A DNA stretch of 63,681 bases from Actinomycetes bacterium (lineage in GTDB: Bacteria > Actinomycetota > Acidimicrobiia > Acidimicrobiales > Acidimicrobiaceae), in contig JAJYNL010000085.1 in NCBI GenBank assembly GCA_021786375.1, positions 1-63,681 on the forward strand, written 5' to 3'. Positions 1-63,681 of the stretch are shown here, in pieces; position 1 is the first letter of the stretch; every line of letters begins with the position of its first letter. The position numbers were made by a program, and so were the translations under genes. A model generated the notes under the pieces. The model was not told the origin of the DNA, made no database searches, and saw only the letters and a list, made by a program, of their open reading frames with translations.

Positions 1-208
1 TCTTGGCGCCGATGACCATGGTGTCCTCCGACACCCGGTAGGACCCCCGCTCCTCAGCCGACTTGTTGGCATCCCGCTCTGCTACGTAGTCGACAGGGAG
101 AGCGGCATCGAAGTCGCAGGCGGCGAGGCTGTCGGAGTGGGCTGCCAAGGCGGGCACCCGGTCGTCCGGGTGGAAGCTGAGGTCGGCTCGGGAATGAACG
201 GTGGCTCT
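1..208 (-). pseudogene. Partial, probably frameshifted gene at the left edge, unknown function
   Basis: On the minus strand a frame with no stop runs from about 208 off the left edge. It reads like real protein, for example ADLSFHPDDRVPALAAHSD and DANKSAEERGSYRVSEDT. It has no convincing start: a TGA lies at 209-211 in the same frame. A different minus frame beginning at an ATG near 318 runs into the same area, so a frameshift around 190-205 would join the two. The product was not recognised. The rest of the piece lies outside the window, so a decayed gene and a sequencing error cannot be told apart. The 216 bases up to the next gene hold nothing else recognisable. Confidence 0.35.
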
Positions 209-424
209 TCAGCATGCCGCTCGAGCGCGAGCGGATCCAGACGCATCTGACCCGCCCAGAGCCGGGCGGGTGAGCCACGGTCTCCAATGTCCCCGAGGGG
301 CTGTGCCGCCGGATCCATGTGCAGGTCGTCGGCATCCGGCTGGCGGGTAGTTGGTCGAAACGCTCTTGCTCAAGGCATGCGGCCGTCGCGCCGATACCCT
401 CGAAGGTAGAAAATTGGCGAGAGT

Positions 425-1747
425 GTGATGACCAACGCGGGTTCCAGCTGGCCGGCCGCCCTGCCAAAGGGCGCAGCCGATATCATGCAGCGCATAGTCG
501 ACAATGTCCTGGATCTGGTGCCCGGCGCGGAAGGCGGAGCGCTGGCACTTCCGGTTGACGACGGGCTGGAGTTCGCCTTCTGTTCCGGTGGCTATTTTCC
601 CCAAGCCGGCTCGCTCTTGTCGCCGACGGCAAGTCTCGCCGGGCTTTCCATGCTTCAGGTTGCCACCTTGCATACCGATGACGCCCAGGCCGATCCGCGC
701 ACCGATCGGGAGATGGTCCGGACGAATGAGATGAAGTCGGTCATCTGCGTGCCGCTCAGGTATCGGAGCCAGGTGCTCGGGGTGCTGGTGGTGGGATCAA
801 CTTTGCGGCAGGCCTTTGCCGGGGAGGAGGTGTCCATCCTCAACGGCGTGGCCGAGTTCATCGCCTCGGCCGTTGAGGCCGCCACGGCCATGAGCCGGGT
901 TGTCTCGCGTTCTCCCGGGGAGCCTTTGGCCTTCGGATCCGCACAGGCGTCCAAGGTCTACGAGTACGTGGCCAACGTTGCCGATCCCACCCTCGCCTCG
1001 CGCATCGAGCTCGAGGAGCGGATCGGGAAGGTGATGGGCGAGCGCGAGTTCTCGATCGTATACCAGCCCGTGGTCGCGCTGCGCAACCACCAACTCGCCG
1101 GCCTGGAGGCGCTCGCGCGTTTCCACCCGGGCCCCTATCGTCCTCCGAATGCCTGGATCGACGATGCCCACCGGATCGGGATGGGGCACGAACTCGAACT
1201 TGTTCTCGTCGAGGTGGCGCTCGAGGCCAGCCGACTGGCCGATCCGGACCTCTTTGTCGGCGTCAATGTGAGTCCCAGCGTGATCATCGACCATCGCTTC
1301 TGCGAGATCGTGGAGCGCTTGGGGAGCGGGCGGGTGGTCGTCGAGCTGACCGAGAACGAGATCGTAGCCGAACTGGACTCGCTGATTGGCGCGCTGGCGA
1401 GGCTGCGCCGCTGCGGAGCGCGCCTTGCCCTTGATGACGTGGGGTCGGGATTCTCCACCCTGTCGCGCGTCGTGCAATTGGCGCCGGAGATCATCAAACT
1501 CGACATCGAGCTGGTGCGGGGCATCGACGTCGACCCCATCCGCCGCAGCCTCGCCTCGGCTCTCGTGACCTTTGCCAACGAGTCGGGTGCGCGCGTGGTT
1601 GCCGAGGGGATCGAGCACCAGGCCGAGCTGGAGGTGCTTAGAGAGATCGGCGTCCCCTTCGGCCAGGGCTATCTCATCGGTAGGCCCGGGCCACTCCCTG
1701 TGCACCTCGGCCAGGTCGACCTGATGGCCGAGGCCGGCGAGCGCTAG
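425..1747 (+). CDS. GAF-EAL domain c-di-GMP phosphodiesterase
   Basis: Predicted cytoplasmic signalling protein of about 440 aa. Residues about 15-150 resemble a GAF sensor domain, and about 195-432 form an EAL domain that hydrolyses c-di-GMP. The metal and catalytic motifs look intact: LEAL near residue 227, NVSPS, VELTENE, LALDDVGSGFST, IKLD, AEGIEH and GQGYLIGR. The DDFGTG loop appears as DDVGSG, which keeps both aspartates. There is no GGDEF domain and no membrane segment, so the GAF ligand probably controls a pure phosphodiesterase. The start is GTG 425 or the adjacent ATG 428. The gene stands alone; the effector is unknown. Confidence 0.9.
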   Translation: MMTNAGSSWPAALPKGAADIMQRIVDNVLDLVPGAEGGALALPVDDGLEFAFCSGGYFPQAGSLLSPTASLAGLSMLQVATLHTDDAQADPRTDREMVRTNEMKSVICVPLRYRSQVLGVLVVGSTLRQAFAGEEVSILNGVAEFIASAVEAATAMSRVVSRSPGEPLAFGSAQASKVYEYVANVADPTLASRIELEERIGKVMGEREFSIVYQPVVALRNHQLAGLEALARFHPGPYRPPNAWIDDAHRIGMGHELELVLVEVALEASRLADPDLFVGVNVSPSVIIDHRFCEIVERLGSGRVVVELTENEIVAELDSLIGALARLRRCGARLALDDVGSGFSTLSRVVQLAPEIIKLDIELVRGIDVDPIRRSLASALVTFANESGARVVAEGIEHQAELEVLREIGVPFGQGYLIGRPGPLPVHLGQVDLMAEAGER

Positions 1748-1871
1748 CGCCGACCCACAGTCGGCGATCAGGCCCGCGAGGCCGAAGACCCCCAGATCGT
1801 CCCGAGGGGACCGGCGGCTTCAGCCGTCCCGGGAACCGGCTCGGGTTCGGGCCGGATCTCCAGAATTACCG

Positions 1872-2033
1872 TTACTCGTCTCCGGAGATCTCCTCACGCG
1901 AGCGCGCGATGACGGGGAGCAAGTCGCCGGCTTCTGCCGTGGCGTCTCCCTCGGGTTCTTTCCGCCAAAGGCTGCTACGCACGAGGCCGTTCTCGGTTTC
2001 GTGATTGGAGTTCGGCAGGCGTAGTTGCGCCAT
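1872..2033 (-). CDS. Possible small protein, unknown (53 aa)
   Basis: A 53-codon minus-strand frame from ATG 2033 to TAA 1872. The third codon position is GC-rich, which fits coding sequence in this genome. The product is hydrophilic and charged (for example LWRKEPEGDATAEAGDLLPV) with no signal peptide or membrane segment. No ribosome-binding site stands out. It is the only candidate gene in the 355-base gap between the EAL gene and the lipoprotein gene. No family was recognised and it could be chance. Confidence 0.3.
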   Translation of the reverse strand: MAQLRLPNSNHETENGLVRSSLWRKEPEGDATAEAGDLLPVIARSREEISGDE

Positions 2034-2102
2034 GACGGCGTAGCCGCGCCCAGCCTCGCCGAGCCGGCACTGCCATCCGTGCCGCACCTCGTCCCCCTCA
2101 GG

Positions 2103-4148
2103 TCAGCAGGCGATCTGCGAAAGCGGCACTTGGTGTGGCACCGGTGTAGTCGCCTGCTGGGGGCCGTAGGTTACCCACCAAAGGCTGTTCGCGGCGATAC
2201 CGACCTCGGTGCTGAATGGATTGCGGGGAAGTGAAACACCGGAGGGAACCGGGCACCAGGCGCTCTTGCCTGGCGCCAATAGCAGAGCATTGGATTGGGG
2301 CTGTCCCACCTCGTACGCGAGCAGCGCACCGTTGGGGAGCAGGAGCAGCTGCCCGGCGGACACGCCCAGGCCGGTGCCTCCGCTCGTCCCCACCGCGCTG
2401 GGGGGCAGAGCCGGTAGCACCACATTGCTCCAGCTCCTACCTCCATCGGTGGAGAGTAACACCGGGTACTCGGACTGGGAGTCGATGGCGAGCAGGCGGC
2501 CGGCGCCGATGCTCGCAAGCTCGGCACTGGCGCACGCCGAGAGCGCCCCTGGCCACCCGGCCAGCTGCCAGCCCGCTCCCGGACCGGGCGAGTAGAGGAT
2601 CGCCTGGCTGGTGCCGGTCATGGCGCAGTTGCCCGGCGCGAAAGGGCCGAGCGTGGCGCACGGGCCGCTGCTCGGGCAGGCCAGGCTTCCGCTCTTCCAG
2701 CCGGCCGCGGCGCTCGTCATCTCCACGGTGTCAATGGTCGGCTGTGCGGCGCCCCCCGGGGTGCCACGGCCGGCGTAGACGGCCTCGAGCGCGCCACCCG
2801 CGAAGCGGAAGCCTCCGAAGGTGGTGGGGGAGGCTCCCTGAGGCGGGGGAACCGGTGTCCAGGTGCGTCCACCGTCGATTGTGTAGAGCGCGACGTTGTA
2901 GACCGGCGGAGCGTAGTTGCCTTGGGATACGGTGAAAGCCGCCGCAACGGCCGGGGCAACTCCCGGATTGCCGGGAAGCGGGGCGATGGCCGCGCAATTC
3001 GGGGCCGAGGAACCCATGAAGCCGTAGCCGAGTGAGGCTAGAAGGGTGGCCGCTGACTTGGTGGGGATCTGCTCGGTGCCGGATTGCCCGGTTTCGCTCA
3101 GGTAACCGCCTGTGCACCAGAAGACGGTGGCCGGGTCGGTGGGGTTTGCCGTCAGCGACCCGGGTCCGGCGAAGGTGGCCGGCCCGGGAGACAGGACACC
3201 CAGCCCTGCGAAGGTGAGTGCCTGCCCGATTTTGACGGGTGCCTGGCCGAAGAAGGCCTCGGTGCCCCCCTTGGCCAGGGTTTTGAACTCGACCTGTGAA
3301 CCTTCCGGTGCGCCCTGCATAACCTGCATCTGGAAGTCGAAGGGCTGGTCGGAGCCGATCACCGAGACCAGGGGTGCGTAGCCCTGCACCTTTATGATCT
3401 GTCCCGGCACCACCGTGGCGGGTCCGGCCGACAGCGATGCGCAGTCGGCGCCGGAGCCGCACCAGGAGAGCTTCTTCACCCCGGTCATGGTGAAGGTGGC
3501 GGAGCCCTCCGCTCCCCCAAGGCCGCAGCCTTTGGCGACCAACAGGCAGTTGACCCCGATGGTGAAGGTGGCGGCGCGGGGCGGGATGATCCGGACCGGG
3601 TTGGACTCCACCCACGGTGCGGCCGGCACGACCAGCCGGGCGGTGAAGGTGGCGGTGCCGCTCCAGTCAATCGGTACCCCTGAGTACTGCAGCCCGTTTG
3701 CGCAGCCGTCCCAGCAGAAGTTTGCGTACTGGGGGAGCGGCCGGAGCGTCTCGGCGACCGTGCCCTTGATGGTGATGGTGGTGCCCGGAGCTCCGTTCGC
3801 CGGGAAGAGGGATAGCTTTACCACTGGCCCGGAGGCCCGGGTTGTGCCCGTTGACACCCCCTTTGCCATGATGATCTGCTGCAACGAGACGTGGTAGGCG
3901 CCGGCACCCAACGCCCCGGCACGAAGGCAGGCGGTGACCTTGCCGTCCATCGCCTGGACTATCTCTCCGCTGCCGCCGGCGCATCCGGCCTCGGTGAAGG
4001 AGGTGGTCGCGGCGACCGCGATTGGCGCGGGTGAAGTGCTGGTGGTCGTGGCTGATGTGGTTGCCCCAGGGGGGGTGCCACAGGCGGCGAGCAGGAGGCC
4101 CAGGGTGCCCAGCACGGCGGCGTGGAGCGGTTTCCTCTGACCGGCCAT
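2103..4148 (-). CDS. Secreted lipoprotein with Asp-box (BNR) propeller repeats
   Basis: Protein of 681 aa. It begins with a lipoprotein signal peptide: a short basic start, a hydrophobic stretch, then lipobox LLAAC around residue 23, followed by a Thr/Ser-rich linker. Residues about 100-240 include a PGTTITIKG strand typical of Ig-like/TIG folds. The C-terminal half carries sialidase-type Asp-box motifs such as DGGRTWTPV and DGGRSWSNV, which mark beta-propeller blades. It should be anchored on the outer face of the membrane. The Asp boxes give fold, not activity, so no substrate is proposed. It is divergent from the hydrogenase maturation genes and there is no evidence that they work together. 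Confidence 0.75.
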   Translation of the reverse strand: MAGQRKPLHAAVLGTLGLLLAACGTPPGATTSATTTSTSPAPIAVAATTSFTEAGCAGGSGEIVQAMDGKVTACLRAGALGAGAYHVSLQQIIMAKGVSTGTTRASGPVVKLSLFPANGAPGTTITIKGTVAETLRPLPQYANFCWDGCANGLQYSGVPIDWSGTATFTARLVVPAAPWVESNPVRIIPPRAATFTIGVNCLLVAKGCGLGGAEGSATFTMTGVKKLSWCGSGADCASLSAGPATVVPGQIIKVQGYAPLVSVIGSDQPFDFQMQVMQGAPEGSQVEFKTLAKGGTEAFFGQAPVKIGQALTFAGLGVLSPGPATFAGPGSLTANPTDPATVFWCTGGYLSETGQSGTEQIPTKSAATLLASLGYGFMGSSAPNCAAIAPLPGNPGVAPAVAAAFTVSQGNYAPPVYNVALYTIDGGRTWTPVPPPQGASPTTFGGFRFAGGALEAVYAGRGTPGGAAQPTIDTVEMTSAAAGWKSGSLACPSSGPCATLGPFAPGNCAMTGTSQAILYSPGPGAGWQLAGWPGALSACASAELASIGAGRLLAIDSQSEYPVLLSTDGGRSWSNVVLPALPPSAVGTSGGTGLGVSAGQLLLLPNGALLAYEVGQPQSNALLLAPGKSAWCPVPSGVSLPRNPFSTEVGIAANSLWWVTYGPQQATTPVPHQVPLSQIAC

Positions 4149-4464
4149 GCATCACCTCTGGTGGTACTCGCATCGCGGTCCGCGCGCGGCGCCCCCTTGG
4201 AGCCAAGGCTCGGGAATCCGCCCACGTAGCGCTTGCATGCGGCCGGCCACCCTTGCCGTGCAGGCAGCCGGCGCGCCCGGTGTCATGATATCACCGGCAA
4301 CCTGCCTGTCTGGTTGGCCGGCGCCGTTCGAACATTTGCATCGATCGGGACTTTCGACACTGGCAACGAGGCGGAGTATTGGATACCCTTGGTCTAGCAG
4401 CGGCCCATGCCGCGGCGCGGAGCGTCATGGGCCCGCCGCACGCCGGGCGGAAAGGCAGGGGGAA
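4149..4464. promoter_or_regulatory. Divergent intergenic region, lipoprotein / hypC
   Basis: The 316 bases between two divergently transcribed genes must carry both promoters. No confident -35/-10 pair, operator or structured RNA was identified. Just before hypC there is a purine-rich ribosome-binding site (AGGCAGGGGG, about 4454-4462). Confidence 0.4.
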
Positions 4465-4734
4465 ATGTGTCTTGGAGTCCCGGGTCAGATACTTGACCTC
4501 TTTAGGGAGGGCGAGAGCCTGATGGGCACCGTCGACTTCATCGGAGTGCAGCGCAAGGTGTGCTTCGACGCTCTTCCGCAGGTCTCGGCCGGTGAGTACG
4601 TGCTGGTGCACGTAGGTTTCGGCTTGGCCAAGCTGGACGAGGAAAATGCGCTCCAGACCATAGAGCTCATGAAGGGCATGGGGTCCTATGAGGAGGAATT
4701 CGGGCCCGCTTTCGTCCAAAGGACCGGCAGCTGA
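4465..4734 (+). CDS. hypC: Hydrogenase maturation chaperone HypC (copy 1)
   Basis: Protein of 89 aa. HypC binds HypD and carries the Fe(CN)2CO precursor to the hydrogenase large subunit. The diagnostic start MCLGVPGQ is present; Cys2 becomes reactive once Met1 is removed. The HVGFGLAKLDEE stretch near residue 50 is also typical. The start at ATG 4465 is chosen because MCLG is the family N-terminus and a strong AGGCAGGGGG site precedes it; a longer upstream frame is not needed. It lies 48 bases ahead of hypF. It is closely similar to the third HypC copy (17360-17614) and much less similar to the second. Confidence 0.93.
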   Translation: MCLGVPGQILDLFREGESLMGTVDFIGVQRKVCFDALPQVSAGEYVLVHVGFGLAKLDEENALQTIELMKGMGSYEEEFGPAFVQRTGS

Positions 4735-4782
4735 GCTGCGCGCGTCCGGGATCCTAACCGAGGGGGGCGGGGTCTAGTCGGC

Positions 4783-7080
4783 ATGGCGTCTTTGGTGCGC
4801 ATTACCGGAGTGGTGCAAGGAGTCGGTTTCAGGCCGCACATCTATCGCCGGGCCACGGCGCGCGGCCTTTCCGGCTGGGTGGCCAACGACGCCTGGGGGG
4901 TTCTTCTCTATCTGGAGTCGGACCCCGAGGCCGCACGCGATGCGGTCGGATCCCTGCTCGATGAGCTCCCGCCGCTTGCAAAGGTGGATGAGGTGAGCGT
5001 CGTCGAGGTGGCCAGCCGCAAGGTGGAAGGCTTCTCGATCGCGCCCTCGGTGGGAGGGGCCACCACCACCGCGGAGATTGCCAGGGATATCGCGGTCTGT
5101 GCGGACTGCCTGTCCGAGATGCGCGACCCCGGCGATCGTCGCCACGGCTACCCCTACATAAGCTGCACCAACTGCGGCCCCCGCTACTCGGTGATGACGG
5201 CACTTCCATACGATCGCTCTAACACCACCATGGCCCCCTGGGAGCTCTGTTCCGACTGCCGGGCGGAGTACACCGACCCAAATGACCGGCGCTTCCACGC
5301 CGAGCCGATCGCCTGCCCCGCATGTGGCCCGACCTACAGGATCCACCTTCCCGGCGGGCAGGGAGCTTTCGAGCCCGGGGCCCAGGGGGCGGAGGCGATA
5401 TCGCTGGCCGCGCATTTGCTTTCCCAGGGCCGGATCGTTGCGGTCAAGGGAATCGGCGGGTACCACCTGGCCTGCGACGCCAGGAGCCCGGAGGCGGTGC
5501 GCCGCCTGCGCCAGGCCAAGTTCCGCAAGGAGAAGCCCTTCGCGCTTATGTTGCGCGACCTGTCCGCCGCGGCCCGGCTGGCCGAAGTTTCGATCGAGAA
5601 CGCCAAGCTGCTCAGCTCTCCCTCGGCTCCCATTGTCCTGCTTCCGGCCATCGTGGAGCTGCAGGGGGTGGCTCCGGAGACCGACATGGTGGGGGTGATG
5701 CTCGCCTACACCCCCTTGCACCACCTCCTCTTCGACGCGGGCGCGCCGGAGGCCTTGGTTATGACCAGCGGGAATCGCTCCTCGGAGCCGATCGCCTACC
5801 GGGACGAGGAGGCGTTGGCCCGTTTTGCGGGCATGGCCGAGGCGGTGCTGGCCGGCGAAAGGCCGATCGCTCGCCGCCTGGACGACTCCCTCTATTCTCT
5901 CGGCGGCCCGGCACCGGTGCTGCGCCGCTCCCGGGGGATGGCCCCCTCCTTTTGCGCGGAGCTCCCCACCGACGCTCCGATGCTTGGCTGTGGTGCCGAC
6001 TTGAAGGGCAGCGTGGCGCTCGGGGTCTCCGGCCGGGCGCTCGTCTCGCAGTTCCTGGGGGATCTGGAGTTCCACGAGGTTCAGCAGGCCCACCGTGAGA
6101 CCGTGCTCGATCTGGTTCGCATGTACTCCATCGACCCCGCCTCGTTGCTGTTGTGCGCCGACGCGCATCCGCGATACTTTTCACGCACCCTCGCCGAGGC
6201 GTACGCCCAGGAGTTCGGCGCCGATGAGCCGATACTGGTCCAGCACCACCGTGCGCACATCGCCTCGGTGCTCGCCGAGCGCGGGATGTGGGAGTCGCGC
6301 GTGGTTGGAGTCACCCTGGACGGGACCGGCTTTGGGGATGACGGCACCATTTGGGGCGGGGAGTTTTTCGTCGGCTCGCTGCGGCACGGGCTCGTTCGCC
6401 GATCCTGGCTGGAGCGTGCCCAACTACTGGGAGGCGAGGCGGCGGTGCGGCGTCCCATGCAGGCGCTGGCCGGCTTCGTGGCCGATGACGAGGTCTGGAA
6501 GGCGCTCAGCGAGCCCTCTTTCGGACTGGAGGATGCCGACTTCCGGGCGCTGTCGGGCCTGCGCCGCCGGCCCCTCGGAGCCGTGGCCACCACCTCGGCG
6601 GGACGGCTCTTCGATGCGGTGGCCGCCATCTGCGGCTTCACCCGAACCATGACCTACGAGGGGCAGGCGGCTATGTGGCTCGAGTCCCTCGCCCGGGCCG
6701 CCGGGCAGGGCGGCGTGGCGGATGGGTACTCGTTCTCCACTGGGACCGCGGGCATCCTGGGATACCAGGGCGTGCTGGCCGCGGCGATCGAGGATCGCCT
6801 GGCCGGCTTGCCCGTCTCTGTGATCGCAGCCCGCTTCCACACCGGCTTTGCCGAGGCCGTGGCCGGACGAGCGGTCTTGCTGGCCCGTGCCGAGGGAATC
6901 GGGGCGGTGGTGCTCTCGGGAGGCGTCTTCCAGAACCGGCTGCTCGCCGGAGAGGTGGAGCGCCTGCTCACCGAGGCCGGATTCGGGGTGTGGATGAACT
7001 CGACGCTTTCGTGCAATGACGAGAACATATCCCTTGGCCAGATCGCCTTCGGCGCGATGGCCGGACGGGGTAGGGGCTGA
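4783..7080 (+). CDS. hypF: Carbamoyltransferase HypF
   Basis: HypF (765 aa) makes thiocarbamate on HypE from carbamoyl phosphate and ATP, the source of the cyanide ligands of the [NiFe] site. Domains appear in the usual order. Acylphosphatase-like about 5-90 (ITGVVQGVGFRPHIYRR); two Cys-rich zinc fingers about 105-190 (CADCLSEM..., CTNCGPRY, CSDCRAEY, CPACGPTY); YrdC-like nucleotide-binding about 205-390; Kae1-like carbamoyltransferase about 400-760 with metal-binding HHRAH and VTLDGTGFGDDG. Length is normal. It lies between two hypC genes, 5 bases before the second, and forms a short operon with them apart from the structural genes. Confidence 0.96.
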   Translation: MASLVRITGVVQGVGFRPHIYRRATARGLSGWVANDAWGVLLYLESDPEAARDAVGSLLDELPPLAKVDEVSVVEVASRKVEGFSIAPSVGGATTTAEIARDIAVCADCLSEMRDPGDRRHGYPYISCTNCGPRYSVMTALPYDRSNTTMAPWELCSDCRAEYTDPNDRRFHAEPIACPACGPTYRIHLPGGQGAFEPGAQGAEAISLAAHLLSQGRIVAVKGIGGYHLACDARSPEAVRRLRQAKFRKEKPFALMLRDLSAAARLAEVSIENAKLLSSPSAPIVLLPAIVELQGVAPETDMVGVMLAYTPLHHLLFDAGAPEALVMTSGNRSSEPIAYRDEEALARFAGMAEAVLAGERPIARRLDDSLYSLGGPAPVLRRSRGMAPSFCAELPTDAPMLGCGADLKGSVALGVSGRALVSQFLGDLEFHEVQQAHRETVLDLVRMYSIDPASLLLCADAHPRYFSRTLAEAYAQEFGADEPILVQHHRAHIASVLAERGMWESRVVGVTLDGTGFGDDGTIWGGEFFVGSLRHGLVRRSWLERAQLLGGEAAVRRPMQALAGFVADDEVWKALSEPSFGLEDADFRALSGLRRRPLGAVATTSAGRLFDAVAAICGFTRTMTYEGQAAMWLESLARAAGQGGVADGYSFSTGTAGILGYQGVLAAAIEDRLAGLPVSVIAARFHTGFAEAVAGRAVLLARAEGIGAVVLSGGVFQNRLLAGEVERLLTEAGFGVWMNSTLSCNDENISLGQIAFGAMAGRGRG

Positions 7081-7085
7081 GACGC

Positions 7086-7379
7086 ATGTGCCTTGGGATA
7101 CCCGCCCAGGTTATGGGGCTCGAGCTCATGGAGGAGGGCTTTGCCGAGGTGGAGGTGGCCGAGATCCGGCGCCAGGTCCACCTGGGGATGCTCGCCGGCG
7201 AGGAGATTGCGCTGGGAGACTGGCTGCTCGTGCACGTCGGCTTCGCCATCGCCAAGCTCGACGAAGAGGCTGCGCGCAGGCAGCTTCTGTTCCAAAGCCG
7301 CTACGGGGAGGTGTACCTCGAGGAGCTGGCCGCGTTGCGGACGGCTGAGGTGGAGGCAGCTCCCGAGCCAGGTGGCTAG
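7086..7379 (+). CDS. hypC: HypC-family maturation chaperone (copy 2, divergent)
   Basis: Protein of 97 aa with the HypC start MCLGIPAQ and a LLVHVGFAIAKLDEEAA core. The middle and C-terminus differ from the other two copies: the section between MCLG and the HVGF core is rewritten (EVEVAEIRRQVHLGMLAGEE) and the tail is longer. It starts 5 bases after hypF and is surely co-transcribed with it. Its stop codon overlaps the stop of the convergent AraC gene. It may be specialised for another partner within the same maturation cycle, which is inference. Confidence 0.9.
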   Translation: MCLGIPAQVMGLELMEEGFAEVEVAEIRRQVHLGMLAGEEIALGDWLLVHVGFAIAKLDEEAARRQLLFQSRYGEVYLEELAALRTAEVEAAPEPGG

Positions 7380-8449
7380 TTGGCGCGTGCCAGCGTATCC
7401 GATGGGTTCTCTCCGAAGCGCCTCCTGTAAGCCGCGGCGAACCGGCCCATATGAGTGAAGCCCCACGATCTGGCCACCTCGGCTATGGAGTAGATGGAAG
7501 GCGCGATTCGGCTGGAGCCATCGCGAAGTTCATCGTGCACGCGCCGCAGGCGTTGATCGCGCACGTAGACGACGGCGGAGGTTCCCAGCTCGCTGGCGAA
7601 AGCCGCTTGGAGCGTCCGCGGGCTGCAGCCTGCCGCGGCGGCTATGTCCGCGATCTGGATCTCTTCCGCGAGGTGAGCGTCGATGTAATCCACCGCTCGC
7701 CTAAGAGTGCGGGACGCCGCTGTGCGCCCTGGGCTCCGCAGCGCCGCCGAGTAGTTGGATTGCTGGACAAGGAGCAAGGTAGCGGCAATGTAGTCCTCAA
7801 GCGAAGTGAGGCCGGTTTCCATCTGCGACAATGGAGTTGGATGGGCGATCTCCTCGTGAAGCAGCTGGATTGCAGAGAGCCAGCGCATGGAAGTCGGGGA
7901 AAATTGGGCCAAGGTGGACTCGAAGCGTATCTCCGAGGTGAGTGAGCGTCCGAGCATGCGTGAGAGCTGACGTTCGAGGAGTGCCCGTTTTATGCACACG
8001 AACAGGTGTGGCGAGTCGGCTTCGAAACGGAACTTGAGAGGCGCGCCCGGCCGGGCTATGAAGGCTCGGGCTGTGGAGGAGGATACCAATTCCCCATCGA
8101 ATTCGAAGTGTCCGGCTCCATTGGTGGGCATGAATACGATGAAGCGGTCCGGGGGAAGAGCGCGGCAGGTCACCTCCACCGATACGCGGTAATCGAGGTA
8201 GCCGAAGGTGATATCGCGGAGTTGTGCCGCGTGAAGGGTTGCCATGAAGTCGGAGGTGTCGCGTGCGTGCACCGCCAGGCGGTGGCTGCCGAAGATTTCC
8301 TCCGCGCCGCGCTCGGCGTCCCGGATGATCCTCGAGGTGAACGCCTCGTAGCGCTCGAGCGCGGGTGGAATGCCGCGCGAGCGCCCGCGCTGAGGAACGC
8401 TTGCGTCGGTCCGAGTGGCGTCGAGGAGGTGCAACCGCGGTATCGCCAT
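7376..8449 (-). CDS. AraC-family transcriptional regulator
   Basis: Regulator of 357 aa. The N-terminal two thirds fit the AraC_binding_2-type sensor domain (for example HARDTSDFMATLHAAQLRD and FIVFMPTNGAGHFEFDGE). The C-terminal ~105 residues are the double helix-turn-helix AraC domain: AVDYIDAHLAEEIQIADIAA, CSPRTLQAAF, then SIAEVARSWGFTHMGRFAAA and YRRRFGENPSD. It is divergent from the hydrogenase operon and convergent with hypC copy 2. Near-identical repeats upstream of the operon are candidate binding sites, so it is the obvious local regulator. The ligand cannot be read from sequence. Confidence 0.9.
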   Translation of the reverse strand: MAIPRLHLLDATRTDASVPQRGRSRGIPPALERYEAFTSRIIRDAERGAEEIFGSHRLAVHARDTSDFMATLHAAQLRDITFGYLDYRVSVEVTCRALPPDRFIVFMPTNGAGHFEFDGELVSSSTARAFIARPGAPLKFRFEADSPHLFVCIKRALLERQLSRMLGRSLTSEIRFESTLAQFSPTSMRWLSAIQLLHEEIAHPTPLSQMETGLTSLEDYIAATLLLVQQSNYSAALRSPGRTAASRTLRRAVDYIDAHLAEEIQIADIAAAAGCSPRTLQAAFASELGTSAVVYVRDQRLRRVHDELRDGSSRIAPSIYSIAEVARSWGFTHMGRFAAAYRRRFGENPSDTLARAN

Positions 8450-8616
8450 TCACCCAGTGTTGCGCAAAATGGATATCCGAAGCGCTATCCGTCCAGCTTT
8501 GCTTGCGTTTATTGCGTGAAAGGGCTAGAAAGTGCGCCAATTGGATAGATGCGGCCTTGTGGTGCCCTTCGCAGCGGGCGTACCATGCGCAAAACGCTCT
8601 GACCAAGGGGGGTGCG
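8450..8616. promoter_or_regulatory. Hydrogenase operon control region with direct repeats
   Basis: The divergent gap between the AraC gene and the first gene of the hydrogenase operon. TGCGCAAAATGGATAT at 8461-8476 recurs as TGCGCCAATTGGATAG at 8533-8548, matching at 13 of 16 positions. A shorter relative, TGCGCAAAACG, lies at 8586-8596. The starts are 72 and 53 bases apart, roughly 7 and 5 helical turns, so all copies could face the same side of the DNA. This is typical of AraC-type direct-repeat operators. No confident -10/-35 pair was assigned. Confidence 0.5.
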
Positions 8617-9150
8617 ATGAGCAATCCGTCATCGGGCGACGTCCAACGCCGACTCGCCTCCGACCTTCTGGCCGACAAACTTGCAGATCCAGCGGCAGAG
8701 GCCGCCCTGTGCGCCCTCATCGACCAGGCAGGAACTCTCGCGTTCATCCTCCAAGGCGTGGACGAACTGCTTGCCCGCGGTGATGTGATCGCCGACTCGC
8801 TGGCTTCCGGGGTGGGTGAACTCAAGTTGGTGACCGCTCTGGACGCGGCCCGTGCGCGCTCACTGAGGCTGGCCGATGTCACCTCCAACTTCGCCAAGCT
8901 GACGGTTTCGCTGTCAGAGTCTTCGCCGGCGATTGCTGAACTACTTGATTCGGGAATGTTCCGGAGCGACGTGATGCAACTCTTGGCAAAGGCTGCCGAC
9001 GCCGCTGTGGAGGCCAAGGAAAGGGCCTCCACAGGAGCCTCCCGCGTGCAGGGCGCGCGGTCGATCCTCAAAGCTCTAAAGGATCCGGAGGTCCAGCGCG
9101 GGATGACATTCATCGTCGAACTGGCTGCCGCACTCGGCCGGAGGATCTGA
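8617..9150 (+). CDS. DUF1641 family protein, first gene of the huc operon
   Basis: Mostly helical protein of 177 aa without cysteines, signal peptide or membrane segment. The C-terminal ILKALKDPEVQRGMTF motif is the signature of DUF1641, a family found beside hydrogenases and other redox enzymes but of unproven function. The start at ATG 8617 follows an AAGGGGGG ribosome-binding site. It is 3 bases from hypA, so it is transcribed with the hydrogenase genes and is the first product made. A structural or membrane-tethering role for the HucSL complex is possible, but that is inference. Confidence 0.8.
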   Translation: MSNPSSGDVQRRLASDLLADKLADPAAEAALCALIDQAGTLAFILQGVDELLARGDVIADSLASGVGELKLVTALDAARARSLRLADVTSNFAKLTVSLSESSPAIAELLDSGMFRSDVMQLLAKAADAAVEAKERASTGASRVQGARSILKALKDPEVQRGMTFIVELAAALGRRI

Positions 9151-9153
9151 ACC

Positions 9154-9522
9154 GTGCACGAGCTTTCGATTGCGCGTTCCGTGGTGGATGAGGTGGCTGC
9201 AGCCGCTTTCGCACGCGGCTTCGCATGGGTGAGCGGCGTGCGCCTTGAAGTGGGGAGCCTGTGCGGAGTCATTGACGGAGCGCTGGAGTTTGCGTTCGAG
9301 CTGGCAGCGGCCGGTACTCCGCTGGAGGGTGCCTGCTTGGAGATAGTCCGCACCCCGGTGCGCCTCTGGTGTCCCACCTGCCTGAAGGTGGTGCAGCCCG
9401 CCGAAGACGCGATGTTCGTCTGTCCCGATTGTGGCAATTCCTGCGGCGAACTCGTATCGGGCCGGGAACTGGTGATCTGCGCCTTCGTCGGGCAAGTGTC
9501 GGCCGCGGCGGCTGCGGAATGA
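9154..9522 (+). CDS. hypA: Nickel metallochaperone HypA
   Basis: Protein of 122 aa that delivers nickel to the hydrogenase large subunit together with HypB. It has the family N-terminus MHELSIARS, where Met1-His2-Glu3 forms the nickel site. The zinc site has two CxxC pairs, Cys73/Cys76 and Cys90/Cys93. The start is GTG 9154, three bases after the DUF1641 stop. The stop overlaps the ATG of hypB (ATGA), indicating coupled translation. Length is normal. Confidence 0.95.
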   Translation: MHELSIARSVVDEVAAAAFARGFAWVSGVRLEVGSLCGVIDGALEFAFELAAAGTPLEGACLEIVRTPVRLWCPTCLKVVQPAEDAMFVCPDCGNSCGELVSGRELVICAFVGQVSAAAAAE

Positions 9523-10229
9523 GCACGATCGGCACCCGAGGGACCCTGGTCGAAATCAACCTGAGCGCGCTCGCCAGCAATGACGCGGCGGCGCTTGCTC
9601 TGCGCCGGCGCTTCTCGACTGCGGGGACCAAGGTGGCAAATCTGATCTCCTCTCCCGGGACCGGTAAGACCGAACTGGTGGTGAGGCTTTGTGAGGAGGC
9701 CTCGCGACGTGGGGTGCGGATGGCGGTCTTGGTCGGTGACTGCGCGACGGACAACGACGCGAGGCGCATTGCCACGGCCGCTCCCCATGCGCGCCAGATC
9801 GTCACAGACGGCCTTTGCCACCTGGAGGCGGCAATGGTCGAGGCGGCCCTGGAGGGCTGGGAGTTGGAGGAGATCGACCTGCTCGTCATCGAGAACGTGG
9901 GCAACCTGGTCTGCCCTTCTGGATTCGATTTGGGAGAGAACGTCAAGGTTGCGCTCGTCTCAGTGACCGAGGGCGAGGACAAGCCCGTCAAGTATCCGCA
10001 CCTGTTTTCGAGCGCGGGCCTGGTGGTGATCACCAAGGTCGATCTGGCCGAGGCATGCGAGACGGACATGGAGGAGTTGCACGCCAATGTGCAGGCGGTC
10101 AACCCCGCGGCACCGTGTCTCGAAACCTCGGCAAAGCGTGGAACGGGGCTGGCCGGATTGTTGGTCAGCCTCATCGGGGGAGAAGACGTGCAGGGTCCGC
10201 TGAGTGTGGATTCCGGCCGTTGGGGATAG
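9519..10229 (+). CDS. hypB: GTPase HypB, nickel insertion
   Basis: GTPase of 236 aa that drives nickel insertion with HypA. P-loop SSPGTGKT is at residues 44-51. The NENVGNL-type switch is present as IENVGNLVCPSGFDLGE, the interfacial metal motif as TDGLCHLE, and the base-specificity motif as TKVD. There is no N-terminal His-rich nickel store and no CxxCGC-type high-affinity site, so it is a short HypB. The start is ATG 9519, which overlaps the hypA stop; longer upstream readings would run back over hypA. The hydrogenase small subunit follows 15 bases later. Confidence 0.95.
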   Translation: MSTIGTRGTLVEINLSALASNDAAALALRRRFSTAGTKVANLISSPGTGKTELVVRLCEEASRRGVRMAVLVGDCATDNDARRIATAAPHARQIVTDGLCHLEAAMVEAALEGWELEEIDLLVIENVGNLVCPSGFDLGENVKVALVSVTEGEDKPVKYPHLFSSAGLVVITKVDLAEACETDMEELHANVQAVNPAAPCLETSAKRGTGLAGLLVSLIGGEDVQGPLSVDSGRWG

Positions 10230-10244
10230 CGGAAGGAGAAGTAG

Positions 10245-11216
10245 ATGGCGACGGTTCTATGGCTTCAGGGCGGAGCCTGTTCGGGAAACACGATGTCCTT
10301 TACCACCGCCGAGGAGCCGAGCGTGGTCGACCTTATTGTCGACTTCGGGCTCGAACTCCTCTGGCATCCGTCGCTGGGTGTGGAGCTTGGCGACAACGCG
10401 CGGAAGATCTTCGATGACGTGGCCTCGGGTGCAAGGCCACTTGACATCCTCGTCTTTGAAGGCACGGTTATCCAGGGGCCGAACGATACCGGGCGCTTCA
10501 ACATGTTCGCAGGGCGGCCGATGCGCGACTGGGTGAACGACCTGGCATCCCAGGCGCAGATCGTGGTGGCGCTTGGAGACTGCGCCTGCTGGGGTGGGGT
10601 ACCGGCGACCGAACCAAATCCCACAGACTCGACCGGGCTCCAATTCCACAAGCGCGCCAAGGGCGGTTTCCTCGGATCCGACTTCAAATCCAAGCTTGGA
10701 TTGCCGGTCGTGAACATTCCGGGCTGCCCTGCCCACCCAGACTGGATCACCCAGGTGATCGTGGCCCTTGCCTCCGGCCGCGCCGGCGACATAGCCCTCG
10801 ACGAGCTTCATCGGCCCCAAACCTTCTTCAAGAGCTTCACTCAGACCGGCTGCACGAGAGTTCAGTTCTTCGAGTACAAGCAGTCGACCACCTCCTTTGG
10901 AGAGGGCACCCGCACCGGCTGCCTCTTCTACGAGTTCGGGTGCCGTGGTCCTATGACACACTCGCCCTGCAACCGGATCCTCTGGAACCGGCAGTCCTCC
11001 AAGACCCGGGCGGGCATGCCGTGCACAGGTTGCACCGAGCCTGAGTTCCCCTTCTTCGACCTGGCGCCGGGGACGGTATTCAAGACGCAGAAGGTGAGCG
11101 GAGTGGTGCCCCGGGAGGTTCCGGAGGGCAACGACCATCTCACCTATATGGCGCATTCCATGGCCGCCAGGGTGGCCGCACCCCAATGGTCCAAAGAGGA
11201 CATGTTCGTCGTCTGA
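10245..11216 (+). CDS. hucS: Group 2a [NiFe]-hydrogenase small subunit
   Basis: Electron-transfer subunit of 323 aa. It starts directly with MATVLWLQGGACSGN and has no twin-arginine signal, so the enzyme is cytoplasmic or faces the inner side of the membrane. The normal CxxC of the proximal cluster reads Cys12-Ser-Gly-Asn15. The usual His of the distal cluster motif is replaced in FTQTGCTR. The remaining cysteines (for example CLFYEFGCRGP, SPCNRILWN, PCTGCTEP) are conserved. This matches mycobacterial HucS, known to hold three [3Fe-4S] clusters. An AGGAGAAG ribosome-binding site precedes ATG 10245. The large subunit gene follows after 60 bases. Confidence 0.96.
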   Translation: MATVLWLQGGACSGNTMSFTTAEEPSVVDLIVDFGLELLWHPSLGVELGDNARKIFDDVASGARPLDILVFEGTVIQGPNDTGRFNMFAGRPMRDWVNDLASQAQIVVALGDCACWGGVPATEPNPTDSTGLQFHKRAKGGFLGSDFKSKLGLPVVNIPGCPAHPDWITQVIVALASGRAGDIALDELHRPQTFFKSFTQTGCTRVQFFEYKQSTTSFGEGTRTGCLFYEFGCRGPMTHSPCNRILWNRQSSKTRAGMPCTGCTEPEFPFFDLAPGTVFKTQKVSGVVPREVPEGNDHLTYMAHSMAARVAAPQWSKEDMFVV

Positions 11217-11276
11217 GCCCGATGCGCCTGGGCGAAGTTGCCCTTTGGCGTGGTACGCAACAAGGAGAAGATGCAA

Positions 11277-12884
11277 ATGACTGCAGTTGACCTGCATGTG
11301 AGCCCGCTCGGACGGGTGGAGGGCGACCTTGACCTTCGGGTGACCATCCAGGATGGCGTGGTCACGTCAGCCTGGACCGAAGCATCCATGTTCCGCGGTT
11401 TCGAGATAATCCTGAAAGGCAAGGACCCCCAGGCTGGGTTGATCGTCACCCCGCGCATCTGCGGGATCTGCGGCGGGAGCCACCTTTACAAGTCCGCGTA
11501 CGCGCTCGACGTCGCCTGGGGAACCGAGATGCCGGAGAATGCGACGCTGGTGCGCAACATCGCCCAGGCGACTGAGACCCTGCAGAGCATACCCAAGTAC
11601 TTCTACGCTCTTTTCGCGATCGACCTGGTCAACAAAAACTACGCGGGTTCACCTCTCTACGAGGAGGCGGTTCGCCGGTTCGCGCCGTACGTTGGGGAGC
11701 ATTACCAAAAGGGCGTGATCCTTTCCAACAAGCCGGTGGAGATCTATGCCATCTTTGGCGGACAGTGGCCCCACTCGAGTTTCATGGTGCCGGGTGGCGT
11801 CATGTGTGCGCCGACTCTTTCGGACGTGACAAGGTCGCTTTCGATACTGGAGTACTGGAAGAACGAGTGGCTGGAGAAGATCTGGCTCGGATGCTCCGTG
11901 GACCGCTGGCTGGAGAACCAGACATGGGAAGACGTGCTGGCATGGGTGGACGAGAACGAATCGCAGTACAACTCCGACTGCGGGTTCTTCATCCGCTTTT
12001 GCCAGGAAGTCGGCCTGGATCGCTACGGCACGGGGGTTGGGAGCTACTTGGCAACGGGAACCTATTTCGACCCGTCACTTTATGCCCACCCGACCATCGA
12101 GGCTCGGAACGCGGCGCTCATCAATCGCTCGGGAATCTACGCCGGGGGCGAGTTTTTCGAATTTGACCAGGCCCGGGTTCGCGAGGACGTCGCCCACTCC
12201 TTCTACGAAGGCGCTACCCCGCGTCACCCCTTCGAGGGCGAGACCAAACCCATCGACCCGGCCGATGGCAAGAAGCAGGACAAGTATTCCTGGGCCAAGT
12301 CCCCTCGCTACGACGTTCCCGGAAAAGGTTACGTGCCCCTGGAGGTCGGACCGCTGGCCAGGCGGGTGGTGGCCGGTGCTCCGGGCGCGGCCGGGCACCA
12401 GGACTACGATCCGCTCTTTGTAAACGTTCTGGCGGCGATCGGGCCGTCGATCATGGTCCGCCAGCTGGCCAGGATGCACGAGGCTCCCAAGTACTACAAG
12501 TGGGCTAAGGAGTGGCTCGGGCGTCTGGACCTCAGGGAGAGCTTCTACCGCAAGCCGGTGGAGCTGCCAGATGGCCGGGGCTTCGGCGGTACCGAGGCTG
12601 CCCGCGGGGCGCTCTGCGATTGGATCGTCCTGAAGGACGGCAAGATCGAGAACTACCAGGTGATCACGCCTACGGCCTGGAATATCGGCCCGCGCGATGG
12701 AGCCGGAGTGCTCGGGCCGATGGAGACCGCGATGATAGGGGCGCCCATCGTCGATCCGACCGATCCGGTCGAGCTTGGGCATGTCGCACGAAGTTTTGAC
12801 TCGTGCCTGGTTTGTACCGTGCACGCCTACGACGGTAAGTCCGGGAAGGAGCTGTCGCAGTTCGTGGTGAATGGCCTGGTCTGA
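11277..12884 (+). CDS. hucL: Group 2a [NiFe]-hydrogenase large subunit
   Basis: Catalytic subunit of 535 aa carrying the [NiFe] site. The N-terminal ligands are Cys62 and Cys65 in PRICGICGGSH; the C-terminal pair is Cys510 and Cys513 in DSCLVCTVH, ending at His516. A 19-residue tail after His516 would be removed by the endopeptidase encoded next door. Overall it closely follows remembered mycobacterial HucL sequence, including YNSDCGFFIR and HSFYEGATPRHPFEGE. ATG 11277 is chosen because AGGAG lies 9 bases upstream and MTAVDL-VSPLGRVEGD matches the family start; ATG 11271 is the alternative. Predicted role is aerobic H2 uptake into the quinone pool. Confidence 0.96.
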   Translation: MTAVDLHVSPLGRVEGDLDLRVTIQDGVVTSAWTEASMFRGFEIILKGKDPQAGLIVTPRICGICGGSHLYKSAYALDVAWGTEMPENATLVRNIAQATETLQSIPKYFYALFAIDLVNKNYAGSPLYEEAVRRFAPYVGEHYQKGVILSNKPVEIYAIFGGQWPHSSFMVPGGVMCAPTLSDVTRSLSILEYWKNEWLEKIWLGCSVDRWLENQTWEDVLAWVDENESQYNSDCGFFIRFCQEVGLDRYGTGVGSYLATGTYFDPSLYAHPTIEARNAALINRSGIYAGGEFFEFDQARVREDVAHSFYEGATPRHPFEGETKPIDPADGKKQDKYSWAKSPRYDVPGKGYVPLEVGPLARRVVAGAPGAAGHQDYDPLFVNVLAAIGPSIMVRQLARMHEAPKYYKWAKEWLGRLDLRESFYRKPVELPDGRGFGGTEAARGALCDWIVLKDGKIENYQVITPTAWNIGPRDGAGVLGPMETAMIGAPIVDPTDPVELGHVARSFDSCLVCTVHAYDGKSGKELSQFVVNGLV

Positions 12885-12897
12885 GCTAGGAGGCAAG

Positions 12898-13431
12898 ATG
12901 TCCGAGACGGGGCGCGTCTCAGCGCTGCAGGCGGTGGGATATGGAGAGAGCGCACTTCCGCCCGCCGCGACGGTGGTGGTCGGCTGCGGAAACCTGTTGC
13001 GAGGCGACGATGCGCTCGGGCCCATCCTGGTGCGCGAGCTGGCGGGTATGGATCTGGGCGCTCATGTGGCCCTGGTGGATGGAGGCACGGCCGGCTTCGA
13101 CGTGGCCTTTCGAATGAGAGGGGCGAAGCGGGCCATCCTGGTGGACGCATGCCTTAGTGGTGGTGAGCCGGGAACCATCTATAAGGTCCCGGCCAGCCGG
13201 CTCGTCGAGCTTCCTCCGCTGGATGGACTGCACAGCCACGCCTTCAGGTGGGACCATGCGCTGGCGCTCGCGCAGTGGCTGCTCGGTGACGAGATGCCAT
13301 TGGAGGTGACTGTGTTTCTGGTCGAGGCGCAGAGCCTGGAGATTGGAGACCCCCTTTCTCCGCTCGTGGACGATGCGCGCGCCAAGCTGGTGCACCTGAT
13401 TTCGGATGAGCTTGCCGGTGCGCGGCCGTGA
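12898..13431 (+). CDS. Hydrogenase maturation endopeptidase (HycI/HupD family)
   Basis: Nickel-checking protease of 177 aa that removes the C-terminal extension of the large subunit after metal insertion. It has the family motif GCGNLLRGDDALGP (residues 29-42) with the metal-binding acid, VDGGTAGFD around 66, and GLHSHAFRWDHA with the metal-binding His. The start is ATG 12898, preceded by AGGAGG. The gene lies 13 bases after hucL, whose 19-residue tail is its expected substrate. An N-terminal extension of about 20 residues precedes the core. Confidence 0.93.
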   Translation: MSETGRVSALQAVGYGESALPPAATVVVGCGNLLRGDDALGPILVRELAGMDLGAHVALVDGGTAGFDVAFRMRGAKRAILVDACLSGGEPGTIYKVPASRLVELPPLDGLHSHAFRWDHALALAQWLLGDEMPLEVTVFLVEAQSLEIGDPLSPLVDDARAKLVHLISDELAGARP

Positions 13432-13701
13432 AGGGCACCGGCGTGACGTTTGGCGTCGAGAAAGGCTACGTGGAGATGTCGAGGACCGTCCCCGGGGAGT
13501 TCTCTCCATCCGGCGCGGTCGGCATTGCGATAGGGAACGGCGAGTTACGGTTATTCCCTCCGTTCTCCCCCGTGAGCGGCTGCGTCACCTCGGGATCAGA
13601 GACGCCAGAGGTGCCAGCTCGGCCCAGATTCTTAACCTTGCTACCGCCGGCTCGCCGATATGGCGGCGCGCCTGATCGAGCAGGGCGTGAACCGGGGCTA
13701 G
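13428..13701 (+). pseudogene. Frame-disrupted small ORF between endopeptidase and TPR gene
   Basis: A GTG at 13428 overlaps the endopeptidase stop and opens a frame with good codon use (GVTFGVEKGYVEMSRTVPGE). Past about 13545 this frame fills with rare codons (several TTA, CTA, AGA). The protein-like text then continues in a second frame (HLGIRDARGASSAQILNLAT) and from about 13651 in a third (LADMAARLIEQGVNRG), ending at TAG 13699-13701. Together they would make a protein of about 90 aa. This suggests a gene broken by two frameshifts, or sequencing errors. The unbroken 95-aa reading of the first frame is the alternative. Family not recognised. Confidence 0.35.
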
Positions 13702-13735
13702 CGGTATGGGCGTGAAGGGCGCGCGGAGCTGCGCC

Positions 13736-14947
13736 ATGCATCTTGAACTCGGATTGCAGCCGCTGGGTGTGCTTCCGCTTCCAGCCGGGATGTTGTTGTT
13801 GCCTGACACGGAGGCGGCCGCGGAGACGGCAACGTTGCTCAGGCGAGGAAGGATCCCGGTTAGCTACCCCCCCGAGGCGGGCTACTACGCTCTGGCCGCA
13901 AGGGGCGCCACGCCCGAGGAGGTCTTGGTGACCCTCGGATCCGCCGGGGCAGAGTCAGCGTACAACAGGCTGGTGCTGACCGGCGACGCCGTGCTCCTTG
14001 AGGAGCTGCGGTTCTCGTGCTCGGGGGACATGCGGCTGCTCGTTGAGATCCAGGGTTTTCTAAGGGGTGCCTGCGATCTCCCACCCATGGAAGCCGCGCA
14101 GTCTGATTTGTTGAAGTCGCTTCTCGCCTCCGCGCACGCAGCACGCCTGATCGAGCAAGGAGCGCACGGGGAAGCAACCTCGTTGCTGCGGCGCGGGATC
14201 CGCGTGAGCGATGAGCTCTCACCCGTCCTGGCGGCTGGTTTACACGGCGACCTGGCGAGGATCCTCTCCGTGACTTCAACCGCGATGGACGAGGCAATTG
14301 ATGAGTGGCGCGCAGCGCGCGCAGCGCTTTTGGGGACCGACTTTAAGGACGCTCTGGCCGAGGTCACGCTTTCCCTCGCGGTCGCACTTCATGGGGCCTG
14401 CGAGGGAAACCCGGGGCGCCTGAGCGAGGCGATCGGCCTCTACTTGGAAGCGGCCCGGCTCGCGTCATCGGAGTCCTCGCCGGGGGTCTTTGGCGGAGCC
14501 AATATGAACCTGGCGCTGGCGTACCTTGCCATTCCGATGACCGAGGCCTCGGATCAGCTTCGCTACGGAGTGGCGCTCTCGTGTCTGCGCACGGCGGCCA
14601 AGGTGTTCGCGGCAGCGGGTCTCGAGGAGGATTTGGCGGCCGCACGGATGAACCTGGCCAGCGCCCTGGTTTATGCTCCGTCAGGGCGTCAGGGTGACAA
14701 TCTCGTAGAGGCGGTTGAAATATACGAGGAGGTGGCGGCTTGGCGTTCGGCCCAGGGTGACATGCTGGGCTATGCGCGGGCGCGCGCCAACCAGGGCACG
14801 GCCTTGGCGCACCTTGGCATTTTCGAACAGGGTATCGGCCGCCTTCACGAGGCGAGGGCCATCTTCGAGGAGTTCGGCTCCTTCGCCGAGACAGCCGGAG
14901 TTCGCGAGATGCTCGACCATATAGCCCGCGAGCGAGCGGGGCGTTAG
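13736..14947 (+). CDS. TPR-like helical-repeat protein of the huc operon
   Basis: Protein of 403 aa made largely of helical pairs. From about residue 150 onward there are tetratricopeptide-like repeats, for example GANMNLALAYLAIP, AARMNLASALVYAP and ARANQGTALAHLGIFEQGI. There is no signal peptide. TPR domains bind other proteins, so this is a likely scaffold or maturation partner for the hydrogenase. ATG 13736 is chosen because GGAG lies 7 bases upstream; ATG 13706 would add ten residues. The next gene starts 11 bases later, consistent with one operon. Its exact role is unproven. Confidence 0.75.
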   Translation: MHLELGLQPLGVLPLPAGMLLLPDTEAAAETATLLRRGRIPVSYPPEAGYYALAARGATPEEVLVTLGSAGAESAYNRLVLTGDAVLLEELRFSCSGDMRLLVEIQGFLRGACDLPPMEAAQSDLLKSLLASAHAARLIEQGAHGEATSLLRRGIRVSDELSPVLAAGLHGDLARILSVTSTAMDEAIDEWRAARAALLGTDFKDALAEVTLSLAVALHGACEGNPGRLSEAIGLYLEAARLASSESSPGVFGGANMNLALAYLAIPMTEASDQLRYGVALSCLRTAAKVFAAAGLEEDLAAARMNLASALVYAPSGRQGDNLVEAVEIYEEVAAWRSAQGDMLGYARARANQGTALAHLGIFEQGIGRLHEARAIFEEFGSFAETAGVREMLDHIARERAGR

Positions 14948-14958
14948 GGGGGCAAGGC

Positions 14959-15339
14959 ATGCACGCATGGGAGGCGCAGGTATTCGATTCTCTACTCGGC
15001 GGCTCGGTGCTCCGCTTTTTCGAACGGCTGCGTGCGGGGTTTGGCTCTGAGGAAGTAGCCCTGGAACGCCTGGCCGCACCCGACGAGGAGGTCGAGCGCC
15101 TGGCGGAGCGATTCGCGGAGGCGCTCTTCGCCGAGGTGGCGCTCGACAGCTCAGCCGGAAGCTGCTTTGTGCTCGAGGCGCTTGAGGAAAGGCGGGTCCG
15201 CTTGCCGGAGTTCGAGGGGAATGTGGCCGGCTTGCTGGCGGGAGTAGCGAGGCGAGCCTTCGCGGAGCTGCTGATCGCAAAGACGTCGGAGGCAGCTCAG
15301 CTTTCGCTCGCCTACGGATTCGAGGGCGCCGACCTGTGA
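14959..15339 (+). CDS. Small acidic helical protein of the huc operon, unknown
   Basis: Protein of 126 aa, rich in Glu, Ala and Leu, predicted mostly helical. It has no signal peptide and only one Cys. Readable stretches are FERLRAGFGSEEVALERL and VERLAERFAEALFAEVAL. The family was not recognised. A purine-rich stretch (TTAGGGGGGCAAGG) lies just upstream of ATG 14959. Its stop overlaps the GTG start of hucE by four bases, so translation of the two is probably coupled. Its place between the TPR and HucE genes suggests a dedicated hydrogenase accessory protein. Confidence 0.7.
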   Translation: MHAWEAQVFDSLLGGSVLRFFERLRAGFGSEEVALERLAAPDEEVERLAERFAEALFAEVALDSSAGSCFVLEALEERRVRLPEFEGNVAGLLAGVARRAFAELLIAKTSEAAQLSLAYGFEGADL

Positions 15340-16190
15340 GCCGTCCGGCTTTCGAAGATCTGGCCAACGAGCTGGATGTGGCGATCGCGGCCGTCGACTC
15401 ACTCCCTGAACCCGCTCGCACGAAGGCGAAGAACGCTACGGAGGCGCTCGAGAGGTTTTTTTCCGAAGCCGTGGCCCAACAGGTACGCATCCTGCGTGAC
15501 CAGGTGGAGGGCGGGTCCGCTGCTCTGGCCGCACTTGCTGCCGACCCGCTGGTGCGGACGCTGTTTCTTGCCACCGGAGTTTTGCGTCCTGGGCCAACCG
15601 AGCGGGCTGAGCGTGCGCTGGATTTGGTGCGCCCCTACGTTCGGTCGCATTGGGGAGAGGTGGAGCTGGTGCGAGTGGAGCCGCCAGTTGCCTACCTGCG
15701 ATTCAAGGGTGCCTGCGACGGGTGCGTCGGCTCTCTTTCCTCGTTGGAGGATGTCGTGGGACAGGCCATCTTGGCGGCTGTGGCGGAGGTCGAAAGGATC
15801 GAGGTAATGGACGCGGCCGCAGTGGTCGGGGACCGAGATGCTCCTGTGGCCATGTCGGCGACACGACGCCATGGGGGAACCTGGCTGGAGGGCCCTCGAT
15901 TCGAGGACGTTCCCGCACCCGGCGTGCTCGCCTGGCGCGCCGGGGAGCGGAACCTGCTCATCGTCTCTCACCAAGGATCGGTTAGCTGTTTCGAGAACGC
16001 CTGCGCGCACCTCGGCATGCCTCTTGACCGAGCTACGGTCGGTTCGGATGGCACCTTGAGGTGCCCGTGGCACGGGTTCACCTACGACGCCAGGACCGGG
16101 GAATCGCTCAACCTGCCCGGCGTCCAACTGTTGAGCTATGAGGCCAGGGTTACCGCCGGGCGCGTAATGATCAGGCTGGAGCGACGGTGA
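15336..16190 (+). CDS. hucE: HucE-like NifU-Rieske fusion protein
   Basis: Iron-sulfur protein of 284 aa. A helical N-terminus is followed by a NifU C-terminal-type domain with Cys127 and Cys130 (GACDGC), then a Rieske [2Fe-2S] domain at about 182-280 with ligands Cys223/His225 (CAHLG) and Cys243/His246 (CPWHGF). In mycobacteria the corresponding HucE is proposed to relay electrons from the hydrogenase to the respiratory chain. It has no transmembrane helix or Tat signal, so it is soluble or peripheral. It starts at GTG 15336 and ends overlapping the NHL gene by four bases. Confidence 0.9.
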   Translation: MSRPAFEDLANELDVAIAAVDSLPEPARTKAKNATEALERFFSEAVAQQVRILRDQVEGGSAALAALAADPLVRTLFLATGVLRPGPTERAERALDLVRPYVRSHWGEVELVRVEPPVAYLRFKGACDGCVGSLSSLEDVVGQAILAAVAEVERIEVMDAAAVVGDRDAPVAMSATRRHGGTWLEGPRFEDVPAPGVLAWRAGERNLLIVSHQGSVSCFENACAHLGMPLDRATVGSDGTLRCPWHGFTYDARTGESLNLPGVQLLSYEARVTAGRVMIRLERR

Positions 16191-17344
16191 GGGCCCGTCC
16201 AGAGTGCTGGATTGGCTCTAGGCCGCCGGGAAGGCTCATGCTTCCCGACGCCTCTCCCCGCCTGGATTCTCTCTACGCCCCGCGCGGTGTCTGGACCGAC
16301 GGCAAGCGCATGGTAGTCGCGGATACCGGGAACCACCGGCTGCTGATTTGGCACACGATGCCGGCGCAGGACCACCTCCCCGCGGACCTCGTGGTGGGAC
16401 AGCCCCACGCCTTTAGCGAAGGTGCAAACCGGGTCCCAGGCTGGCTAGGCCTGAACCTGCCAACAGGCATTGCAGTTGTCGCAGGGCGACTCGTGGTGGC
16501 CGATGCCTGGAACCATCGGGTGCTTGTATTCGAGCGCATCCCCGAAGATCCTGGCGAAGGGCCGCTTTACGCGATTGGCCAGGATGGCTTGTTGGCTGCC
16601 GAGACGAATGCTGGTGGGCCGTGTGGCCCCACCACCCTGAACTGGCCGTTCGGAGTCGCCCAAGCCGGAGGCCGTTTCTGGATAGCGGACACGGGCAATC
16701 GGCGGGTACTCGGCTGGAGCCGGCTTCCCGAGCCTGGAGATATCCCTGAACTAGTCGTCGGCCAGCCCGACTTTGTTTCGAACCGTGAGAACCGGGGAGG
16801 ACTCGGCCCGGCCAGCTTCAGGTGGGTGCACGATGTCGCTGAGGCAGAGGGACACCTTTATTTCGCAGATGCCGGAAATCATCGGGTTCTAGTCTGGCCT
16901 GCGGGGATAGACGGAGATTGCCCCGCGCTTGGGGCCCTGGGTCAAAGTGACCTGGAGAGCGCCGATGAGTGGGCCTACGGCCCACAGGGCCCCTCCGTGA
17001 TGCGCTTTCCCTATGGGGTTACCGCAGGAGCCGGACGGGTAGCAGTGGCGGACACAGCCAACAACCGGGTCTTGGTCTTTGTGGGGGCGCCAGCTACGAG
17101 CGGAACCGCCGCCGATGCGGTCCTGGGGCAGGACAACTTTGACGAGTTTGGTGAGAACCGCTGGAAGGAACTGACCAGGGACTCGCTTTGCTGGCCCTAT
17201 GGGCTTTGCATGGCCGGGGACGTGCTGGCGGTGGCGGACTCCGGCAACAACCGAGTTGTTCTTTGGAGCTTCGATGGTGATGCCGCCGGGTCCGGGGACC
17301 AGCGGGCGCCTATCCTGGCCCGCGCGCCCGTCGATCTGATTTAG
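16187..17344 (+). CDS. NHL-repeat six-bladed beta-propeller protein
   Basis: Protein of 385 aa with six NHL-type repeats, each closing on a recognisable strand: VADTGNHRLLIW, VADAWNHRVLVF, IADTGNRRVLGW, FADAGNHRVLVW, VADTANNRVLVF and VADSGNNRVVLW. Several blades also contain a VVGQPDF or LGQDNF turn. No signal peptide or membrane segment is seen. The GTG start overlaps the hucE stop (GTGA). NHL propellers are protein-interaction platforms and I recall NHL genes in other group 2a operons. The role here is probably assembly or electron-transfer docking, which is inference. Confidence 0.85.
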   Translation: MRARPECWIGSRPPGRLMLPDASPRLDSLYAPRGVWTDGKRMVVADTGNHRLLIWHTMPAQDHLPADLVVGQPHAFSEGANRVPGWLGLNLPTGIAVVAGRLVVADAWNHRVLVFERIPEDPGEGPLYAIGQDGLLAAETNAGGPCGPTTLNWPFGVAQAGGRFWIADTGNRRVLGWSRLPEPGDIPELVVGQPDFVSNRENRGGLGPASFRWVHDVAEAEGHLYFADAGNHRVLVWPAGIDGDCPALGALGQSDLESADEWAYGPQGPSVMRFPYGVTAGAGRVAVADTANNRVLVFVGAPATSGTAADAVLGQDNFDEFGENRWKELTRDSLCWPYGLCMAGDVLAVADSGNNRVVLWSFDGDAAGSGDQRAPILARAPVDLI

Positions 17345-17359
17345 GAGAGGAAGAAGCTC

Positions 17360-17614
17360 ATGTGCCTGGGGGTTCCGGGAAGGGTCGAGGAGCTCTGGAA
17401 GGAGCACGAGATCCTCATGGGGAGAGTGGACTTCGTAGGGGTGGAGCGCAAGGTGTGCTTCGCCGCCCTACCGGAGGTGCAAGTAGGTGAATACGTCTTG
17501 GTGCACGTGGGCTTTGGTTTGGCCCGGCTGGAAGAGGAGAACGCGCTGAAGACGCTGGAGCTGATGCGCGACTTGGGCGTACTCGAGGACGAACTCGGTC
17601 CCCGCCAGCGCTAA
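17360..17614 (+). CDS. hypC: Hydrogenase maturation chaperone HypC (copy 3)
   Basis: Protein of 84 aa with the N-terminal MCLGVPGR and a HVGFGLARLEEENAL core. It resembles copy 1 along its whole length (RKVCF, ALPEV, GEYVLVHVGFGLA). A GGAGAGGAAG ribosome-binding site lies upstream. It starts 16 bases after the NHL gene and is 131 bases before hypD, its usual binding partner, so this copy most plausibly forms the HypCD complex. Copies 1 and 3 may be interchangeable. Confidence 0.94.
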   Translation: MCLGVPGRVEELWKEHEILMGRVDFVGVERKVCFAALPEVQVGEYVLVHVGFGLARLEEENALKTLELMRDLGVLEDELGPRQR

Positions 17615-17745
17615 AGACATTTGCCAGGCGCCATGAAGTGGGTTTGCGTAGCGATAACCTTGGCACGAGAGCCAATGGTTGGTGCGCGATTGCCGTATGC
17701 GCACGGCGCCCTCGGGGTGCCTCCGGCGTGGAAGGGGAAAAGGCC

Positions 17746-18858
17746 ATGAAAATGGTGGATGAGTTTCGCGATCCGGAGCGAATTGTCGCGTTGTCTGACG
17801 CTATCCGAGCCTCGGTTGGCGATCGCGGGTTCCGCTTCATGGAGATCTGTGGAGGTCACACCCACTCGATCTACCGCTTCGGCCTCCCGGAGATGCTTCC
17901 GAAGTCGATTGAGCTTATCCATGGACCGGGATGCCCGGTATGCGTGCTTCCGGTGGGCAAGGTAGACGAGGCGCTGACGCTGACGGAGAACCCCGATGTC
18001 ATCTTCACCGCCTTCGGCGACGTGATGAGAGTACCAGGCTCCAAGGCCTCTCCGCTCGAAGCCAGGGCGCAGGGCAAGGACGTTAGGATGGTCTATTCGC
18101 CGCTGGATGCTCTGAAGCTTGCGGTTGAGAATCCAGCCAAGCAAGTGGTCTTTTTTGCGATCGGTTTTGAAACGACAGCACCGTCCACCGCGCTTACCAT
18201 CATGCGCGCGGCCCAACTTGGCATCCGCAACTTCTCGGTGTTTTGCAATCACGTGACGATTGGTCCACCGATACGATCCATCCTCGACTCGGCAGAACTG
18301 GACCTCGATGGCTTCATCGGTCCCGGACACGTCTCGGCTGTTATCGGCACCCGTCCCTATGACTTCGTGGCGAGGGAGTACGGGAAGTCTGTTGTGGTGT
18401 CGGGTTTCGAGCCGGTGGATCTGATGGAGTCGATACTCATGCTGGTAGAGCTGACCAAGGGCGGTAGCCCAGCAGTGGACAACCAATACATCCGCGCGGT
18501 AAGGAGAGACGGAAACCCGGCGGCGCTGGCCGCCTTGAGCGAGGTTTTCGAGGAGCGCGAGAGGTTCGAGTGGCGGGGCCTCGGCTTCATCGAACAATCG
18601 GCCTTGCGTATCAAGGCGAAGTACTCCGACTTCGACGCCGAGTCGCGCTTTTCCATCGCCGAAATCCGTAGCCCTGAGCCGGCAGGCGCCATCTGTGGCG
18701 AGGTGCTGGTGGGCTCCAAGCGCCCCGAGGAGTGCCCTCTGATGGCCACCCAGTGCACTCCGGAGAACCCGGTGGGAGCGCTTATGGTTTCCTCCGAAGG
18801 CGCCTGCTCGGCTTACTACACCTACGTGCATCGCGCACTGGGTGTGATGGGAGGCTGA
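17746..18858 (+). CDS. hypD: Fe-(CN)2CO assembly protein HypD
   Basis: Protein of 370 aa, the scaffold on which the iron, cyanide and CO ligands are put together with HypC and HypE. Conserved motifs are present: MEICGGHTHSIYRFGL, HGPGCPVCVLP, GFETTAPSTA and FIGPGHVS. The C-terminal [4Fe-4S] cysteines lie in the stretch from AICGEVL through EECPLMATQC to SEGACSAYY. ATG 17746 is chosen after an AAGGGGAAAAGG site; ATG 17752 is possible. hypE follows after four bases. Confidence 0.96.
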   Translation: MKMVDEFRDPERIVALSDAIRASVGDRGFRFMEICGGHTHSIYRFGLPEMLPKSIELIHGPGCPVCVLPVGKVDEALTLTENPDVIFTAFGDVMRVPGSKASPLEARAQGKDVRMVYSPLDALKLAVENPAKQVVFFAIGFETTAPSTALTIMRAAQLGIRNFSVFCNHVTIGPPIRSILDSAELDLDGFIGPGHVSAVIGTRPYDFVAREYGKSVVVSGFEPVDLMESILMLVELTKGGSPAVDNQYIRAVRRDGNPAALAALSEVFEERERFEWRGLGFIEQSALRIKAKYSDFDAESRFSIAEIRSPEPAGAICGEVLVGSKRPEECPLMATQCTPENPVGALMVSSEGACSAYYTYVHRALGVMGG

Positions 18859-18862
18859 TCCA

Positions 18863-19897
18863 GTGGCCGCACAAGTGAAGTTCCTCGATCCGCAGGTCAT
18901 GCTCTCCCACGGCGCCGGCGGCAAGGCGAGCCGGCGCCTGGTGGAGGGGCTGCTGGTTCCCCTGCTCGGAACGGGCGAGCTCAACAGGCTGGAGGACGCC
19001 GCGACCGTCCAGGTGGGCCGGAGCGAGGTGCTGGTGACCACGGACTCCTTCGTGGTCCATCCGCTCTCCTTCCCGGGCGGCTCGCTGGGCGAGCTGGCCG
19101 TCAACGGCACCGTCAACGACCTGGCCGTCTCAGGGGCGGAGCCCCTGGCCATCACGCTGGCCATGATCCTCGAGGCCGGACTTCCCACAGGCGATTTGCA
19201 GAGGGAGGTGGAAGCGGTGGGGAGGGCCGCGCGAGCGGCCGGAGTGGAGATCGTCGCCGGAGACACCAAGGTTGTAGAGCATGGCAAGGCTGACGGGATC
19301 TTCATGACCACTACCGGCATTGGCAGGCTTCACCCTGCAGCGGAGCTCGGCGTCGGGAGGGCTCAGCCGGGCGACAAGGTGCTTCTCTCCGGAGCGGTCG
19401 GCGACCACGGAATCACGGTGATGCTGGAGCGAGGCGAACTGGACCTGGCCTCGGACACCCTTCGCTCCGACACCCGCTCAGTCTGGCCCTACGTCAAGGC
19501 TCTCCTCGATGCCTTTGGCCCCCAAGTGAAGTGGATGCGCGACCCCACGCGGGGTGGCCTGGCCACGACGCTCAATGAGTTTGCCCAGGAGGCGCGGCTA
19601 AAGGTGATACTGGAGGAGTCCAAGATCGTAGTCCATGCGCCGGTGCGAGGTGCCTGCGAGATACTCGGCATCGATCCGTTTCATATAGCCAACGAGGGCC
19701 AGTTCGTCGCCATCGTCTCCGCCGAGGTGGCGGATGAGGCGGAGAAGCTGCTGCGCTCGCTTCCTGGCGGAGACGAGGCCGCCGTGGTTGGGACGCTGGA
19801 GCAGGCTGAATCCGGGCTCGTCCTTTGCGCGAGCCCGTACGGGGCGAGCCGGGTGATCGACATGCTGACCGGAGACCCCCTACCTCGTATCTGCTGA
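18863..19897 (+). CDS. hypE: Carbamoyl dehydratase HypE
   Basis: PurM-like ATPase of 344 aa that dehydrates the carbamoyl group made by HypF to a thiocyanate on its own C-terminal cysteine. Motifs are LSHGAGGKASRRLVE at the N-terminus, VTTDSFVVHP, NDLAVSGAEPLA, DPTRGGLATTLNE, and the required C-terminal PRIC ending in Cys344. The GTG start at 18863 lies just after hypD. This is the last recognised gene of the hydrogenase maturation set; no clear terminator was found after it. Confidence 0.96.
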   Translation: MAAQVKFLDPQVMLSHGAGGKASRRLVEGLLVPLLGTGELNRLEDAATVQVGRSEVLVTTDSFVVHPLSFPGGSLGELAVNGTVNDLAVSGAEPLAITLAMILEAGLPTGDLQREVEAVGRAARAAGVEIVAGDTKVVEHGKADGIFMTTTGIGRLHPAAELGVGRAQPGDKVLLSGAVGDHGITVMLERGELDLASDTLRSDTRSVWPYVKALLDAFGPQVKWMRDPTRGGLATTLNEFAQEARLKVILEESKIVVHAPVRGACEILGIDPFHIANEGQFVAIVSAEVADEAEKLLRSLPGGDEAAVVGTLEQAESGLVLCASPYGASRVIDMLTGDPLPRIC

Positions 19898-20035
19898 GCG
19901 GCCGGCCGCCGCCACCGTGACAGCCTGCACCCTGGCCTTCGCGGCTCTTGCAACGAAAGGCGATGCTGTCGCCATCGCAGAGGATGGGCCTTAGTCTCTC
20001 GAGATGATCCACCAGAGGGGGTTTGAGGACAGTTG

Positions 20036-21037
20036 GTGCACGATCTCTCCGACGATCCCGCCGCCATCGCCCGTGCCGCTGCGGCGGCCCGCAGCGCACT
20101 GGTGCATTACCAGGGTATGGCGCGTGCGTTGGTGGAGTTGATGAACGTCTCGGAGAACGCGACCTTCCTCGTGCTGCCGGAGAACGGGGAGCACAAGGTG
20201 ATGCGCGTGCATCGCCAGGGATACCACTCCGAGGCCGAGATCGCCTCCGAGCTGGCCTGGGCTTCCGCGCTCGCTCGTGCCGAGGGGGTTCGCACGCCAG
20301 CGGCGCTTCCCAACCGGCAGGGCGGGCTGGTCACCAACGTTGCCGACCCCGGTGGCGGTCTGCGCCATTGTGTATTGTTCGACTTCGTCGAGGGAGCCGA
20401 AGCCGATCCCGCCCAAGCCGAGGAGGGTTTCGTCCTGCTGGGAGAGCTGGCCGCCCGGATGCACCGCCATGCGCGCCGATGGGCAAGGCCCGCATGGTTC
20501 CGGCGCTTCAACTGGGACTTCGACGCCGCCTTCGGCCGGGAGGCGCGTTGGGGGCGCTGGCAGCAGGGAATAGGCGTCGGCCGGGCGGAGACCGCCATCC
20601 TCTCACGCCTAGAGGACCACCTGCAAAGCCGCCTGCGAGCCTTCGGCACCGCTCCCGAGCGCTTCGGGCTGGTGCACGCCGACATGCGCCTGGCCAACCT
20701 GCTCTGGGGGCCTCCGGGCGAGGTGACGGTGATCGACTTCGATGACTGCGGCTTTTCCTGGTTCCTCTACGACCTTGGCGCCGCGCTGTCCTTTGTCGAG
20801 GACCACCCGCAGGTGCCTGCGCTCATAGACGCCTGGCTCAGAGGGTACCGCAGCGTGGCGGACCTGTCCCGCCAGGACGAGGCGGAGATCTGGACCTTTA
20901 TCCTCTTCCGCCGCCTGCTCCTGCTGGCCTGGATCGGCACCCACCAGGCCGCTGAGATCGCGCGCAAACTCGGGCCGGTCTATGCGGCGGGTACGTGCGA
21001 CCTCGCCGAGCGCTACCTCTCCCGGAGCAACGGCTAG
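20036..21037 (+). CDS. APH-fold phosphotransferase (SrkA/homoserine kinase-like)
   Basis: Protein of 333 aa with an aminoglycoside-phosphotransferase/choline-kinase fold. The catalytic loop is LVHADMRLANLLW and the metal-binding motif is VIDFDDCGFSW. Such enzymes phosphorylate small molecules or proteins; the substrate cannot be told. GTG 20036 is favoured over TTG 20033 because GAGGA lies six bases upstream. Its 3' end overlaps the stop of the convergent MoaD-like gene by four bases. The 138 bases separating it from hypE show no clear signals. Confidence 0.85.
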   Translation: MHDLSDDPAAIARAAAAARSALVHYQGMARALVELMNVSENATFLVLPENGEHKVMRVHRQGYHSEAEIASELAWASALARAEGVRTPAALPNRQGGLVTNVADPGGGLRHCVLFDFVEGAEADPAQAEEGFVLLGELAARMHRHARRWARPAWFRRFNWDFDAAFGREARWGRWQQGIGVGRAETAILSRLEDHLQSRLRAFGTAPERFGLVHADMRLANLLWGPPGEVTVIDFDDCGFSWFLYDLGAALSFVEDHPQVPALIDAWLRGYRSVADLSRQDEAEIWTFILFRRLLLLAWIGTHQAAEIARKLGPVYAAGTCDLAERYLSRSNG

Positions 21038-21330
21038 CCCCCGGCAATTGCGCCGACCACCATAAGAACCTCCCGGCCGCCCGAGAGGGCGGTCGGGAGC
21101 GGGTCATCCGGGCCGAGGTTGGAGTAGTCCTGCTCGGCTACGAAGAAGCGGATAAAGGGCCTGCGCCGGCCGGTGGCGGGATCGCGGATGGTCCCCCGCA
21201 GCATCGGATAGGACGCCTCGATGGCGTCTATGACGCCCCTCAAGGTAATCTCACCCGCCACCTCCACCCCGACCTCTTTCCCGACGCCGGCCAAGGTACG
21301 CAGCTGCTCGGGGAGCCTGACTCGGATCAC
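21034..21330 (-). CDS. MoaD/ThiS-like ubiquitin-fold sulfur carrier
   Basis: Protein of 98 aa with a MoaD-type beta-grasp fold ([15 protein letters not shown] at the start, [17 protein letters not shown] in the middle). It ends in Gly-Gly (MVVGAIAGG), the tail adenylated and thiocarboxylated in sulfur carriers. Its ATG overlaps the stop of the upstream propeller gene (ATGA), so the two are translationally coupled. This MoaD/propeller pairing recurs in actinobacteria. It may serve a sulfur-transfer pathway other than standard molybdopterin synthesis, since no MoaE is nearby. Confidence 0.85.
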
Positions 21331-22439
21331 GACAGTGTCTGGACCTCCACTGACAGCACTGCTGGAAGGTCACGGACGATCTCGGTCCAGCTGTCGCCAT
21401 CGTCCGCGGAGGCGTACACCTGGCCCGCGGTGGTACCGAAGTAGACGCCGCAGGGATCGAGGTCGTCGAGGGACATCGCCCCGCGAAGCACGTTCACGTA
21501 GCAGTTTTCCTGCGGTAGGCCGCTGGTGAGCGGCTCCCACTCGTTCCCGCCGGTGCGGCTGCGATATACCCGCAGGCGCCCTTCCGGGGGAAAGTGCTCG
21601 GAATCGCTGGTGATCGGCACCACGTAGACGGTCTCGGGCTCGTGGGCATGCACCCCGATGGCGAAGCCGAAGTCGCTCGGCAGGTTGCCGCTTATCTCGC
21701 GCCAGTTGGCGCCCCCGTCGTCCGAGCGCATCACGTCCCAGTGCTTCTGCATGAAGAGCACCTCGGGCCGTTCCGGGTGGTTGGCGATGCGATGCACGCA
21801 GTGGCCTATCTCCGCATCCGGGTCGGGGATGTACTCGGAGCTGAGCCCCCGGTTCATCGGCTTCCAGTTCTTGCCGCTGTCCTCACTGCCGAAGACTCCG
21901 GCCGCGGAGATGGCGATGCGTAGCTGGGCGGGATCGGCGGGGTTGGAGAGGATGGTGTGCAGGCATAGGCCGCCGGCGCCCGGCTGCCAGCCGCTTCCCG
22001 TGCTCGCGCGCAGGGAAGTGAGTTCGTCCCAGTTCCTGCCACCGTCTTCCGAGCGGAAGATAGCTGCATCCTCGGCTCCTGCCAGCACTACGTCGGGGTC
22101 CTCCCGTGACGGATGGAACTGCCAGATCCGGGTGAATTCGAAGGGTCTTTCGCTTCCGTCGTACCAAAGGTGGTTGCCGGGTCCTGCGCCATAGGCGAAT
22201 TCGTTGCCGATCGGCTCCCAGTTCTTCCCGCCGTCATCGGACCGCTGGATCACCTGGCCGAACCAACCCTTGGAGAGCGAGGCGAAGATCCGCTTCGGGT
22301 CCGCGGGCGAAGCTTTGACGTGGAAGACCTCCCAGCCGCCGAAGAGCGGCCCCTCCACCATCCAGTCCTGGCGCTTGCCGTCGGAAGTAAGGACAAACGC
22401 CCCCTTGCGCGTGCCCACCAGCAGGCGGACTCCGCTCAT
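21327..22439 (-). CDS. Asp-box (BNR) beta-propeller protein, exo-sialidase-like fold
   Basis: Protein of 370 aa with repeated Asp-box motifs: [44 protein letters not shown] and [10 protein letters not shown]. The N-terminus [14 protein letters not shown] is typical of the glycosyl-hydrolase-like propellers that accompany MoaD-like proteins. No signal peptide is visible, so it is probably cytoplasmic. ATG 22439 follows a run of G residues on the minus strand. Enzymatic activity is not shown by the Asp boxes; it may scaffold or act with the coupled MoaD-like protein. Confidence 0.85.
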
Positions 22440-22539
22440 GATGCACCCCCCCTTCCCGGCCGGGCAATGCCGGGCCGGTACAAAAAGGCTACTGCTGCAC
22501 TGAAGTTCAACCCGGGGAAAGCGCGGCGAATGTAGTCGG

Positions 22540-23835
22540 CTATTCCGAGGGGCGGATTTGCGCCAAGTCCGGTGCCCGCCGTGCCGAATCCGTCCTGACG
22601 GAAGGCGCCAGCGCATAGGCAATGGAGGCGAGCACAAGGTCCTGGGCGGCTATGGCCGGCAGCAGTGCGGGATGGATCGCTGCGACCGCGGCCTCGGCCA
22701 CCGCTCCAAAGGCAATGATCGCCCAGGCTCTCTTCGATGCGGTCATAGATGCGCGCAACTGGGTGGCGAGAGCGCGCGTCGAGTTGTGCAGGGCTCGTTG
22801 GTGCTCGGCGGAGCCGGGCCCGAAGAGCGCAAAGGCGCCCAGGGCCGCGAGCAGCGCCATGGAGACGGCATCCAGCGCCGCTCCGGCGCGGTCGGGAGTG
22901 GTGAGGATCCATGAGAAGGCCGCAGCCGCACCTAGCGCCGCCAACGGTGCGCCGGCCGCAAAGAGGATCGGGAGTAGGAGCGGGAGATAGCTGCTCCAGA
23001 GAATCGGGGTGGCCAGGAGCGCGATGGAGACGGCGCCCGCGAAGGCGCGGCTGTCCGAAGGGTCCCGATGGCGGACGCGCACCATGCCTAGCGCGGCTGC
23101 GATGGCGGCAAGCTGCGGGACCAGGCGTGCAAGGCCGACGCCGGCCAACGGCGCGAGGATGGCACTGGAGGACCACCCTTGCACCGACTCGTGCTTGGAA
23201 AGGGACAGCAGTAGCCGGGCGTATTCGATGGCGTCGATGGGTCCGATCAGAAAGCCGGCGCCCAGCAAGGCTGCGGAAAATGCCAAGGAGAGCAGGAACG
23301 CCTTATAGCGGCGAGTGGCGGCGAAGAAGACCAGCAGCGCCAGCAGGTAGAGCTTCGACGTCCCTGCCAGTGCCACGGCCGCTGCGGCCACCGCCGGCGA
23401 GTCCCGCCAGTGCCAGGCCACAGCGACGCCGAGCACGAGAAACGGGGTGAGCGTGCCCATCTGCAGGCTGACGATTACCGGCGTGGCCAGGCCGGCAAGG
23501 AAGAGAGCCGGGCCGGACGCCATCCCCATGAAACGTAAGGATGCTGCATAGGCACCAAAGGAAAGCGCGACCCAGAGTTTGGCGGCGGCGAATGGCGTGA
23601 GGAGCGTAAGCGGTGTCATGGCGGTGGCCACCCATACCGGATAGACGTAGGAGGAGCCGTCGTAGACCTGAGGGCTTCCCAGGCGCGGGTAGGGGTTGTG
23701 GCCATGGGCCAGGGCGACGGCGGCCTTGTAGAAGACGAGAAAGTCGGCCTGGTTGTCACGGCTCGCCATCAGGAAGGCAAATGCAAGGCCGGCGATGAAC
23801 CAGGGCACGAGGTGCCTAAGGCTGCCTATCTCCAT
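22540..23835 (-). CDS. GT87/DUF2029-like polytopic mannosyltransferase
   Basis: Membrane protein of about 431 aa with ten or more hydrophobic helices. The first periplasmic loop contains [13 protein letters not shown], and Asp31 sits where GT-C enzymes of the PimE/GT87 family have their catalytic Asp. It is followed by the family-typical [17 protein letters not shown]. Such enzymes use polyprenyl-phosphate-mannose to extend glycolipids or glycans outside the membrane. ATG 23835 is chosen because the reading frame upstream lacks coding character; ATG 23865 is an alternative. No clear ribosome-binding site was seen. Confidence 0.75.
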
Positions 23836-24223
23836 CCGCACCCGGCTGCTGCTCCCGCCTTCCATCAAGAAAGAGCCTACGGCCGAGCGCGCCGAAAGTG
23901 AGGCGGATGTGGTCGCCCCCCTTGTCGGCGGCCACGTGACGACCCTTGGCTCGAGACATTCCGCATTCGCTGATCCGGCCCGGCGATCGGGGGAATTGGT
24001 CCACCCGCCTCCGCCGAGGTACGTGTCCTTCGAGCCGATCCGTTTGCGCGCCAGTTGACCCGGCGCAAGGAGGTGTTTTCCGGGAGGAGGCTTTCCTCTG
24101 GGGTCGTTGCCCAAAGCGGGATGACCAGACCGGGTCGGACATCCCGTAAATACAGTCGCCGGCCGGCTAATGGCCGACCGGCGACGATCGAGCATTCTCA
24201 GGTGTCGCTCCGAGTGGTGCCTC
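23836..24223. other. 388-base intergenic region
   Basis: This stretch lies between the GT87-like gene and the surface protein gene, both on the minus strand. Open frames here lack convincing starts and codon bias. It contains the terminator-like hairpin at 24155-24185 and presumably the promoter of the GT87-like gene. Nothing else was recognised. Confidence 0.5.
24155..24185 (-). terminator. Terminator-like hairpin after the surface protein gene
   Basis: Arms GTCGCCGGCCGG (24155-24166) and CCGACCGGCGAC (24174-24185) pair at 11 of 12 positions around a short loop. It lies 38 bases beyond the minus-strand stop at 24224 and is followed on that strand by a T-rich stretch (TGTATTTA), as expected of an intrinsic terminator. 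Confidence 0.6.
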
Positions 24224-25099
24224 TTAGGCCGAGCGGCGTCGCTTCCACGGGAAGACGAGGATTGCGCCGGTCATGGCCAGGGTTGCAAGCGCGAGCCTCC
24301 AACCTAGAGAGTCCCATGGCGCGCCTGTGTTTGTTGGCGGAACGGTAATGCCGGTGGTCTGGGAAGTGGATCCGCCGCTTGCCTGGTTATTGCTGCCAGT
24401 GGTAGTCGGCCCGCTCGATGTCGTGGTGCTGCCGTTGCTCGCCTGGTTATTGCTGCCAGTAGTGGTTGGCCCGCTCGATGTCGTGGTGCTGCCGTTGCTC
24501 GCCTGGTTGTTTCCGCCAGTGGTCGTGGTCGGCCCGGTCGTCGTAGTGGTCGGCCCGGTCGTCGTAGTGGTCGGATGAGTGGTCGTGGTCGTTGAGGCGC
24601 TAGTTGTCGAGGTCGAGCCGGTTGTGGTGGTTGGGTAGTCCTTGCCTGGAATGTCGCTCAAGTAGAGCCCAAAGTCGGCTTCCGCGTTGCCTGTGTCTAT
24701 TGTTGCCTGTGCGCTGGTGGGGGTTAGTGGCGCTCCAGTGGATGGATCGGTGTTGCTGGTATTCTCGTACACCCAGATATGCCACGAGCCGCGTGTGTGA
24801 GACGTAAGTGCGGAAGTGGAAAAGCAATAGTCGCTCCAGCAGACCCGAAGATCCACGAAGTCGGACGTGGTGACGTTCGTGGGAATCTTGTTGACGATGA
24901 AGTTCCAATAGGTCCCGCTGTTCTTCGTCGTCGAGTTGAGCGAGCCCCCGGCGGTGCACGTGGTGTTCGGCGTCTTGTATGTACAAGTTGACGGACCGGT
25001 TGGTAGTTGTGCGCTTGCGGCCTCGGGGAGGATGAAGACTGCTCCCAAGGAGGCGCCGCCAAGCGCCGCCGATGCCAGCAGACGAATGGTGCGACCCAT
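24224..25099 (-). CDS. Thr-rich repeat surface protein with C-terminal membrane anchor
   Basis: Exported protein of 291 aa. The N-terminal signal peptide covers about residues 1-30 (cleavage likely after ASA). A globular part of about 120 residues with four Cys follows (for example RVCWSDYCFS). Next is a Thr/Ser/Gly-rich low-complexity stalk with repeated SNNQASNGSTTTSSGPTTTG units. The end has a hydrophobic helix (LALATLAMTGAILVF) and basic tail KRRRSA. The layout is that of a wall- or membrane-anchored surface protein, but there is no clear LPXTG motif. ATG 25099 follows an AAGAAGGG site. Similar Thr-rich proteins are common in Acidimicrobiia; function unknown. Confidence 0.8.
   Translation of the reverse strand: MGRTIRLLASAALGGASLGAVFILPEAASAQLPTGPSTCTYKTPNTTCTAGGSLNSTTKNSGTYWNFIVNKIPTNVTTSDFVDLRVCWSDYCFSTSALTSHTRGSWHIWVYENTSNTDPSTGAPLTPTSAQATIDTGNAEADFGLYLSDIPGKDYPTTTTGSTSTTSASTTTTTHPTTTTTGPTTTTTGPTTTTGGNNQASNGSTTTSSGPTTTGSNNQASNGSTTTSSGPTTTGSNNQASGGSTSQTTGITVPPTNTGAPWDSLGWRLALATLAMTGAILVFPWKRRRSA
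24381..24520. repeat. 60-bp tandem repeat inside the surface protein gene
   Basis: A 60-base unit beginning GCCTGGTTATTGCTGCCAGT starts at 24381 and 24441, with a partial third copy at 24501. The two full copies differ at about three bases. Each encodes 20 residues of the Ser/Thr/Asn stalk. A second block of shorter, roughly 21-base repeats (CGGCCCGGTCGTCGTAGTGGT-type) follows at about 24529-24571. The frame is kept, so copy-number change would alter stalk length without breaking the gene. Confidence 0.85.
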
Positions 25100-25754
25100 G
25101 ACTGCGACCCTTCTTTATTTACAGGTAGTTTGCGACCCGCGGCATTCGGCTTGCGAGACCCAGCCGCCACAACTCGTAGCAGCTGCATGCCATCGGATCC
25201 TGACACTACTCTGAGTGCAGATTATAACTCATCGACTTGGCCATGAAAATAGAGTGGCGTTGAAACATTTGTGCCATTGGCCACAAAAGAGTGTCAATCC
25301 GACCTGTTGAGGGCGATGGGTTTTTCGTGGCGGACCTGCCACTTTACCTGCTCCTCCGGCCCTCAATGCTAAATGGGCACCGACTCCGCCACCATTTGTG
25401 GTGATGCAGTCGCACAGGCTTGGCTGCAACCGCCCCGTGGGGGCTTCGCAAAATCTTTGCAGGATGCGCCCTATTTGGTCACTCTGCGCGTACACGCCTG
25501 CCGTCCGAATCCGTGTCGCACTGCGTTGCAACGGGCGATCGGAGGCGGCCCTCGCGCCCCGGCCGACCGGTTGTCACAGCGAGATGCTATGGTCTTCGCC
25601 GGCTCCAGATTGTGCCCTAAGGTCCTCCGGCCCGGTGCAAGGCAACCGTCCCGTGGAAACGGTGCCCCCGGAGGAAGAGCCGGCCCGCGCGCAGTGTGCA
25701 GGCAAAGCACGGAGGCCGGCGGTAGGCGGGTCTCCCAGCAGCGGAGGTGTCGCC
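25100..25754. other. 655-base intergenic region with a possible structured RNA
   Basis: The part near 25100-25390 is less GC-rich than its surroundings and should hold the promoter of the minus-strand surface protein. No coding frame with good codon use was found in the whole stretch. The half nearer the plus-strand gene contains the two-stem hairpin at 25624-25674 and a GGAGGTG ribosome-binding site at 25743-25749. Confidence 0.45.
25624..25674 (+). promoter_or_regulatory. Candidate two-stem RNA hairpin in a 5' leader
   Basis: Outer arms CCTCCGG (25624-25630) and CCGGAGG (25668-25674) enclose inner arms GGCAACCG (41-48 of 25600s) and CGGTGCC (25660-25666), which pair with one bulged A. The loop is TCCCGTGGAAA. 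An asymmetric internal loop separates the stems. It lies about 80 bases before the start of the Cys-rich orphan gene, so it could be a leader element. It does not match a riboswitch class that I could recognise. Confidence 0.3.
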
Positions 25755-26279
25755 TTGGGCTTGACCGTTCATGTTGGGTGTGGATTCCTGCAGGGTCAGA
25801 CCGAGTTCGGTGAGCAACGATGTCATTGCTCACCCGCCTTGAAGTGGCAGCGTGGCGACGTCCCCGAGCTTCGCCAGCTTTGCCCTTCCTGCCTGTCGGC
25901 TCCGGCGGGAGGGCCGAGTCGCTGGTCGGTCCTGGTGTGCCGGAGGTGCTGGATGGAGAACAGGGCCAAGTATCACCTTCCGCTCGCTCGCCATTCCATC
26001 CCCAACGCAATCCTGCTCGAAGCAGATGCAGGCTCTGAGGAGGTTGCCAGGTTCCAGGCGGAGATCCTGGGGATGGTCGATGTCCAGCGGCGCCTCGGCG
26101 AGTGGCGGCGAGTGCGCCTGCAAAGGCTGCTCGCCCACGCTGGGTTCGAAGCGGTGGCCGAGATGCCGGAGGATCTGGTCCATCTCCTGGCGCGGCTGTA
26201 TCTTCCACCGCCCCACGAGGCGATCCTCGGCCTGGCAGCTTGGCTCAGGGAGGGAGGATCGGTGCCAGCCGGCTGGTAA
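25755..26279 (+). CDS. Cys-rich N-terminal orphan protein, possible zinc binding
   Basis: Protein of 174 aa. The N-terminal 70 residues hold paired cysteines (CHC, CPSC, CRRC) that could form a zinc ribbon. The C-terminal part is helical and charged (EVARFQAEILGMVDVQRRL, EDLVHLLARLYLPPPHEAI). TTG 25755 is chosen because GGAGGTG lies six bases upstream and coding character begins there; longer readings have poor codon use. No family was recognised. There is no signal peptide. It stands alone upstream of the GH30 gene with a 102-base gap. Confidence 0.55.
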   Translation: MGLTVHVGCGFLQGQTEFGEQRCHCSPALKWQRGDVPELRQLCPSCLSAPAGGPSRWSVLVCRRCWMENRAKYHLPLARHSIPNAILLEADAGSEEVARFQAEILGMVDVQRRLGEWRRVRLQRLLAHAGFEAVAEMPEDLVHLLARLYLPPPHEAILGLAAWLREGGSVPAGW

Positions 26280-26381
26280 GGCGTACTGACGCCCAACCCG
26301 TGGTGCGGCGGCCTGGCGGACAACTCCGCCGGAGGTGTTTCAGCCAGCGTTCAACGGCGGTGCGCTAGATTTCAGCGGCGG

Positions 26382-27950
26382 ATGAGCGAAGTGACCGAGT
26401 GGCATGGCGGTGGGCGTAGGTTTCTTCCACGCGTCAATCGCGTGGTTCTTGCCATCCTCGCGTCCGCCACGTCGATGCTTCTCATCGTGGGAGCCGTCCG
26501 CCTGCGTCAGGTGACGGCTCCGCCTCCGCCCGCCGCGACCGGACGTGTGTCGGCTGAGGGCCAACAGGTGATCGACGGCTTTGGCGCGTCAGGGGCCTGG
26601 TGGTCCGGCCCCGTCTATGGAATGCCGTTAGCGACGCGGGAGGATGTCGGGAAGCTGCTCTTCTCGAAAGCCGGCCTGGAGCTCAGCCAGTTCCGTTACA
26701 ACATCGGCGGTGGGGGAGTGGGGGTGCACACCCCTTGGAAGGCCGCACCCACCTTCTTGACCTCCTCCGGATCATACGATTTCGGCGCCGACCCGGCAGG
26801 GATCTACTTCCTCAAGATGGCCGCCTCCTACCACGTGCGGGACCTGATCGGCTTTGTCAACTCCGCCCCCGCGGTCTTTACCAGCAATCATCGATCCTGC
26901 GGCGGCACCCTCATCCGCAGCGATATCGCCGCCTATGCCAACTACCTAACCAACGTTGTGCTCGGCATCCGGCAGCACTTCGGAGTGAAGCTCAACTTCG
27001 TATCGCCCATGAACGAGCCCGATGGTGCCATGACCCCCTGCGTCCAGGAGGGAATGCGGGTACCGGTCGAGGAGAGGGCCACCGTGGTTGTCAGTCTCGG
27101 CCGCGACCTTGCCGCCAGGGCTCCCTGGGCCAAGGAGATCGCGGACGAATCCTCCCAGGTTGCCTTCCAGCTGATGCCTGAGCTCCCGCGCTGGGTGCAC
27201 CGTGACGGGGCGATCCATTACCTCGCCTACGTGGCCCACCACACCTACGACTACCCCGGCCCACGGGTCTTGAGCGCGATGCATGCGCTTTTGAAGCGCC
27301 TCGGGCTCCACTCCTGGATGACCGAGATCTGCTGTTACAACGGGGCGAGGTTCGGCTACCAGTACGACCCGACCATGGTGTCGGGGATGTGGCTTGCCAA
27401 GTCCATCTATAACGACCTCGTCTACGGAGGGGACTCGGCGTTCCAGTGGTGGACGGCGCTCTCTCCCAACCTTGGGTGCGAGCCCGCCAGCGACAAGGGC
27501 TGCGCCAAGCGGGCGAACATCCTCGGGCGGAACGACGGTTTGGTCTACTATGACCTCAACTACCGGCAGGACGGGGACACGAATTTATACACCACCAAGC
27601 GCTACTACGTCATGGGCAACTATTCGCGCTTCATCCCCCCTGGCTCAGTGTTGCACCGCATCACCGGCCTGCCTCCCGGATTGGAGGCTCTTGCTGCGCT
27701 CAAGCAGGGAAGATGGTCTCTGGTGCTGATAGATGACCGTTCGCCTAACTCCCCGCGTTTCCGGGTTGCCATAGCCCTGCCTGGCCATCCGCGCAAGCTC
27801 CGGCTTGAAGGTTCGGCGGTTACAAGCCAGAGCGCCTCCTGGGCTAAAGTCAAACACGTGGCGGTCTCGGACAGCGGGGTGGTGAGCTTCCCGACGTCTG
27901 GTCAGGACGTGATCTCGCTCGAACTCGGGCCGCCAGGTGTCTCGGCCTAG
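26382..27950 (+). CDS. Membrane-anchored GH30-family glycoside hydrolase
   Basis: Protein of 522 aa. A basic N-terminus and one hydrophobic helix (about residues 20-40) form a signal anchor, so the enzyme faces the outside. The catalytic region has GH30 hallmarks: QVIDGFGASGAWW, FRYNIGGGG, acid/base Glu212 in SPMNEPD, and nucleophile Glu315 in WMTEICCY. A small beta domain (LVLIDDRSPNSPRFRVAIAL) closes the C-terminus, as in GH30. Related enzymes cut beta-1,6-galactan, xylan or glucosylceramide; the true substrate is not clear. Nearby surface-glycan genes fit an envelope or extracellular polysaccharide role. Confidence 0.85.
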   Translation: MSEVTEWHGGGRRFLPRVNRVVLAILASATSMLLIVGAVRLRQVTAPPPPAATGRVSAEGQQVIDGFGASGAWWSGPVYGMPLATREDVGKLLFSKAGLELSQFRYNIGGGGVGVHTPWKAAPTFLTSSGSYDFGADPAGIYFLKMAASYHVRDLIGFVNSAPAVFTSNHRSCGGTLIRSDIAAYANYLTNVVLGIRQHFGVKLNFVSPMNEPDGAMTPCVQEGMRVPVEERATVVVSLGRDLAARAPWAKEIADESSQVAFQLMPELPRWVHRDGAIHYLAYVAHHTYDYPGPRVLSAMHALLKRLGLHSWMTEICCYNGARFGYQYDPTMVSGMWLAKSIYNDLVYGGDSAFQWWTALSPNLGCEPASDKGCAKRANILGRNDGLVYYDLNYRQDGDTNLYTTKRYYVMGNYSRFIPPGSVLHRITGLPPGLEALAALKQGRWSLVLIDDRSPNSPRFRVAIALPGHPRKLRLEGSAVTSQSASWAKVKHVAVSDSGVVSFPTSGQDVISLELGPPGVSA

Positions 27951-28014
27951 GAGTTCCGCCTTGGCGGCCGACTGCTCCGGGGCTGCGAGAATGTTTTCCG
28001 AGGAGAGGGGTGCA

Positions 28015-29121
28015 ATGGGGGAATCTGCCAGGGTGCGTTTCGCGGTGGTGCTGGCCGCCGGGGAAGGCACCCGGATGAAATCTTCACGGCCCAAGCCGCT
28101 TATCCGCCTGTGTGGCAAGCCGATGATTGCCCACATCCTGGAGGCCCTCTTCGCGGCGGGGCTCGAGGAGGCGGTGGTGGTGATCGGTTTCAAGAGCGAC
28201 TCGGTGCGCGAGAGCGTCAACCGTTTCGCCCCGGCCGGCATGCGCATCAGCTTCGTCGAGCAGAACCGTCAACGCGGTACCGGCGACGCGCTGGCCGCCG
28301 CACTGACCGCGCTTCCCGATCCTCTGGGGTATGCGGGTAAGGAGCCACCGGTGGTTATGGTGGTCCCGGGCGACACCCCTTTGCTCCGGGCCGAGACCAT
28401 AGCCTCATTGCTGGACGCCCACGACTCCGCCAGGAGCGCGGTCACCCTGGCTTATTCGGAGGTGGAGGACCCCGCCGGTTACGGAAGGGTGATCTTCGGC
28501 AAGGGTGATGCGGTCGCCAAGATCGTGGAGGACAGGGACGCCAGCCAGCAGGAGCGTAGCTCCAAGCTGATCAACGCAGGGTTCTATGCCCTCAACCTGG
28601 ACTTCCTCGCCCCGGCGCTCCGGCGGCTCAATCCCAGGAACGCCCAGGGTGAGTACTATCTGACCGATGTCATCGAGATCCTGGCCAAGGCGGGCTACTC
28701 GGTGGCGGGTTACCGCCTCGGCGACCCCATTGAGGCCCATGGGGTGAACGACAGGCACCAGCTTGCGGAGGCCGAAAGGCGGATGCGGGAACGCATAAAC
28801 GCCTCCTTCCTCATGCGCGGAGTCAATCTTGTCGATCCGGCCAGTATTTACATCGACTCAACCGTGGAGATCGGCCAGGACACTACAATTTGGCCGGGAT
28901 CTTTCTTGGTTGGCCAGACCGCGATAGGAAAGGGCGCCGAGATCGGGCCGGAGGTGAGGATCTCCGACTCCGTGGTCGACGACGGCGCGCGCGTGGTTCG
29001 CTCCGAACTCGAGGGCTGCCACGTCGGCCGCGAGGCGGTGGTGGGTCCGTATGCGGTGCTCAAGTCCGGGGCCAAGGTGCCGCCGGAGACGGAAACCGGA
29101 TCGTTCGTGGTTTTGGAGTAG
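28015..29121 (+). CDS. glmU: GlmU-like UDP-GlcNAc pyrophosphorylase lacking the acetyltransferase end
   Basis: Protein of 368 aa. The N-terminal uridylyltransferase domain is complete: LAAGEGTRMKSSRPKPL, NRQRGTGDAL, VVPGDTPLL, DPAGYGRV and NAGFYAL. It makes UDP-GlcNAc from UTP and GlcNAc-1-P. A left-handed beta-helix begins near residue 275 but stops after about five coils at SGAKVPPETETGSFVVLE. Full GlmU is usually 450-480 aa, and the coils with the acetyltransferase His and acetyl-CoA residues are absent. The stop is followed directly by prs, so this is a natural end. ATG 28015 follows AGGAGAGGGG. The acetyltransferase step must come from elsewhere. Confidence 0.88.
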   Translation: MGESARVRFAVVLAAGEGTRMKSSRPKPLIRLCGKPMIAHILEALFAAGLEEAVVVIGFKSDSVRESVNRFAPAGMRISFVEQNRQRGTGDALAAALTALPDPLGYAGKEPPVVMVVPGDTPLLRAETIASLLDAHDSARSAVTLAYSEVEDPAGYGRVIFGKGDAVAKIVEDRDASQQERSSKLINAGFYALNLDFLAPALRRLNPRNAQGEYYLTDVIEILAKAGYSVAGYRLGDPIEAHGVNDRHQLAEAERRMRERINASFLMRGVNLVDPASIYIDSTVEIGQDTTIWPGSFLVGQTAIGKGAEIGPEVRISDSVVDDGARVVRSELEGCHVGREAVVGPYAVLKSGAKVPPETETGSFVVLE

Positions 29122-29123
29122 CG

Positions 29124-30095
29124 GTGGAACTGGTTCCTAGGAAGCGTTTGGAGATCTACAGCGGGCGGTCCCACCCCGAGCTGGCCGCCGAGGTGGCTTT
29201 CCACCTCGATGTGCCGTTGGGCAAGGTGGACTTGCGGGAGTTCGCCGACGGGGAGATCTACTGCCGCTTCGGAGAGTCCATCCGTGGCAAGGACATCTTC
29301 ATCCTCCAGTCGCACGCCTATCCGGTCAACTCCGCCATCTTCGAACAGCTGAACATGATCGACGCCGCCAAGCGCGCCTCCGCCAAGCGCATCACCGCCG
29401 TCTGTCCCTACTACGGCTACTCGCGCCAGGACCGCAAGGCCTCGGGCCGCGAGCCGATCACCGCCAAGCTGGTGGCCGACATGCTCGCAGCCGCGGGTGC
29501 CGACCGGATCATCGCTGTTGACCTGCACTCCGGCCAGATCCAGGGCTTCTTCGACGGACCGGTGGACCACCTGACCGCAATGCCTGTACTCATCGACTAC
29601 CTGCGCGCCAACGCCGACACCGACACCGTCATCGTCGCCCCCGACGCCGGCCGGGTAAAGGTCGCCTCGCGTTTCTCCCTCTACCTGGACATGGAGCTGG
29701 CCTTCGTGCACAAGCGCCGCCCCCGCGGCAAGGCCAACGTGGTGGAGGCACTCGACGTGGTGGGTGACGTCGAAGGCAAGCGCTGTGTGATCATCGACGA
29801 CATGATCGACACCGCGGGCACCATTACCGCAGCGGCGGAGCTGCTGATGAAGCAAGGGGCGGCCGATGTGTGGGCCATGGCCACCCACGGCATTCTCTCC
29901 GATCCGGCCAGCAAGCGGCTGATGGACTCTCCCATCTCCAAGGTGGTGATCACCAACACCCTTCCGCTCGCGCCCGAGCGGCGCATCCCCAAGCTGGAGG
30001 TGCTTTCCATCGCGAAGGTGATCGCCCAGGCCATCGGCGCCGTCTTCGAGGACACCTCGGTCTCGGACATCTTCGGCGGGGAGAACCTCTCCTAG
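29124..30095 (+). CDS. prs: Ribose-phosphate pyrophosphokinase
   Basis: Protein of 323 aa that makes PRPP from ribose-5-phosphate and ATP. Characteristic motifs are DGEIYCRFGESIRGKD, YYGYSRQDRKASGREPI, DLHSGQIQGFFD (near residue 131) and the PRPP-binding loop VIIDDMIDTAGTI (near 222). GTG 29124 lies two bases after the glmU stop and fits the family start (ELVPRKRLEIYSG). The glmU-prs pair is conserved in actinobacteria and other Gram-positives. Confidence 0.96.
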   Translation: MELVPRKRLEIYSGRSHPELAAEVAFHLDVPLGKVDLREFADGEIYCRFGESIRGKDIFILQSHAYPVNSAIFEQLNMIDAAKRASAKRITAVCPYYGYSRQDRKASGREPITAKLVADMLAAAGADRIIAVDLHSGQIQGFFDGPVDHLTAMPVLIDYLRANADTDTVIVAPDAGRVKVASRFSLYLDMELAFVHKRRPRGKANVVEALDVVGDVEGKRCVIIDDMIDTAGTITAAAELLMKQGAADVWAMATHGILSDPASKRLMDSPISKVVITNTLPLAPERRIPKLEVLSIAKVIAQAIGAVFEDTSVSDIFGGENLS

Positions 30096-30156
30096 GGCTG
30101 GCAAGTCGGCGCAGGTGGCGCCAGCGGTTACCACTAGGATTCTTTGGGCTGTATTG

Positions 30157-30172
30157 AAGCCCGGTCGGGCTT
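30157..30172 (+). terminator. Short perfect hairpin between prs and rplY
   Basis: AAGCCCG (30157-30163) and CGGGCTT (30166-30172) pair perfectly around two bases, followed by GAAAGTTTTCT. It lies 61 bases after the prs stop and 27 before the rplY start. It could end the glmU-prs transcript or act as a leader attenuator for rplY. The two-base loop means the tip pairs must open in RNA. Confidence 0.45.
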
Positions 30173-30199
30173 GAAAGTTTTCTCTGCGAGGTTCCCAAG

Positions 30200-30733
30200 G
30201 TGTCCGATGTAGTCATGCAGGCCGTTAGCGGCCGTGAGCTGGGTAGCCGGGCTTCGCGGCGCCTGCGTGCCGAGGGCTTCGTCCCGGTCGCTCTCTACGG
30301 CGGAGCCGGCCAGCCTGAGGTTGCCGCAGTCGGAGCGCGTGAGCTGGGTAACCTGGTGGCCCATCGCCCCATCGTCGGCTCGATCCTCGAGATCGAGCTG
30401 GACGGCAAGCGTCACGCCACCCTGGTCAAAGAAGTCCAGCGCCATCCGGTCAAGCGCTCCCTGCTTCACGTCGACCTCCAGCTTCTCACCGCCAAGCAGT
30501 CCGTTACCGTCGCAGTCCAGCTGATCGCGGGCGCGGGCCTGCAGCTCGTGCGGGACACCATCGAAGTGACCGGCTCCGTCTCGGCGGTCCCGGTCTCGAT
30601 CGAGGTGACCCCGGCCATGGTCGTGGACGGGGCGGTGGCCGCGGGGGCGCTCAAGCTCCCCAAGGGCATCGAGCTTGCTTCCGATCCGGAGTCCGTGGTG
30701 GCTACCGAGGTCGACGGCCAAGAGGGAGAGTGA
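30200..30733 (+). CDS. rplY: 50S ribosomal protein bL25 (CTC form)
   Basis: Protein of 177 aa that binds 5S rRNA. The N-terminal bL25 domain (about 1-92) has GSRASRRLRAEGFVPVALYG and HPVKRSLLHVDLQ. The C-terminal extension (about 93-177) is the beta domain of general stress protein CTC, including VEVTPAMVVDGAVAAGALKLP-like strands. GTG is the start codon. pth follows after 10 bases, a very common pairing. Confidence 0.93.
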   Translation: MSDVVMQAVSGRELGSRASRRLRAEGFVPVALYGGAGQPEVAAVGARELGNLVAHRPIVGSILEIELDGKRHATLVKEVQRHPVKRSLLHVDLQLLTAKQSVTVAVQLIAGAGLQLVRDTIEVTGSVSAVPVSIEVTPAMVVDGAVAAGALKLPKGIELASDPESVVATEVDGQEGE

Positions 30734-30743
30734 GCGGGCGGCG

Positions 30744-31322
30744 GTGAAATCCGTCAAGATCGTGCTCGGTCTCGGTAATCCGGGGCCGGAGTATGTCTGT
30801 TCCCGTCACAACTTCGGCGCACGTTCCCTGCAGGTGGCGTGCAAGCGGAGGGGGCTAAGGCTGGTCCCCTCGCTCTCCAGCCGCTCGCTGCTGGCCGAGG
30901 AGCGCCAGGGCCTGGAGGTTGTGGCCTTCGCCTTTCCTCAGACCTACATGAACGACTCCGGTGCAGCTCTGCGCGGCCTGCTCCGTCGATACCACATCAC
31001 CTCGCCGGCCGATCTGATCGTCCTGCACGACGAGTTGGACCTTGCCCCCGGCGTAGTGCGCATCAAGGCCGGAGGTGGCGTGGCCGGCCACAACGGCCTC
31101 AAGTCCATCGTGGTGCACTTCGGCTCCTCCTCCTTCACCCGCGTGCGCGTCGGCATCGGCCGGCCTACTGGCAGCCAGAGCGTCACCGACTACGTGCTGG
31201 CCCGCCTTACCCAGCGTCAGCTGGAATCCTTCGAGGCCGAGTTCGAGGCGGCCGCCGACGCGCTGGACCTCATCCTGGCTAAGGGAGTGGAGGCGGCGAT
31301 GAACGAGTTCAACGGACGCTAG
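30744..31322 (+). CDS. pth: Peptidyl-tRNA hydrolase
   Basis: Enzyme of 192 aa that recycles tRNA from prematurely released peptidyl-tRNA. Active-site residues are present: Asn in GLGNPGPEY, the catalytic His in SRHNFGA, Asn in TYMNDSG, Asp in LHDELDL and Asn in GGVAGHNGLKS. GTG 30744 is chosen, 10 bases after rplY; a reading from further upstream would overlap rplY. The mfd gene starts 7 bases after the stop. Confidence 0.95.
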   Translation: MKSVKIVLGLGNPGPEYVCSRHNFGARSLQVACKRRGLRLVPSLSSRSLLAEERQGLEVVAFAFPQTYMNDSGAALRGLLRRYHITSPADLIVLHDELDLAPGVVRIKAGGGVAGHNGLKSIVVHFGSSSFTRVRVGIGRPTGSQSVTDYVLARLTQRQLESFEAEFEAAADALDLILAKGVEAAMNEFNGR

Positions 31323-31329
31323 GCCCATC

Positions 31330-34300
31330 GTGAGTGTGATCGGCTACCTGATAAGCCGCCTGGTCGATACGCATGCGCTCTCCGCCGCCGAGAGGCCCGG
31401 CTCCTCCTTCGTGGCCGGCGAGGCGGCGTTCGCTCCTACCCTGGCCGCAATCGCCTCCGAGCTTGCTCCCGACGCCCACCTTGCAGTGGTGGTGCCCAGC
31501 GAGAACGATGCCACGCAACTCGCCGCGACGCTGGCGGCATACGATCCGGTGGCCGGCGCCGCCCTGGTTCCGGCCTGGGACACCTTCGCCCTTGAGCGTG
31601 TCTCGCCCCGGGCCGAATCAATGGGCGCCCGCCTGCGCCGGCTTCGCGCCCTGCGGAGGCGCGAGGGGGATGGGGCTCGCATCCTGGTCTTCTCCGCACG
31701 CTCGGCGGCCCAGCGCATCTCGCTCGCCATGCTCGACTACGAGCCCCTGGTGCTGGCGCAGGGTGCACAGATCGACTTGGACGAAGCCGCGGCCCGCCTG
31801 GCGGCTATGGGATATCGCCGGGAATACCAGGTCGAATCGATTGGCGAGTTCTCCATTCGCGGCTCCATCCTCGACGTCTTTCCCGCCGATGCCGCGTCAC
31901 CGGTGCGCGCGGACCTCTTTGGCGACGAGATCGACCGGCTGGTGGAGTTCGGCTTGGCGGACCAGCGCGCGGGTGCGGCGCTGGAAAGGGTGGAGGTGCA
32001 TCCCGCCCGGGAATTCCGGCCGCTGGAGGAGCACCGCGCAGAGGCCTCCAGGCTGGCGGAGCGATATCCTGCCCTTGCTCCCGTCTTCAGCCGCATCGCC
32101 GAGGGCGAACTCTTCGACGGCATGGAGTCCTTCGCGGCCTTCTTTGCCGATTTCTCCGCCGGCCCCCTCTCACTCCTGGCGCCGGGTGACCGCCTGGTGG
32201 TGAGTGAGGCCGCCCGGGTGACCGAGCGGGTGACCGCCCTGGTCGAGGAGGAGCGGGACCTGCTCAGGGCCATCGGTCCCACCTGGCAGCTGGAGGAGGA
32301 GGGGCTAGAGGAGCTCAGCCTCTACAGCGATGCCTCCACCCTCCTGGAGGGCTCCTCGGTCCCGGTCTCGTTGCGCTCCGCCGTTGCCTCCACCGGTGGC
32401 GGAGCGGCGGTGGCCGTCGACCGGGCTGAGCTCGCCGACCGTCGTGACGAGTCCATCGTCGCCGCGTTGCGCCGGGACCTGGCTGCCGGGATGCTCACAG
32501 TGATCAGCGCCGACACCGTCGCCATGGCAAATCGCATCATCGCCTCCCTGCGTGAGGCAGGCGTTGCCTCCAAGCCCCTGCGCAGCGGGGACGAGCTTGC
32601 CGCGCTTGCCCGCACGCCGGCGCGTTCCCGCCCGGTCGCCTGTGTCATCACGCCCCTGGAGGCGGGCTTCCGCTCCGACAGCGCCGCCCTGAGCGTCTAC
32701 GCGCCTTTCGATCTCACCGGGCGCAGGCCCAAGCGGACCACCGCGCGGTCCTCGGCGCGGGCCACCTCCGCGCTCTTCGAGAGCCTGGAGCCGGGCGCAT
32801 ACGTGGTGCACGACTTCCACGGCGTCGGTCAATACCTGGGCATGGTCCGGCGCGAGGTGGACGGGGTGGAGCGCGACTACCTGGAGATCGAGTACCGCGA
32901 CAAGGCGCGGCTCTTCCTCCCCACCGACCAGATGTCGGTCATCACCCCCTACACCGGAGGCGAGAAGCCGGCACTCTCGCGAATGGGCGGCCAGGAGTGG
33001 CACCGCACCAAGGCCAAGGTGCGCAAGAATGTGGAGCGCATCGCCCAGGAGCTGGTTCTCCTGTATCAGAAGCGCATGAACGCCGAGGGCTTCGCCTTCG
33101 CCCCCGATTCGCCGTGGCAGGCGGAGATGGAGGACCTCTTTCCTTACACCCTCACGCGCGACCAGGCCTCCGCGGTGGAGGCAGTCAAGTCCGATATGGA
33201 GGCCGCCCGCCCCATGGACCGGCTCCTTTGTGGCGACGTAGGCTTTGGCAAGACCGAGGTTGCCTTGAGGGCCGCCTTCAAGGCGGTCCAGTCGGGCAAG
33301 CAGGTGGCCGTGTTGGTGCCGACCACGCTTCTGGCTCATCAGCACCACCAGACCTTCGCCGAGCGCTTCGAGCCATTCGGGGTGCGAGTCGAGGTGGTCT
33401 CGCGCTTCCTGGGACCGGGTGAGACTCGCGAGGTGCTGTCCGGCCTGGCCACCGGGAGGGTGGACGTGGTGATAGGCACCCACCGCCTGCTCTCCAGGGA
33501 CGTGCACTTCTCCGATCTTGGCCTCTTGATCGTCGATGAGGAGCAGCGCTTCGGCGTCAACCACAAGGAGGCGATCAAGAAGATGTCCGTTGGTGTGGAC
33601 GTGCTCACGATGAGCGCCACCCCGATCCCCCGGACGCTCGAAATGTCGCTCACCGGCTTGCGGGACCTGTCCCTGCTGACCACCCCGCCCGGCTCCCGCC
33701 AGCCGATACTCACCTATGTCGGCTCCTACGACGAAGCCACTGTGGAGGAGGCCATCCGGCGCGAGCTCCTGCGCGAGGGCCAGATCTTTTTCGTGCACAA
33801 CCGGGTGATGGACATCGAGACAGTGGCCTCACGCCTGCACCGGCTGGTGCCGGAGGCGCGTATCGCCGTGGCGCACGGGCAGATGGATGGGACCGAGCTG
33901 GAGAAGGTGGTGGACGCCTTCTGGCAGGGCGAGACGGATGTGCTGGTCTGCACGACCATCATCGAGTCCGGGATCGACATGCCGGCTGTCAACACCCTGG
34001 TGGTGGACCGGGCGGAGTGGATGGGCCTCTCTCAGCTGCACCAGCTGCGCGGAAGGGTGGGCCGTGGTGGCATAAAGGCCTATGCCTATCTGCTGCATGC
34101 CCCGGACACCAAGCTCACCGACGAGGCGTACGAGCGCCTGAAGACCATCGGCGAGGCTGTAGAGCTGGGGGCCGGGTTCAGGATCGCCATGCGCGACCTG
34201 GAGATCCGTGGGGCGGGAAACCTGCTCGGGCGGAATCAGTCCGGACACATCGCAGCGGTTGGTTACGACACGTACGTGAAGATGGTTAAGGACGCGATCG

Positions 34301-34809
34301 CCTACTTGAACGGCGAGGAGTCCACGGCGCGCCCCGAGGTGCGCGTGGACGTGGCGGTGACCGCCGCCATTCCGAATTCCTATGTGGCCAAGGACGACCT
34401 GCGGCTGCAGGCCTACAAGGAGCTGGCGGACTGCTTCGACGACGCCGCGGTGGACGAGCTGGCCAAGGGGTGGGAGGACCGCTTCGGGCGCATCCCGGCC
34501 GAGACGTTGGCCCTGATCGACGTCACGCGCATCCGCAACCGGGCGGTCGAGGTAGGCGCCTCAGAGGTGCGCGCCGAGCGTATCGGCGGCGCGCTGGGAA
34601 GGCGCCTGCGCCTGCGCGTGGTGGGCGCGTCTTTACCCCAGAGCGCGCTGGTCAACTTCCAGCGCCGGTTCGCCAAGGCCGCCTTCCACGAGCACTCCCG
34701 GACGCTCACCCTGGAGGTGGTGGGCCATGAATCGCCCACCAGGCTGGCGCTGGAGGTACTGGACCTGGTGCTGGCACGTCAGAACCCCAATACATCCCGG
34801 CACAGCTAG
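31330..34809 (+). CDS. mfd: Transcription-repair coupling factor Mfd
   Basis: Protein of 1159 aa that removes RNA polymerase stalled at lesions and recruits UvrA. The N-terminal UvrB-like module includes YQVESIGEFSIRGSILDVFP. The RNA polymerase-interacting (CarD-like) domain lies around residue 483 (PGAYVVHDFHGVGQYLGM). The RecG-like translocase has Walker A GDVGFGKT near 635 and the DEEQRFG box near 735, then SATPIPRTLEMSL and QLRGRVGRGG. The C-terminal TRCF domain is present. Length is normal. GTG is the start codon. Confidence 0.97.
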   Translation: MSVIGYLISRLVDTHALSAAERPGSSFVAGEAAFAPTLAAIASELAPDAHLAVVVPSENDATQLAATLAAYDPVAGAALVPAWDTFALERVSPRAESMGARLRRLRALRRREGDGARILVFSARSAAQRISLAMLDYEPLVLAQGAQIDLDEAAARLAAMGYRREYQVESIGEFSIRGSILDVFPADAASPVRADLFGDEIDRLVEFGLADQRAGAALERVEVHPAREFRPLEEHRAEASRLAERYPALAPVFSRIAEGELFDGMESFAAFFADFSAGPLSLLAPGDRLVVSEAARVTERVTALVEEERDLLRAIGPTWQLEEEGLEELSLYSDASTLLEGSSVPVSLRSAVASTGGGAAVAVDRAELADRRDESIVAALRRDLAAGMLTVISADTVAMANRIIASLREAGVASKPLRSGDELAALARTPARSRPVACVITPLEAGFRSDSAALSVYAPFDLTGRRPKRTTARSSARATSALFESLEPGAYVVHDFHGVGQYLGMVRREVDGVERDYLEIEYRDKARLFLPTDQMSVITPYTGGEKPALSRMGGQEWHRTKAKVRKNVERIAQELVLLYQKRMNAEGFAFAPDSPWQAEMEDLFPYTLTRDQASAVEAVKSDMEAARPMDRLLCGDVGFGKTEVALRAAFKAVQSGKQVAVLVPTTLLAHQHHQTFAERFEPFGVRVEVVSRFLGPGETREVLSGLATGRVDVVIGTHRLLSRDVHFSDLGLLIVDEEQRFGVNHKEAIKKMSVGVDVLTMSATPIPRTLEMSLTGLRDLSLLTTPPGSRQPILTYVGSYDEATVEEAIRRELLREGQIFFVHNRVMDIETVASRLHRLVPEARIAVAHGQMDGTELEKVVDAFWQGETDVLVCTTIIESGIDMPAVNTLVVDRAEWMGLSQLHQLRGRVGRGGIKAYAYLLHAPDTKLTDEAYERLKTIGEAVELGAGFRIAMRDLEIRGAGNLLGRNQSGHIAAVGYDTYVKMVKDAIAYLNGEESTARPEVRVDVAVTAAIPNSYVAKDDLRLQAYKELADCFDDAAVDELAKGWEDRFGRIPAETLALIDVTRIRNRAVEVGASEVRAERIGGALGRRLRLRVVGASLPQSALVNFQRRFAKAAFHEHSRTLTLEVVGHESPTRLALEVLDLVLARQNPNTSRHS

Positions 34810-34850
34810 ATTCTTTCTTGTTGTGTGCAGTGCTCGTGGACGGGAGGAAG

Positions 34851-35396
34851 ATGGCGCAACCTGGAGCGTCGCTCACGCAGTTCGCTAAGAGCCTGTCGGC
34901 CTTCCTTGTCGAGGCCGGCTGGGAGGAGGACAGCAAGGAGGACTTGACCACCTTCCTTGGTGGCACCACCACCGACAGCCTCGAGCTCGGATACATGTGT
35001 AATCTCGCTCCCGACTCCGACCAGGTGGCCGTCTCCGTCGTCTTCGAACATCGCGTCGAGCCCGAGCTGCACATGAAGCTGCTGATGCTCATGAACGAGA
35101 TGAACAAGGGCGCCCTTCCGGGCGCCGTCTCCTATCACTTCGATGACGAGCTGGTGGAGGTGTGCTCCAGCCTCCTGGTGGGCGGCCTCGACGAGCTGCA
35201 GGCGGAATGGGTGGAGGAGATCGCCGTCGACTCCTTCCTCCAGGTGCATGAGCTGCTTATCGGCATGGCGCTGGCCGCACACATGGCAATCTCCGAGCTG
35301 GCGGGAGGCGCCGGCGTCGAGGACGCATTCTCCAAGTTCACCGGTGCGGTCGATGCCTTCATCGCCGCACTGGAGATCGACCTGGAGGACGACTGA
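34851..35396 (+). CDS. YbjN-like / type III chaperone-fold protein, unknown
   Basis: Acidic protein of 181 aa. The alternating strands and helices (DSLELGYMCNLAPDSDQVAV, PELHMKLLMLMNEMNKGALP, VCSSLLVGGLDELQAEWVEE) fit the YbjN/secretion-chaperone-like fold, but the match is from pattern only. No signal peptide is present. ATG 34851 is preceded by GGGAGG, though spacing is short; a TTG at 34818 is the alternative. It sits between mfd and the foldase lipoprotein gene, an order I associate with actinobacteria. Confidence 0.65.
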   Translation: MAQPGASLTQFAKSLSAFLVEAGWEEDSKEDLTTFLGGTTTDSLELGYMCNLAPDSDQVAVSVVFEHRVEPELHMKLLMLMNEMNKGALPGAVSYHFDDELVEVCSSLLVGGLDELQAEWVEEIAVDSFLQVHELLIGMALAAHMAISELAGGAGVEDAFSKFTGAVDAFIAALEIDLEDD

Positions 35397-35439
35397 TCTT
35401 CGCCCCCGTGTGGGCGGAGCCTGATCCGGAAGGAAGTAG

Positions 35440-36435
35440 ATGCCCATGCGGTTTCGCCGCAAGTACGGAGTAATGCTGCCCGCCGTTCTAACGGCCGGCC
35501 TGGTTGCCTCGGGCTGCACCACCACCCCGTATGCCGCCAAGGTCGGGTCCCAGGTGATCAGCGTGGCCGCCCTGAATCGCGAGGCCTCGGACTTGGCTTC
35601 CAACTCTGCCTTCGTCTCGACCATCTCCCAGTCGGTGCAGGTGAAGGGGAGTGGAACCAACACCTACACCACCAGCTTCATGGACACCGTCCTGGGCCGG
35701 CGCATCGCACTGGTTCTGATCCAGCAGGCTCTGAACAAGCTCCGCATCGGGCTTTCCACATCCTCGCCGATCGCCATCCTGACCGCCGAGCAGTCCTACG
35801 GGGGCCCCCAGGCCTTCGCCGCCTTCTCCAAGTCCTATCAGCGCCAGCTGATCGCCGACACCGCCGACATCACCGCGCTCGAGGCCTACCTGACCAAGAC
35901 CAACATCTCCATCCCGGCACTGCGGAGCTTCTACAGTGCCCATCCGGAGCAGTTCACCCAGATCTGCTCCTATCACATCCTTTCCTCCACCCTCTCGGCC
36001 TCCCAGAAGATCTATGCGCAATTGCAGGCGGGAGCCAACTTCGCTCAGCTGGCCAAGGCCCAGTCCGCCGACTCGGCCTCCGCTCAGGCCGGCGGCTACC
36101 TGGGATGCGGCACTTACGCCCAGTATCAGAACGCTTTTGGAACCGCTTTCGCCAACACCGTGGCATCGGCACCGCTCAACAAGCCGCAGCCGCCGGTGGC
36201 GGAGAAGAGCGGATACGGGGTGGCCATGGCCGGCTCTCGTTCGCTGATCCCCTTCCAGCAGGCGATACCTTCCGTGGTGGCGACGCTCTTCGGCTCCGCG
36301 GGCAGCACCGCCGTGGGCTCCTTCGTCTCCGGCCTGGCCAAAGCGGCCAACATCCGGGTAAATCCGGCATATGGTTCGTACAAGATCTCCGGTACCACCG
36401 CCCAGGTGGTGCCGCCTCCCACTCCCGCCCCCTAG
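35440..36435 (+). CDS. Lipoprotein foldase, SurA/PrsA-type peptidyl-prolyl isomerase
   Basis: Protein of 331 aa. The signal peptide ends in lipobox VASGC near residue 26, so it is lipid-anchored outside the membrane. A SurA-N-like helical region (about 35-160) is followed by a parvulin-type rotamase region (about 165-275) with CSYHILSSTLSASQKIYAQL and GANFAQLAKAQS followed by GGYLGCG. It probably helps exported proteins fold. The tail is Pro-rich (VPPPTPAP). The start is ATG 35440 or 35446. mazG starts 3 bases after the stop. Confidence 0.85.
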   Translation: MPMRFRRKYGVMLPAVLTAGLVASGCTTTPYAAKVGSQVISVAALNREASDLASNSAFVSTISQSVQVKGSGTNTYTTSFMDTVLGRRIALVLIQQALNKLRIGLSTSSPIAILTAEQSYGGPQAFAAFSKSYQRQLIADTADITALEAYLTKTNISIPALRSFYSAHPEQFTQICSYHILSSTLSASQKIYAQLQAGANFAQLAKAQSADSASAQAGGYLGCGTYAQYQNAFGTAFANTVASAPLNKPQPPVAEKSGYGVAMAGSRSLIPFQQAIPSVVATLFGSAGSTAVGSFVSGLAKAANIRVNPAYGSYKISGTTAQVVPPPTPAP

Positions 36436-36438
36436 GCC

Positions 36439-39269
<2,831 letters not shown>

Positions 39270-39328
39270 GGCGGGTTGGTGAGGCTGGGCCTTGAGGCGA
39301 GCTGGACGGCACTGGTAGGCTTTCGGCT

Positions 39329-39631
39329 GTGACCGATCTCTACGCCGAGGCGGCCCCACGCCGGGTGCGGCGGGGCTATCTTGCTCTAGGCGCCGGTGCA
39401 ATTGTGCTGGCCGTGGCACTGATCCTGCCGTCGCTTTTCGCCTTTCGCTCGGAGCATAGCCAGCTGGCGTCCACCCAGGCCAAGCTGGCCAGCGCCAGCA
39501 GGGTGCATGCCACGCTCCAGGCCGAGATCAAGCAGCTCCAGGATTTGCGCGAGGTGGCATACCTCGCCAAGAAGGAGCTCGACATGGTCTATCCCGGCTC
39601 CACCGGCTACGTGAGCCAGCCACAGGGCTGA
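39329..39631 (+). CDS. ftsB: Septum formation initiator FtsB/DivIC family
   Basis: Protein of 100 aa. A basic cytoplasmic start is followed by one membrane helix (LALGAGAIVLAVALILPSLF, about 19-38) and then a coiled coil (EHSQLASTQAKLASASRVHA onward). The PEER-like end is YLAKKELDMVYPGSTGYV. FtsB bridges FtsQ and FtsL in the divisome. GTG start, 59 bases after eno; the eno-ftsB order is standard in actinobacteria. Confidence 0.9.
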   Translation: MTDLYAEAAPRRVRRGYLALGAGAIVLAVALILPSLFAFRSEHSQLASTQAKLASASRVHATLQAEIKQLQDLREVAYLAKKELDMVYPGSTGYVSQPQG

Positions 39632-39737
39632 GCCTTCGCGGGCTGGGCGGGGCCCGGGCATCATTGGCTGCGGCGTCGAGCACGCGGGTGCGTGCGCTAG
39701 TCTTGCCCCGGTCAAGACGGCTAATCGGGGAGGCTCC

Positions 39738-41993
39738 ATGAGCATACTGGGCAACCGCGTACTGCGCAGGGAGGACCCAAAGCTTCTCACCTCCGGCGGA
39801 ACCTACGTGGGTGACTTGGCGCTTGCGGGGATGGCGCACGCCGGATATCTCACCTCTAGCGTCGCTCACGCCCGGATCGCCTCGCTCGACGCCACGGCCG
39901 CCCGAGAGTTGCCGGGAGTGCTGGCGGTCTTGACCGCTTCGGAGATCGATCTTGCCCCCATGGCGGCAGGGCGCACCTTTAACCAGGCGATGGGCCGCCC
40001 CTGGCTTGCCACCGGGACCGTTCGCTTCGTGGGCGAGCCGGTGGCCCTGGTGGTGGCGGAGAGCCCGGCGCTGGTGGAGGACGCCTTGGAGCTCATCGAG
40101 GTGGAATACGACCCCCTCCCGGCCGTGGTGGACCCGGCGGAGGCGATCGGGGATCTGACGCTGCTCTTCCCCGAGGCGGGGACCAATGTCGCCTTCCGAA
40201 TGGATGTGCCACTCTCGGAGGAGCTCTTCTCGGGCTGCGACGTGGTGGTCACGGGAGAGCTGCGGAATCAGCGCCTTGCCCCCGGCTCGCTGGAGGTGCG
40301 TTCGGCACTGGCCAGTTGGGACGGTGACGAGCTGCTCTTCCAGGTCTCCTCCCAGGTGCCCCACACCCATCGCGACGTGGTGGCCAAGTCACTGGGGATC
40401 GACGCCGCAAGGGTGCGCGTGGTGGTTCCGGACGTCGGGGGAGGCTTCGGGGCCAAAGCCAGCGTCTACCCGGAGGAGGTGCTCGTCGCATATGCCTCGC
40501 GCGTGGTGGGCCGCCCCGTCAAGTGGGTCGAGAGCCGCTCGGCGAGCATGACCGGCCTGGGGCATGGACGGGGCCAGCTGCAGCGCTTCACCATCGGTGC
40601 CGACCGGGACGGGAAGGTTCTCGCCTATCGCCTGGAGGTGATCCAGGATTCCGGCGCCTACCCCATGGTCGGCTCATTCCTGCCCTTCTTGACCAAGATG
40701 ATGGCCACAGGCGTCTACGCCATTCCCGCCTGCGAGTTCAGCTCCCTCTCGGTGGTGACCAACACCACCCCGGTGGTCTCCTACCGCGGGGCGGGACGCC
40801 CCGAGGCGGCGGCCGCGATCGAGCGCGCGATCGACACCCTCGCGGACGAGATGGGGATGGATCCCGCCGAGCTCAGGCGCCGCAACTTCATCCCCGCCGG
40901 CGAGTTCCCCTACGTGACCGCCACAGGCAGCTCCTACGACTCGGGCGACTACCGTCGCGACCTGGAGCAGCTGCTGCGCGCGGCGGATTACGAGGGGTTG
41001 CTGGCCGCCCAGCATGCCCGTCGCGCCGAGGGGTCGGTTCGTCAACTGGGCATCGGCATCTCCACCTATGTGGAGGTGACCAATGGGGTGATGAGCCCCG
41101 AATTCGCCCGGGTGGAGGTGCTCCCAGGAGGCGTAGCCAGGGTCTTCACCGGTGTCGCGCCGCAAGGGCAGGGGCATGACACCTCCTGGTCCATGCTTGT
41201 TTCGGATGCTCTCGGGATGGAGATGAGCCGGATCGAGGTGGTGCACGGCGACACCGCCCGGGTTGCGCGGGGAGTCGGGACTTACGGCTCGCGCTCGCTG
41301 CAGGTGGGAGGTTCGGCCATACACCTGGCCGGCCTGGAGGTGGCCAAGCTCGCCGCCGCCGTCGCGGCGGACCATCTGGAGGCCGACCCGGCCGACATCG
41401 TCTTCGATGCGGCGGTGGACGGAGCCCATGTGGCCGGTGCTCCAGAGCCTTTCGTCACCTGGGCCCAGATCGCCGGCCTGGCGGCGTCCAAACGTGTGGA
41501 GCTGGCGGCTGAGACCGACTTCAACCCGGAGGGGCCAACCTATCCCTTCGGAGCTCACCTGGCAGTGGTCGAGGTGGACACCGAGACCGGGGAGGTTCGG
41601 CTGCTGCGGATGGTGGCGGTCGACGACGCCGGGAGCATACTCAACCCGATGCTGGCCGAGGGTCAGATCCATGGCGGGCTGGCCCAGGGGATTGCCCAGG
41701 CGCTTTACGAAGAGGTTCGCTACGACGAACTCGGCAACCCGCTCACCTCCAACTTCGCCGACTACCACCTGGTCTCCGCGGACACCATGCCCTACTTCGA
41801 GGTGCACCACACCTCCACCCCCACGCCCCGTAACCCGCTCGGCGCCAAGGGAATCGGCGAGTCCGGCACCATCGGCTCGGTCCCGGCGGTCTGGAACGCG
41901 GTGGTGGATGCCCTCTCACACCGGGGGGTGCGCAGCCTCCCCATTCCCGCTACTCCGGAGACGGTTTGGAGGGCGATACAGGGGAGCGCGTGA
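39738..41993 (+). CDS. Xanthine dehydrogenase/CoxL-like molybdenum subunit, form II (first copy)
   Basis: Molybdopterin-binding large subunit of 751 aa. N-terminal RVLRREDPKLLTSGGTYVGD and VGGGFGAKASVYPEEVL are typical of the family. The catalytic base is Glu708 in KGIGESGTIG. The active-site loop reads SYRGAGR at 348-354. True CO dehydrogenase (form I) has AYxCSFR instead, so this is a form II-type hydroxylase of unknown substrate. No 2Fe-2S or FAD partner is adjacent; the nearest set begins at 43967. Start ATG 39738 follows GGGGAGG. It may use the same small subunits as the second copy. Confidence 0.88.
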   Translation: MSILGNRVLRREDPKLLTSGGTYVGDLALAGMAHAGYLTSSVAHARIASLDATAARELPGVLAVLTASEIDLAPMAAGRTFNQAMGRPWLATGTVRFVGEPVALVVAESPALVEDALELIEVEYDPLPAVVDPAEAIGDLTLLFPEAGTNVAFRMDVPLSEELFSGCDVVVTGELRNQRLAPGSLEVRSALASWDGDELLFQVSSQVPHTHRDVVAKSLGIDAARVRVVVPDVGGGFGAKASVYPEEVLVAYASRVVGRPVKWVESRSASMTGLGHGRGQLQRFTIGADRDGKVLAYRLEVIQDSGAYPMVGSFLPFLTKMMATGVYAIPACEFSSLSVVTNTTPVVSYRGAGRPEAAAAIERAIDTLADEMGMDPAELRRRNFIPAGEFPYVTATGSSYDSGDYRRDLEQLLRAADYEGLLAAQHARRAEGSVRQLGIGISTYVEVTNGVMSPEFARVEVLPGGVARVFTGVAPQGQGHDTSWSMLVSDALGMEMSRIEVVHGDTARVARGVGTYGSRSLQVGGSAIHLAGLEVAKLAAAVAADHLEADPADIVFDAAVDGAHVAGAPEPFVTWAQIAGLAASKRVELAAETDFNPEGPTYPFGAHLAVVEVDTETGEVRLLRMVAVDDAGSILNPMLAEGQIHGGLAQGIAQALYEEVRYDELGNPLTSNFADYHLVSADTMPYFEVHHTSTPTPRNPLGAKGIGESGTIGSVPAVWNAVVDALSHRGVRSLPIPATPETVWRAIQGSA

Positions 41994-42072
41994 AATTTTG
42001 CGAAATTCTTTTCGGCTCAAGGATGAAATCCGGGCGGCCGATGGTTGCACCTAAGAGCAACTTCCCCCATTG

Positions 42073-42103
42073 ACGGCCCGCTCCCCCCTCGGGGGCGGGC
42101 CGT
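42073..42103 (+). terminator. GC-rich hairpin after the first large subunit gene
   Basis: ACGGCCCGCTCCCCC and GGGGGCGGGCCGT pair with one bulge, a very stable stem, 79 bases after the stop at 41993. It is followed by TTCAAGTT rather than a long T run. It separates the first large-subunit gene from the next transcription unit. Confidence 0.65.
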
Positions 42104-42161
42104 TCAAGTTGCCGGGGAAAGTGCCTCCTTGGGCTGAGGCGTTAGAATCTCCTCAGTTTCT

Positions 42162-42686
42162 ATGATCACCTCCACACCGAGCGGTCGACCGGCTCAGGAT
42201 CCGCGTTCGCGCTGGAACACGCCGCTTAACCTTGGACTTCTCACCGTCGCGCTGGTGCTGGTGGTCGTGGCCGCCATGCTCGGCATCCAGGCCATCTCAT
42301 TCCATCACAAGGCGGTGGTCCTGCACGCTGCCGCGGCGAAGTCCAAGCCGGTCACCAAGGAGGCGGCCAACGACTCGCTCCCCCCCAAGGGCAAGGCGGT
42401 GATCACCCTCTCCGGCAGTGGGACCCGGACCTCAAGGATCCATCCCCTCGACTTTGCCTGGACCGGGGCCTGGAGCGCCGACTGTCGTGACGATCCAGGC
42501 TTGCATCAGCTGCGGATCTCGCTTTACTCGCCTGCTGGAGCGCAGGTGGGCAGCTACTCGTTCCAGGTGAGCGGATATCAGTCAGGTAGCATGGCGGGCA
42601 CCCGGATTGCCAACGGGTACTTCCAGGTCTCCTCGGCATGCGATTGGAGCCTGGCGGTGGTGGATAACGAGCTGCCCTCGCCCTAG
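42162..42686 (+). CDS. Single-pass membrane protein, unknown
   Basis: Protein of 174 aa with one membrane helix at about residues 25-45 (LGLLTVALVLVVVAAMLGIQ). An extracytoplasmic beta-rich domain follows, with two Cys that could form a disulfide (SADCRDD and SSACDWS). The end, GYFQVSSACDWSLAVVDNE, looks like a small carbohydrate-binding-like or Ig-like fold, but no family is assigned. A TAGAAT at 42143-42148 could be the -10 of its own promoter, giving a very short leader. Its stop overlaps that of the convergent DUF1707 gene. Confidence 0.7.
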   Translation: MITSTPSGRPAQDPRSRWNTPLNLGLLTVALVLVVVAAMLGIQAISFHHKAVVLHAAAAKSKPVTKEAANDSLPPKGKAVITLSGSGTRTSRIHPLDFAWTGAWSADCRDDPGLHQLRISLYSPAGAQVGSYSFQVSGYQSGSMAGTRIANGYFQVSSACDWSLAVVDNELPSP

Positions 42687-43153
42687 CAGTGATGCCGCCG
42701 CGGCCTGAAGACGGCCAGCGCCAGCCAGACCAGGAACCCGGCCGCGGCCACCTGCATGACGATCGCGAGAAGCGGTCCCAGCACCATGTTTGCCGTCATG
42801 GCGGCCATCCCGCCAAACATGGGCAGGAACAAGAACGCGGCCAAGGCGATTAGTACGATCCTCCCGCGGTGGCGTGGCCGCCTGGTTCCGGGCAAGGCCA
42901 GCCCGGCGGGGGCAGTCAGCCCCGGCTCCGGACGCCGGTGGTGCGCGGAGATCTCCCGGATGACCTGTTTGCCGCCGGGAATGTCCTGGACCAGGTGAAG
43001 CAGGTCCGCATAGGTCTTGGAGGCATTGAGCTTGTCGAGGCGCTCAGCCAGCTCAGTCGTGTCGATGTAGCCGTGCTCGAGCGAGCCGGAGAGGAACCTC
43101 GTCACCCGCTCGCGATCGACGTCGCCGGCCCGCAGATACATCTCGTCCGCCAT
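42683..43153 (-). CDS. DUF1707 domain membrane protein
   Basis: Protein of 156 aa. The N-terminal ~60 residues are DUF1707: MYLRAGDVDRERVTRFLSGS, GYIDTTELAERLDKLNASKT and LLHLVQDIP. This small helical domain is common in actinobacteria. A basic linker follows, then two hydrophobic helices (IVLIALAAFLFLPMFGGMAA; LLAIVMQVAAAGFLVWLALA) and a basic/His tail. It is probably an inner-membrane protein; function is unknown. Confidence 0.85.
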   Translation of the reverse strand: MADEMYLRAGDVDRERVTRFLSGSLEHGYIDTTELAERLDKLNASKTYADLLHLVQDIPGGKQVIREISAHHRRPEPGLTAPAGLALPGTRRPRHRGRIVLIALAAFLFLPMFGGMAAMTANMVLGPLLAIVMQVAAAGFLVWLALAVFRPRRHHC

Positions 43154-43215
43154 GCCCCAAACATATCACCGCGAGCGCACGCGCACCAGTGGGGCTCTAA
43201 GGTCTCAGCCCGGGT

Positions 43216-43806
43216 TCAGATCAGGAACCGCTCCATGTAGAAGCGTCGTTTGGCCTGCCATTCCTCGATGGTGACGGCGAAGATGGCATGGTCCTCCCAA
43301 GCGCCGTTGATCTCGATATACCGCTCGGCCAGCCCCTCGTTGCGCAATTCGAGCTTGGCCACCACCCGCAGGCTCGCGGTGTTGCGCGGCACGATGCTGA
43401 TCTGGATGCGATGCAGGCGGAGTTCCTCGAAGGCGAAGCGGAGGAGCGCTGCGCAGGCCTCGGGGATCAACCCCTTCCCCGCCTCGGCCATGTCCACCCA
43501 GTAGCCGATGTTGGCGCTTTGCACCGGGCCGCGCTGGATGCCCGAGAGGTTGGCCTCGCCCACGAAGCGGCTGCCTAGGAAGACCCCGAAGGCGTAGGCG
43601 GTCCCCAGGCGGGCCTCCTGCTCCCGGGAGATGCAGCGGGAGACGAAGAGGCGACGGCCGTTGGGGTCCCCGTAACCGTCGGGAGGCAGTGGCTCCCAAC
43701 GCGTCAGCCACGCCCCGCACCGAGTGCGGACCTCGTTCCAAGCCTCGAAGTCGGACTCGCGCAGGGGGCGCAGTGTAACCCTTTTCGCCCGCAGTATCAG
43801 CGTCAT
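43216..43806 (-). CDS. GNAT acetyltransferase, RimJ/RimL-like
   Basis: Protein of 196 aa with the RimJ/RimL type of N-acetyltransferase fold: VTLRPLRESDFEAW at the start, GEANLSGIQRGPVQSANIGY (strands 4-5), AGKGLIPEACAALLRFAFEE in place of the acetyl-CoA loop, and LHRIQISIVPRNTASLRVVA. Related enzymes acetylate N-termini of ribosomal proteins or small amines. The substrate is not evident. It is divergent from the molybdenum hydroxylase operon with 160 bases between. Confidence 0.85.
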   Translation of the reverse strand: MTLILRAKRVTLRPLRESDFEAWNEVRTRCGAWLTRWEPLPPDGYGDPNGRRLFVSRCISREQEARLGTAYAFGVFLGSRFVGEANLSGIQRGPVQSANIGYWVDMAEAGKGLIPEACAALLRFAFEELRLHRIQISIVPRNTASLRVVAKLELRNEGLAERYIEINGAWEDHAIFAVTIEEWQAKRRFYMERFLI

Positions 43807-43966
43807 CGTCCATCAAGCTAATAGAGTCGCCGGGCGCGTGCCTGCACCATGGCGGCTCCAGCCGGGAACGATGAAGGTGCAGGAAGATCAGGTATTCAAT
43901 CCGGAGGCATGACTTCTTTGCTAGCTTTAGCCTCGTTGTCTTCCAAGCCAGCCATAGGGGGGCCCA

Positions 43967-44434
43967 ATGCAAGTGACAATGACGGTTAATGGCAAGACCG
44001 TCTCCCGCGACGTCGAGCCAAGAACACTCCTCGTCCATTTCCTCCGAGACCATGTAGGGCTGACAGGTACCAACGTGGGTTGCGACACATCCTCGTGTGG
44101 AGCGTGCACCGTGCACGTGAACGGCGAGGCCGTGAAAAGCTGCACCATGCTGGCCGTCCAGGCCGACGGGCAGGAGATCACCACCATCGAGGGCCTGGCC
44201 AGTGCCGAGGGCGAGCTGCATCCGATGCAGAAGGCTTTCCAGGAGAACCACGGCCTGCAGTGCGGCTTCTGCACCCCTGGAATGGTCATGGCGGCCACCT
44301 CCTTCCTCAAGGAGAACCCGCATCCCACCGAGGCCGAGGTTCGCCTGGGCCTGGAGGGGAATCTCTGCCGGTGCACCGGCTACCACAACATCGTCAAGTC
44401 GGTGCTGGCGGCAGCTGCAGCCGCGGGGGAGTGA
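43967..44434 (+). CDS. Molybdenum hydroxylase 2Fe-2S subunit (CoxS-like)
   Basis: Protein of 155 aa carrying two [2Fe-2S] clusters. The plant-ferredoxin-like cluster uses Cys39, Cys44, Cys47 and Cys59 ([16 protein letters not shown]). The second uses Cys99, Cys102, Cys134 and Cys136 ([19 protein letters not shown]). It passes electrons from the molybdenum site to FAD. First gene of the operon; the large subunit follows after 6 bases. Confidence 0.95.
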
Positions 44435-44440
44435 CCTGAG

Positions 44441-46819
44441 ATGACGACAACCGAGACCACCAGCGGGACCAAGGTTCTCGGCCAGCGAGTGCTGCGCCGG
44501 GAGGATCCCAAGCTGCTGACCGGGGAAGCCAAGTTCGCCGACGATCTGGCCGTCCCTGGCGCCCTGCACATGGCCGTGCTGCGCTCCACGGTGGCCCATG
44601 CGCGGGTCACCTCCATCGACACCTCGGCCGCCAAGTCGCGCCCCGGCGTGGTGGCGGTCTACACCTACCAGGACCTGAAGGACGACTGGGCCGGGCCGAT
44701 GCCTTGCGCCTGGCCGGTGACGGCGGACATGAAGAATCCCGCCCACTTTCCTCTGGCCAACGGCAAGGTCAACTACGTCGGTGACGGCGTGGCGGTGGTG
44801 CTGGCGGAGTCCAAGACTGCCGCGATCGACGCCCTCGAGGCCATTGAGGTCAACTACGAAGAGCTCGATCCAGTGCTCGACCTGGAGGAGTCCCTGGCCG
44901 ACTCGAACGTGATTCACTCCGAGATCGGCACCAACCTCAGCTACACCTGGGAGCTGATACCCAACAAGGACGGCGTCGACGAGGCCTTTGCAAACGCGGC
45001 CTACACGGTGTCGGAGCGCTACATCCAGCAGCGCCTGGTCCCCTCGGCCATGGAGCCCCGTTCGGTGGTGGTGGTGCCGGCGCCCTTCGGGGGTGACTTC
45101 ACCGTCTATTCGGCCACCCAGGTGCCTCACATCCTGAAGGTGATGCTTGCCCTCACGGTGGGCGTATCCGAGACCAAGCTACGGGTGGTGGCGCCCTCGG
45201 TCGGGGGCGGCTTCGGCTCCAAGTTGAACGTCTACGCCGAGGAGGTGCTGGCACTGGCGCTGGCCCGCAAGCTTCGCCAGCCGGTGCGCTGGACGGAGGA
45301 GCGCTCGGAGAACGCGGTGGCCACAATCCACGGCCGGGGGCAGATCCAGCACATCGAGCTGGCCGCCGACGCCGACGGCAAGGTGACCGCGGTGCGTGTC
45401 AACCTGGTGGCGGACATGGGGGCCTACCTGCAGCTGGTCACACCGGGCATTCCGTTGCTCGGCGCCTTCCTCTACCACGGGGTCTATGACATCCCCAATT
45501 ACTCCTTCACCTGCCGTTCGGTCTTCACCAACAAGACGCCCACCGACGCCTACCGTGGCGCGGGGCGCCCGGAGGCCACCTACGCCATCGAGCGCGCCAT
45601 GGACGCCTTGGCACGCAAGGTGGGGGTGAGTGCGGTGGAGATCCGCAAGCGGAACTTCATCCCGGCCGAGAAGTTCCCCTACAGCTCCTCCGCCGGACTG
45701 GTCTTCGACTCCGGCGATTATCGGACCAACTTCGACAAGGCCCTCGAGATGATGGGCATGGAGGAGCTCCTGGCCGAAAAGAAGCTTCGCATCGATGCGG
45801 GCTCGAGGAAGCTGCTCGGCATCGGCATCTCCTTCTTCGTGGAGATGTGCGGCCTGGCCCCCTCGCGCGTGCTCGCTTCGCTGAACTACGGGGCGGGCGG
45901 CTGGGAGGCGGCCACGGTCAGGATCCTCCCCACTTCCAAGATCCAGGTGGTTACGGGCACCGCCCCGCACGGTCAGGGCCATGAGACCGCCTGGTCGATG
46001 ATCGTGGCCGAGAAGCTGGGCGTACCCCTCTCCGATATCGAGGTTCTGCACTCCGACACAGCGATCGCCCCCTACGGGATGGACACCTACGGGTCGCGCT
46101 CACTGGCCGTGGGCGGCTCCGCCATCCACATCGCCACCGAGCGGGTGCTCGACAAGGCCAAGGCGATCGCCGCGCATCAGCTGGAGGTGGCCGAGGAGGA
46201 TCTCGACTACGCCGAGGGCACCTTTACCGTGAAGGGCTCCCCGGATCGCGCCTTCCCGCTGGCGGCGGTGGCCTTCGAGGCCTTCACAGCGCACAACCTT
46301 CCCGACGGCATGGAGCCCAACCTGGAGGCCTCGGTCTCCTGGGATCCGCCCAATTTCACCTTCCCCTACGGCAGCCACATTGCGGTCGTGGAGGTGGACA
46401 CCGAGACGGGCAAGGTGGACCTCATCCGCTATCAGGCCGTCGACGACTGCGGCAACCGCGTAAACCCGCTCATCATCGAGGGGCAGATACACGGGGGCAT
46501 CGCCCAAGGCGTGGCCCAGGCCCTCTTCGAGGAGGCCTCCTACGATGCGGCGGGTAACCTGATCAGCGCCACGCTGGCCGACTACCTGGTACCCTCCGCC
46601 GCGGAGCTTCCCTTCTTCGAGCTGGGTGAAACCGTGACACCAAGCCCCACCAACCCCCTGGGCGTGAAGGGCATCGGCGAAGCGGGGACCATCGCCTCGA
46701 CTCCGGCGGTGATGAACGCCGTCGTTGATGCTCTCAGCCACCTCGGCATCGAGAACATCGAGATGCCGGCCTCCCCGGAGCGGGTGTGGCGGGCCATCTC
46801 GGCCGCGACGCGCCACTGA
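44441..46819 (+). CDS. Molybdenum hydroxylase large subunit, CoxL form II type (second copy)
   Basis: Molybdopterin-cytosine-dinucleotide subunit of 792 aa. It has RVLRREDPKLLTGEAKFADD, VGGGFGSKLNVYAEEVL, the active-site loop AYRGAGR at 370-376 and catalytic Glu747 in KGIGEAGTIA. AYRGAGR marks form II; the selanyl-cysteine loop AYxCSFR of CO dehydrogenase is missing, so CO oxidation should not be assumed. It lies within a complete S-L-M-D-E-F-MocA-G operon. The electron donor substrate is unknown. Confidence 0.93.
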   Translation: MTTTETTSGTKVLGQRVLRREDPKLLTGEAKFADDLAVPGALHMAVLRSTVAHARVTSIDTSAAKSRPGVVAVYTYQDLKDDWAGPMPCAWPVTADMKNPAHFPLANGKVNYVGDGVAVVLAESKTAAIDALEAIEVNYEELDPVLDLEESLADSNVIHSEIGTNLSYTWELIPNKDGVDEAFANAAYTVSERYIQQRLVPSAMEPRSVVVVPAPFGGDFTVYSATQVPHILKVMLALTVGVSETKLRVVAPSVGGGFGSKLNVYAEEVLALALARKLRQPVRWTEERSENAVATIHGRGQIQHIELAADADGKVTAVRVNLVADMGAYLQLVTPGIPLLGAFLYHGVYDIPNYSFTCRSVFTNKTPTDAYRGAGRPEATYAIERAMDALARKVGVSAVEIRKRNFIPAEKFPYSSSAGLVFDSGDYRTNFDKALEMMGMEELLAEKKLRIDAGSRKLLGIGISFFVEMCGLAPSRVLASLNYGAGGWEAATVRILPTSKIQVVTGTAPHGQGHETAWSMIVAEKLGVPLSDIEVLHSDTAIAPYGMDTYGSRSLAVGGSAIHIATERVLDKAKAIAAHQLEVAEEDLDYAEGTFTVKGSPDRAFPLAAVAFEAFTAHNLPDGMEPNLEASVSWDPPNFTFPYGSHIAVVEVDTETGKVDLIRYQAVDDCGNRVNPLIIEGQIHGGIAQGVAQALFEEASYDAAGNLISATLADYLVPSAAELPFFELGETVTPSPTNPLGVKGIGEAGTIASTPAVMNAVVDALSHLGIENIEMPASPERVWRAISAATRH

Positions 46820-46854
46820 GACTTGGACAGGATTAGACGAAGGGATTTTTCCAG

Positions 46855-47670
46855 ATGTTCCCATCCGCATTCGATTACGTCCGCGCCGGCAGCGTCGCCG
46901 AGGCCATCTCCATCCTCGACGGCTCGGAGGATGCCAAGCTGATCGCCGGCGGGCACTCGCTGCTGCCGCTGATGAAACTGCGCCTGGCCGCGCCCTCCAC
47001 CCTGGTGGATATCGGCCGGCTCTCGGAGCTGAGCTTTATCGAGGACCGCGGCGACCACGTGGCGATCGGGGCCTTGACCCGCCATCGCGACCTGGAGACC
47101 TCGGCTGTGCTCAAGCAATCGGTACCGATCCTTGCCCACGTTGCGGGCGAGGTCGGCGATCCGGCGGTGCGCCATCGGGGCACCATCGGCGGCTCCATCG
47201 CCCACGGTGACGGAGCCTCGGATCTGCCCGCCGCGGTGCTGGCGCTCGATGCCACCATGGTGGTGCGCAGCGCCTCCGGGGAGCGGACCGTTCCGGCGGC
47301 CAGCTTCTTCAAGGGCTTCCTGGAGACGGACCTGGGACAGGGTGAGGTGCTGACCGAGATCCGCGTGCCCAAGGTCTCAGGCGGCTGGGCATACCAGAAG
47401 TTCAACCGCCGTGCCCAGGATTGGGCGATTGTCGGAGTCGCCGTGGTGCGCAACGGGTCAACTAGAATATCCCTGGTAAACATGGGATCGACGCCGCTGC
47501 GCGCCTCAGCCAGCGAGAACGCAATCAACCAGGGAGCCTCAATCGAGGAGGCCGCTCGCCTCGCATCAGAGGGGATCGATCCGCCTTCCGACCTGAACGC
47601 TTCGGCCGACTACCGCCGTCACCTGGCCAGCGTCCTCGTACGCCGCGCGCTGCAGGAGGCGTCCGCATAG
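46855..47670 (+). CDS. Molybdenum hydroxylase FAD subunit (CoxM-like)
   Basis: Protein of 271 aa with a PCMH-type FAD domain. FAD-binding motifs are AGGHSLLPLMKLRLA (about 31-45) and HRGTIGGSIAHGDGASD (about 105-121). The C-terminal CO-dehydrogenase flavoprotein domain follows (GWAYQKFNRRAQDWAIVGVA). It hands electrons to the respiratory chain or another acceptor. Start ATG 46855, 35 bases after the large subunit gene. Confidence 0.93.
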   Translation: MFPSAFDYVRAGSVAEAISILDGSEDAKLIAGGHSLLPLMKLRLAAPSTLVDIGRLSELSFIEDRGDHVAIGALTRHRDLETSAVLKQSVPILAHVAGEVGDPAVRHRGTIGGSIAHGDGASDLPAAVLALDATMVVRSASGERTVPAASFFKGFLETDLGQGEVLTEIRVPKVSGGWAYQKFNRRAQDWAIVGVAVVRNGSTRISLVNMGSTPLRASASENAINQGASIEEAARLASEGIDPPSDLNASADYRRHLASVLVRRALQEASA

Positions 47671-47677
47671 ATCTGGA

Positions 47678-48691
47678 GTGGCATTGGCCCAAGGTGGCAA
47701 GCTGACAGAGGAGCGCTCTGAGGCGCTGCCTTCGGTCTGCGCCCAACTCGGAATAGGCAGCCCGGCCGAGCTGGCCGGGCGCCTAGCCGAGGCCGACTAC
47801 ATAGCTTCGGAGTCGTTGGCGACCTCGATCTACCTGGCGCTGGCGCTGCGGCGCCCGCTCCTGCTCGAGGGCGAAGCCGGGGTGGGCAAGACCGAGGTGG
47901 CCAAGACGCTGGCACGCCTGCTCGGGTCGCCACTAATCCGTTTGCAGTGCTACGAGGGCATCGACGCCTCGCAGGCGCTCTACGAGTGGAATTACTCGGG
48001 CCAGCTCCTGCACCTTCGCACGGTGGAGATGGTTCGCCAGTCACACGGCGAGCAGCTTGATGCGAGCATCGAGGACGAGCTCTACTCGGATCGCTTTCTC
48101 GTCCGCAGGCCGCTCCTGCGTGCGCTCGATCCGATCGGCTCGGGCGATACTCTTCCAAGCGTCGATGGCCGTCTCCTGCCGGCGGTGCTTCTCATCGACG
48201 AGCTCGATCGTGCCGACGACGAGTTCGAGGCGTTTCTCCTGGAGGCGCTCTCCGACTATGCCGCGACCATTCCGGAGCTCGGCACGATCGTCTCACAAGT
48301 GCCCCCGGTGGTGATCATCACCTCCAACCGCACCCGGGATCTCCATGACGCGCTCAAGCGCCGCTGCCTCTATCACTGGGTCGATCACCCGGACTTCGAG
48401 ACCGAGGTGAGGATCATCATGACTCGGGTGCCCGGGGCGACCGAGCTGTTGGCCAAGGAGGTCGCGGTCCTCTCCGAGCAGCTGCGCTCCATGGGCCTCT
48501 TCAAGCCGCCGGGGGTGGCCGAGTCGATCGACTGGGTGCGCTCGCTCCAGGCGCTCGGGGCGGCTGACATTACCGAAGAGCTCTTTTCCCAGAGCCTCGC
48601 CTCGGTGGTCAAGTACAAAGAGGACGCCGAGAAGGCCAAGAGCCAGGACGTTTCCGAGCTGATCCGCCTGGCGGTGGCCAGGGCTCGCTAG
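47678..48691 (+). CDS. MoxR-type AAA+ ATPase (CoxD-like)
   Basis: ATPase of 337 aa. Walker A is GEAGVGKTEVAK (near residue 65), Walker B LLIDELDRADDEFE (near 170), then SNRTRDLHDALKRRCLYHWV with sensor and arginine finger. In CO dehydrogenase operons CoxD is an AAA+ chaperone needed to mature the active site and works with CoxE. GTG start at 47678, 7 bases after the FAD subunit gene; TTG 47684 is possible. Confidence 0.92.
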   Translation: MALAQGGKLTEERSEALPSVCAQLGIGSPAELAGRLAEADYIASESLATSIYLALALRRPLLLEGEAGVGKTEVAKTLARLLGSPLIRLQCYEGIDASQALYEWNYSGQLLHLRTVEMVRQSHGEQLDASIEDELYSDRFLVRRPLLRALDPIGSGDTLPSVDGRLLPAVLLIDELDRADDEFEAFLLEALSDYAATIPELGTIVSQVPPVVIITSNRTRDLHDALKRRCLYHWVDHPDFETEVRIIMTRVPGATELLAKEVAVLSEQLRSMGLFKPPGVAESIDWVRSLQALGAADITEELFSQSLASVVKYKEDAEKAKSQDVSELIRLAVARAR

Positions 48692-48708
48692 GGCGGGAGG
48701 CCCTCAGG

Positions 48709-49821
48709 ATGGCCGATACCTATCAGATGGCAGCAGCCTTTGGCCGTTACCTGCGCGCTTTCGGGGCCGAGGCCGACCCGGACTCGCTCTCCAGCTTTGT
48801 GCGCTCCCTGGACCTGGTCGGGATGGGTTCCAGGCCGCTCGTGCACGACGCCGCCCGGGCGACGCTCATCAAACGGGTCGAGGACACGCCTCGATTCGAG
48901 CGCGCATTCTCCGCCTTCTTCGAGAACACCTGGCCAGGCGCCGGTTCGGAGGAGGAGCCCCGGACCAAGGAGACTCTCTACATCGACATCGGCGAGGAGG
49001 GGGACAAGGACCGGGGCGGGGAGAGCGAGCCCGACGACGGGGAGAAGCGCGTGCTGCGCTTCTCGGCACGGGAGGTTCTCTCCAGGAAGGACTTCGCCAA
49101 GTGCACCCGGGTGGAGCTGGACCAGCTCTATCAGCTGATCGACCTGATGCACCTGCGCGGGAGCCCCAAGTCATCCAGGCGCATGATCCGCTCCAGGCGT
49201 CCGGAGAGCATCGACATGAAGCGCACCGTCGCCAAGGCGATCGAGCGCTACGGCGAGCCGATCGAGCGTGCCTACCGGCGGCGGGGTACCCAGCTGCGCC
49301 GGGTCGTTTTCGTGCTCGACGTCTCGGGCTCGATGGAGCCCTACGCCCGGGCTCTCCTGCGCTTCGCCCACGCCGCGGTGGTGGCGCGACACAAGGTGGA
49401 GGTCTTCACCTTCGGCACCCGGCTCACACGCGTGACACGCGAGCTTGCGTGGCGGGATCCCGACCGGGCCCTGACGGAGCTCTCCGCCAGGGTGTCCGAC
49501 TATGCGGGCGGGACTCGCCTGGGGGCGACTCTGGGCGAGTTCAATGGTGGATACGGAGTGCGCGGCATGGCCCGCGGGGCGGACGTGGTCATTCTTTCCG
49601 ACGGCTGGGACCGGGGAGACCCGTTCGAGCTGGGGCGGGAGATGGAGCGGCTCTCCCGGGTGGCTCGAAGAATCATCTGGGTGAATCCGCTAAAGGCGCA
49701 CGAGGGTTACGCCCCGCTTGCGCGCGGGATGGCTGCGGCCCTTCCGCATGTTGATCTCTTCGTGGAAGGGCACTCCTTGGACGCTCTCCGGCGGCTCGCC
49801 ACCGTATTGGAGATGGCCTAG
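48709..49821 (+). CDS. VWA-domain protein (CoxE-like)
   Basis: Protein of 370 aa. The N-terminal half is helical with a charged acidic stretch (about 90-110). The C-terminal half is a von Willebrand A domain with an intact MIDAS: DVSGSM near residue 203, the Thr in GGTRLGATL and Asp in ILSDGWDRGD. It is the expected partner of the MoxR ATPase upstream in maturing the molybdenum enzyme. Start ATG 48709. Confidence 0.92.
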   Translation: MADTYQMAAAFGRYLRAFGAEADPDSLSSFVRSLDLVGMGSRPLVHDAARATLIKRVEDTPRFERAFSAFFENTWPGAGSEEEPRTKETLYIDIGEEGDKDRGGESEPDDGEKRVLRFSAREVLSRKDFAKCTRVELDQLYQLIDLMHLRGSPKSSRRMIRSRRPESIDMKRTVAKAIERYGEPIERAYRRRGTQLRRVVFVLDVSGSMEPYARALLRFAHAAVVARHKVEVFTFGTRLTRVTRELAWRDPDRALTELSARVSDYAGGTRLGATLGEFNGGYGVRGMARGADVVILSDGWDRGDPFELGREMERLSRVARRIIWVNPLKAHEGYAPLARGMAAALPHVDLFVEGHSLDALRRLATVLEMA

Positions 49822-49919
49822 GAGATGCCCGAGGGTTGCCTCCGGGTGGGTTCTCAACCGCTGTCGCGGGAGAGGGCCCCTGCCCGGAGAGGGACGGTTT
49901 TGGGCCAGGAGGCTTTGAG

Positions 49920-51185
49920 ATGCTTGAGATGGCTACGGTCGAGGTGCTCGAGGACCTGGTTCGCTGGGCGGCGCAGGGGAGGCGGGCGGCGATAGCCAGG
50001 GTGGTGGGCACCGAGGGCTCCTCGCCGCGGGAGCCGGGGGCAACGATGGCCGTCAACGAGCTCGGAGAGGTTTCCGGATCGGTCTCGGGCGGCTGCGTCG
50101 AGGGTGCGGTGGTGGAGGAGGCGCTGGCGCTGATGGGTGTCACCCACCTGGTGACCGAGAGCGGTGCCAGGATGGAGCTCTCCGCCGGCGTCGGGGAGGC
50201 GTGCCCGACGGTGTCGGTCTTCGGCTACTCCGACGACGAAGCCTTCGCGGTAGGGCTGACCTGTGGCGGGACTTTGAAGATACTGATCGACCCCGAGACC
50301 CCCGGCCTATATCCAAGGATGCTCGAGTTGCTGCGCGCCGAGACGCCCTTCGTGCGCGCGACCGTGGTCGCGGCGGCCGATTCGACCGCCGGGGCGGAGG
50401 GGGCGGAACTCTCCACCGAGGGAGTGAACGCCTATGAGGTCTTCGGACCGCTTCCGGCGGCCGGAGCCAGCCTGCTCATCGAGGGCGAGGGCAGCGTCCA
50501 TGGCGACCTGGGAAATCCGGAGCTCGCCGCGGTGATCGTGCGTGACGCCGCCGGCGCGCTGGCGGCCGGCTCCACCATGGTGCGCCATTACGGGCGCAAC
50601 GGGCAGGCCAAGCTGGACGAGGTGGAGGTGCTCTACGAGGTCTACGCGCCGGCGCCGCGCATGGTCATCTTCGGGGCGGTCGACTTCTCCGCCGCACTGG
50701 CCCGGCTCGGCAAGATGCTGGGGTATCGCGTCACCGTATGCGACGCCCGGCCGCTCTTCGCCACCCGGCAGCGCTTCCCCATGGCCGACGAAGTCGCCGT
50801 CGACTGGCCCGACCGCTATCTGGCCCGGGCCGGTGCCGGCCTGGGGCCACGCGACGCTGTGTGCGTGCTCACCCACGACCCGAAGTTCGACGTCCCGGCC
50901 ATCTCGTCAGCTCTGGCGACCAAGGTCGGCTACATTGGCGCCATGGGCTCGCGCAGGACCCACCAGGAGCGAACCAAGCGGCTGGTGGAGGCGGGGGTGG
51001 ACCCTGCTGCAATGGATCGCGTAATGGGCCCCATCGGCCTTGACATCGGCGCGCGTACCCCGGAGGAGACCGCGGTCTCCATCATGGCCGAGATAATCGC
51101 GCTGCGCTCCAGCCGTGCTGCGGGGTCGTTGCGGGAGGTGTCCGGGCCGATACATGCGAGCCTCGAGAGTACGGGGAGGCTCTAG
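49920..51185 (+). CDS. XdhC/CoxF family molybdenum cofactor insertion protein
   Basis: Protein of 421 aa. The XdhC-CoxI domain covers the N-terminus (IARVVGTEGSSPREPGATMA, GSVSGGCVEGAVVEEAL). A Rossmann-like XdhC C-terminal domain follows (MVIFGAVDFSAALARLGKML, CVLTHDPKFDVPAISSAL, YIGAMGSRRTHQERTKRL). XdhC binds and protects the molybdenum cofactor and promotes its sulfuration before insertion. ATG 49920 is chosen because AGGAGG lies 7 bases upstream. Length agrees with fused two-domain members. Confidence 0.92.
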   Translation: MLEMATVEVLEDLVRWAAQGRRAAIARVVGTEGSSPREPGATMAVNELGEVSGSVSGGCVEGAVVEEALALMGVTHLVTESGARMELSAGVGEACPTVSVFGYSDDEAFAVGLTCGGTLKILIDPETPGLYPRMLELLRAETPFVRATVVAAADSTAGAEGAELSTEGVNAYEVFGPLPAAGASLLIEGEGSVHGDLGNPELAAVIVRDAAGALAAGSTMVRHYGRNGQAKLDEVEVLYEVYAPAPRMVIFGAVDFSAALARLGKMLGYRVTVCDARPLFATRQRFPMADEVAVDWPDRYLARAGAGLGPRDAVCVLTHDPKFDVPAISSALATKVGYIGAMGSRRTHQERTKRLVEAGVDPAAMDRVMGPIGLDIGARTPEETAVSIMAEIIALRSSRAAGSLREVSGPIHASLESTGRL

Positions 51186-51188
51186 CAA

Positions 51189-51767
51189 ATGGCCGAGGAG
51201 GAGGGCGCTGGGGTGGTGGCCGTGCTGCTAGCCGCGGGGTTGGGCACCCGCTTCCGCGGTCCGGCGCACAAGCTCATGGCCGGTTTCCGTGGCGCTCCCC
51301 TGGTCAGCCACGCCCTGGCCGCTATGCGGGCCTCCGGCATCGCCCGCCGGGCCGTGGTGGCGGGCGCGGTGGAGCTGGACGGAGTACTGGACGACGAGGT
51401 CCTGCTGGTAAACCCGGAGCCCGCTCGCGGACTGGCCTCGTCCTTGGCAATCGCGCGCGACTGGGCGCTTTCCAACGGTGCGGAGGCCATGGTGATCGGC
51501 CTAGGAGACCAGCCGTTGATTCCGGCTTCGGCCTGGTCAAGACTTGCGAGCGCCCGTGGGGCGCCTATTATGGTGGCAACCTACCAGGGAAAGCGCCGCA
51601 ACCCGGTGCGCATTGCCCGAGAGGCGTTCGACCTCCTGCCGGAGAGTGGAGACGAGGGGGCCAGGGTGCTTTTCTCATCGTTTCCCACCCTCGTGCAGGA
51701 AGTGGAGTGCGAGGGAGAGCCCGTCGATATCGACACAGTTGAGGAGCTGGACGAATGGAACTGGTGA
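51189..51767 (+). CDS. mocA: MocA-type molybdopterin cytidylyltransferase
   Basis: Protein of 192 aa with the NTP-transferase fold: VAVLLAAGLGTRFRGPAHKL at the start, GLASSLAIARDWAL, metal-binding GLGDQPLIPASAW and KRRNPVRIAREAF. MocA adds CMP to molybdopterin to make the MCD form used by xanthine dehydrogenase-family enzymes, which fits the operon. ATG 51189 is 3 bases after the xdhC-like gene. Its end overlaps the coxG-like start by 13 bases. Confidence 0.9.
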   Translation: MAEEEGAGVVAVLLAAGLGTRFRGPAHKLMAGFRGAPLVSHALAAMRASGIARRAVVAGAVELDGVLDDEVLLVNPEPARGLASSLAIARDWALSNGAEAMVIGLGDQPLIPASAWSRLASARGAPIMVATYQGKRRNPVRIAREAFDLLPESGDEGARVLFSSFPTLVQEVECEGEPVDIDTVEELDEWNW

Positions 51768-52417
51768 ATAACTTTTCGGTCAAGGTCCCGGTCGATCGCG
51801 CATGGGCCCTGCTCACCGATGTGCAAAAGATCGCCCCGTGCCTGCCTGGCGCCACCTTGGAGGAGGTGGAGGGCGATGAGTACCGCGGATCGGTGAAGGT
51901 CAAGGTCGGCCCGATCACCGCCGCCTACAAGGGCAAGGCGCGTTTCATCGAGATGGATGAGTCGAGCCACTCCGCGGTGCTGAAGGCCGAGGGCCGTGAC
52001 ACCAAGGGCCAGGGAAATGCCTCGGCCACGGTGGCCGTCAAGCTGAATCCCGAGGGCGACTCGACCAATGTCAACGTCACCACCGATCTCGCCATCACCG
52101 GCAAAGTGGCATCCTTTGGTCGCGGCGTGCTGGCGGACGTCTCCACCAAGCTGCTCAGCCAGTTCGTTGCCGCGCTGGAGGAGCTGATCGCGGGGGACGG
52201 CAAGGAGCCGGAGGCACCCGCCGCGGTCACCGCCGATGGCGCTCCCGCCGCGGAGTCCAAGCCGTTCGTGCCCAAAGAGGCCGAGCCGGTGAATCTCCTG
52301 GGCGTGGCAGGCTCGCCGATCATCAAGCGTGCCATTCCCGCCATCGTCGGAACCATTGTCTTCCTGGTCTTCGCCTTCCTGCGCCGGTCGCGCAAGCGGC
52401 GCGGACGCAAGGGCTGA
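51755..52417 (+). CDS. CoxG-family SRPBCC protein with C-terminal membrane anchor
   Basis: Protein of 220 aa. The N-terminal ~145 residues match the CoxG/SRPBCC helix-grip fold (FSVKVPVDRAWALLTDVQKI, CLPGATLEEVEGDEYRGSVK, GRGVLADVSTKLLSQF). A Pro/Ala-rich linker follows, then a single membrane helix (AIPAIVGTIVFLVFAFLRR) and a basic tail. CoxG is linked to holding the enzyme at the membrane in CO-dehydrogenase systems. Start ATG 51755 inside the mocA end. Last gene of the operon. Confidence 0.92.
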   Translation: MELVNNFSVKVPVDRAWALLTDVQKIAPCLPGATLEEVEGDEYRGSVKVKVGPITAAYKGKARFIEMDESSHSAVLKAEGRDTKGQGNASATVAVKLNPEGDSTNVNVTTDLAITGKVASFGRGVLADVSTKLLSQFVAALEELIAGDGKEPEAPAAVTADGAPAAESKPFVPKEAEPVNLLGVAGSPIIKRAIPAIVGTIVFLVFAFLRRSRKRRGRKG

Positions 52418-52418
52418 G

Positions 52419-52967
52419 TTGGCCCGCTGGCCCGATCCGGCTCCCGCTGACGCCGAGGCGGTAGCGCGCCTCCTTTCGCGTGAGCCTGAGGGGCCCTACG
52501 CCGTGGTGGTGCGGCGTGCCGATACGGGCATGCCTGCCGTGATCGCCTGCTGGCCCTTCATGGGCGGGGCCACGCCCATGCCCACGCTCTTCTGGCTCCT
52601 CGACCCGATCCTGGCGCGAGAGGTCTCCGTGGTGGAGTCGGCAGGGGCGGTCCGCCAGGCGCGAAGCGCCGTCGATGCGCAGGAGCTGGCCGAGGCGCAT
52701 CAGCGCTACCGGGCGCTCCGTGACTCCCTGGTTCCCCGCAGCCATACAGGAGCACGGCCGAGCGGAGGAATCGGAGGCACGCGTCAGGGCGTGAAGTGCC
52801 TGCACGCGCACATGGCCTGGCACCTGGTCGGGGCCGGTGACCCGGTGATCGCCTGGGCCGGGCAAACCTACCCCGGCGCGTTCTCCCTCTCGGGCTTGCA
52901 GGTGGGCCCGTTCCCTCCCGGCCTGGAGTCACTCCAGCCGCTGTCAAGCCGGGCCGGGGCGCGCTAA
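52419..52967 (+). CDS. DUF501 domain protein
   Basis: Protein of 182 aa. The DUF501 pattern is clear: ARLLSREPEGPYAVVVR, PMPTLFWLLDPILAREVSVV and GTRQGVKCLHAHMAWHLVGA. Function is unknown. In actinobacteria it normally follows eno and ftsB and precedes ppx/gppA; here the molybdenum hydroxylase genes lie between. TTG 52419, directly after the coxG-like stop, is chosen; coding character begins there. The next gene is convergent, 11 bases away. Confidence 0.88.
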   Translation: MARWPDPAPADAEAVARLLSREPEGPYAVVVRRADTGMPAVIACWPFMGGATPMPTLFWLLDPILAREVSVVESAGAVRQARSAVDAQELAEAHQRYRALRDSLVPRSHTGARPSGGIGGTRQGVKCLHAHMAWHLVGAGDPVIAWAGQTYPGAFSLSGLQVGPFPPGLESLQPLSSRAGAR

Positions 52968-52978
52968 CCCGCCTCGAT

Positions 52979-54301
52979 TCAGACGAGAGGTGAGAGGTCG
53001 CCCGACTCGGATGCGAGCAGTGTCGGCAGGGTGCGCCCGTGCGTGTCGAGCGAGAGGAGCTCCTCGGGAAGTGCCTCGATCTGGGAGCGGTGAAAGGCGC
53101 GCGACTCGTTAAGGCTCGTGTGACTGAGGCGCTCGCCCTCTTGGACCAGCAACTCCTGAGCGGGCAGAAGCTCGGCAACCTTTAGTGAAGCCGCCAGATC
53201 AGGTTCTGCGTCGCGGAGCCCCAGCACCTCCAGCGCCAGCTTTCCTTCAGAGGTGTATCCCCGCCGAGGATTCTTCGCGTTTGCGATGGTCTCCTTGTCG
53301 GCGGAGAGCTTGGCAACCCCGCGCCCCCCGGCGGCAACCAGCTTGTAGACGAAGTTGCAGGTGGGATGGCCGGAGCCGGTGACCAGCCGGGTTCCCACCC
53401 CAAAGGCGTCGATCGGGGAGTCGGCGAGGGCGGCAATCCGGTACTCGTCGAGGTCACCAGAGTAGACGATGCGCGTCTTGTGTGCCCCGAGCTCGTCCAG
53501 CAGGGCTCTTGCCCGCTTGGACTCGACCCGGGGGTCTCCCGAATCGATACGGATGGCCCCTATCCCCGTCCCTACGATCTCCACCGCGGTGCGGATTCCC
53601 TGCTCGATCTCGTAGGTGTCGACAAGATAGGTGGTGTCGGGGCCCTGGGCCGCCAGCTGGGCCCGGAAGGCGTCGGCCTCGGCGGGGTGGGCCAGTATGA
53701 AGGCATGGGCCACGGTTCCCGTGGTCGGGATGCCCCAGGCCCGGCCGGCCTCGAGGTTGGAGGTGGCCATTGCCCCGACAAGGTAGGCGGCGCGAGCCGA
53801 GGCCACCGCTGCCAGTTCGTGCGTACGGCGCGATCCCATCTCCACGATCGAGCGCCCGCGTGCTGCCAGTACCATGCGTGCCGCGGCCGAGGCCACCGCC
53901 GAGTCGAAGTTGTAGATCGAAAGCAGAACCGTCTCCAGCACCAGGCACTCGGCAAAGGTGCCGTCCACCTGGAGAAGGGGGGTGAACGGGAAGTAGAGGC
54001 CCCCCTCCGGGATTCCGCGCACGCTGCCGCCGAAGCGGTAGGACGCCAGATAGTCGAGAGCCGGCGTTGAGACGATCCGGTTGGTCGCCAGGAAGTCGAG
54101 TGCCGCCGGGTCGAAGGCGAAGTCCCGCAGGGCGTCCAGTGCCCGAGCCGTGCCCGCCACCACCCCGAAGCCACGACCGCCGGGCAGGCCGCGAGCGAAG
54201 AGCTCGAAGGTGGCCGGGAGCCAGGCGGTTCCATCGGCCAGGGCGGCGTCCAGCATGGTCAGTTCGTAATGGTCCGTTAGCATGCCGGTGCTGGGTCTCA
54301 T
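52979..54301 (-). CDS. pncB: Nicotinate phosphoribosyltransferase
   Basis: Enzyme of 440 aa that joins nicotinate to PRPP in NAD salvage. Motifs are LTDHYELTMLDAAL at the start, FELFARGLPGGRGFGV, EMGSRRTHELAAVASARAAY with the phosphorylated His, GIPTTGTVAHAFI, IRIDSGDP, and FGVGTRLVTGSGHPTCNFVY. The length fits the actinobacterial type. ATG 54301; no unusual features. Confidence 0.95.
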   Translation of the reverse strand: MRPSTGMLTDHYELTMLDAALADGTAWLPATFELFARGLPGGRGFGVVAGTARALDALRDFAFDPAALDFLATNRIVSTPALDYLASYRFGGSVRGIPEGGLYFPFTPLLQVDGTFAECLVLETVLLSIYNFDSAVASAAARMVLAARGRSIVEMGSRRTHELAAVASARAAYLVGAMATSNLEAGRAWGIPTTGTVAHAFILAHPAEADAFRAQLAAQGPDTTYLVDTYEIEQGIRTAVEIVGTGIGAIRIDSGDPRVESKRARALLDELGAHKTRIVYSGDLDEYRIAALADSPIDAFGVGTRLVTGSGHPTCNFVYKLVAAGGRGVAKLSADKETIANAKNPRRGYTSEGKLALEVLGLRDAEPDLAASLKVAELLPAQELLVQEGERLSHTSLNESRAFHRSQIEALPEELLSLDTHGRTLPTLLASESGDLSPLV

Positions 54302-54370
54302 CCGCTCCCTATCCGCGCGTGATCCCTGAAAGTATAGGACGACGCCACCGGGGCGCCCAAGGAATGACGG

Positions 54371-55180
54371 TCAGGAGCCCGCCTCGCCGGCGGCTCCCAC
54401 CGGAGCCCGCTTTGGCGTGGTGGAGCGCGGCCGGTTGATCACCACCAGGGCGATGATCGAGGCTGCGATAAGCATGAGCGAGAATACCTCGACCGCGTCC
54501 CAGAGCTTCGGCACCGCCAGCCAGAAGTACTCGTCCCAGAAGCGGGGCATCGACCAGAGGAGCAAGGCGGTGAAGGCCAGGGTGCCGTCAGCGAGGGGCA
54601 CCGCTCGTGTGCGCAGGCGCTTCTCGATCTGCAGCACTATCAGGAAAATGACGAAGTCCTCCAAGGCCTGGAAGATCGGCACCGGTATGCGGTAGCCGAC
54701 CTGTCCCGCGTACTGCAGGCCGTACCAGGCGTTGGTCGGGCGCCCTCCGCCCTGGTACATCAGCTGAGGCCCGAGGATCCTGCCCAGCGCCCAGGCGGCG
54801 ATGAGAACCGGTGCCACCAGGTCGAAGGCACGCGCCAGCGAGAGCGAGGGTGCGTAGCGGCGCTTGAGGTAGATGGCGGTGGGGATGGCCCCGGCCAGCC
54901 CGCCGAAGGAGGAGAGCCCGCCGTGCCAGATCAGGGGGATCTGGGCGGGCTCCTTGAGGTAGAAGGAGATGTTCGCCACCACGTGGACCACGCGCGCGCC
55001 GATCACCGCACCGACGATGATCCAAATGAAGGACTTGCCCACCCAGTCGTGCGGCTCGCCGGCCTTCTCCAAGCGCTTCTCGTAGTAGCGGAAGGCGAAA
55101 TAAAAGGCTATTGCGAGGCCGATGCCGTATGTATGGATCTGCAGCGGCCCGATGTGGAAGTCCACCGGAATAGGTTTCAT
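54371..55180 (-). CDS. lgt: Divergent prolipoprotein diacylglyceryl transferase
   Basis: Polytopic membrane enzyme of 269 aa that transfers diacylglycerol to the lipobox Cys of prolipoproteins. Seven or so helices are present, with TYGIGLAIAFYFAFRYYE, the conserved HGGLSSFGG (86-94) and a C-terminal PRFWDEYFW. The Lgt signature is altered: residues 133-149 read GRILGPQLMYQGGGRPT where the family has GRxGNFxNxExxGRPT. The invariant Asn aligns with Pro138 and the Glu with Gln143, after a one-residue insertion. It may be a lineage variant or have shifted function. The window encodes at least two lipoproteins. Confidence 0.85.
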   Translation of the reverse strand: MKPIPVDFHIGPLQIHTYGIGLAIAFYFAFRYYEKRLEKAGEPHDWVGKSFIWIIVGAVIGARVVHVVANISFYLKEPAQIPLIWHGGLSSFGGLAGAIPTAIYLKRRYAPSLSLARAFDLVAPVLIAAWALGRILGPQLMYQGGGRPTNAWYGLQYAGQVGYRIPVPIFQALEDFVIFLIVLQIEKRLRTRAVPLADGTLAFTALLLWSMPRFWDEYFWLAVPKLWDAVEVFSLMLIAASIIALVVINRPRSTTPKRAPVGAAGEAGS

Positions 55181-55249
55181 CTTCTATTAGAGGGTAGCGC
55201 AACGCCGGGCCAACGCGGCGAGGGTGGCGCCGGCAAGGAGAGATGCGTG

Positions 55250-56017
55250 ATGACGACTCCGGAGGATCTGTTTTCGCTGCGTGGGCGGGTTGCGGTCGTG
55301 ACCGGGGCCTCCAGCGGCATCGGGGAAAGTTTTGCCCGGGTTCTGGCCGCCGCCGGCGCCAACGTGGTGGTGGCGGCGCGCCGCGAGGGCAGGATTGCGG
55401 CGTTGGCAGAGAGCCTGGGGGAAGTTGCCGCCCATTTCACCTGCGACGTAACCGACCAGGAGCAGGTCGTCTCGCTGATGGACTTCGCCATGCGCCGTTT
55501 CGGCGCCTTGGACGTGGTGGTGAACAACGCCGGAGTGGCGGACCCCCGTCCGGCCCTGGAGGAGCCTGTGGAGCGATTCCGGGAAGTGGTGGAGACCAAC
55601 CTGGTCTCGGTCTTCTCGGCCTGCCAGGCGGCGGGTAGGCGCATGGCGGAGGCGGGATCCGGCTCCATCGTCAACGTTGCCTCGATACTTGGCCTGGTGG
55701 CCTCGGGCAGGATCCCCCAGGCCAGCTACACGGCATCCAAGGCCGGGGTGGTCAACCTCACCCGCGAGCTTGCGGCCCAGTGGGCGGGGCGGGGCATTCG
55801 CGTGAACGCGATCGCCCCGGGATGGTTCCCCACGGAGATGACCTCGGTCATGTTCGAAGAGGGGAAGGGGCTTGCCTTCATCGAGCGCAACACGCCCATG
55901 CGAAGGGGCGGGCGCCTCGAGGAGCTATCCGGAGCCCTGCTTCTGCTTGCCTCCGACGCCGGAAGCTACATCACCGGCCAGACGCTGGTGGTCGACGGAG
56001 GCTGGACTCTCGCCTGA
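55250..56017 (+). CDS. SDR-family NAD(P)-dependent oxidoreductase
   Basis: Classical short-chain dehydrogenase of 255 aa. The cofactor loop is TGASSGIGE (about 19-27), followed by VVVNNAGVADPRP. The catalytic residues are a Ser in the VNVASILGL region and Tyr-x3-Lys in ASYTASKAGVVNL. The C-terminus GSYITGQTLVVDGGWTLA is standard. ATG 55250 or GTG 55247 may be used, both after AAGGAG. The substrate is unknown. The last 93 bases overlap the antisense 3' end of the pyruvate kinase gene. Confidence 0.92.
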   Translation: MTTPEDLFSLRGRVAVVTGASSGIGESFARVLAAAGANVVVAARREGRIAALAESLGEVAAHFTCDVTDQEQVVSLMDFAMRRFGALDVVVNNAGVADPRPALEEPVERFREVVETNLVSVFSACQAAGRRMAEAGSGSIVNVASILGLVASGRIPQASYTASKAGVVNLTRELAAQWAGRGIRVNAIAPGWFPTEMTSVMFEEGKGLAFIERNTPMRRGGRLEELSGALLLLASDAGSYITGQTLVVDGGWTLA

Positions 56018-57448
56018 GCCTTCGTCCTTCAGCTTGAGGATGTCGATGCGATTGGTGTCACCGGACTGGCGGCCGTGCGAACCTTGCGTCAGCAGGACCA
56101 GCTGGGCGTCCGGGTCGATCTCGGCGATCACTTCTCGGGTCTTGGTCTCCCAGGTGGCTTCGTGGGGCTTGATCACGTAGGGATCCACCCCGGCGGTGAA
56201 GAGCAGGCGCCTGGCCGTCGACTCGAAGGGGCTGAGCGCGATGATGCGGGGCTGGGGCCGGAACTTGGCGATGCTGCGCGCGGTTGCGCCCGACTCGGTG
56301 GGAGTGACGATGTAGTCCGGCTTCAACCTCTCCACGGCCGAGAGCACCGAGACCGATACGACCTCCTGGATGCTGGCAGCGTCCCGCCGCAGCTGCTCGG
56401 ACACCCGTTCCCGGGCGGGCAGGAAGGTCGCGTGTTCCTCGGTGTAGCGTGCCACCCGGGCCAGTGTCGCCACCGCCTCGACCGGGAAGCGCCCGACCGC
56501 CGACTCCTCCGAGAGCATGACCGCGTCGGTCCCGTCCAGGATGGCATTGGCCACGTCGGTCACCTCGGCGCGGGTGGGGCGGGGAGAGTCCAGCATGGAC
56601 TCCAGCATCTGGGTGGCGGTGATAACCGGCTTGCCGGCCACGTTTGCCCTGAAGATGAGGTCCTTCTGGACCAGAGGGATCTCCTCCAGCGGGAGTTCGA
56701 TTCCGAGGTCGCCTCGGGCGACCATTATCCCGTCCGCCGCCTCAAGCACGTTATCGATGTCCCTGAGGGCGGCGGGGTGCTCGATCTTGGCGAAGAGGAA
56801 GGGCGCAAAGCCCTGTTCCGCTGCGATCGCCCTCGCCCGGTGCAGGTCGTCGGCGCGCTGGACGAAGGAGATGGAGATGGCATCGGCACCTCGGGAGAGG
56901 GCGAAGAAGATCAGCTCGGCGTCCTTCTCGGTGAGGGAGGAGATCCCGAGCGTAGCTCCGGGGAGGTTGATCCCCTTGTGCGAGGTCAGTTCGCCGCCCG
57001 CTGTCACCGTGGCCACCAGGCTCTCGCCCTCCACCGAGAGGACTCGAAGTGCGATGAAGCCGTCGGCCAGATAGATAAGAGACCCGGGATGCACTGCGGC
57101 CGCAAGCCCGGGGAAGTCGACCGGTATGACCTCCTCTTCCCCCTGGCGGACGGAGTTCGAGGGGGCGAGGCGCACCCGCTGGTTCGGCTTGAGCACCATC
57201 GTGCCCGAGACCTGCCCGATGCGCATCTTGGGGCCGGGCAGGTCCGCCAGGATGGAGATCATCTTGCCCGTATGACGCTCGGCTCGGCGCACCAAGCCGA
57301 TTAGGCGCACTATCGAAGCGGGCGAGCCGTGGGCCAGATTCAGGCGGGCGATGTTCATGCCCGCCTTGGCCATGGCTACTACGGTGTCGATGTTGGCGCT
57401 GGCCGGCCCCAGGGTGGCAACTATCTTGGTCCGCTTCTCTCTCAGCAA
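55925..57448 (-). CDS. pyk: Pyruvate kinase
   Basis: Glycolytic enzyme of 507 aa. Motifs are RTKIVATLGPAS, AGMNIARLNLAHGS, LADLPGPKMRIG, FAKIEHPAALRDID, IMVARGDLGIELPLEEIP, ATQMLESMLDSPRPTRAEVT and LSEESAVGRFPVEAV. The usual C-terminal domain ends near GDTNRIDILKL. About 33 further residues (rich in Ser, Gly, Gln) lie beyond it, all within DNA that codes for the SDR enzyme on the other strand. The usual NFSHG motif appears as NLAHG. Confidence 0.94.
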   Translation of the reverse strand: MLREKRTKIVATLGPASANIDTVVAMAKAGMNIARLNLAHGSPASIVRLIGLVRRAERHTGKMISILADLPGPKMRIGQVSGTMVLKPNQRVRLAPSNSVRQGEEEVIPVDFPGLAAAVHPGSLIYLADGFIALRVLSVEGESLVATVTAGGELTSHKGINLPGATLGISSLTEKDAELIFFALSRGADAISISFVQRADDLHRARAIAAEQGFAPFLFAKIEHPAALRDIDNVLEAADGIMVARGDLGIELPLEEIPLVQKDLIFRANVAGKPVITATQMLESMLDSPRPTRAEVTDVANAILDGTDAVMLSEESAVGRFPVEAVATLARVARYTEEHATFLPARERVSEQLRRDAASIQEVVSVSVLSAVERLKPDYIVTPTESGATARSIAKFRPQPRIIALSPFESTARRLLFTAGVDPYVIKPHEATWETKTREVIAEIDPDAQLVLLTQGSHGRQSGDTNRIDILKLKDEGSGESPASVDHQRLAGDVASGVGGKQKQGSG

Positions 57449-57523
57449 CTTGCCCTCCGGCCCGTGATCACACCCACGAATCTAGCAACGGGGGCCTGGA
57501 TGGACCATTTGCCCCGTCTCGGA

Positions 57524-57537
57524 CCCCACGTGTGGGG
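57524..57537. other. Perfect 14-bp palindrome between pyk and the quinone oxidoreductase gene
   Basis: CCCCACGTGTGGGG reads the same on both strands at 12 of 14 positions and forms CCCCAC/GTGGGG arms. It lies 28 bases beyond the oxidoreductase stop and 76 bases upstream of the pyk start, both on the minus strand. It could be a terminator stem, though no T run follows, or a regulator site for pyk. Confidence 0.4.
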
Positions 57538-57565
57538 GAGAGGGGAGCCAGGTGGGCAGGAGGCC

Positions 57566-58504
57566 TCAGAAGGCCAGAACCAGCTTGCCCTGCTTGGAGA
57601 TCGAGGCGAAATCCGCATAAGCGCCTGGGGCGTCCGCAGCCGGGTAGGCACGCTGCAGGTTGGGCTTGAGGGCGCCGCTCGCCAGATGGGGGACCATGCG
57701 CTCGCTGAACTGGCGGGCGATCTCGCCCTTCTCCCCTTGCGAGCGGGGCCGTAGAGTCGAGGCGCGCACGATCGCGCGCTTCATCATCAACAGGCGCAGG
57801 TCCAGCTCGACCCGGGAGCCCTGGCCGACCCCGATAACCACGATGCGGCCGCGCGAGCGCAACTCCGAGAGGCAGGAGTGGAACTGCATCCCGCCGATCA
57901 GCTCGAGGACCACGTCGAAGGGCCCGTTACCCAGGACTTCGTCGGGGTCTATCGCCTTGGCGCCAAGGCCCTCGATGTAGGCTCTTCCTTCCTCGGTGCG
58001 CGAGGTGCCGAGCGTCTCGGCACCGGCCAGGACGGCCATGGCAACCGCTGCGGAGCCCACTCCGCCACTGGCGCCTCTTACCAGGACCCGCTCGCCGATC
58101 GAGAGCCCGGCCTGGATGAAGAGGGCGTCGTATGCGGTGATGTATGCCTCGGGGACCCCGCCCGCCTCGACGAGGTCGAGACCCTCGGGGATCACGATGG
58201 CCGAGCTGTGGTGCACGGCAACCAATTCGGCCTGGGCCGCTCCGCCGAGGACCCCCATGACCCGCTTACCCACCAGGTTGCGCGGGACGCTCGTTCCTTG
58301 GGCTATCACGGTTCCGGAGAACTCGAGGCCGGGGATGTCCTCACGGATTCCGGGCGGGGGAGGGTAATTGCCCGCCGCTTGCATGAGGTCGGCAGCGTTC
58401 AAGCCTGCGCCGGCCACCTTGACCAGGAGCTGCTCGTCGCCGAGCGCCGGATCCTCGGTCTCTGCGAAGCGGACAGAGCCGTTCTGGATTAGGACTGCCT
58501 TCAT
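57566..58504 (-). CDS. Quinone oxidoreductase-type zinc-less alcohol dehydrogenase family
   Basis: MDR-family protein of 312 aa. The GroES-like N-terminus has VKVAGAGLNAADLMQAAGNY and PGLEFSGTVIAQG; the Rossmann domain has RVLVRGASGGVGSAAVAMAV and FDVVLELIGG. No catalytic zinc ligands (Cys/His set) are seen, which points to the NADPH:quinone reductase branch. ATG 58504 follows a perfect AGGAGGT site. The natural substrate is unknown. Confidence 0.9.
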   Translation of the reverse strand: MKAVLIQNGSVRFAETEDPALGDEQLLVKVAGAGLNAADLMQAAGNYPPPPGIREDIPGLEFSGTVIAQGTSVPRNLVGKRVMGVLGGAAQAELVAVHHSSAIVIPEGLDLVEAGGVPEAYITAYDALFIQAGLSIGERVLVRGASGGVGSAAVAMAVLAGAETLGTSRTEEGRAYIEGLGAKAIDPDEVLGNGPFDVVLELIGGMQFHSCLSELRSRGRIVVIGVGQGSRVELDLRLLMMKRAIVRASTLRPRSQGEKGEIARQFSERMVPHLASGALKPNLQRAYPAADAPGAYADFASISKQGKLVLAF

Positions 58505-58591
58505 TGCACCTCCTGGCTTTGACGAGCTGCTTTCGAAGCTAATGGCGCCCAAGGCACCATCTTGCCCGTCCCGGGAGGCGCCGGAGAGGAG

Positions 58592-59794
58592 TCAGACGCG
58601 GCCGTACTCGGTGGGGATACCGTCCCAGAAGACGCTTGCCTCGATCACGCCGCTGGAGGGGTTGTTGGCCTCGACCACGTTCCCGCCGCCGATGTAAATG
58701 CCGACGTGATAGATGGGCGAACCGTAGAAGACCAGGTCACCAGGTTGGAGCTGGCTGTAGCTGATCGGATGGGAGTCGGCTGCCTGGGCCGCGGCGTTGT
58801 GGGGGAGGTAGACCCCGGCCTGGCCCCAGGCGTACATCACCAGCCCGGAGCAGTCGAAGGCGTTGGGCCCGGCCGCGGCAAAGATGTAGGGGTCGCCGAG
58901 CTTGGACAGCGCCACCCGGACCGCGGTCGCCGCTCCGCCACCCACCGGCGGTGGATTGTACTGAGTGGCAACCGGCGTGGCCGGCTGGCTTTGCGAGGAG
59001 TTCTGCGGCGCGGTCCTTTGTGTGTTCTGCTGGGTGGCCTGTTGCGCGGCCTGCTGGTCGGCCTGCTGGCTGGCTTGTTGCGCGGCCTGCTGGGCCAGCA
59101 CCAGCTGGCGAGCCTTGGCGGCAGCGGCCGCGGCCGCAGCGGCCTGGGCCTCCTGGATGAGCTTGGAAATGGTGGAGTTGACCGAGCTCAGCTGGGATTG
59201 AGCCTGGGACTCCGCGGCGACGGCGGCGGAGCGGGCGCTTGCCGCCTGAGAGACCGCTGCAGCAGCCTTCCCCTCTTCCGACGAGAGGGTCTTTTCCTGG
59301 GCGACAAGCTGCTGGCTCGCAGCCTGGAAGCTGCTTACCAGGGCTTGCTGCGAACCGGCGACCGCACCCGCGTAGACGTCGCGGACGGTTATGTCGGTGG
59401 AGGTTCCGCTCAGAAGGGCGGTAATCGAGGAGATATTGCCACCCTGGGTGTAAAGGTTGATCGCCTCGTTGGCCAGCTTGGTCTTCAGATCCTCGATCTG
59501 CTTGCGGGTGTCGGAGATCTTCTGCTGCTCAGCCTGAATCTGGCCGTTGACGGTCTGCAGCTGAATATTGGCCGCATCATACTGCTCGGAATAGAAGGCG
59601 ACCTGGTTGTCCAAGGTGGAAATCTGGGCCGCTATCTGGGCTGCCTGGGCTTTTTCATACGACAGCTGGTCAGCTGCCGCAGGTGTCGAACTTGCCAGCA
59701 CCGGTACGGCTCCTAGTACCGCTGTCCCTGCCAGGAGAGCTACGCTTCTCCAGCCGGGATGCTTCCGTGCCTTGATCTTGGATACGCCCAACAT
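58592..59794 (-). CDS. Secreted NlpC/P60 peptidoglycan hydrolase with coiled coil (RipA-like)
   Basis: Exported protein of 400 aa. The signal peptide (about 1-41) ends near AAA/DQ. Residues about 45-240 form a long coiled coil (TLDNQVAFYSEQYDAANIQL onward) with an Ala/Gln-rich linker after it. The catalytic NlpC/P60 domain has Cys315 in FDCSGLVMYAWG and His363 in YHVGIYIGGGN. Such enzymes cut peptide bonds in peptidoglycan, often at division, with the coiled coil giving autoinhibition. ATG 59794 follows AAAGAGAG. It is divergent from fumC with a 235-base gap. Confidence 0.92.
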   Translation of the reverse strand: MLGVSKIKARKHPGWRSVALLAGTAVLGAVPVLASSTPAAADQLSYEKAQAAQIAAQISTLDNQVAFYSEQYDAANIQLQTVNGQIQAEQQKISDTRKQIEDLKTKLANEAINLYTQGGNISSITALLSGTSTDITVRDVYAGAVAGSQQALVSSFQAASQQLVAQEKTLSSEEGKAAAAVSQAASARSAAVAAESQAQSQLSSVNSTISKLIQEAQAAAAAAAAAKARQLVLAQQAAQQASQQADQQAAQQATQQNTQRTAPQNSSQSQPATPVATQYNPPPVGGGAATAVRVALSKLGDPYIFAAAGPNAFDCSGLVMYAWGQAGVYLPHNAAAQAADSHPISYSQLQPGDLVFYGSPIYHVGIYIGGGNVVEANNPSSGVIEASVFWDGIPTEYGRV

Positions 59795-60029
59795 TCTCTC
59801 TTTCGCTAGCAGGGCGCTCAAGATTTGAGGCGCCGGTAGATATGAGATGAGGTATGGACCCCGTGGTAGGTATCGGTCTCCTTGTGCCAGCTTGTTAGTT
59901 TCGCAAAAGCACTCGGCAGAGTTTACATGGACCGTGGGCGGCATGGCCCGAATTTTCACATTCATACGCTCACCACCGGATCGCACGGAATTAGCCGCCA
60001 CTTTTTGGCGGTAGTAAGATCGCAGGCCG

Positions 60030-61433
60030 ATGACAACGAACGATTCAAGCACCGAATACCGGATCGAGCACGACTCCATGGGCGAGGTGCGGGTTCCTCG
60101 CACCGCCAAGTGGCAGGCCCAGACGCAGCGCGCCGTAGAGAACTTCCCGATCTCCGGCCTAACTATCTCCCGCTCCCTCATCTGGGCGCTTGCCAGGATC
60201 AAAGCCGCCGCAGCCCTGACCAACACCGAGCTCGGCGTGCTTTCGCCCGAGATCGGCGAGGCCATCTCCGCCGTCGCAGAAGAGGTGGCCGGAGGTACTT
60301 ACGACGGACAGTTCCCGGTGGACGTCTTCCAGACCGGCTCGGGCACCTCTTCGAACATGAACATGAACGAGGTCCTCTCGACGCTGGCCACCGAGCTTCT
60401 GGGCGGGGCGGTTGTCAAGCCGAACGACCACACCAATGCCTCACAGTCCTCCAACGACGTCTTCCCCTCTGCGATACACCTGGCGGCCTCCTACGAGATG
60501 CAGGAGCGCCTCATTCCCGCCCTCGGCGAACTTGCTGCGTCGTTGGAGGCCAAGGCCGCCGAGTTTGCCGAGGTGGTCAAGTCGGGGCGCACCCACTTGA
60601 TGGACGCCACACCTGTCACCCTGGGGCAGGAGTTTTCCGGTTACGCTGCTGCGATCCGCTACGGGATCGAGAGAGTGGAGGTCGCACTCCCGCGAGTCGC
60701 CGAGCTACCGTTGGGCGGCACCGCCGTGGGCACGGGAATCAACACCCCGGTCGGGTTCGCCGCTAGGGCGATCGAACGCCTGTGCGAGACCACCGGCTTG
60801 CCGTTGCGCGAGGCCCGCAACCACTTCGAGGCCCAGGGAGCGCGCGACGCGCTGGTCGAGGCCTCGGGAGTTACCCGCACCATCGCGGTCTCGCTCTACA
60901 AGATCGCCAACGACCTGCGCCTGATGTCCTCCGGACCTCGCTGCGGGCTCGGCGAGATTCACCTGCCTGACCTCCAGCCCGGCTCCTCGATCATGCCGGG
61001 AAAGGTGAACCCTGTCGTACCGGAGGCCGTCTGCCAGGTGGCCGCACAGGTTATCGGCAACGATGCCGCCGTGGCCTTTGGCGGCGCGGCGGGAAACCTG
61101 GAGCTGAACGTGATGCTTCCGGTCATCGCCCGGAACCTGATCGAGTCGATAATGCTCCTGTCCTCGGTCTCGGTCGCCCTCGCCCACAAGTGCGTGGACG
61201 GGATCGTCGCCGACGTCGAGCGTTGCCGCACATTCGCGCTCTCCTCGCCCTCGGTGGGCACGGCGCTGAATCCATACATCGGCTACGAGGCGGCTGCCAA
61301 GGTGATCAAGAAGTCCCTGGCCGAAGGCAAGGACCTACGCACCGTAGTGTTGGAGGAAGGCCTGCTCAGCGAGGAGGAAGTCGACCGGGCCCTGGACGTC
61401 ATGGCGATGACAAGGGGCGGCATCCTCAAGTAG
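60030..61433 (+). CDS. fumC: Class II fumarate hydratase
   Basis: TCA-cycle enzyme of 467 aa interconverting fumarate and malate without an iron-sulfur cluster. Motifs are [57 protein letters not shown], and the family signature [15 protein letters not shown] near residue 316. The start ATG 60030 has a TAAGAT at 60015-60020, so the transcript may have a very short leader. The next gene starts 9 bases after the stop. Confidence 0.96.
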
Positions 61434-61442
61434 TCTCTGGGT

Positions 61443-62201
61443 ATGAACCCGCTCGAGGTACTTCGCTGGATCGCGCGCCTCGAGGAAGAGGATCCCCAGG
61501 CCGTAGCGCTTTCCGCCCTGCAGTCCCTCGAGGAACTTGCCGACCGTCCCGAGATGCTCTACGTGGCCGTCCGCCAGCTGCTGGCGGCACAGCCGCGCAA
61601 CGGGGGATTGTGGTCGGTCGGAAATAGGCTTCTCCTTGCCCTCGACCCTCACGAGGAGGCATGGTCGATCCGCCGCGAACTCTCGCGGGACTCCACGCTT
61701 GGCGAGCTGCGCGCCATGGCCGATGCGGGTGTGACTCTCTACCTGCTCGACGTGGACCGTGCCTACCGGGCGCTGGCGGGGCGCCGCGGTTCGGAGCACG
61801 CCGTCTATTACGACCCCTCCCGGGGGGCGCAGCGGCTTCTCAGCCGTGCGCTTTCCGGCGGCGAGAGTGCGCTGGTGATCGAGCCGTGGTCCTTCTCCGA
61901 TGGCGGAGCAATCATCTCCCGCGAGCACATGCAGCTTGCCGAGCGCGCCGTGAGCGGGGGCCTGGGAGTGTTGTGCCGGGTCCCCGACGGATTCGAGCTT
62001 CCCGCGCGGCTCTTCGAGGCACAGGCACGACTGCTTGCCAAGGCGCTCGGCCAAGGTGGCGAGGACCCGGAGGCGGAGTGCCTGGCCGACCTGTACGGCT
62101 TGCCCGCCTTCCGCGCCAACCCGGAGTTGGTCACCTTTCTTTTTGGTGCGAACCGCGAGCGGTACACCGCTTCGGTGGCGGAGGAGCTGTTGGCGCTCTG
62201 A
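61443..62201 (+). CDS. Conserved-looking orphan, unknown (252 aa)
   Basis: Soluble protein of 252 aa. It has a helical N-terminus (MNPLEVLRWIARLEEEDPQA), a central alpha/beta part (LGELRAMADAGVTLYLLDVD, ALVIEPWSFSDGGAIISREH) and a helical C-terminus. The arrangement of a helical domain before an alpha/beta domain faintly recalls initiation-factor-2B-like proteins, but no key motif supports that. It lacks a signal peptide and cysteine clusters. It starts 9 bases after fumC and is probably co-transcribed with it. Confidence 0.75.
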   Translation: MNPLEVLRWIARLEEEDPQAVALSALQSLEELADRPEMLYVAVRQLLAAQPRNGGLWSVGNRLLLALDPHEEAWSIRRELSRDSTLGELRAMADAGVTLYLLDVDRAYRALAGRRGSEHAVYYDPSRGAQRLLSRALSGGESALVIEPWSFSDGGAIISREHMQLAERAVSGGLGVLCRVPDGFELPARLFEAQARLLAKALGQGGEDPEAECLADLYGLPAFRANPELVTFLFGANRERYTASVAEELLAL

Positions 62202-62268
62202 TCCCGAGTTCCGCCTGGCCGGCACCGGATAGCTTTGCCGTTGGACACGAGGATTCAAAGGAGGGGCT

Positions 62269-62733
62269 ATGCCCAGTAGACGAGACCTAATCCGCATGAC
62301 CGACCAGGAGGTTGCCGCGTTCCTGGCCGAGCCGCACACCATGGCTGTGGCCACCAAGGGTCCGGGTGAGGACATCCACCTGGTGGCGATGTGGTACGGG
62401 TTCGTAGGGGCCGACGTCGCCTTCTGGACCTATGCCAAGAGCCAGAAGATGCTCAATCTGCAAAGGAGCGGCACCCTCACCGCGATGGTGGAGGCCGGCG
62501 AGACCTATGATGCCCTGCGCGGAGTGGAGATGATCGCCGACGCCGAGATAGTCACCGACCATGAGCAGGTGCGTGAGATCGGGAGCTCCATCTACGGCCG
62601 CTACGGGGGGCTTGATCAGAGCGCGGAGGCCAAGCAGGCCTTCCTTGCCAGCGCGTCAAAGCGCTACGGGGTGATCATCCACCCGCGCAAATTGGTCAGC
62701 TGGGACCATCGCAAGCTGGGTGGCGTGTACTGA
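62269..62733 (+). CDS. Pyridoxamine-5'-phosphate oxidase-like flavin-binding protein
   Basis: Protein of 154 aa with the split-barrel fold of PNPOx-like or F420/FMN-binding enzymes: MTDQEVAAFLAEPHTMAVAT, DIHLVAMWYGFVGADVAFWT, YAKSQKMLNLQRSGTLTAMV and YGVIIHPRKLVSWDHRKL. In actinobacteria many members bind F420 or heme, so the cofactor is open. ATG 62269 follows AAAGGAGG. Substrate is unknown. Confidence 0.88.
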   Translation: MPSRRDLIRMTDQEVAAFLAEPHTMAVATKGPGEDIHLVAMWYGFVGADVAFWTYAKSQKMLNLQRSGTLTAMVEAGETYDALRGVEMIADAEIVTDHEQVREIGSSIYGRYGGLDQSAEAKQAFLASASKRYGVIIHPRKLVSWDHRKLGGVY

Positions 62734-63029
62734 GCCAGGTGGGCGGGCACTGATCCGAAGCTCCGTTGGCCGGCCGGATTACGGCTCCGCATCTCCGGGA
62801 CGTCCGGGGCAGGGGATCGCCAATCACGCGCCTGGCGTGCAGGCACCCTGGCAGGTGGTCACCTGGCCGCAAGCCCAAGTCGTGGCTGGAACTCGCGGAA
62901 GAGCGCCGCAGGCGGACTCTCCTGCGTCGAGGAGAGCGCCGGTCGGGAGCCGCGTCGAAGCGGCATTACCGCCTTGCGTAGTGCCAGACCCGCGTCTCTT
63001 TGGATGGTGCGATGAAGTACCCCGGCTCC

Positions 63030-63681
63030 TCAGGTGTCCAGGCGGTCCCGGAGCACGTGCTTGAGTATTTTGCCGGATGGATTTCTGGGTATGACGTCGA
63101 AAATCAGCTCGCGGGGCAACTTGTAATCGGCTATCAGCTCGCGGCCGAATGCGCGAAGCTCCTCCAGCGTCAACTCCATTCCGGGCCTCAGGGAAACAAT
63201 GGCCACCACCGTCTCCCCGAACTCTTCGGAGGGCCGGCCAACAATGGCAATGTCGCCGATCGCAGGGTGACCAGCCAAAGCGTTCTCCACCTCGACCGAG
63301 TAGATGTTTCGACCACCGCTGATGATCATGTCTTTCAGCCGGTCCACCAGGGTGATGTAACCCTCGCTGTCGATGCGGGCCAGATCGCCGGTGTGCACCC
63401 AGCCGGCGCGGACAGTCTCAGCGGTTTGGTCGGGCTTGCCCCAGTAGCCCTTCATCATGGTCTCGCCGCGCATGATCATCTCACCAATCGCTCCGGGCGC
63501 GACGTCATTGCCCGCCGCGTCCACTATGCGCACCTCGGTATTGGGCAGGGCGCTGCGCCCGCTCGCCTCCGGGTGGGCCATCACCTCCTCCGGGGTGAGG
63601 ACGATGCCACCAGGCCCCCCTTCCGTCTGGCCACAGGCCTGAACCAGGCGGGCGTCGGGAATCGCCGCCAGTATCGCCCGA
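63030..63681 (-). CDS. Acyl-CoA synthetase / AMP-forming ligase, C-terminal part
   Basis: Partial gene; the N-terminal half lies beyond the right edge. About 217 residues are visible. Motifs include CGQTEGGPGG (adenylation loop equivalent to YGxTE), MMKGYWGKPDQTAETVRAGW, HTGDLARIDSEGYITLVDR, KDMIISGGRNIYSVEVENAL and the C-terminal catalytic Lys in NPSGKILKHVLRDRL. It activates a carboxylic acid as acyl-AMP and then forms the CoA thioester. Chain-length preference cannot be told. The 296-base gap before it holds no supported gene. Confidence 0.93.
   Translation of the reverse strand, partial: RAILAAIPDARLVQACGQTEGGPGGIVLTPEEVMAHPEASGRSALPNTEVRIVDAAGNDVAPGAIGEMIMRGETMMKGYWGKPDQTAETVRAGWVHTGDLARIDSEGYITLVDRLKDMIISGGRNIYSVEVENALAGHPAIGDIAIVGRPSEEFGETVVAIVSLRPGMELTLEELRAFGRELIADYKLPRELIFDVIPRNPSGKILKHVLRDRLDT

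Follow-up and report, generated by a model that had tools for sequence, protein, structure and literature searches.

An AraC-family gene and a paired upstream site that look like the switch of a Huc-type [NiFe] hydrogenase in an uncultured actinobacterial lineage

The stretch of DNA analyzed here (63.7 kb, referred to as the window) contains a complete huc hydrogenase locus, and an AraC-family gene and a paired short site lying next to huc look, from their sequences and distribution, like the switch of this enzyme. The reading we favor, with a probability of roughly 0.77, is that the locus encodes a Huc uptake hydrogenase whose hucM promoter is controlled by the neighboring AraC-family protein through two direct copies of 5′-TGCG-N7-GAYAG. 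The enzyme locus is another member of the already known Huc type, placing one more uncultured actinobacterial lineage within the known Huc range; the novelty lies in its regulation.

The original prediction described positions 4465 to 19897 as a complete, self-contained group 2a (Huc-like) locus. Gene content and the identity of HucL and HucS bear this out, and the bounds are exact, with HypC1 starting at 4465 and HypE ending at 19897. All of the genes other than the regulator are on the plus strand. Upstream of the regulator are HypC1 (4465–4734; ATG start at 4465; PF01455, 75 bits), HypF (4783–7080; TIGR00143, 669 bits) and HypC2 (7086–7379; PF01455, 74 bits), which by alignment is divergent from HypC1 and HypC3. 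On the other side lie the membrane-stalk subunit HucM (8617–9150; ATG at 8617; PF07849), HypA (9154–9522; PF01155, 94.8 bits), HypB (9519–10229; TIGR00073, 225 bits; its start codon, ATG at 9519, shares bases with the HypA stop, and the reading frame as listed opens at 9369), the small subunit HucS (10245–11216), the large subunit HucL (11277–12884; we take the ATG at 11277 as the start, the listed frame beginning with TTG at 11238) and the maturation endopeptidase (12871–13431; TIGR00072, 120 bits). These are followed by a conserved 413-residue huc-locus protein (13706–14947), a small protein of unassigned function present in part of the huc loci (14959–15339), HucE (15336–16190), an NHL-repeat protein (16187–17344; PF01436, 98.9 bits), HypC3 (17360–17614; PF01455, 81.5 bits), HypD (17638–18858; TIGR00075, 468 bits) and HypE (18863–19897; TIGR02124, 388 bits). 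Pfam and NCBIfam thus identify HypA–F, with HypC in three copies, and the endopeptidase, HucS, HucL, HucE and NHL proteins, and the protein noted earlier as DUF1641 is HucM, matching 7uus_Q (E 2e-18) over residues 102–260 of its listed frame. The "TPR" label given to the 413-residue protein does not stand, as Pfam finds no TPR domain in it at E ≤ 0.001 and indeed no match at all, although its homologues recur in huc loci. "Self-contained" is accurate for the structural and maturation genes but not for the genome, which encodes a second [NiFe] hydrogenase on contig C71 that has HypA and HypC of its own as well as a cytochrome-b-like protein.

Membership in group 2a is supported. HucL and HucS share 78% and 82% identity with Huc of Mycobacterium smegmatis as solved in the PDB (402 of 515 residues against 7uus_A and 265 of 322 against 7uur_D) in a gap-free alignment, and the M. 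smegmatis enzyme is their best structural match at 969 and 651 bits, the next solved structures scoring 228 and 131. In a combined HucL and HucS tree of 87 Huc-type rows, from which L075 and L099 were dropped for want of a full pair, the window falls inside the Actinomycetota, nested with actinobacterial Huc. Nine functional residues named for M. smegmatis Huc (PMC10017518) are identical: HucL H166, the gas-channel residues HucL E15, I64, S104, L112 and R443, and the menaquinone contacts HucS K212, Y229 and Y301. The [NiFe] cysteines are kept (C62 and C65 are present and the C-terminal DSCLVCTVH is identical to that of M. smegmatis). Group 2a is marked by three [3Fe-4S] clusters; 10 of the 11 cysteines of the M. 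smegmatis HucS set are kept, the odd one out being C59. HucE carries both NifU-like (PF01106; CDGC) and Rieske [2Fe-2S] (PF00355; CxH..CxxH) motifs. By homology, H2 would be oxidized at HucL, presumably with high affinity, electrons would pass via the HucS clusters to menaquinone brought by the HucM stalk, and the enzyme would be matured by the adjoining Hyp proteins and endopeptidase. An in-frame TGA in HucL of one relative (G005) was considered as a selenocysteine codon and rejected: it precedes the actual ATG start and is an artefact of an over-long reading frame.

Huc-type enzymes help soil bacteria to live on trace H2, and a trace-H2 mixotroph or persister is a possible description of this organism. 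Persistence is only one possible lifestyle, because the same genome encodes, in addition to the second hydrogenase with its cytochrome-b-like protein, a RuBisCO large subunit (with a neighbor that is CbbX-like by eye) and three heme-copper oxidase subunits, which leave H2-driven autotrophic growth equally open. That Huc serves such growth at elevated H2, instead of scavenging atmospheric H2 for persistence, is a serious alternative that we place somewhat below even odds: the residues checked above, which are tied to the behavior of the M. smegmatis enzyme, are all present, and the two roles are compatible. The idea that a CO dehydrogenase of form I neighbors the locus was also rejected; both CoxL-like proteins in the window have RGAGR-type motifs, and AYRCSFR, the form I motif, is absent from the genome.

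The local regulator noted earlier proves to be an AraC-family protein encoded on the minus strand at 7376–8449, a candidate direct huc regulator by its adjacency and co-occurrence with huc. It has an N-terminal sensor domain (PF14525, 99.6 bits), presumably the part that senses a signal, and two helix-turn-helix motifs (PF12833, 70 bits). Its AlphaFold model has a pLDDT of 83, and its best PDB match is CuxR (E 4e-13), with a different domain arrangement (TM 0.43/0.54, rmsd 12).

There are several features that tie this gene to huc. First, among 54 named Actinomycetota huc loci with at least 2.5 kb of upstream DNA, an AraC homologue lies within 1 kb of hucM or hucS in 45, farther off in one, and is lacking in eight; all eight loci of the window's family, the window included, have it beside hucM or hucS. 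Second, in each of six whole genomes the huc-adjacent AraC is the best match, and in the four of these with a second match it leads by more than 40 orders of magnitude in E. Third, in 297 genomes of one mycobacterial genus HucL is found in 82 and the AraC protein, at E ≤ 1e-60, in 71, all of them within the 82, and it occurs in none of the 215 huc-less genomes; it is absent from 11 of the 82 huc-bearing ones. A link to the carbon-starvation protein CstA, whose gene is next to the AraC gene in loci of the M. smegmatis type, was dropped because CstA is found in only one of 75 locus sequences, some of which end soon past the AraC gene and three of which have no AraC gene.

The gap between the divergent regulator and hucM contains two plus-strand sites in direct orientation, a distal putative operator copy, TGCG-N7-GATA, at 8461–8475 and a proximal one, TGCG-N7-GATAG, at 8533–8548. 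Of 68 AraC–hucM gaps, 59 contain the motif TGCG-N7-GAYAG, frequently as a direct pair, in relatives out to the mycobacteria, although the mycobacterial gaps are related and the 68 are therefore not independent. Two strict copies are present in 29 of the 68 and two looser CG-N7-GAYAG copies in 48; the strict site is missing from nine. The spacing of copies is variable, 20 nt in most gaps and also 53, 72 and 102 nt; helical phasing of these distances is suggestive, but with only four of them we do not claim it.

Several searches point to the same motif at the same place. Strict sites are in 7 of 11 discovery gaps and 35 of 40 held-out gaps, against 0.27 of 40 in shuffles, with none on the opposite strand, and in a second set of 20 loci the site is in all 17 that have an AraC gene. 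When 1.05 million 4+4 dyads are searched without bias, the top-ranking one is again this motif, present in 7 of 10 lineages, where 40 shuffles give 4 to 6. A matrix from which the window's family was left out scores the two sites of the window at 16.0 and 14.0 bits, which none of 300 shuffles matches. The sites are concentrated within the gaps (62 in 15.9 kb, whereas 1981 kb of strand elsewhere holds 15), and nine of 18 genomes contain a single strict 20-bp pair, in every case between the AraC gene and hucL, the other nine having none. Over the whole window TGCG-N7-GAYA is no commoner than in shuffles (four matches, 3.6 expected), so that only the location of the sites is telling. Six same-family relatives of other genera, with AraC in line with hucM, have no strict site, though in two of them matrix matches beat all 300 shuffles; matches are weaker also in the nearer relatives L027 and L037, where 7 of 300 shuffles are equally good.

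The sites also track the regulator. A site is found in 42 of 51 AraC-bearing loci, versus one of 23 AraC-less ones searched over 600 nt; this count uses 51 of 55 AraC loci, with L040, L060, L067 and L106 left out (hucM not found, or a gap of at least 600 nt) and L026 and L028 omitted because they duplicate L036 and L037. Among mycobacterial-clade loci, none of six without AraC has a site within 1.5 kb, four of these six being also among the 23. At the level of sequence, the pair has the bipartite direct-repeat architecture of an AraC/XylS operator.

To measure the distance to a −10-like hexamer, the set of 68 gaps was reduced to 62; a looser site with enough sequence beyond it was present in 54, and in 48 of these TANNNT lies 20 or 21 nt past the inner site (0.39 expected per distance). 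L027 is counted at 21 nt and has a second TANNNT at 31. The exceptions are L048, L053, L094, L147, L036 (31 nt) and the window itself, whose −10-like hexamer TACCAT (8581–8586, plus strand) is 32 nt past the proximal copy. A general promoter and terminator scan gave nothing above shuffles. We infer that two AraC monomers would occupy the two direct copies, and that from the inner copy, placed at the −35 position or immediately upstream of it, the protein would recruit RNA polymerase to the promoter ahead of hucM, as XylS does at Pm.

The same geometry could serve a repressor that is relieved under starvation, since the inner copy in most gaps covers part of the −35 region or adjoins it, and a protein sitting there could block. 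Most characterized AraC/XylS proteins with a site touching −35 are activators. The published description of huc regulation as catabolite repression via unidentified factors (PMC13098282) would suit a repressor, whereas XylS at Pm, with a site touching −35, activates (PMC5481539), and the inner copies of the window and L036 lie roughly one more turn away, where they would leave −35 uncovered. We consider repression unlikely, though it deserves attention. Less likely again is that the pairs are the site of another factor, such as an alternative sigma factor or a global regulator, with AraC a passenger or acting elsewhere: the inner copy does occupy the place of a −35 element and promoter pull-down did not name AraC (PMC13098282), but the sites follow the AraC gene, a search of 18 genomes finds the strict pair nowhere but at huc, a sigma element would hardly account for a second copy lying another 20 to 102 nt away, and direct repeats of two boxes about one helical turn apart have the form described for XylS (PMC5481539).

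The proposed control of hucM by the neighboring AraC protein bears on a question posed in M. smegmatis. According to Kropp et al. (2026), GylR, Crp1 and Crp2 fail to bind the promoter of huc, as do four proteins recovered from it by pull-down, the AraC neighbor not being among the four named; the authors conclude that the direct huc factors are unidentified (PMC13098282). In M. smegmatis the AraC gene lies between cstA (MSMEG_2259) and hucM (MSMEG_2261), and is thus presumably MSMEG_2260. We think it probable, if less so than control in the window, that the AraC gene beside hucM encodes a dedicated direct Huc regulator across the Actinomycetota, which acts via the paired site at the huc promoter and supplies the factor still missing below GylR, the glycerol sensor. 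With a candidate gene and a pair of 15–16 bp sites, the question of the huc switch becomes testable.

The window locus resembles that of M. smegmatis (PDB 7UUS/7UTD) in having HucS, HucL, HucM, HucE, endopeptidase, NHL and Hyp proteins and a divergent AraC gene with a repeat pair. It differs, as was predicted of its gene order, in having HypA-HypB between hucM and hucS, and also in having HypC1-HypF-HypC2 upstream of the regulator, three HypC genes, and copies 72 rather than 20 nt apart. The order HucM-HypA-HypB-HucS-HucL is instead that of most Chloroflexota, Acidobacteriota and Planctomycetota huc loci reaching that far, and in a tree the window HypB sides with theirs and is separated from its counterparts in 31 other actinobacterial loci; unlike those loci, the window has its HucS and HucL in the actinobacterial clade. 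An AraC neighbor is absent from all 13 loci of other phyla (by title, seven Acidobacteriota, three Chloroflexota, two Planctomycetota and one Altimarinota). For the proposed switch the closest parallel is XylS/Pm of Pseudomonas putida, where (PMC5481539) the B box is GGTA rather than GAYAG and the copy spacing differs from the variable one at huc, but where likewise an AraC-type protein is paired with two direct repeats, the inner near −35, each built as at huc from an A box TGC(A/G) and a B box 6–7 bp on.

The enzyme locus is confirmed and is ordinary in kind. It runs from the start of HypC1 at 4465 to the end of HypE at 19897, exactly the coordinates of the original prediction. HypC1, HypF and HypC2 come first on the forward strand, followed by a reverse-strand gene for an AraC-family regulator (7376–8449) and then, again on the forward strand, by HucM, HypA, HypB, HucS, HucL, an endopeptidase, a conserved 413-aa protein, a 126-aa protein, HucE (NifU plus Rieske), an NHL protein, HypC3, HypD and HypE. 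The protein earlier listed as DUF1641 is HucM (match to the membrane-stalk chain 7uus_Q, E 2e-18), and HucL, HucM and HypB start later than their ORFs as listed, at 11277, 8617 and 9519, judging by homology and overlaps. Without gaps, HucL is identical to the M. smegmatis chain at 402 of 515 positions and HucS at 265 of 322, and M. smegmatis Huc is by far the best match of both among solved hydrogenases. Nine residues that the Huc paper (PMC10017518) assigns to gas channels, to the D-histidine position or to the binding of menaquinone are identical in the window, and a tree of HucL plus HucS (87 rows) places the window inside the actinobacterial clade beside relatives of its own family (SH-aLRT 98–100). 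We assign the enzyme to group 2a because it is close to the type enzyme, itself published as group 2a (PMC6883350). BNR-repeat-like proteins flank the locus on the reverse strand (2103–4148, with a match under Pfam's cut-off, and 21327–22637).

The gene order is indeed unlike that of mycobacteria, in which HypA and HypB lie elsewhere; the HucM-HypA-HypB-HucS-HucL order of the window is common to most of the compared Chloroflexota, Acidobacteriota and Planctomycetota loci that extend far enough. HypB of the window also groups with these phyla; the HypB proteins from 31 other actinobacterial loci make up a branch of their own (support 100). Three HypC genes are present (4465–4734, 7086–7379 and 17360–17614), of which HypC2 is the most divergent, with a two-residue insertion relative to the others in alignment. 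Since two relatives (genomes G009 and G015) carry the order NHL-HypC-HypF-HypD, and HypC1 and HypC3 are alike, HypF seems, from gene order, to have moved upstream together with a HypC copy. In six window-family relatives (loci L029–L034) HypD-HypE and HypF lie on two sides, in opposite orientation.

The window's genome (2.83 Mb, 119 contigs, 95% complete; nearest named relatives the 'Actinomycetes bacterium' bins DBS1-3.bin35 and YF5.bin1) carries a second [NiFe] hydrogenase on contig C71 (locus L025, 7194–13014). By eye, its small subunit carries a twin-arginine-like signal, and a cytochrome-b-like protein follows; a protease-like protein, HypA and HypC are also present. This hydrogenase is closest to solved periplasmic and membrane-bound enzymes, which we take to be group 1. 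With a RuBisCO large subunit (CbbX-like neighbour, by eye) and three heme-copper oxidase subunits in the same genome, the trace-H2 mixotroph or persister of the original prediction is possible, and growth on H2 equally so. A CO-dehydrogenase-like operon (CoxS, CoxL-like, CoxM, CoxD-type AAA, CoxE, XdhC/CoxI and CoxG; 43967–52417, forward) and another CoxL-like gene (39738–41993, forward) are also present in the window; both large subunits have RGAGR-type (form II-like) motifs, and the form I CoxL motif is absent across the genome.

The AraC-family gene is a regular neighbor of huc in Actinomycetota. We searched huc loci by tblastn, using the window's AraC protein as query. Of the 54 named Actinomycetota loci that extend 2.5 kb or more upstream, 45 have the gene no more than 1 kb from hucM or hucS and one has it farther away; the search did not find it in the other eight, which are four Frankia loci and four from a mycobacterial clade, and HucM was not found in any of these eight. 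Eight of eight loci of the window's own family, counting the window, also have it this close (L036 and L037, two further members of that family, are counted among the 54), and the same search found it in none of 13 loci from other phyla. The gene is oriented divergently from hucM save in L029–L034, where it is in line. In whole-genome searches the huc neighbor is the top match in six of six genomes, with no runner-up in two and one with an E value more than 40 orders of magnitude worse in the other four. Across 297 genomes of a mycobacterial genus, HucL is present in 82 (in pieces in three) and the AraC protein, at E ≤ 1e-60, in 71, all within those 82; 215 have neither. Six mycobacterial-clade huc loci (L055, L068, L072, L083, L150 and L152) yielded no HucM, AraC gene or operator.

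The gap between the AraC gene and hucM contains a candidate operator, TGCG-N7-GAYAG, derived by eye from 11 gaps (7 with a strict site), with 40 others kept for testing. At least one strict site is present in 35 of these 40 (0.27 in dinucleotide shuffles) and at least two in 16, with none on the reverse strand. Of a further 20 mycobacterial loci, 17 have the AraC gene, all of them with a site, and one of the other three is too short to judge. Of the 68 gaps taken together, 59 carry a strict site, 29 carry two, and 48 carry two copies of the looser CG-N7-GAYAG; the strict site is missing from L029–L034, L037, L057 and L087. There are 62 sites in 15.9 kb inside gaps versus 15 in 1981 kb of strand outside them in the same loci. 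A site is present in one of 23 AraC-less loci and in none of six from the mycobacterial clade (four shared with the 23). Within the window alone TGCG-N7-GAYA is not over-represented (4 matches, 3.6 expected); the placement of two of the four is telling.

The main weakness of these counts is the relatedness of the loci, and two further tests were therefore applied. First, with a matrix built from out-of-family sites, both window copies (8461 and 8533) beat all 300 shuffles, as do both L036 copies; L027 and L037 are less clear (7 of 300 shuffles match their best), and among L029–L034 only L031 and L034 succeed. Second, an unbiased search of 1.05 million dyads in ten lineages ranks the same motif first, in seven of ten (40 shuffles reach 4 to 6). 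A TANNNT (-10-like) hexamer lies 20 nt downstream of the copy nearer hucM in 42 of 54 gaps and 21 nt in six (one row being ambiguous), and 32 nt in the window and 31 nt in L036, about one helical turn more. Nine of 18 genomes searched contain the strict 20-bp pair, each a single time and in the interval from the AraC gene to hucL; the other nine lack it.

One genome, whose HucL (515 aa, 100%) and HucS are those of the solved Huc, has an AraC gene divergent from hucM, encoding a protein 35% identical to the window's, two operator copies 20 bp apart, and CstA beyond. As MSMEG_2259 is CstA and MSMEG_2261 is HucM, this gene should be MSMEG_2260, a tag mentioned in none of the 5.39 million papers searched. 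We found no paper joining the AraC family to a group 2a hydrogenase, although an earlier mention is possible; two papers that bring together AraC, hydrogenase, M. smegmatis and atmospheric were unrelated by title, and 'AraC' is absent from the main text of four papers about the hydrogenases of M. smegmatis (PMC13098282, PMC13289019, PMC4109961 and PMC2799521). As far as these searches show, the regulator-operator pair is undescribed.

We propose that the AraC-family neighbor is likely to control huc directly through the candidate operator; it would more probably activate than repress, and it may act downstream of GylR. Against direct control, a huc-promoter pull-down did not name the AraC protein (PMC13098282), and most of L029–L034 have degenerate or single sites. 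The candidate pair answers, in testable form, a question called open in 2026. The predicted structure of the regulator is an AraC-type two-domain protein (pLDDT 83) with CuxR as its best match. In AraC/XylS proteins, two helices spaced by roughly one turn make the contacts to DNA. According to PMC5481539, XylS binds two direct repeats, each with a box A (TGCA) and a box B (GGTA) separated by 6 bp, a build that the TGCG-N7-GAYAG of the huc gaps shares.
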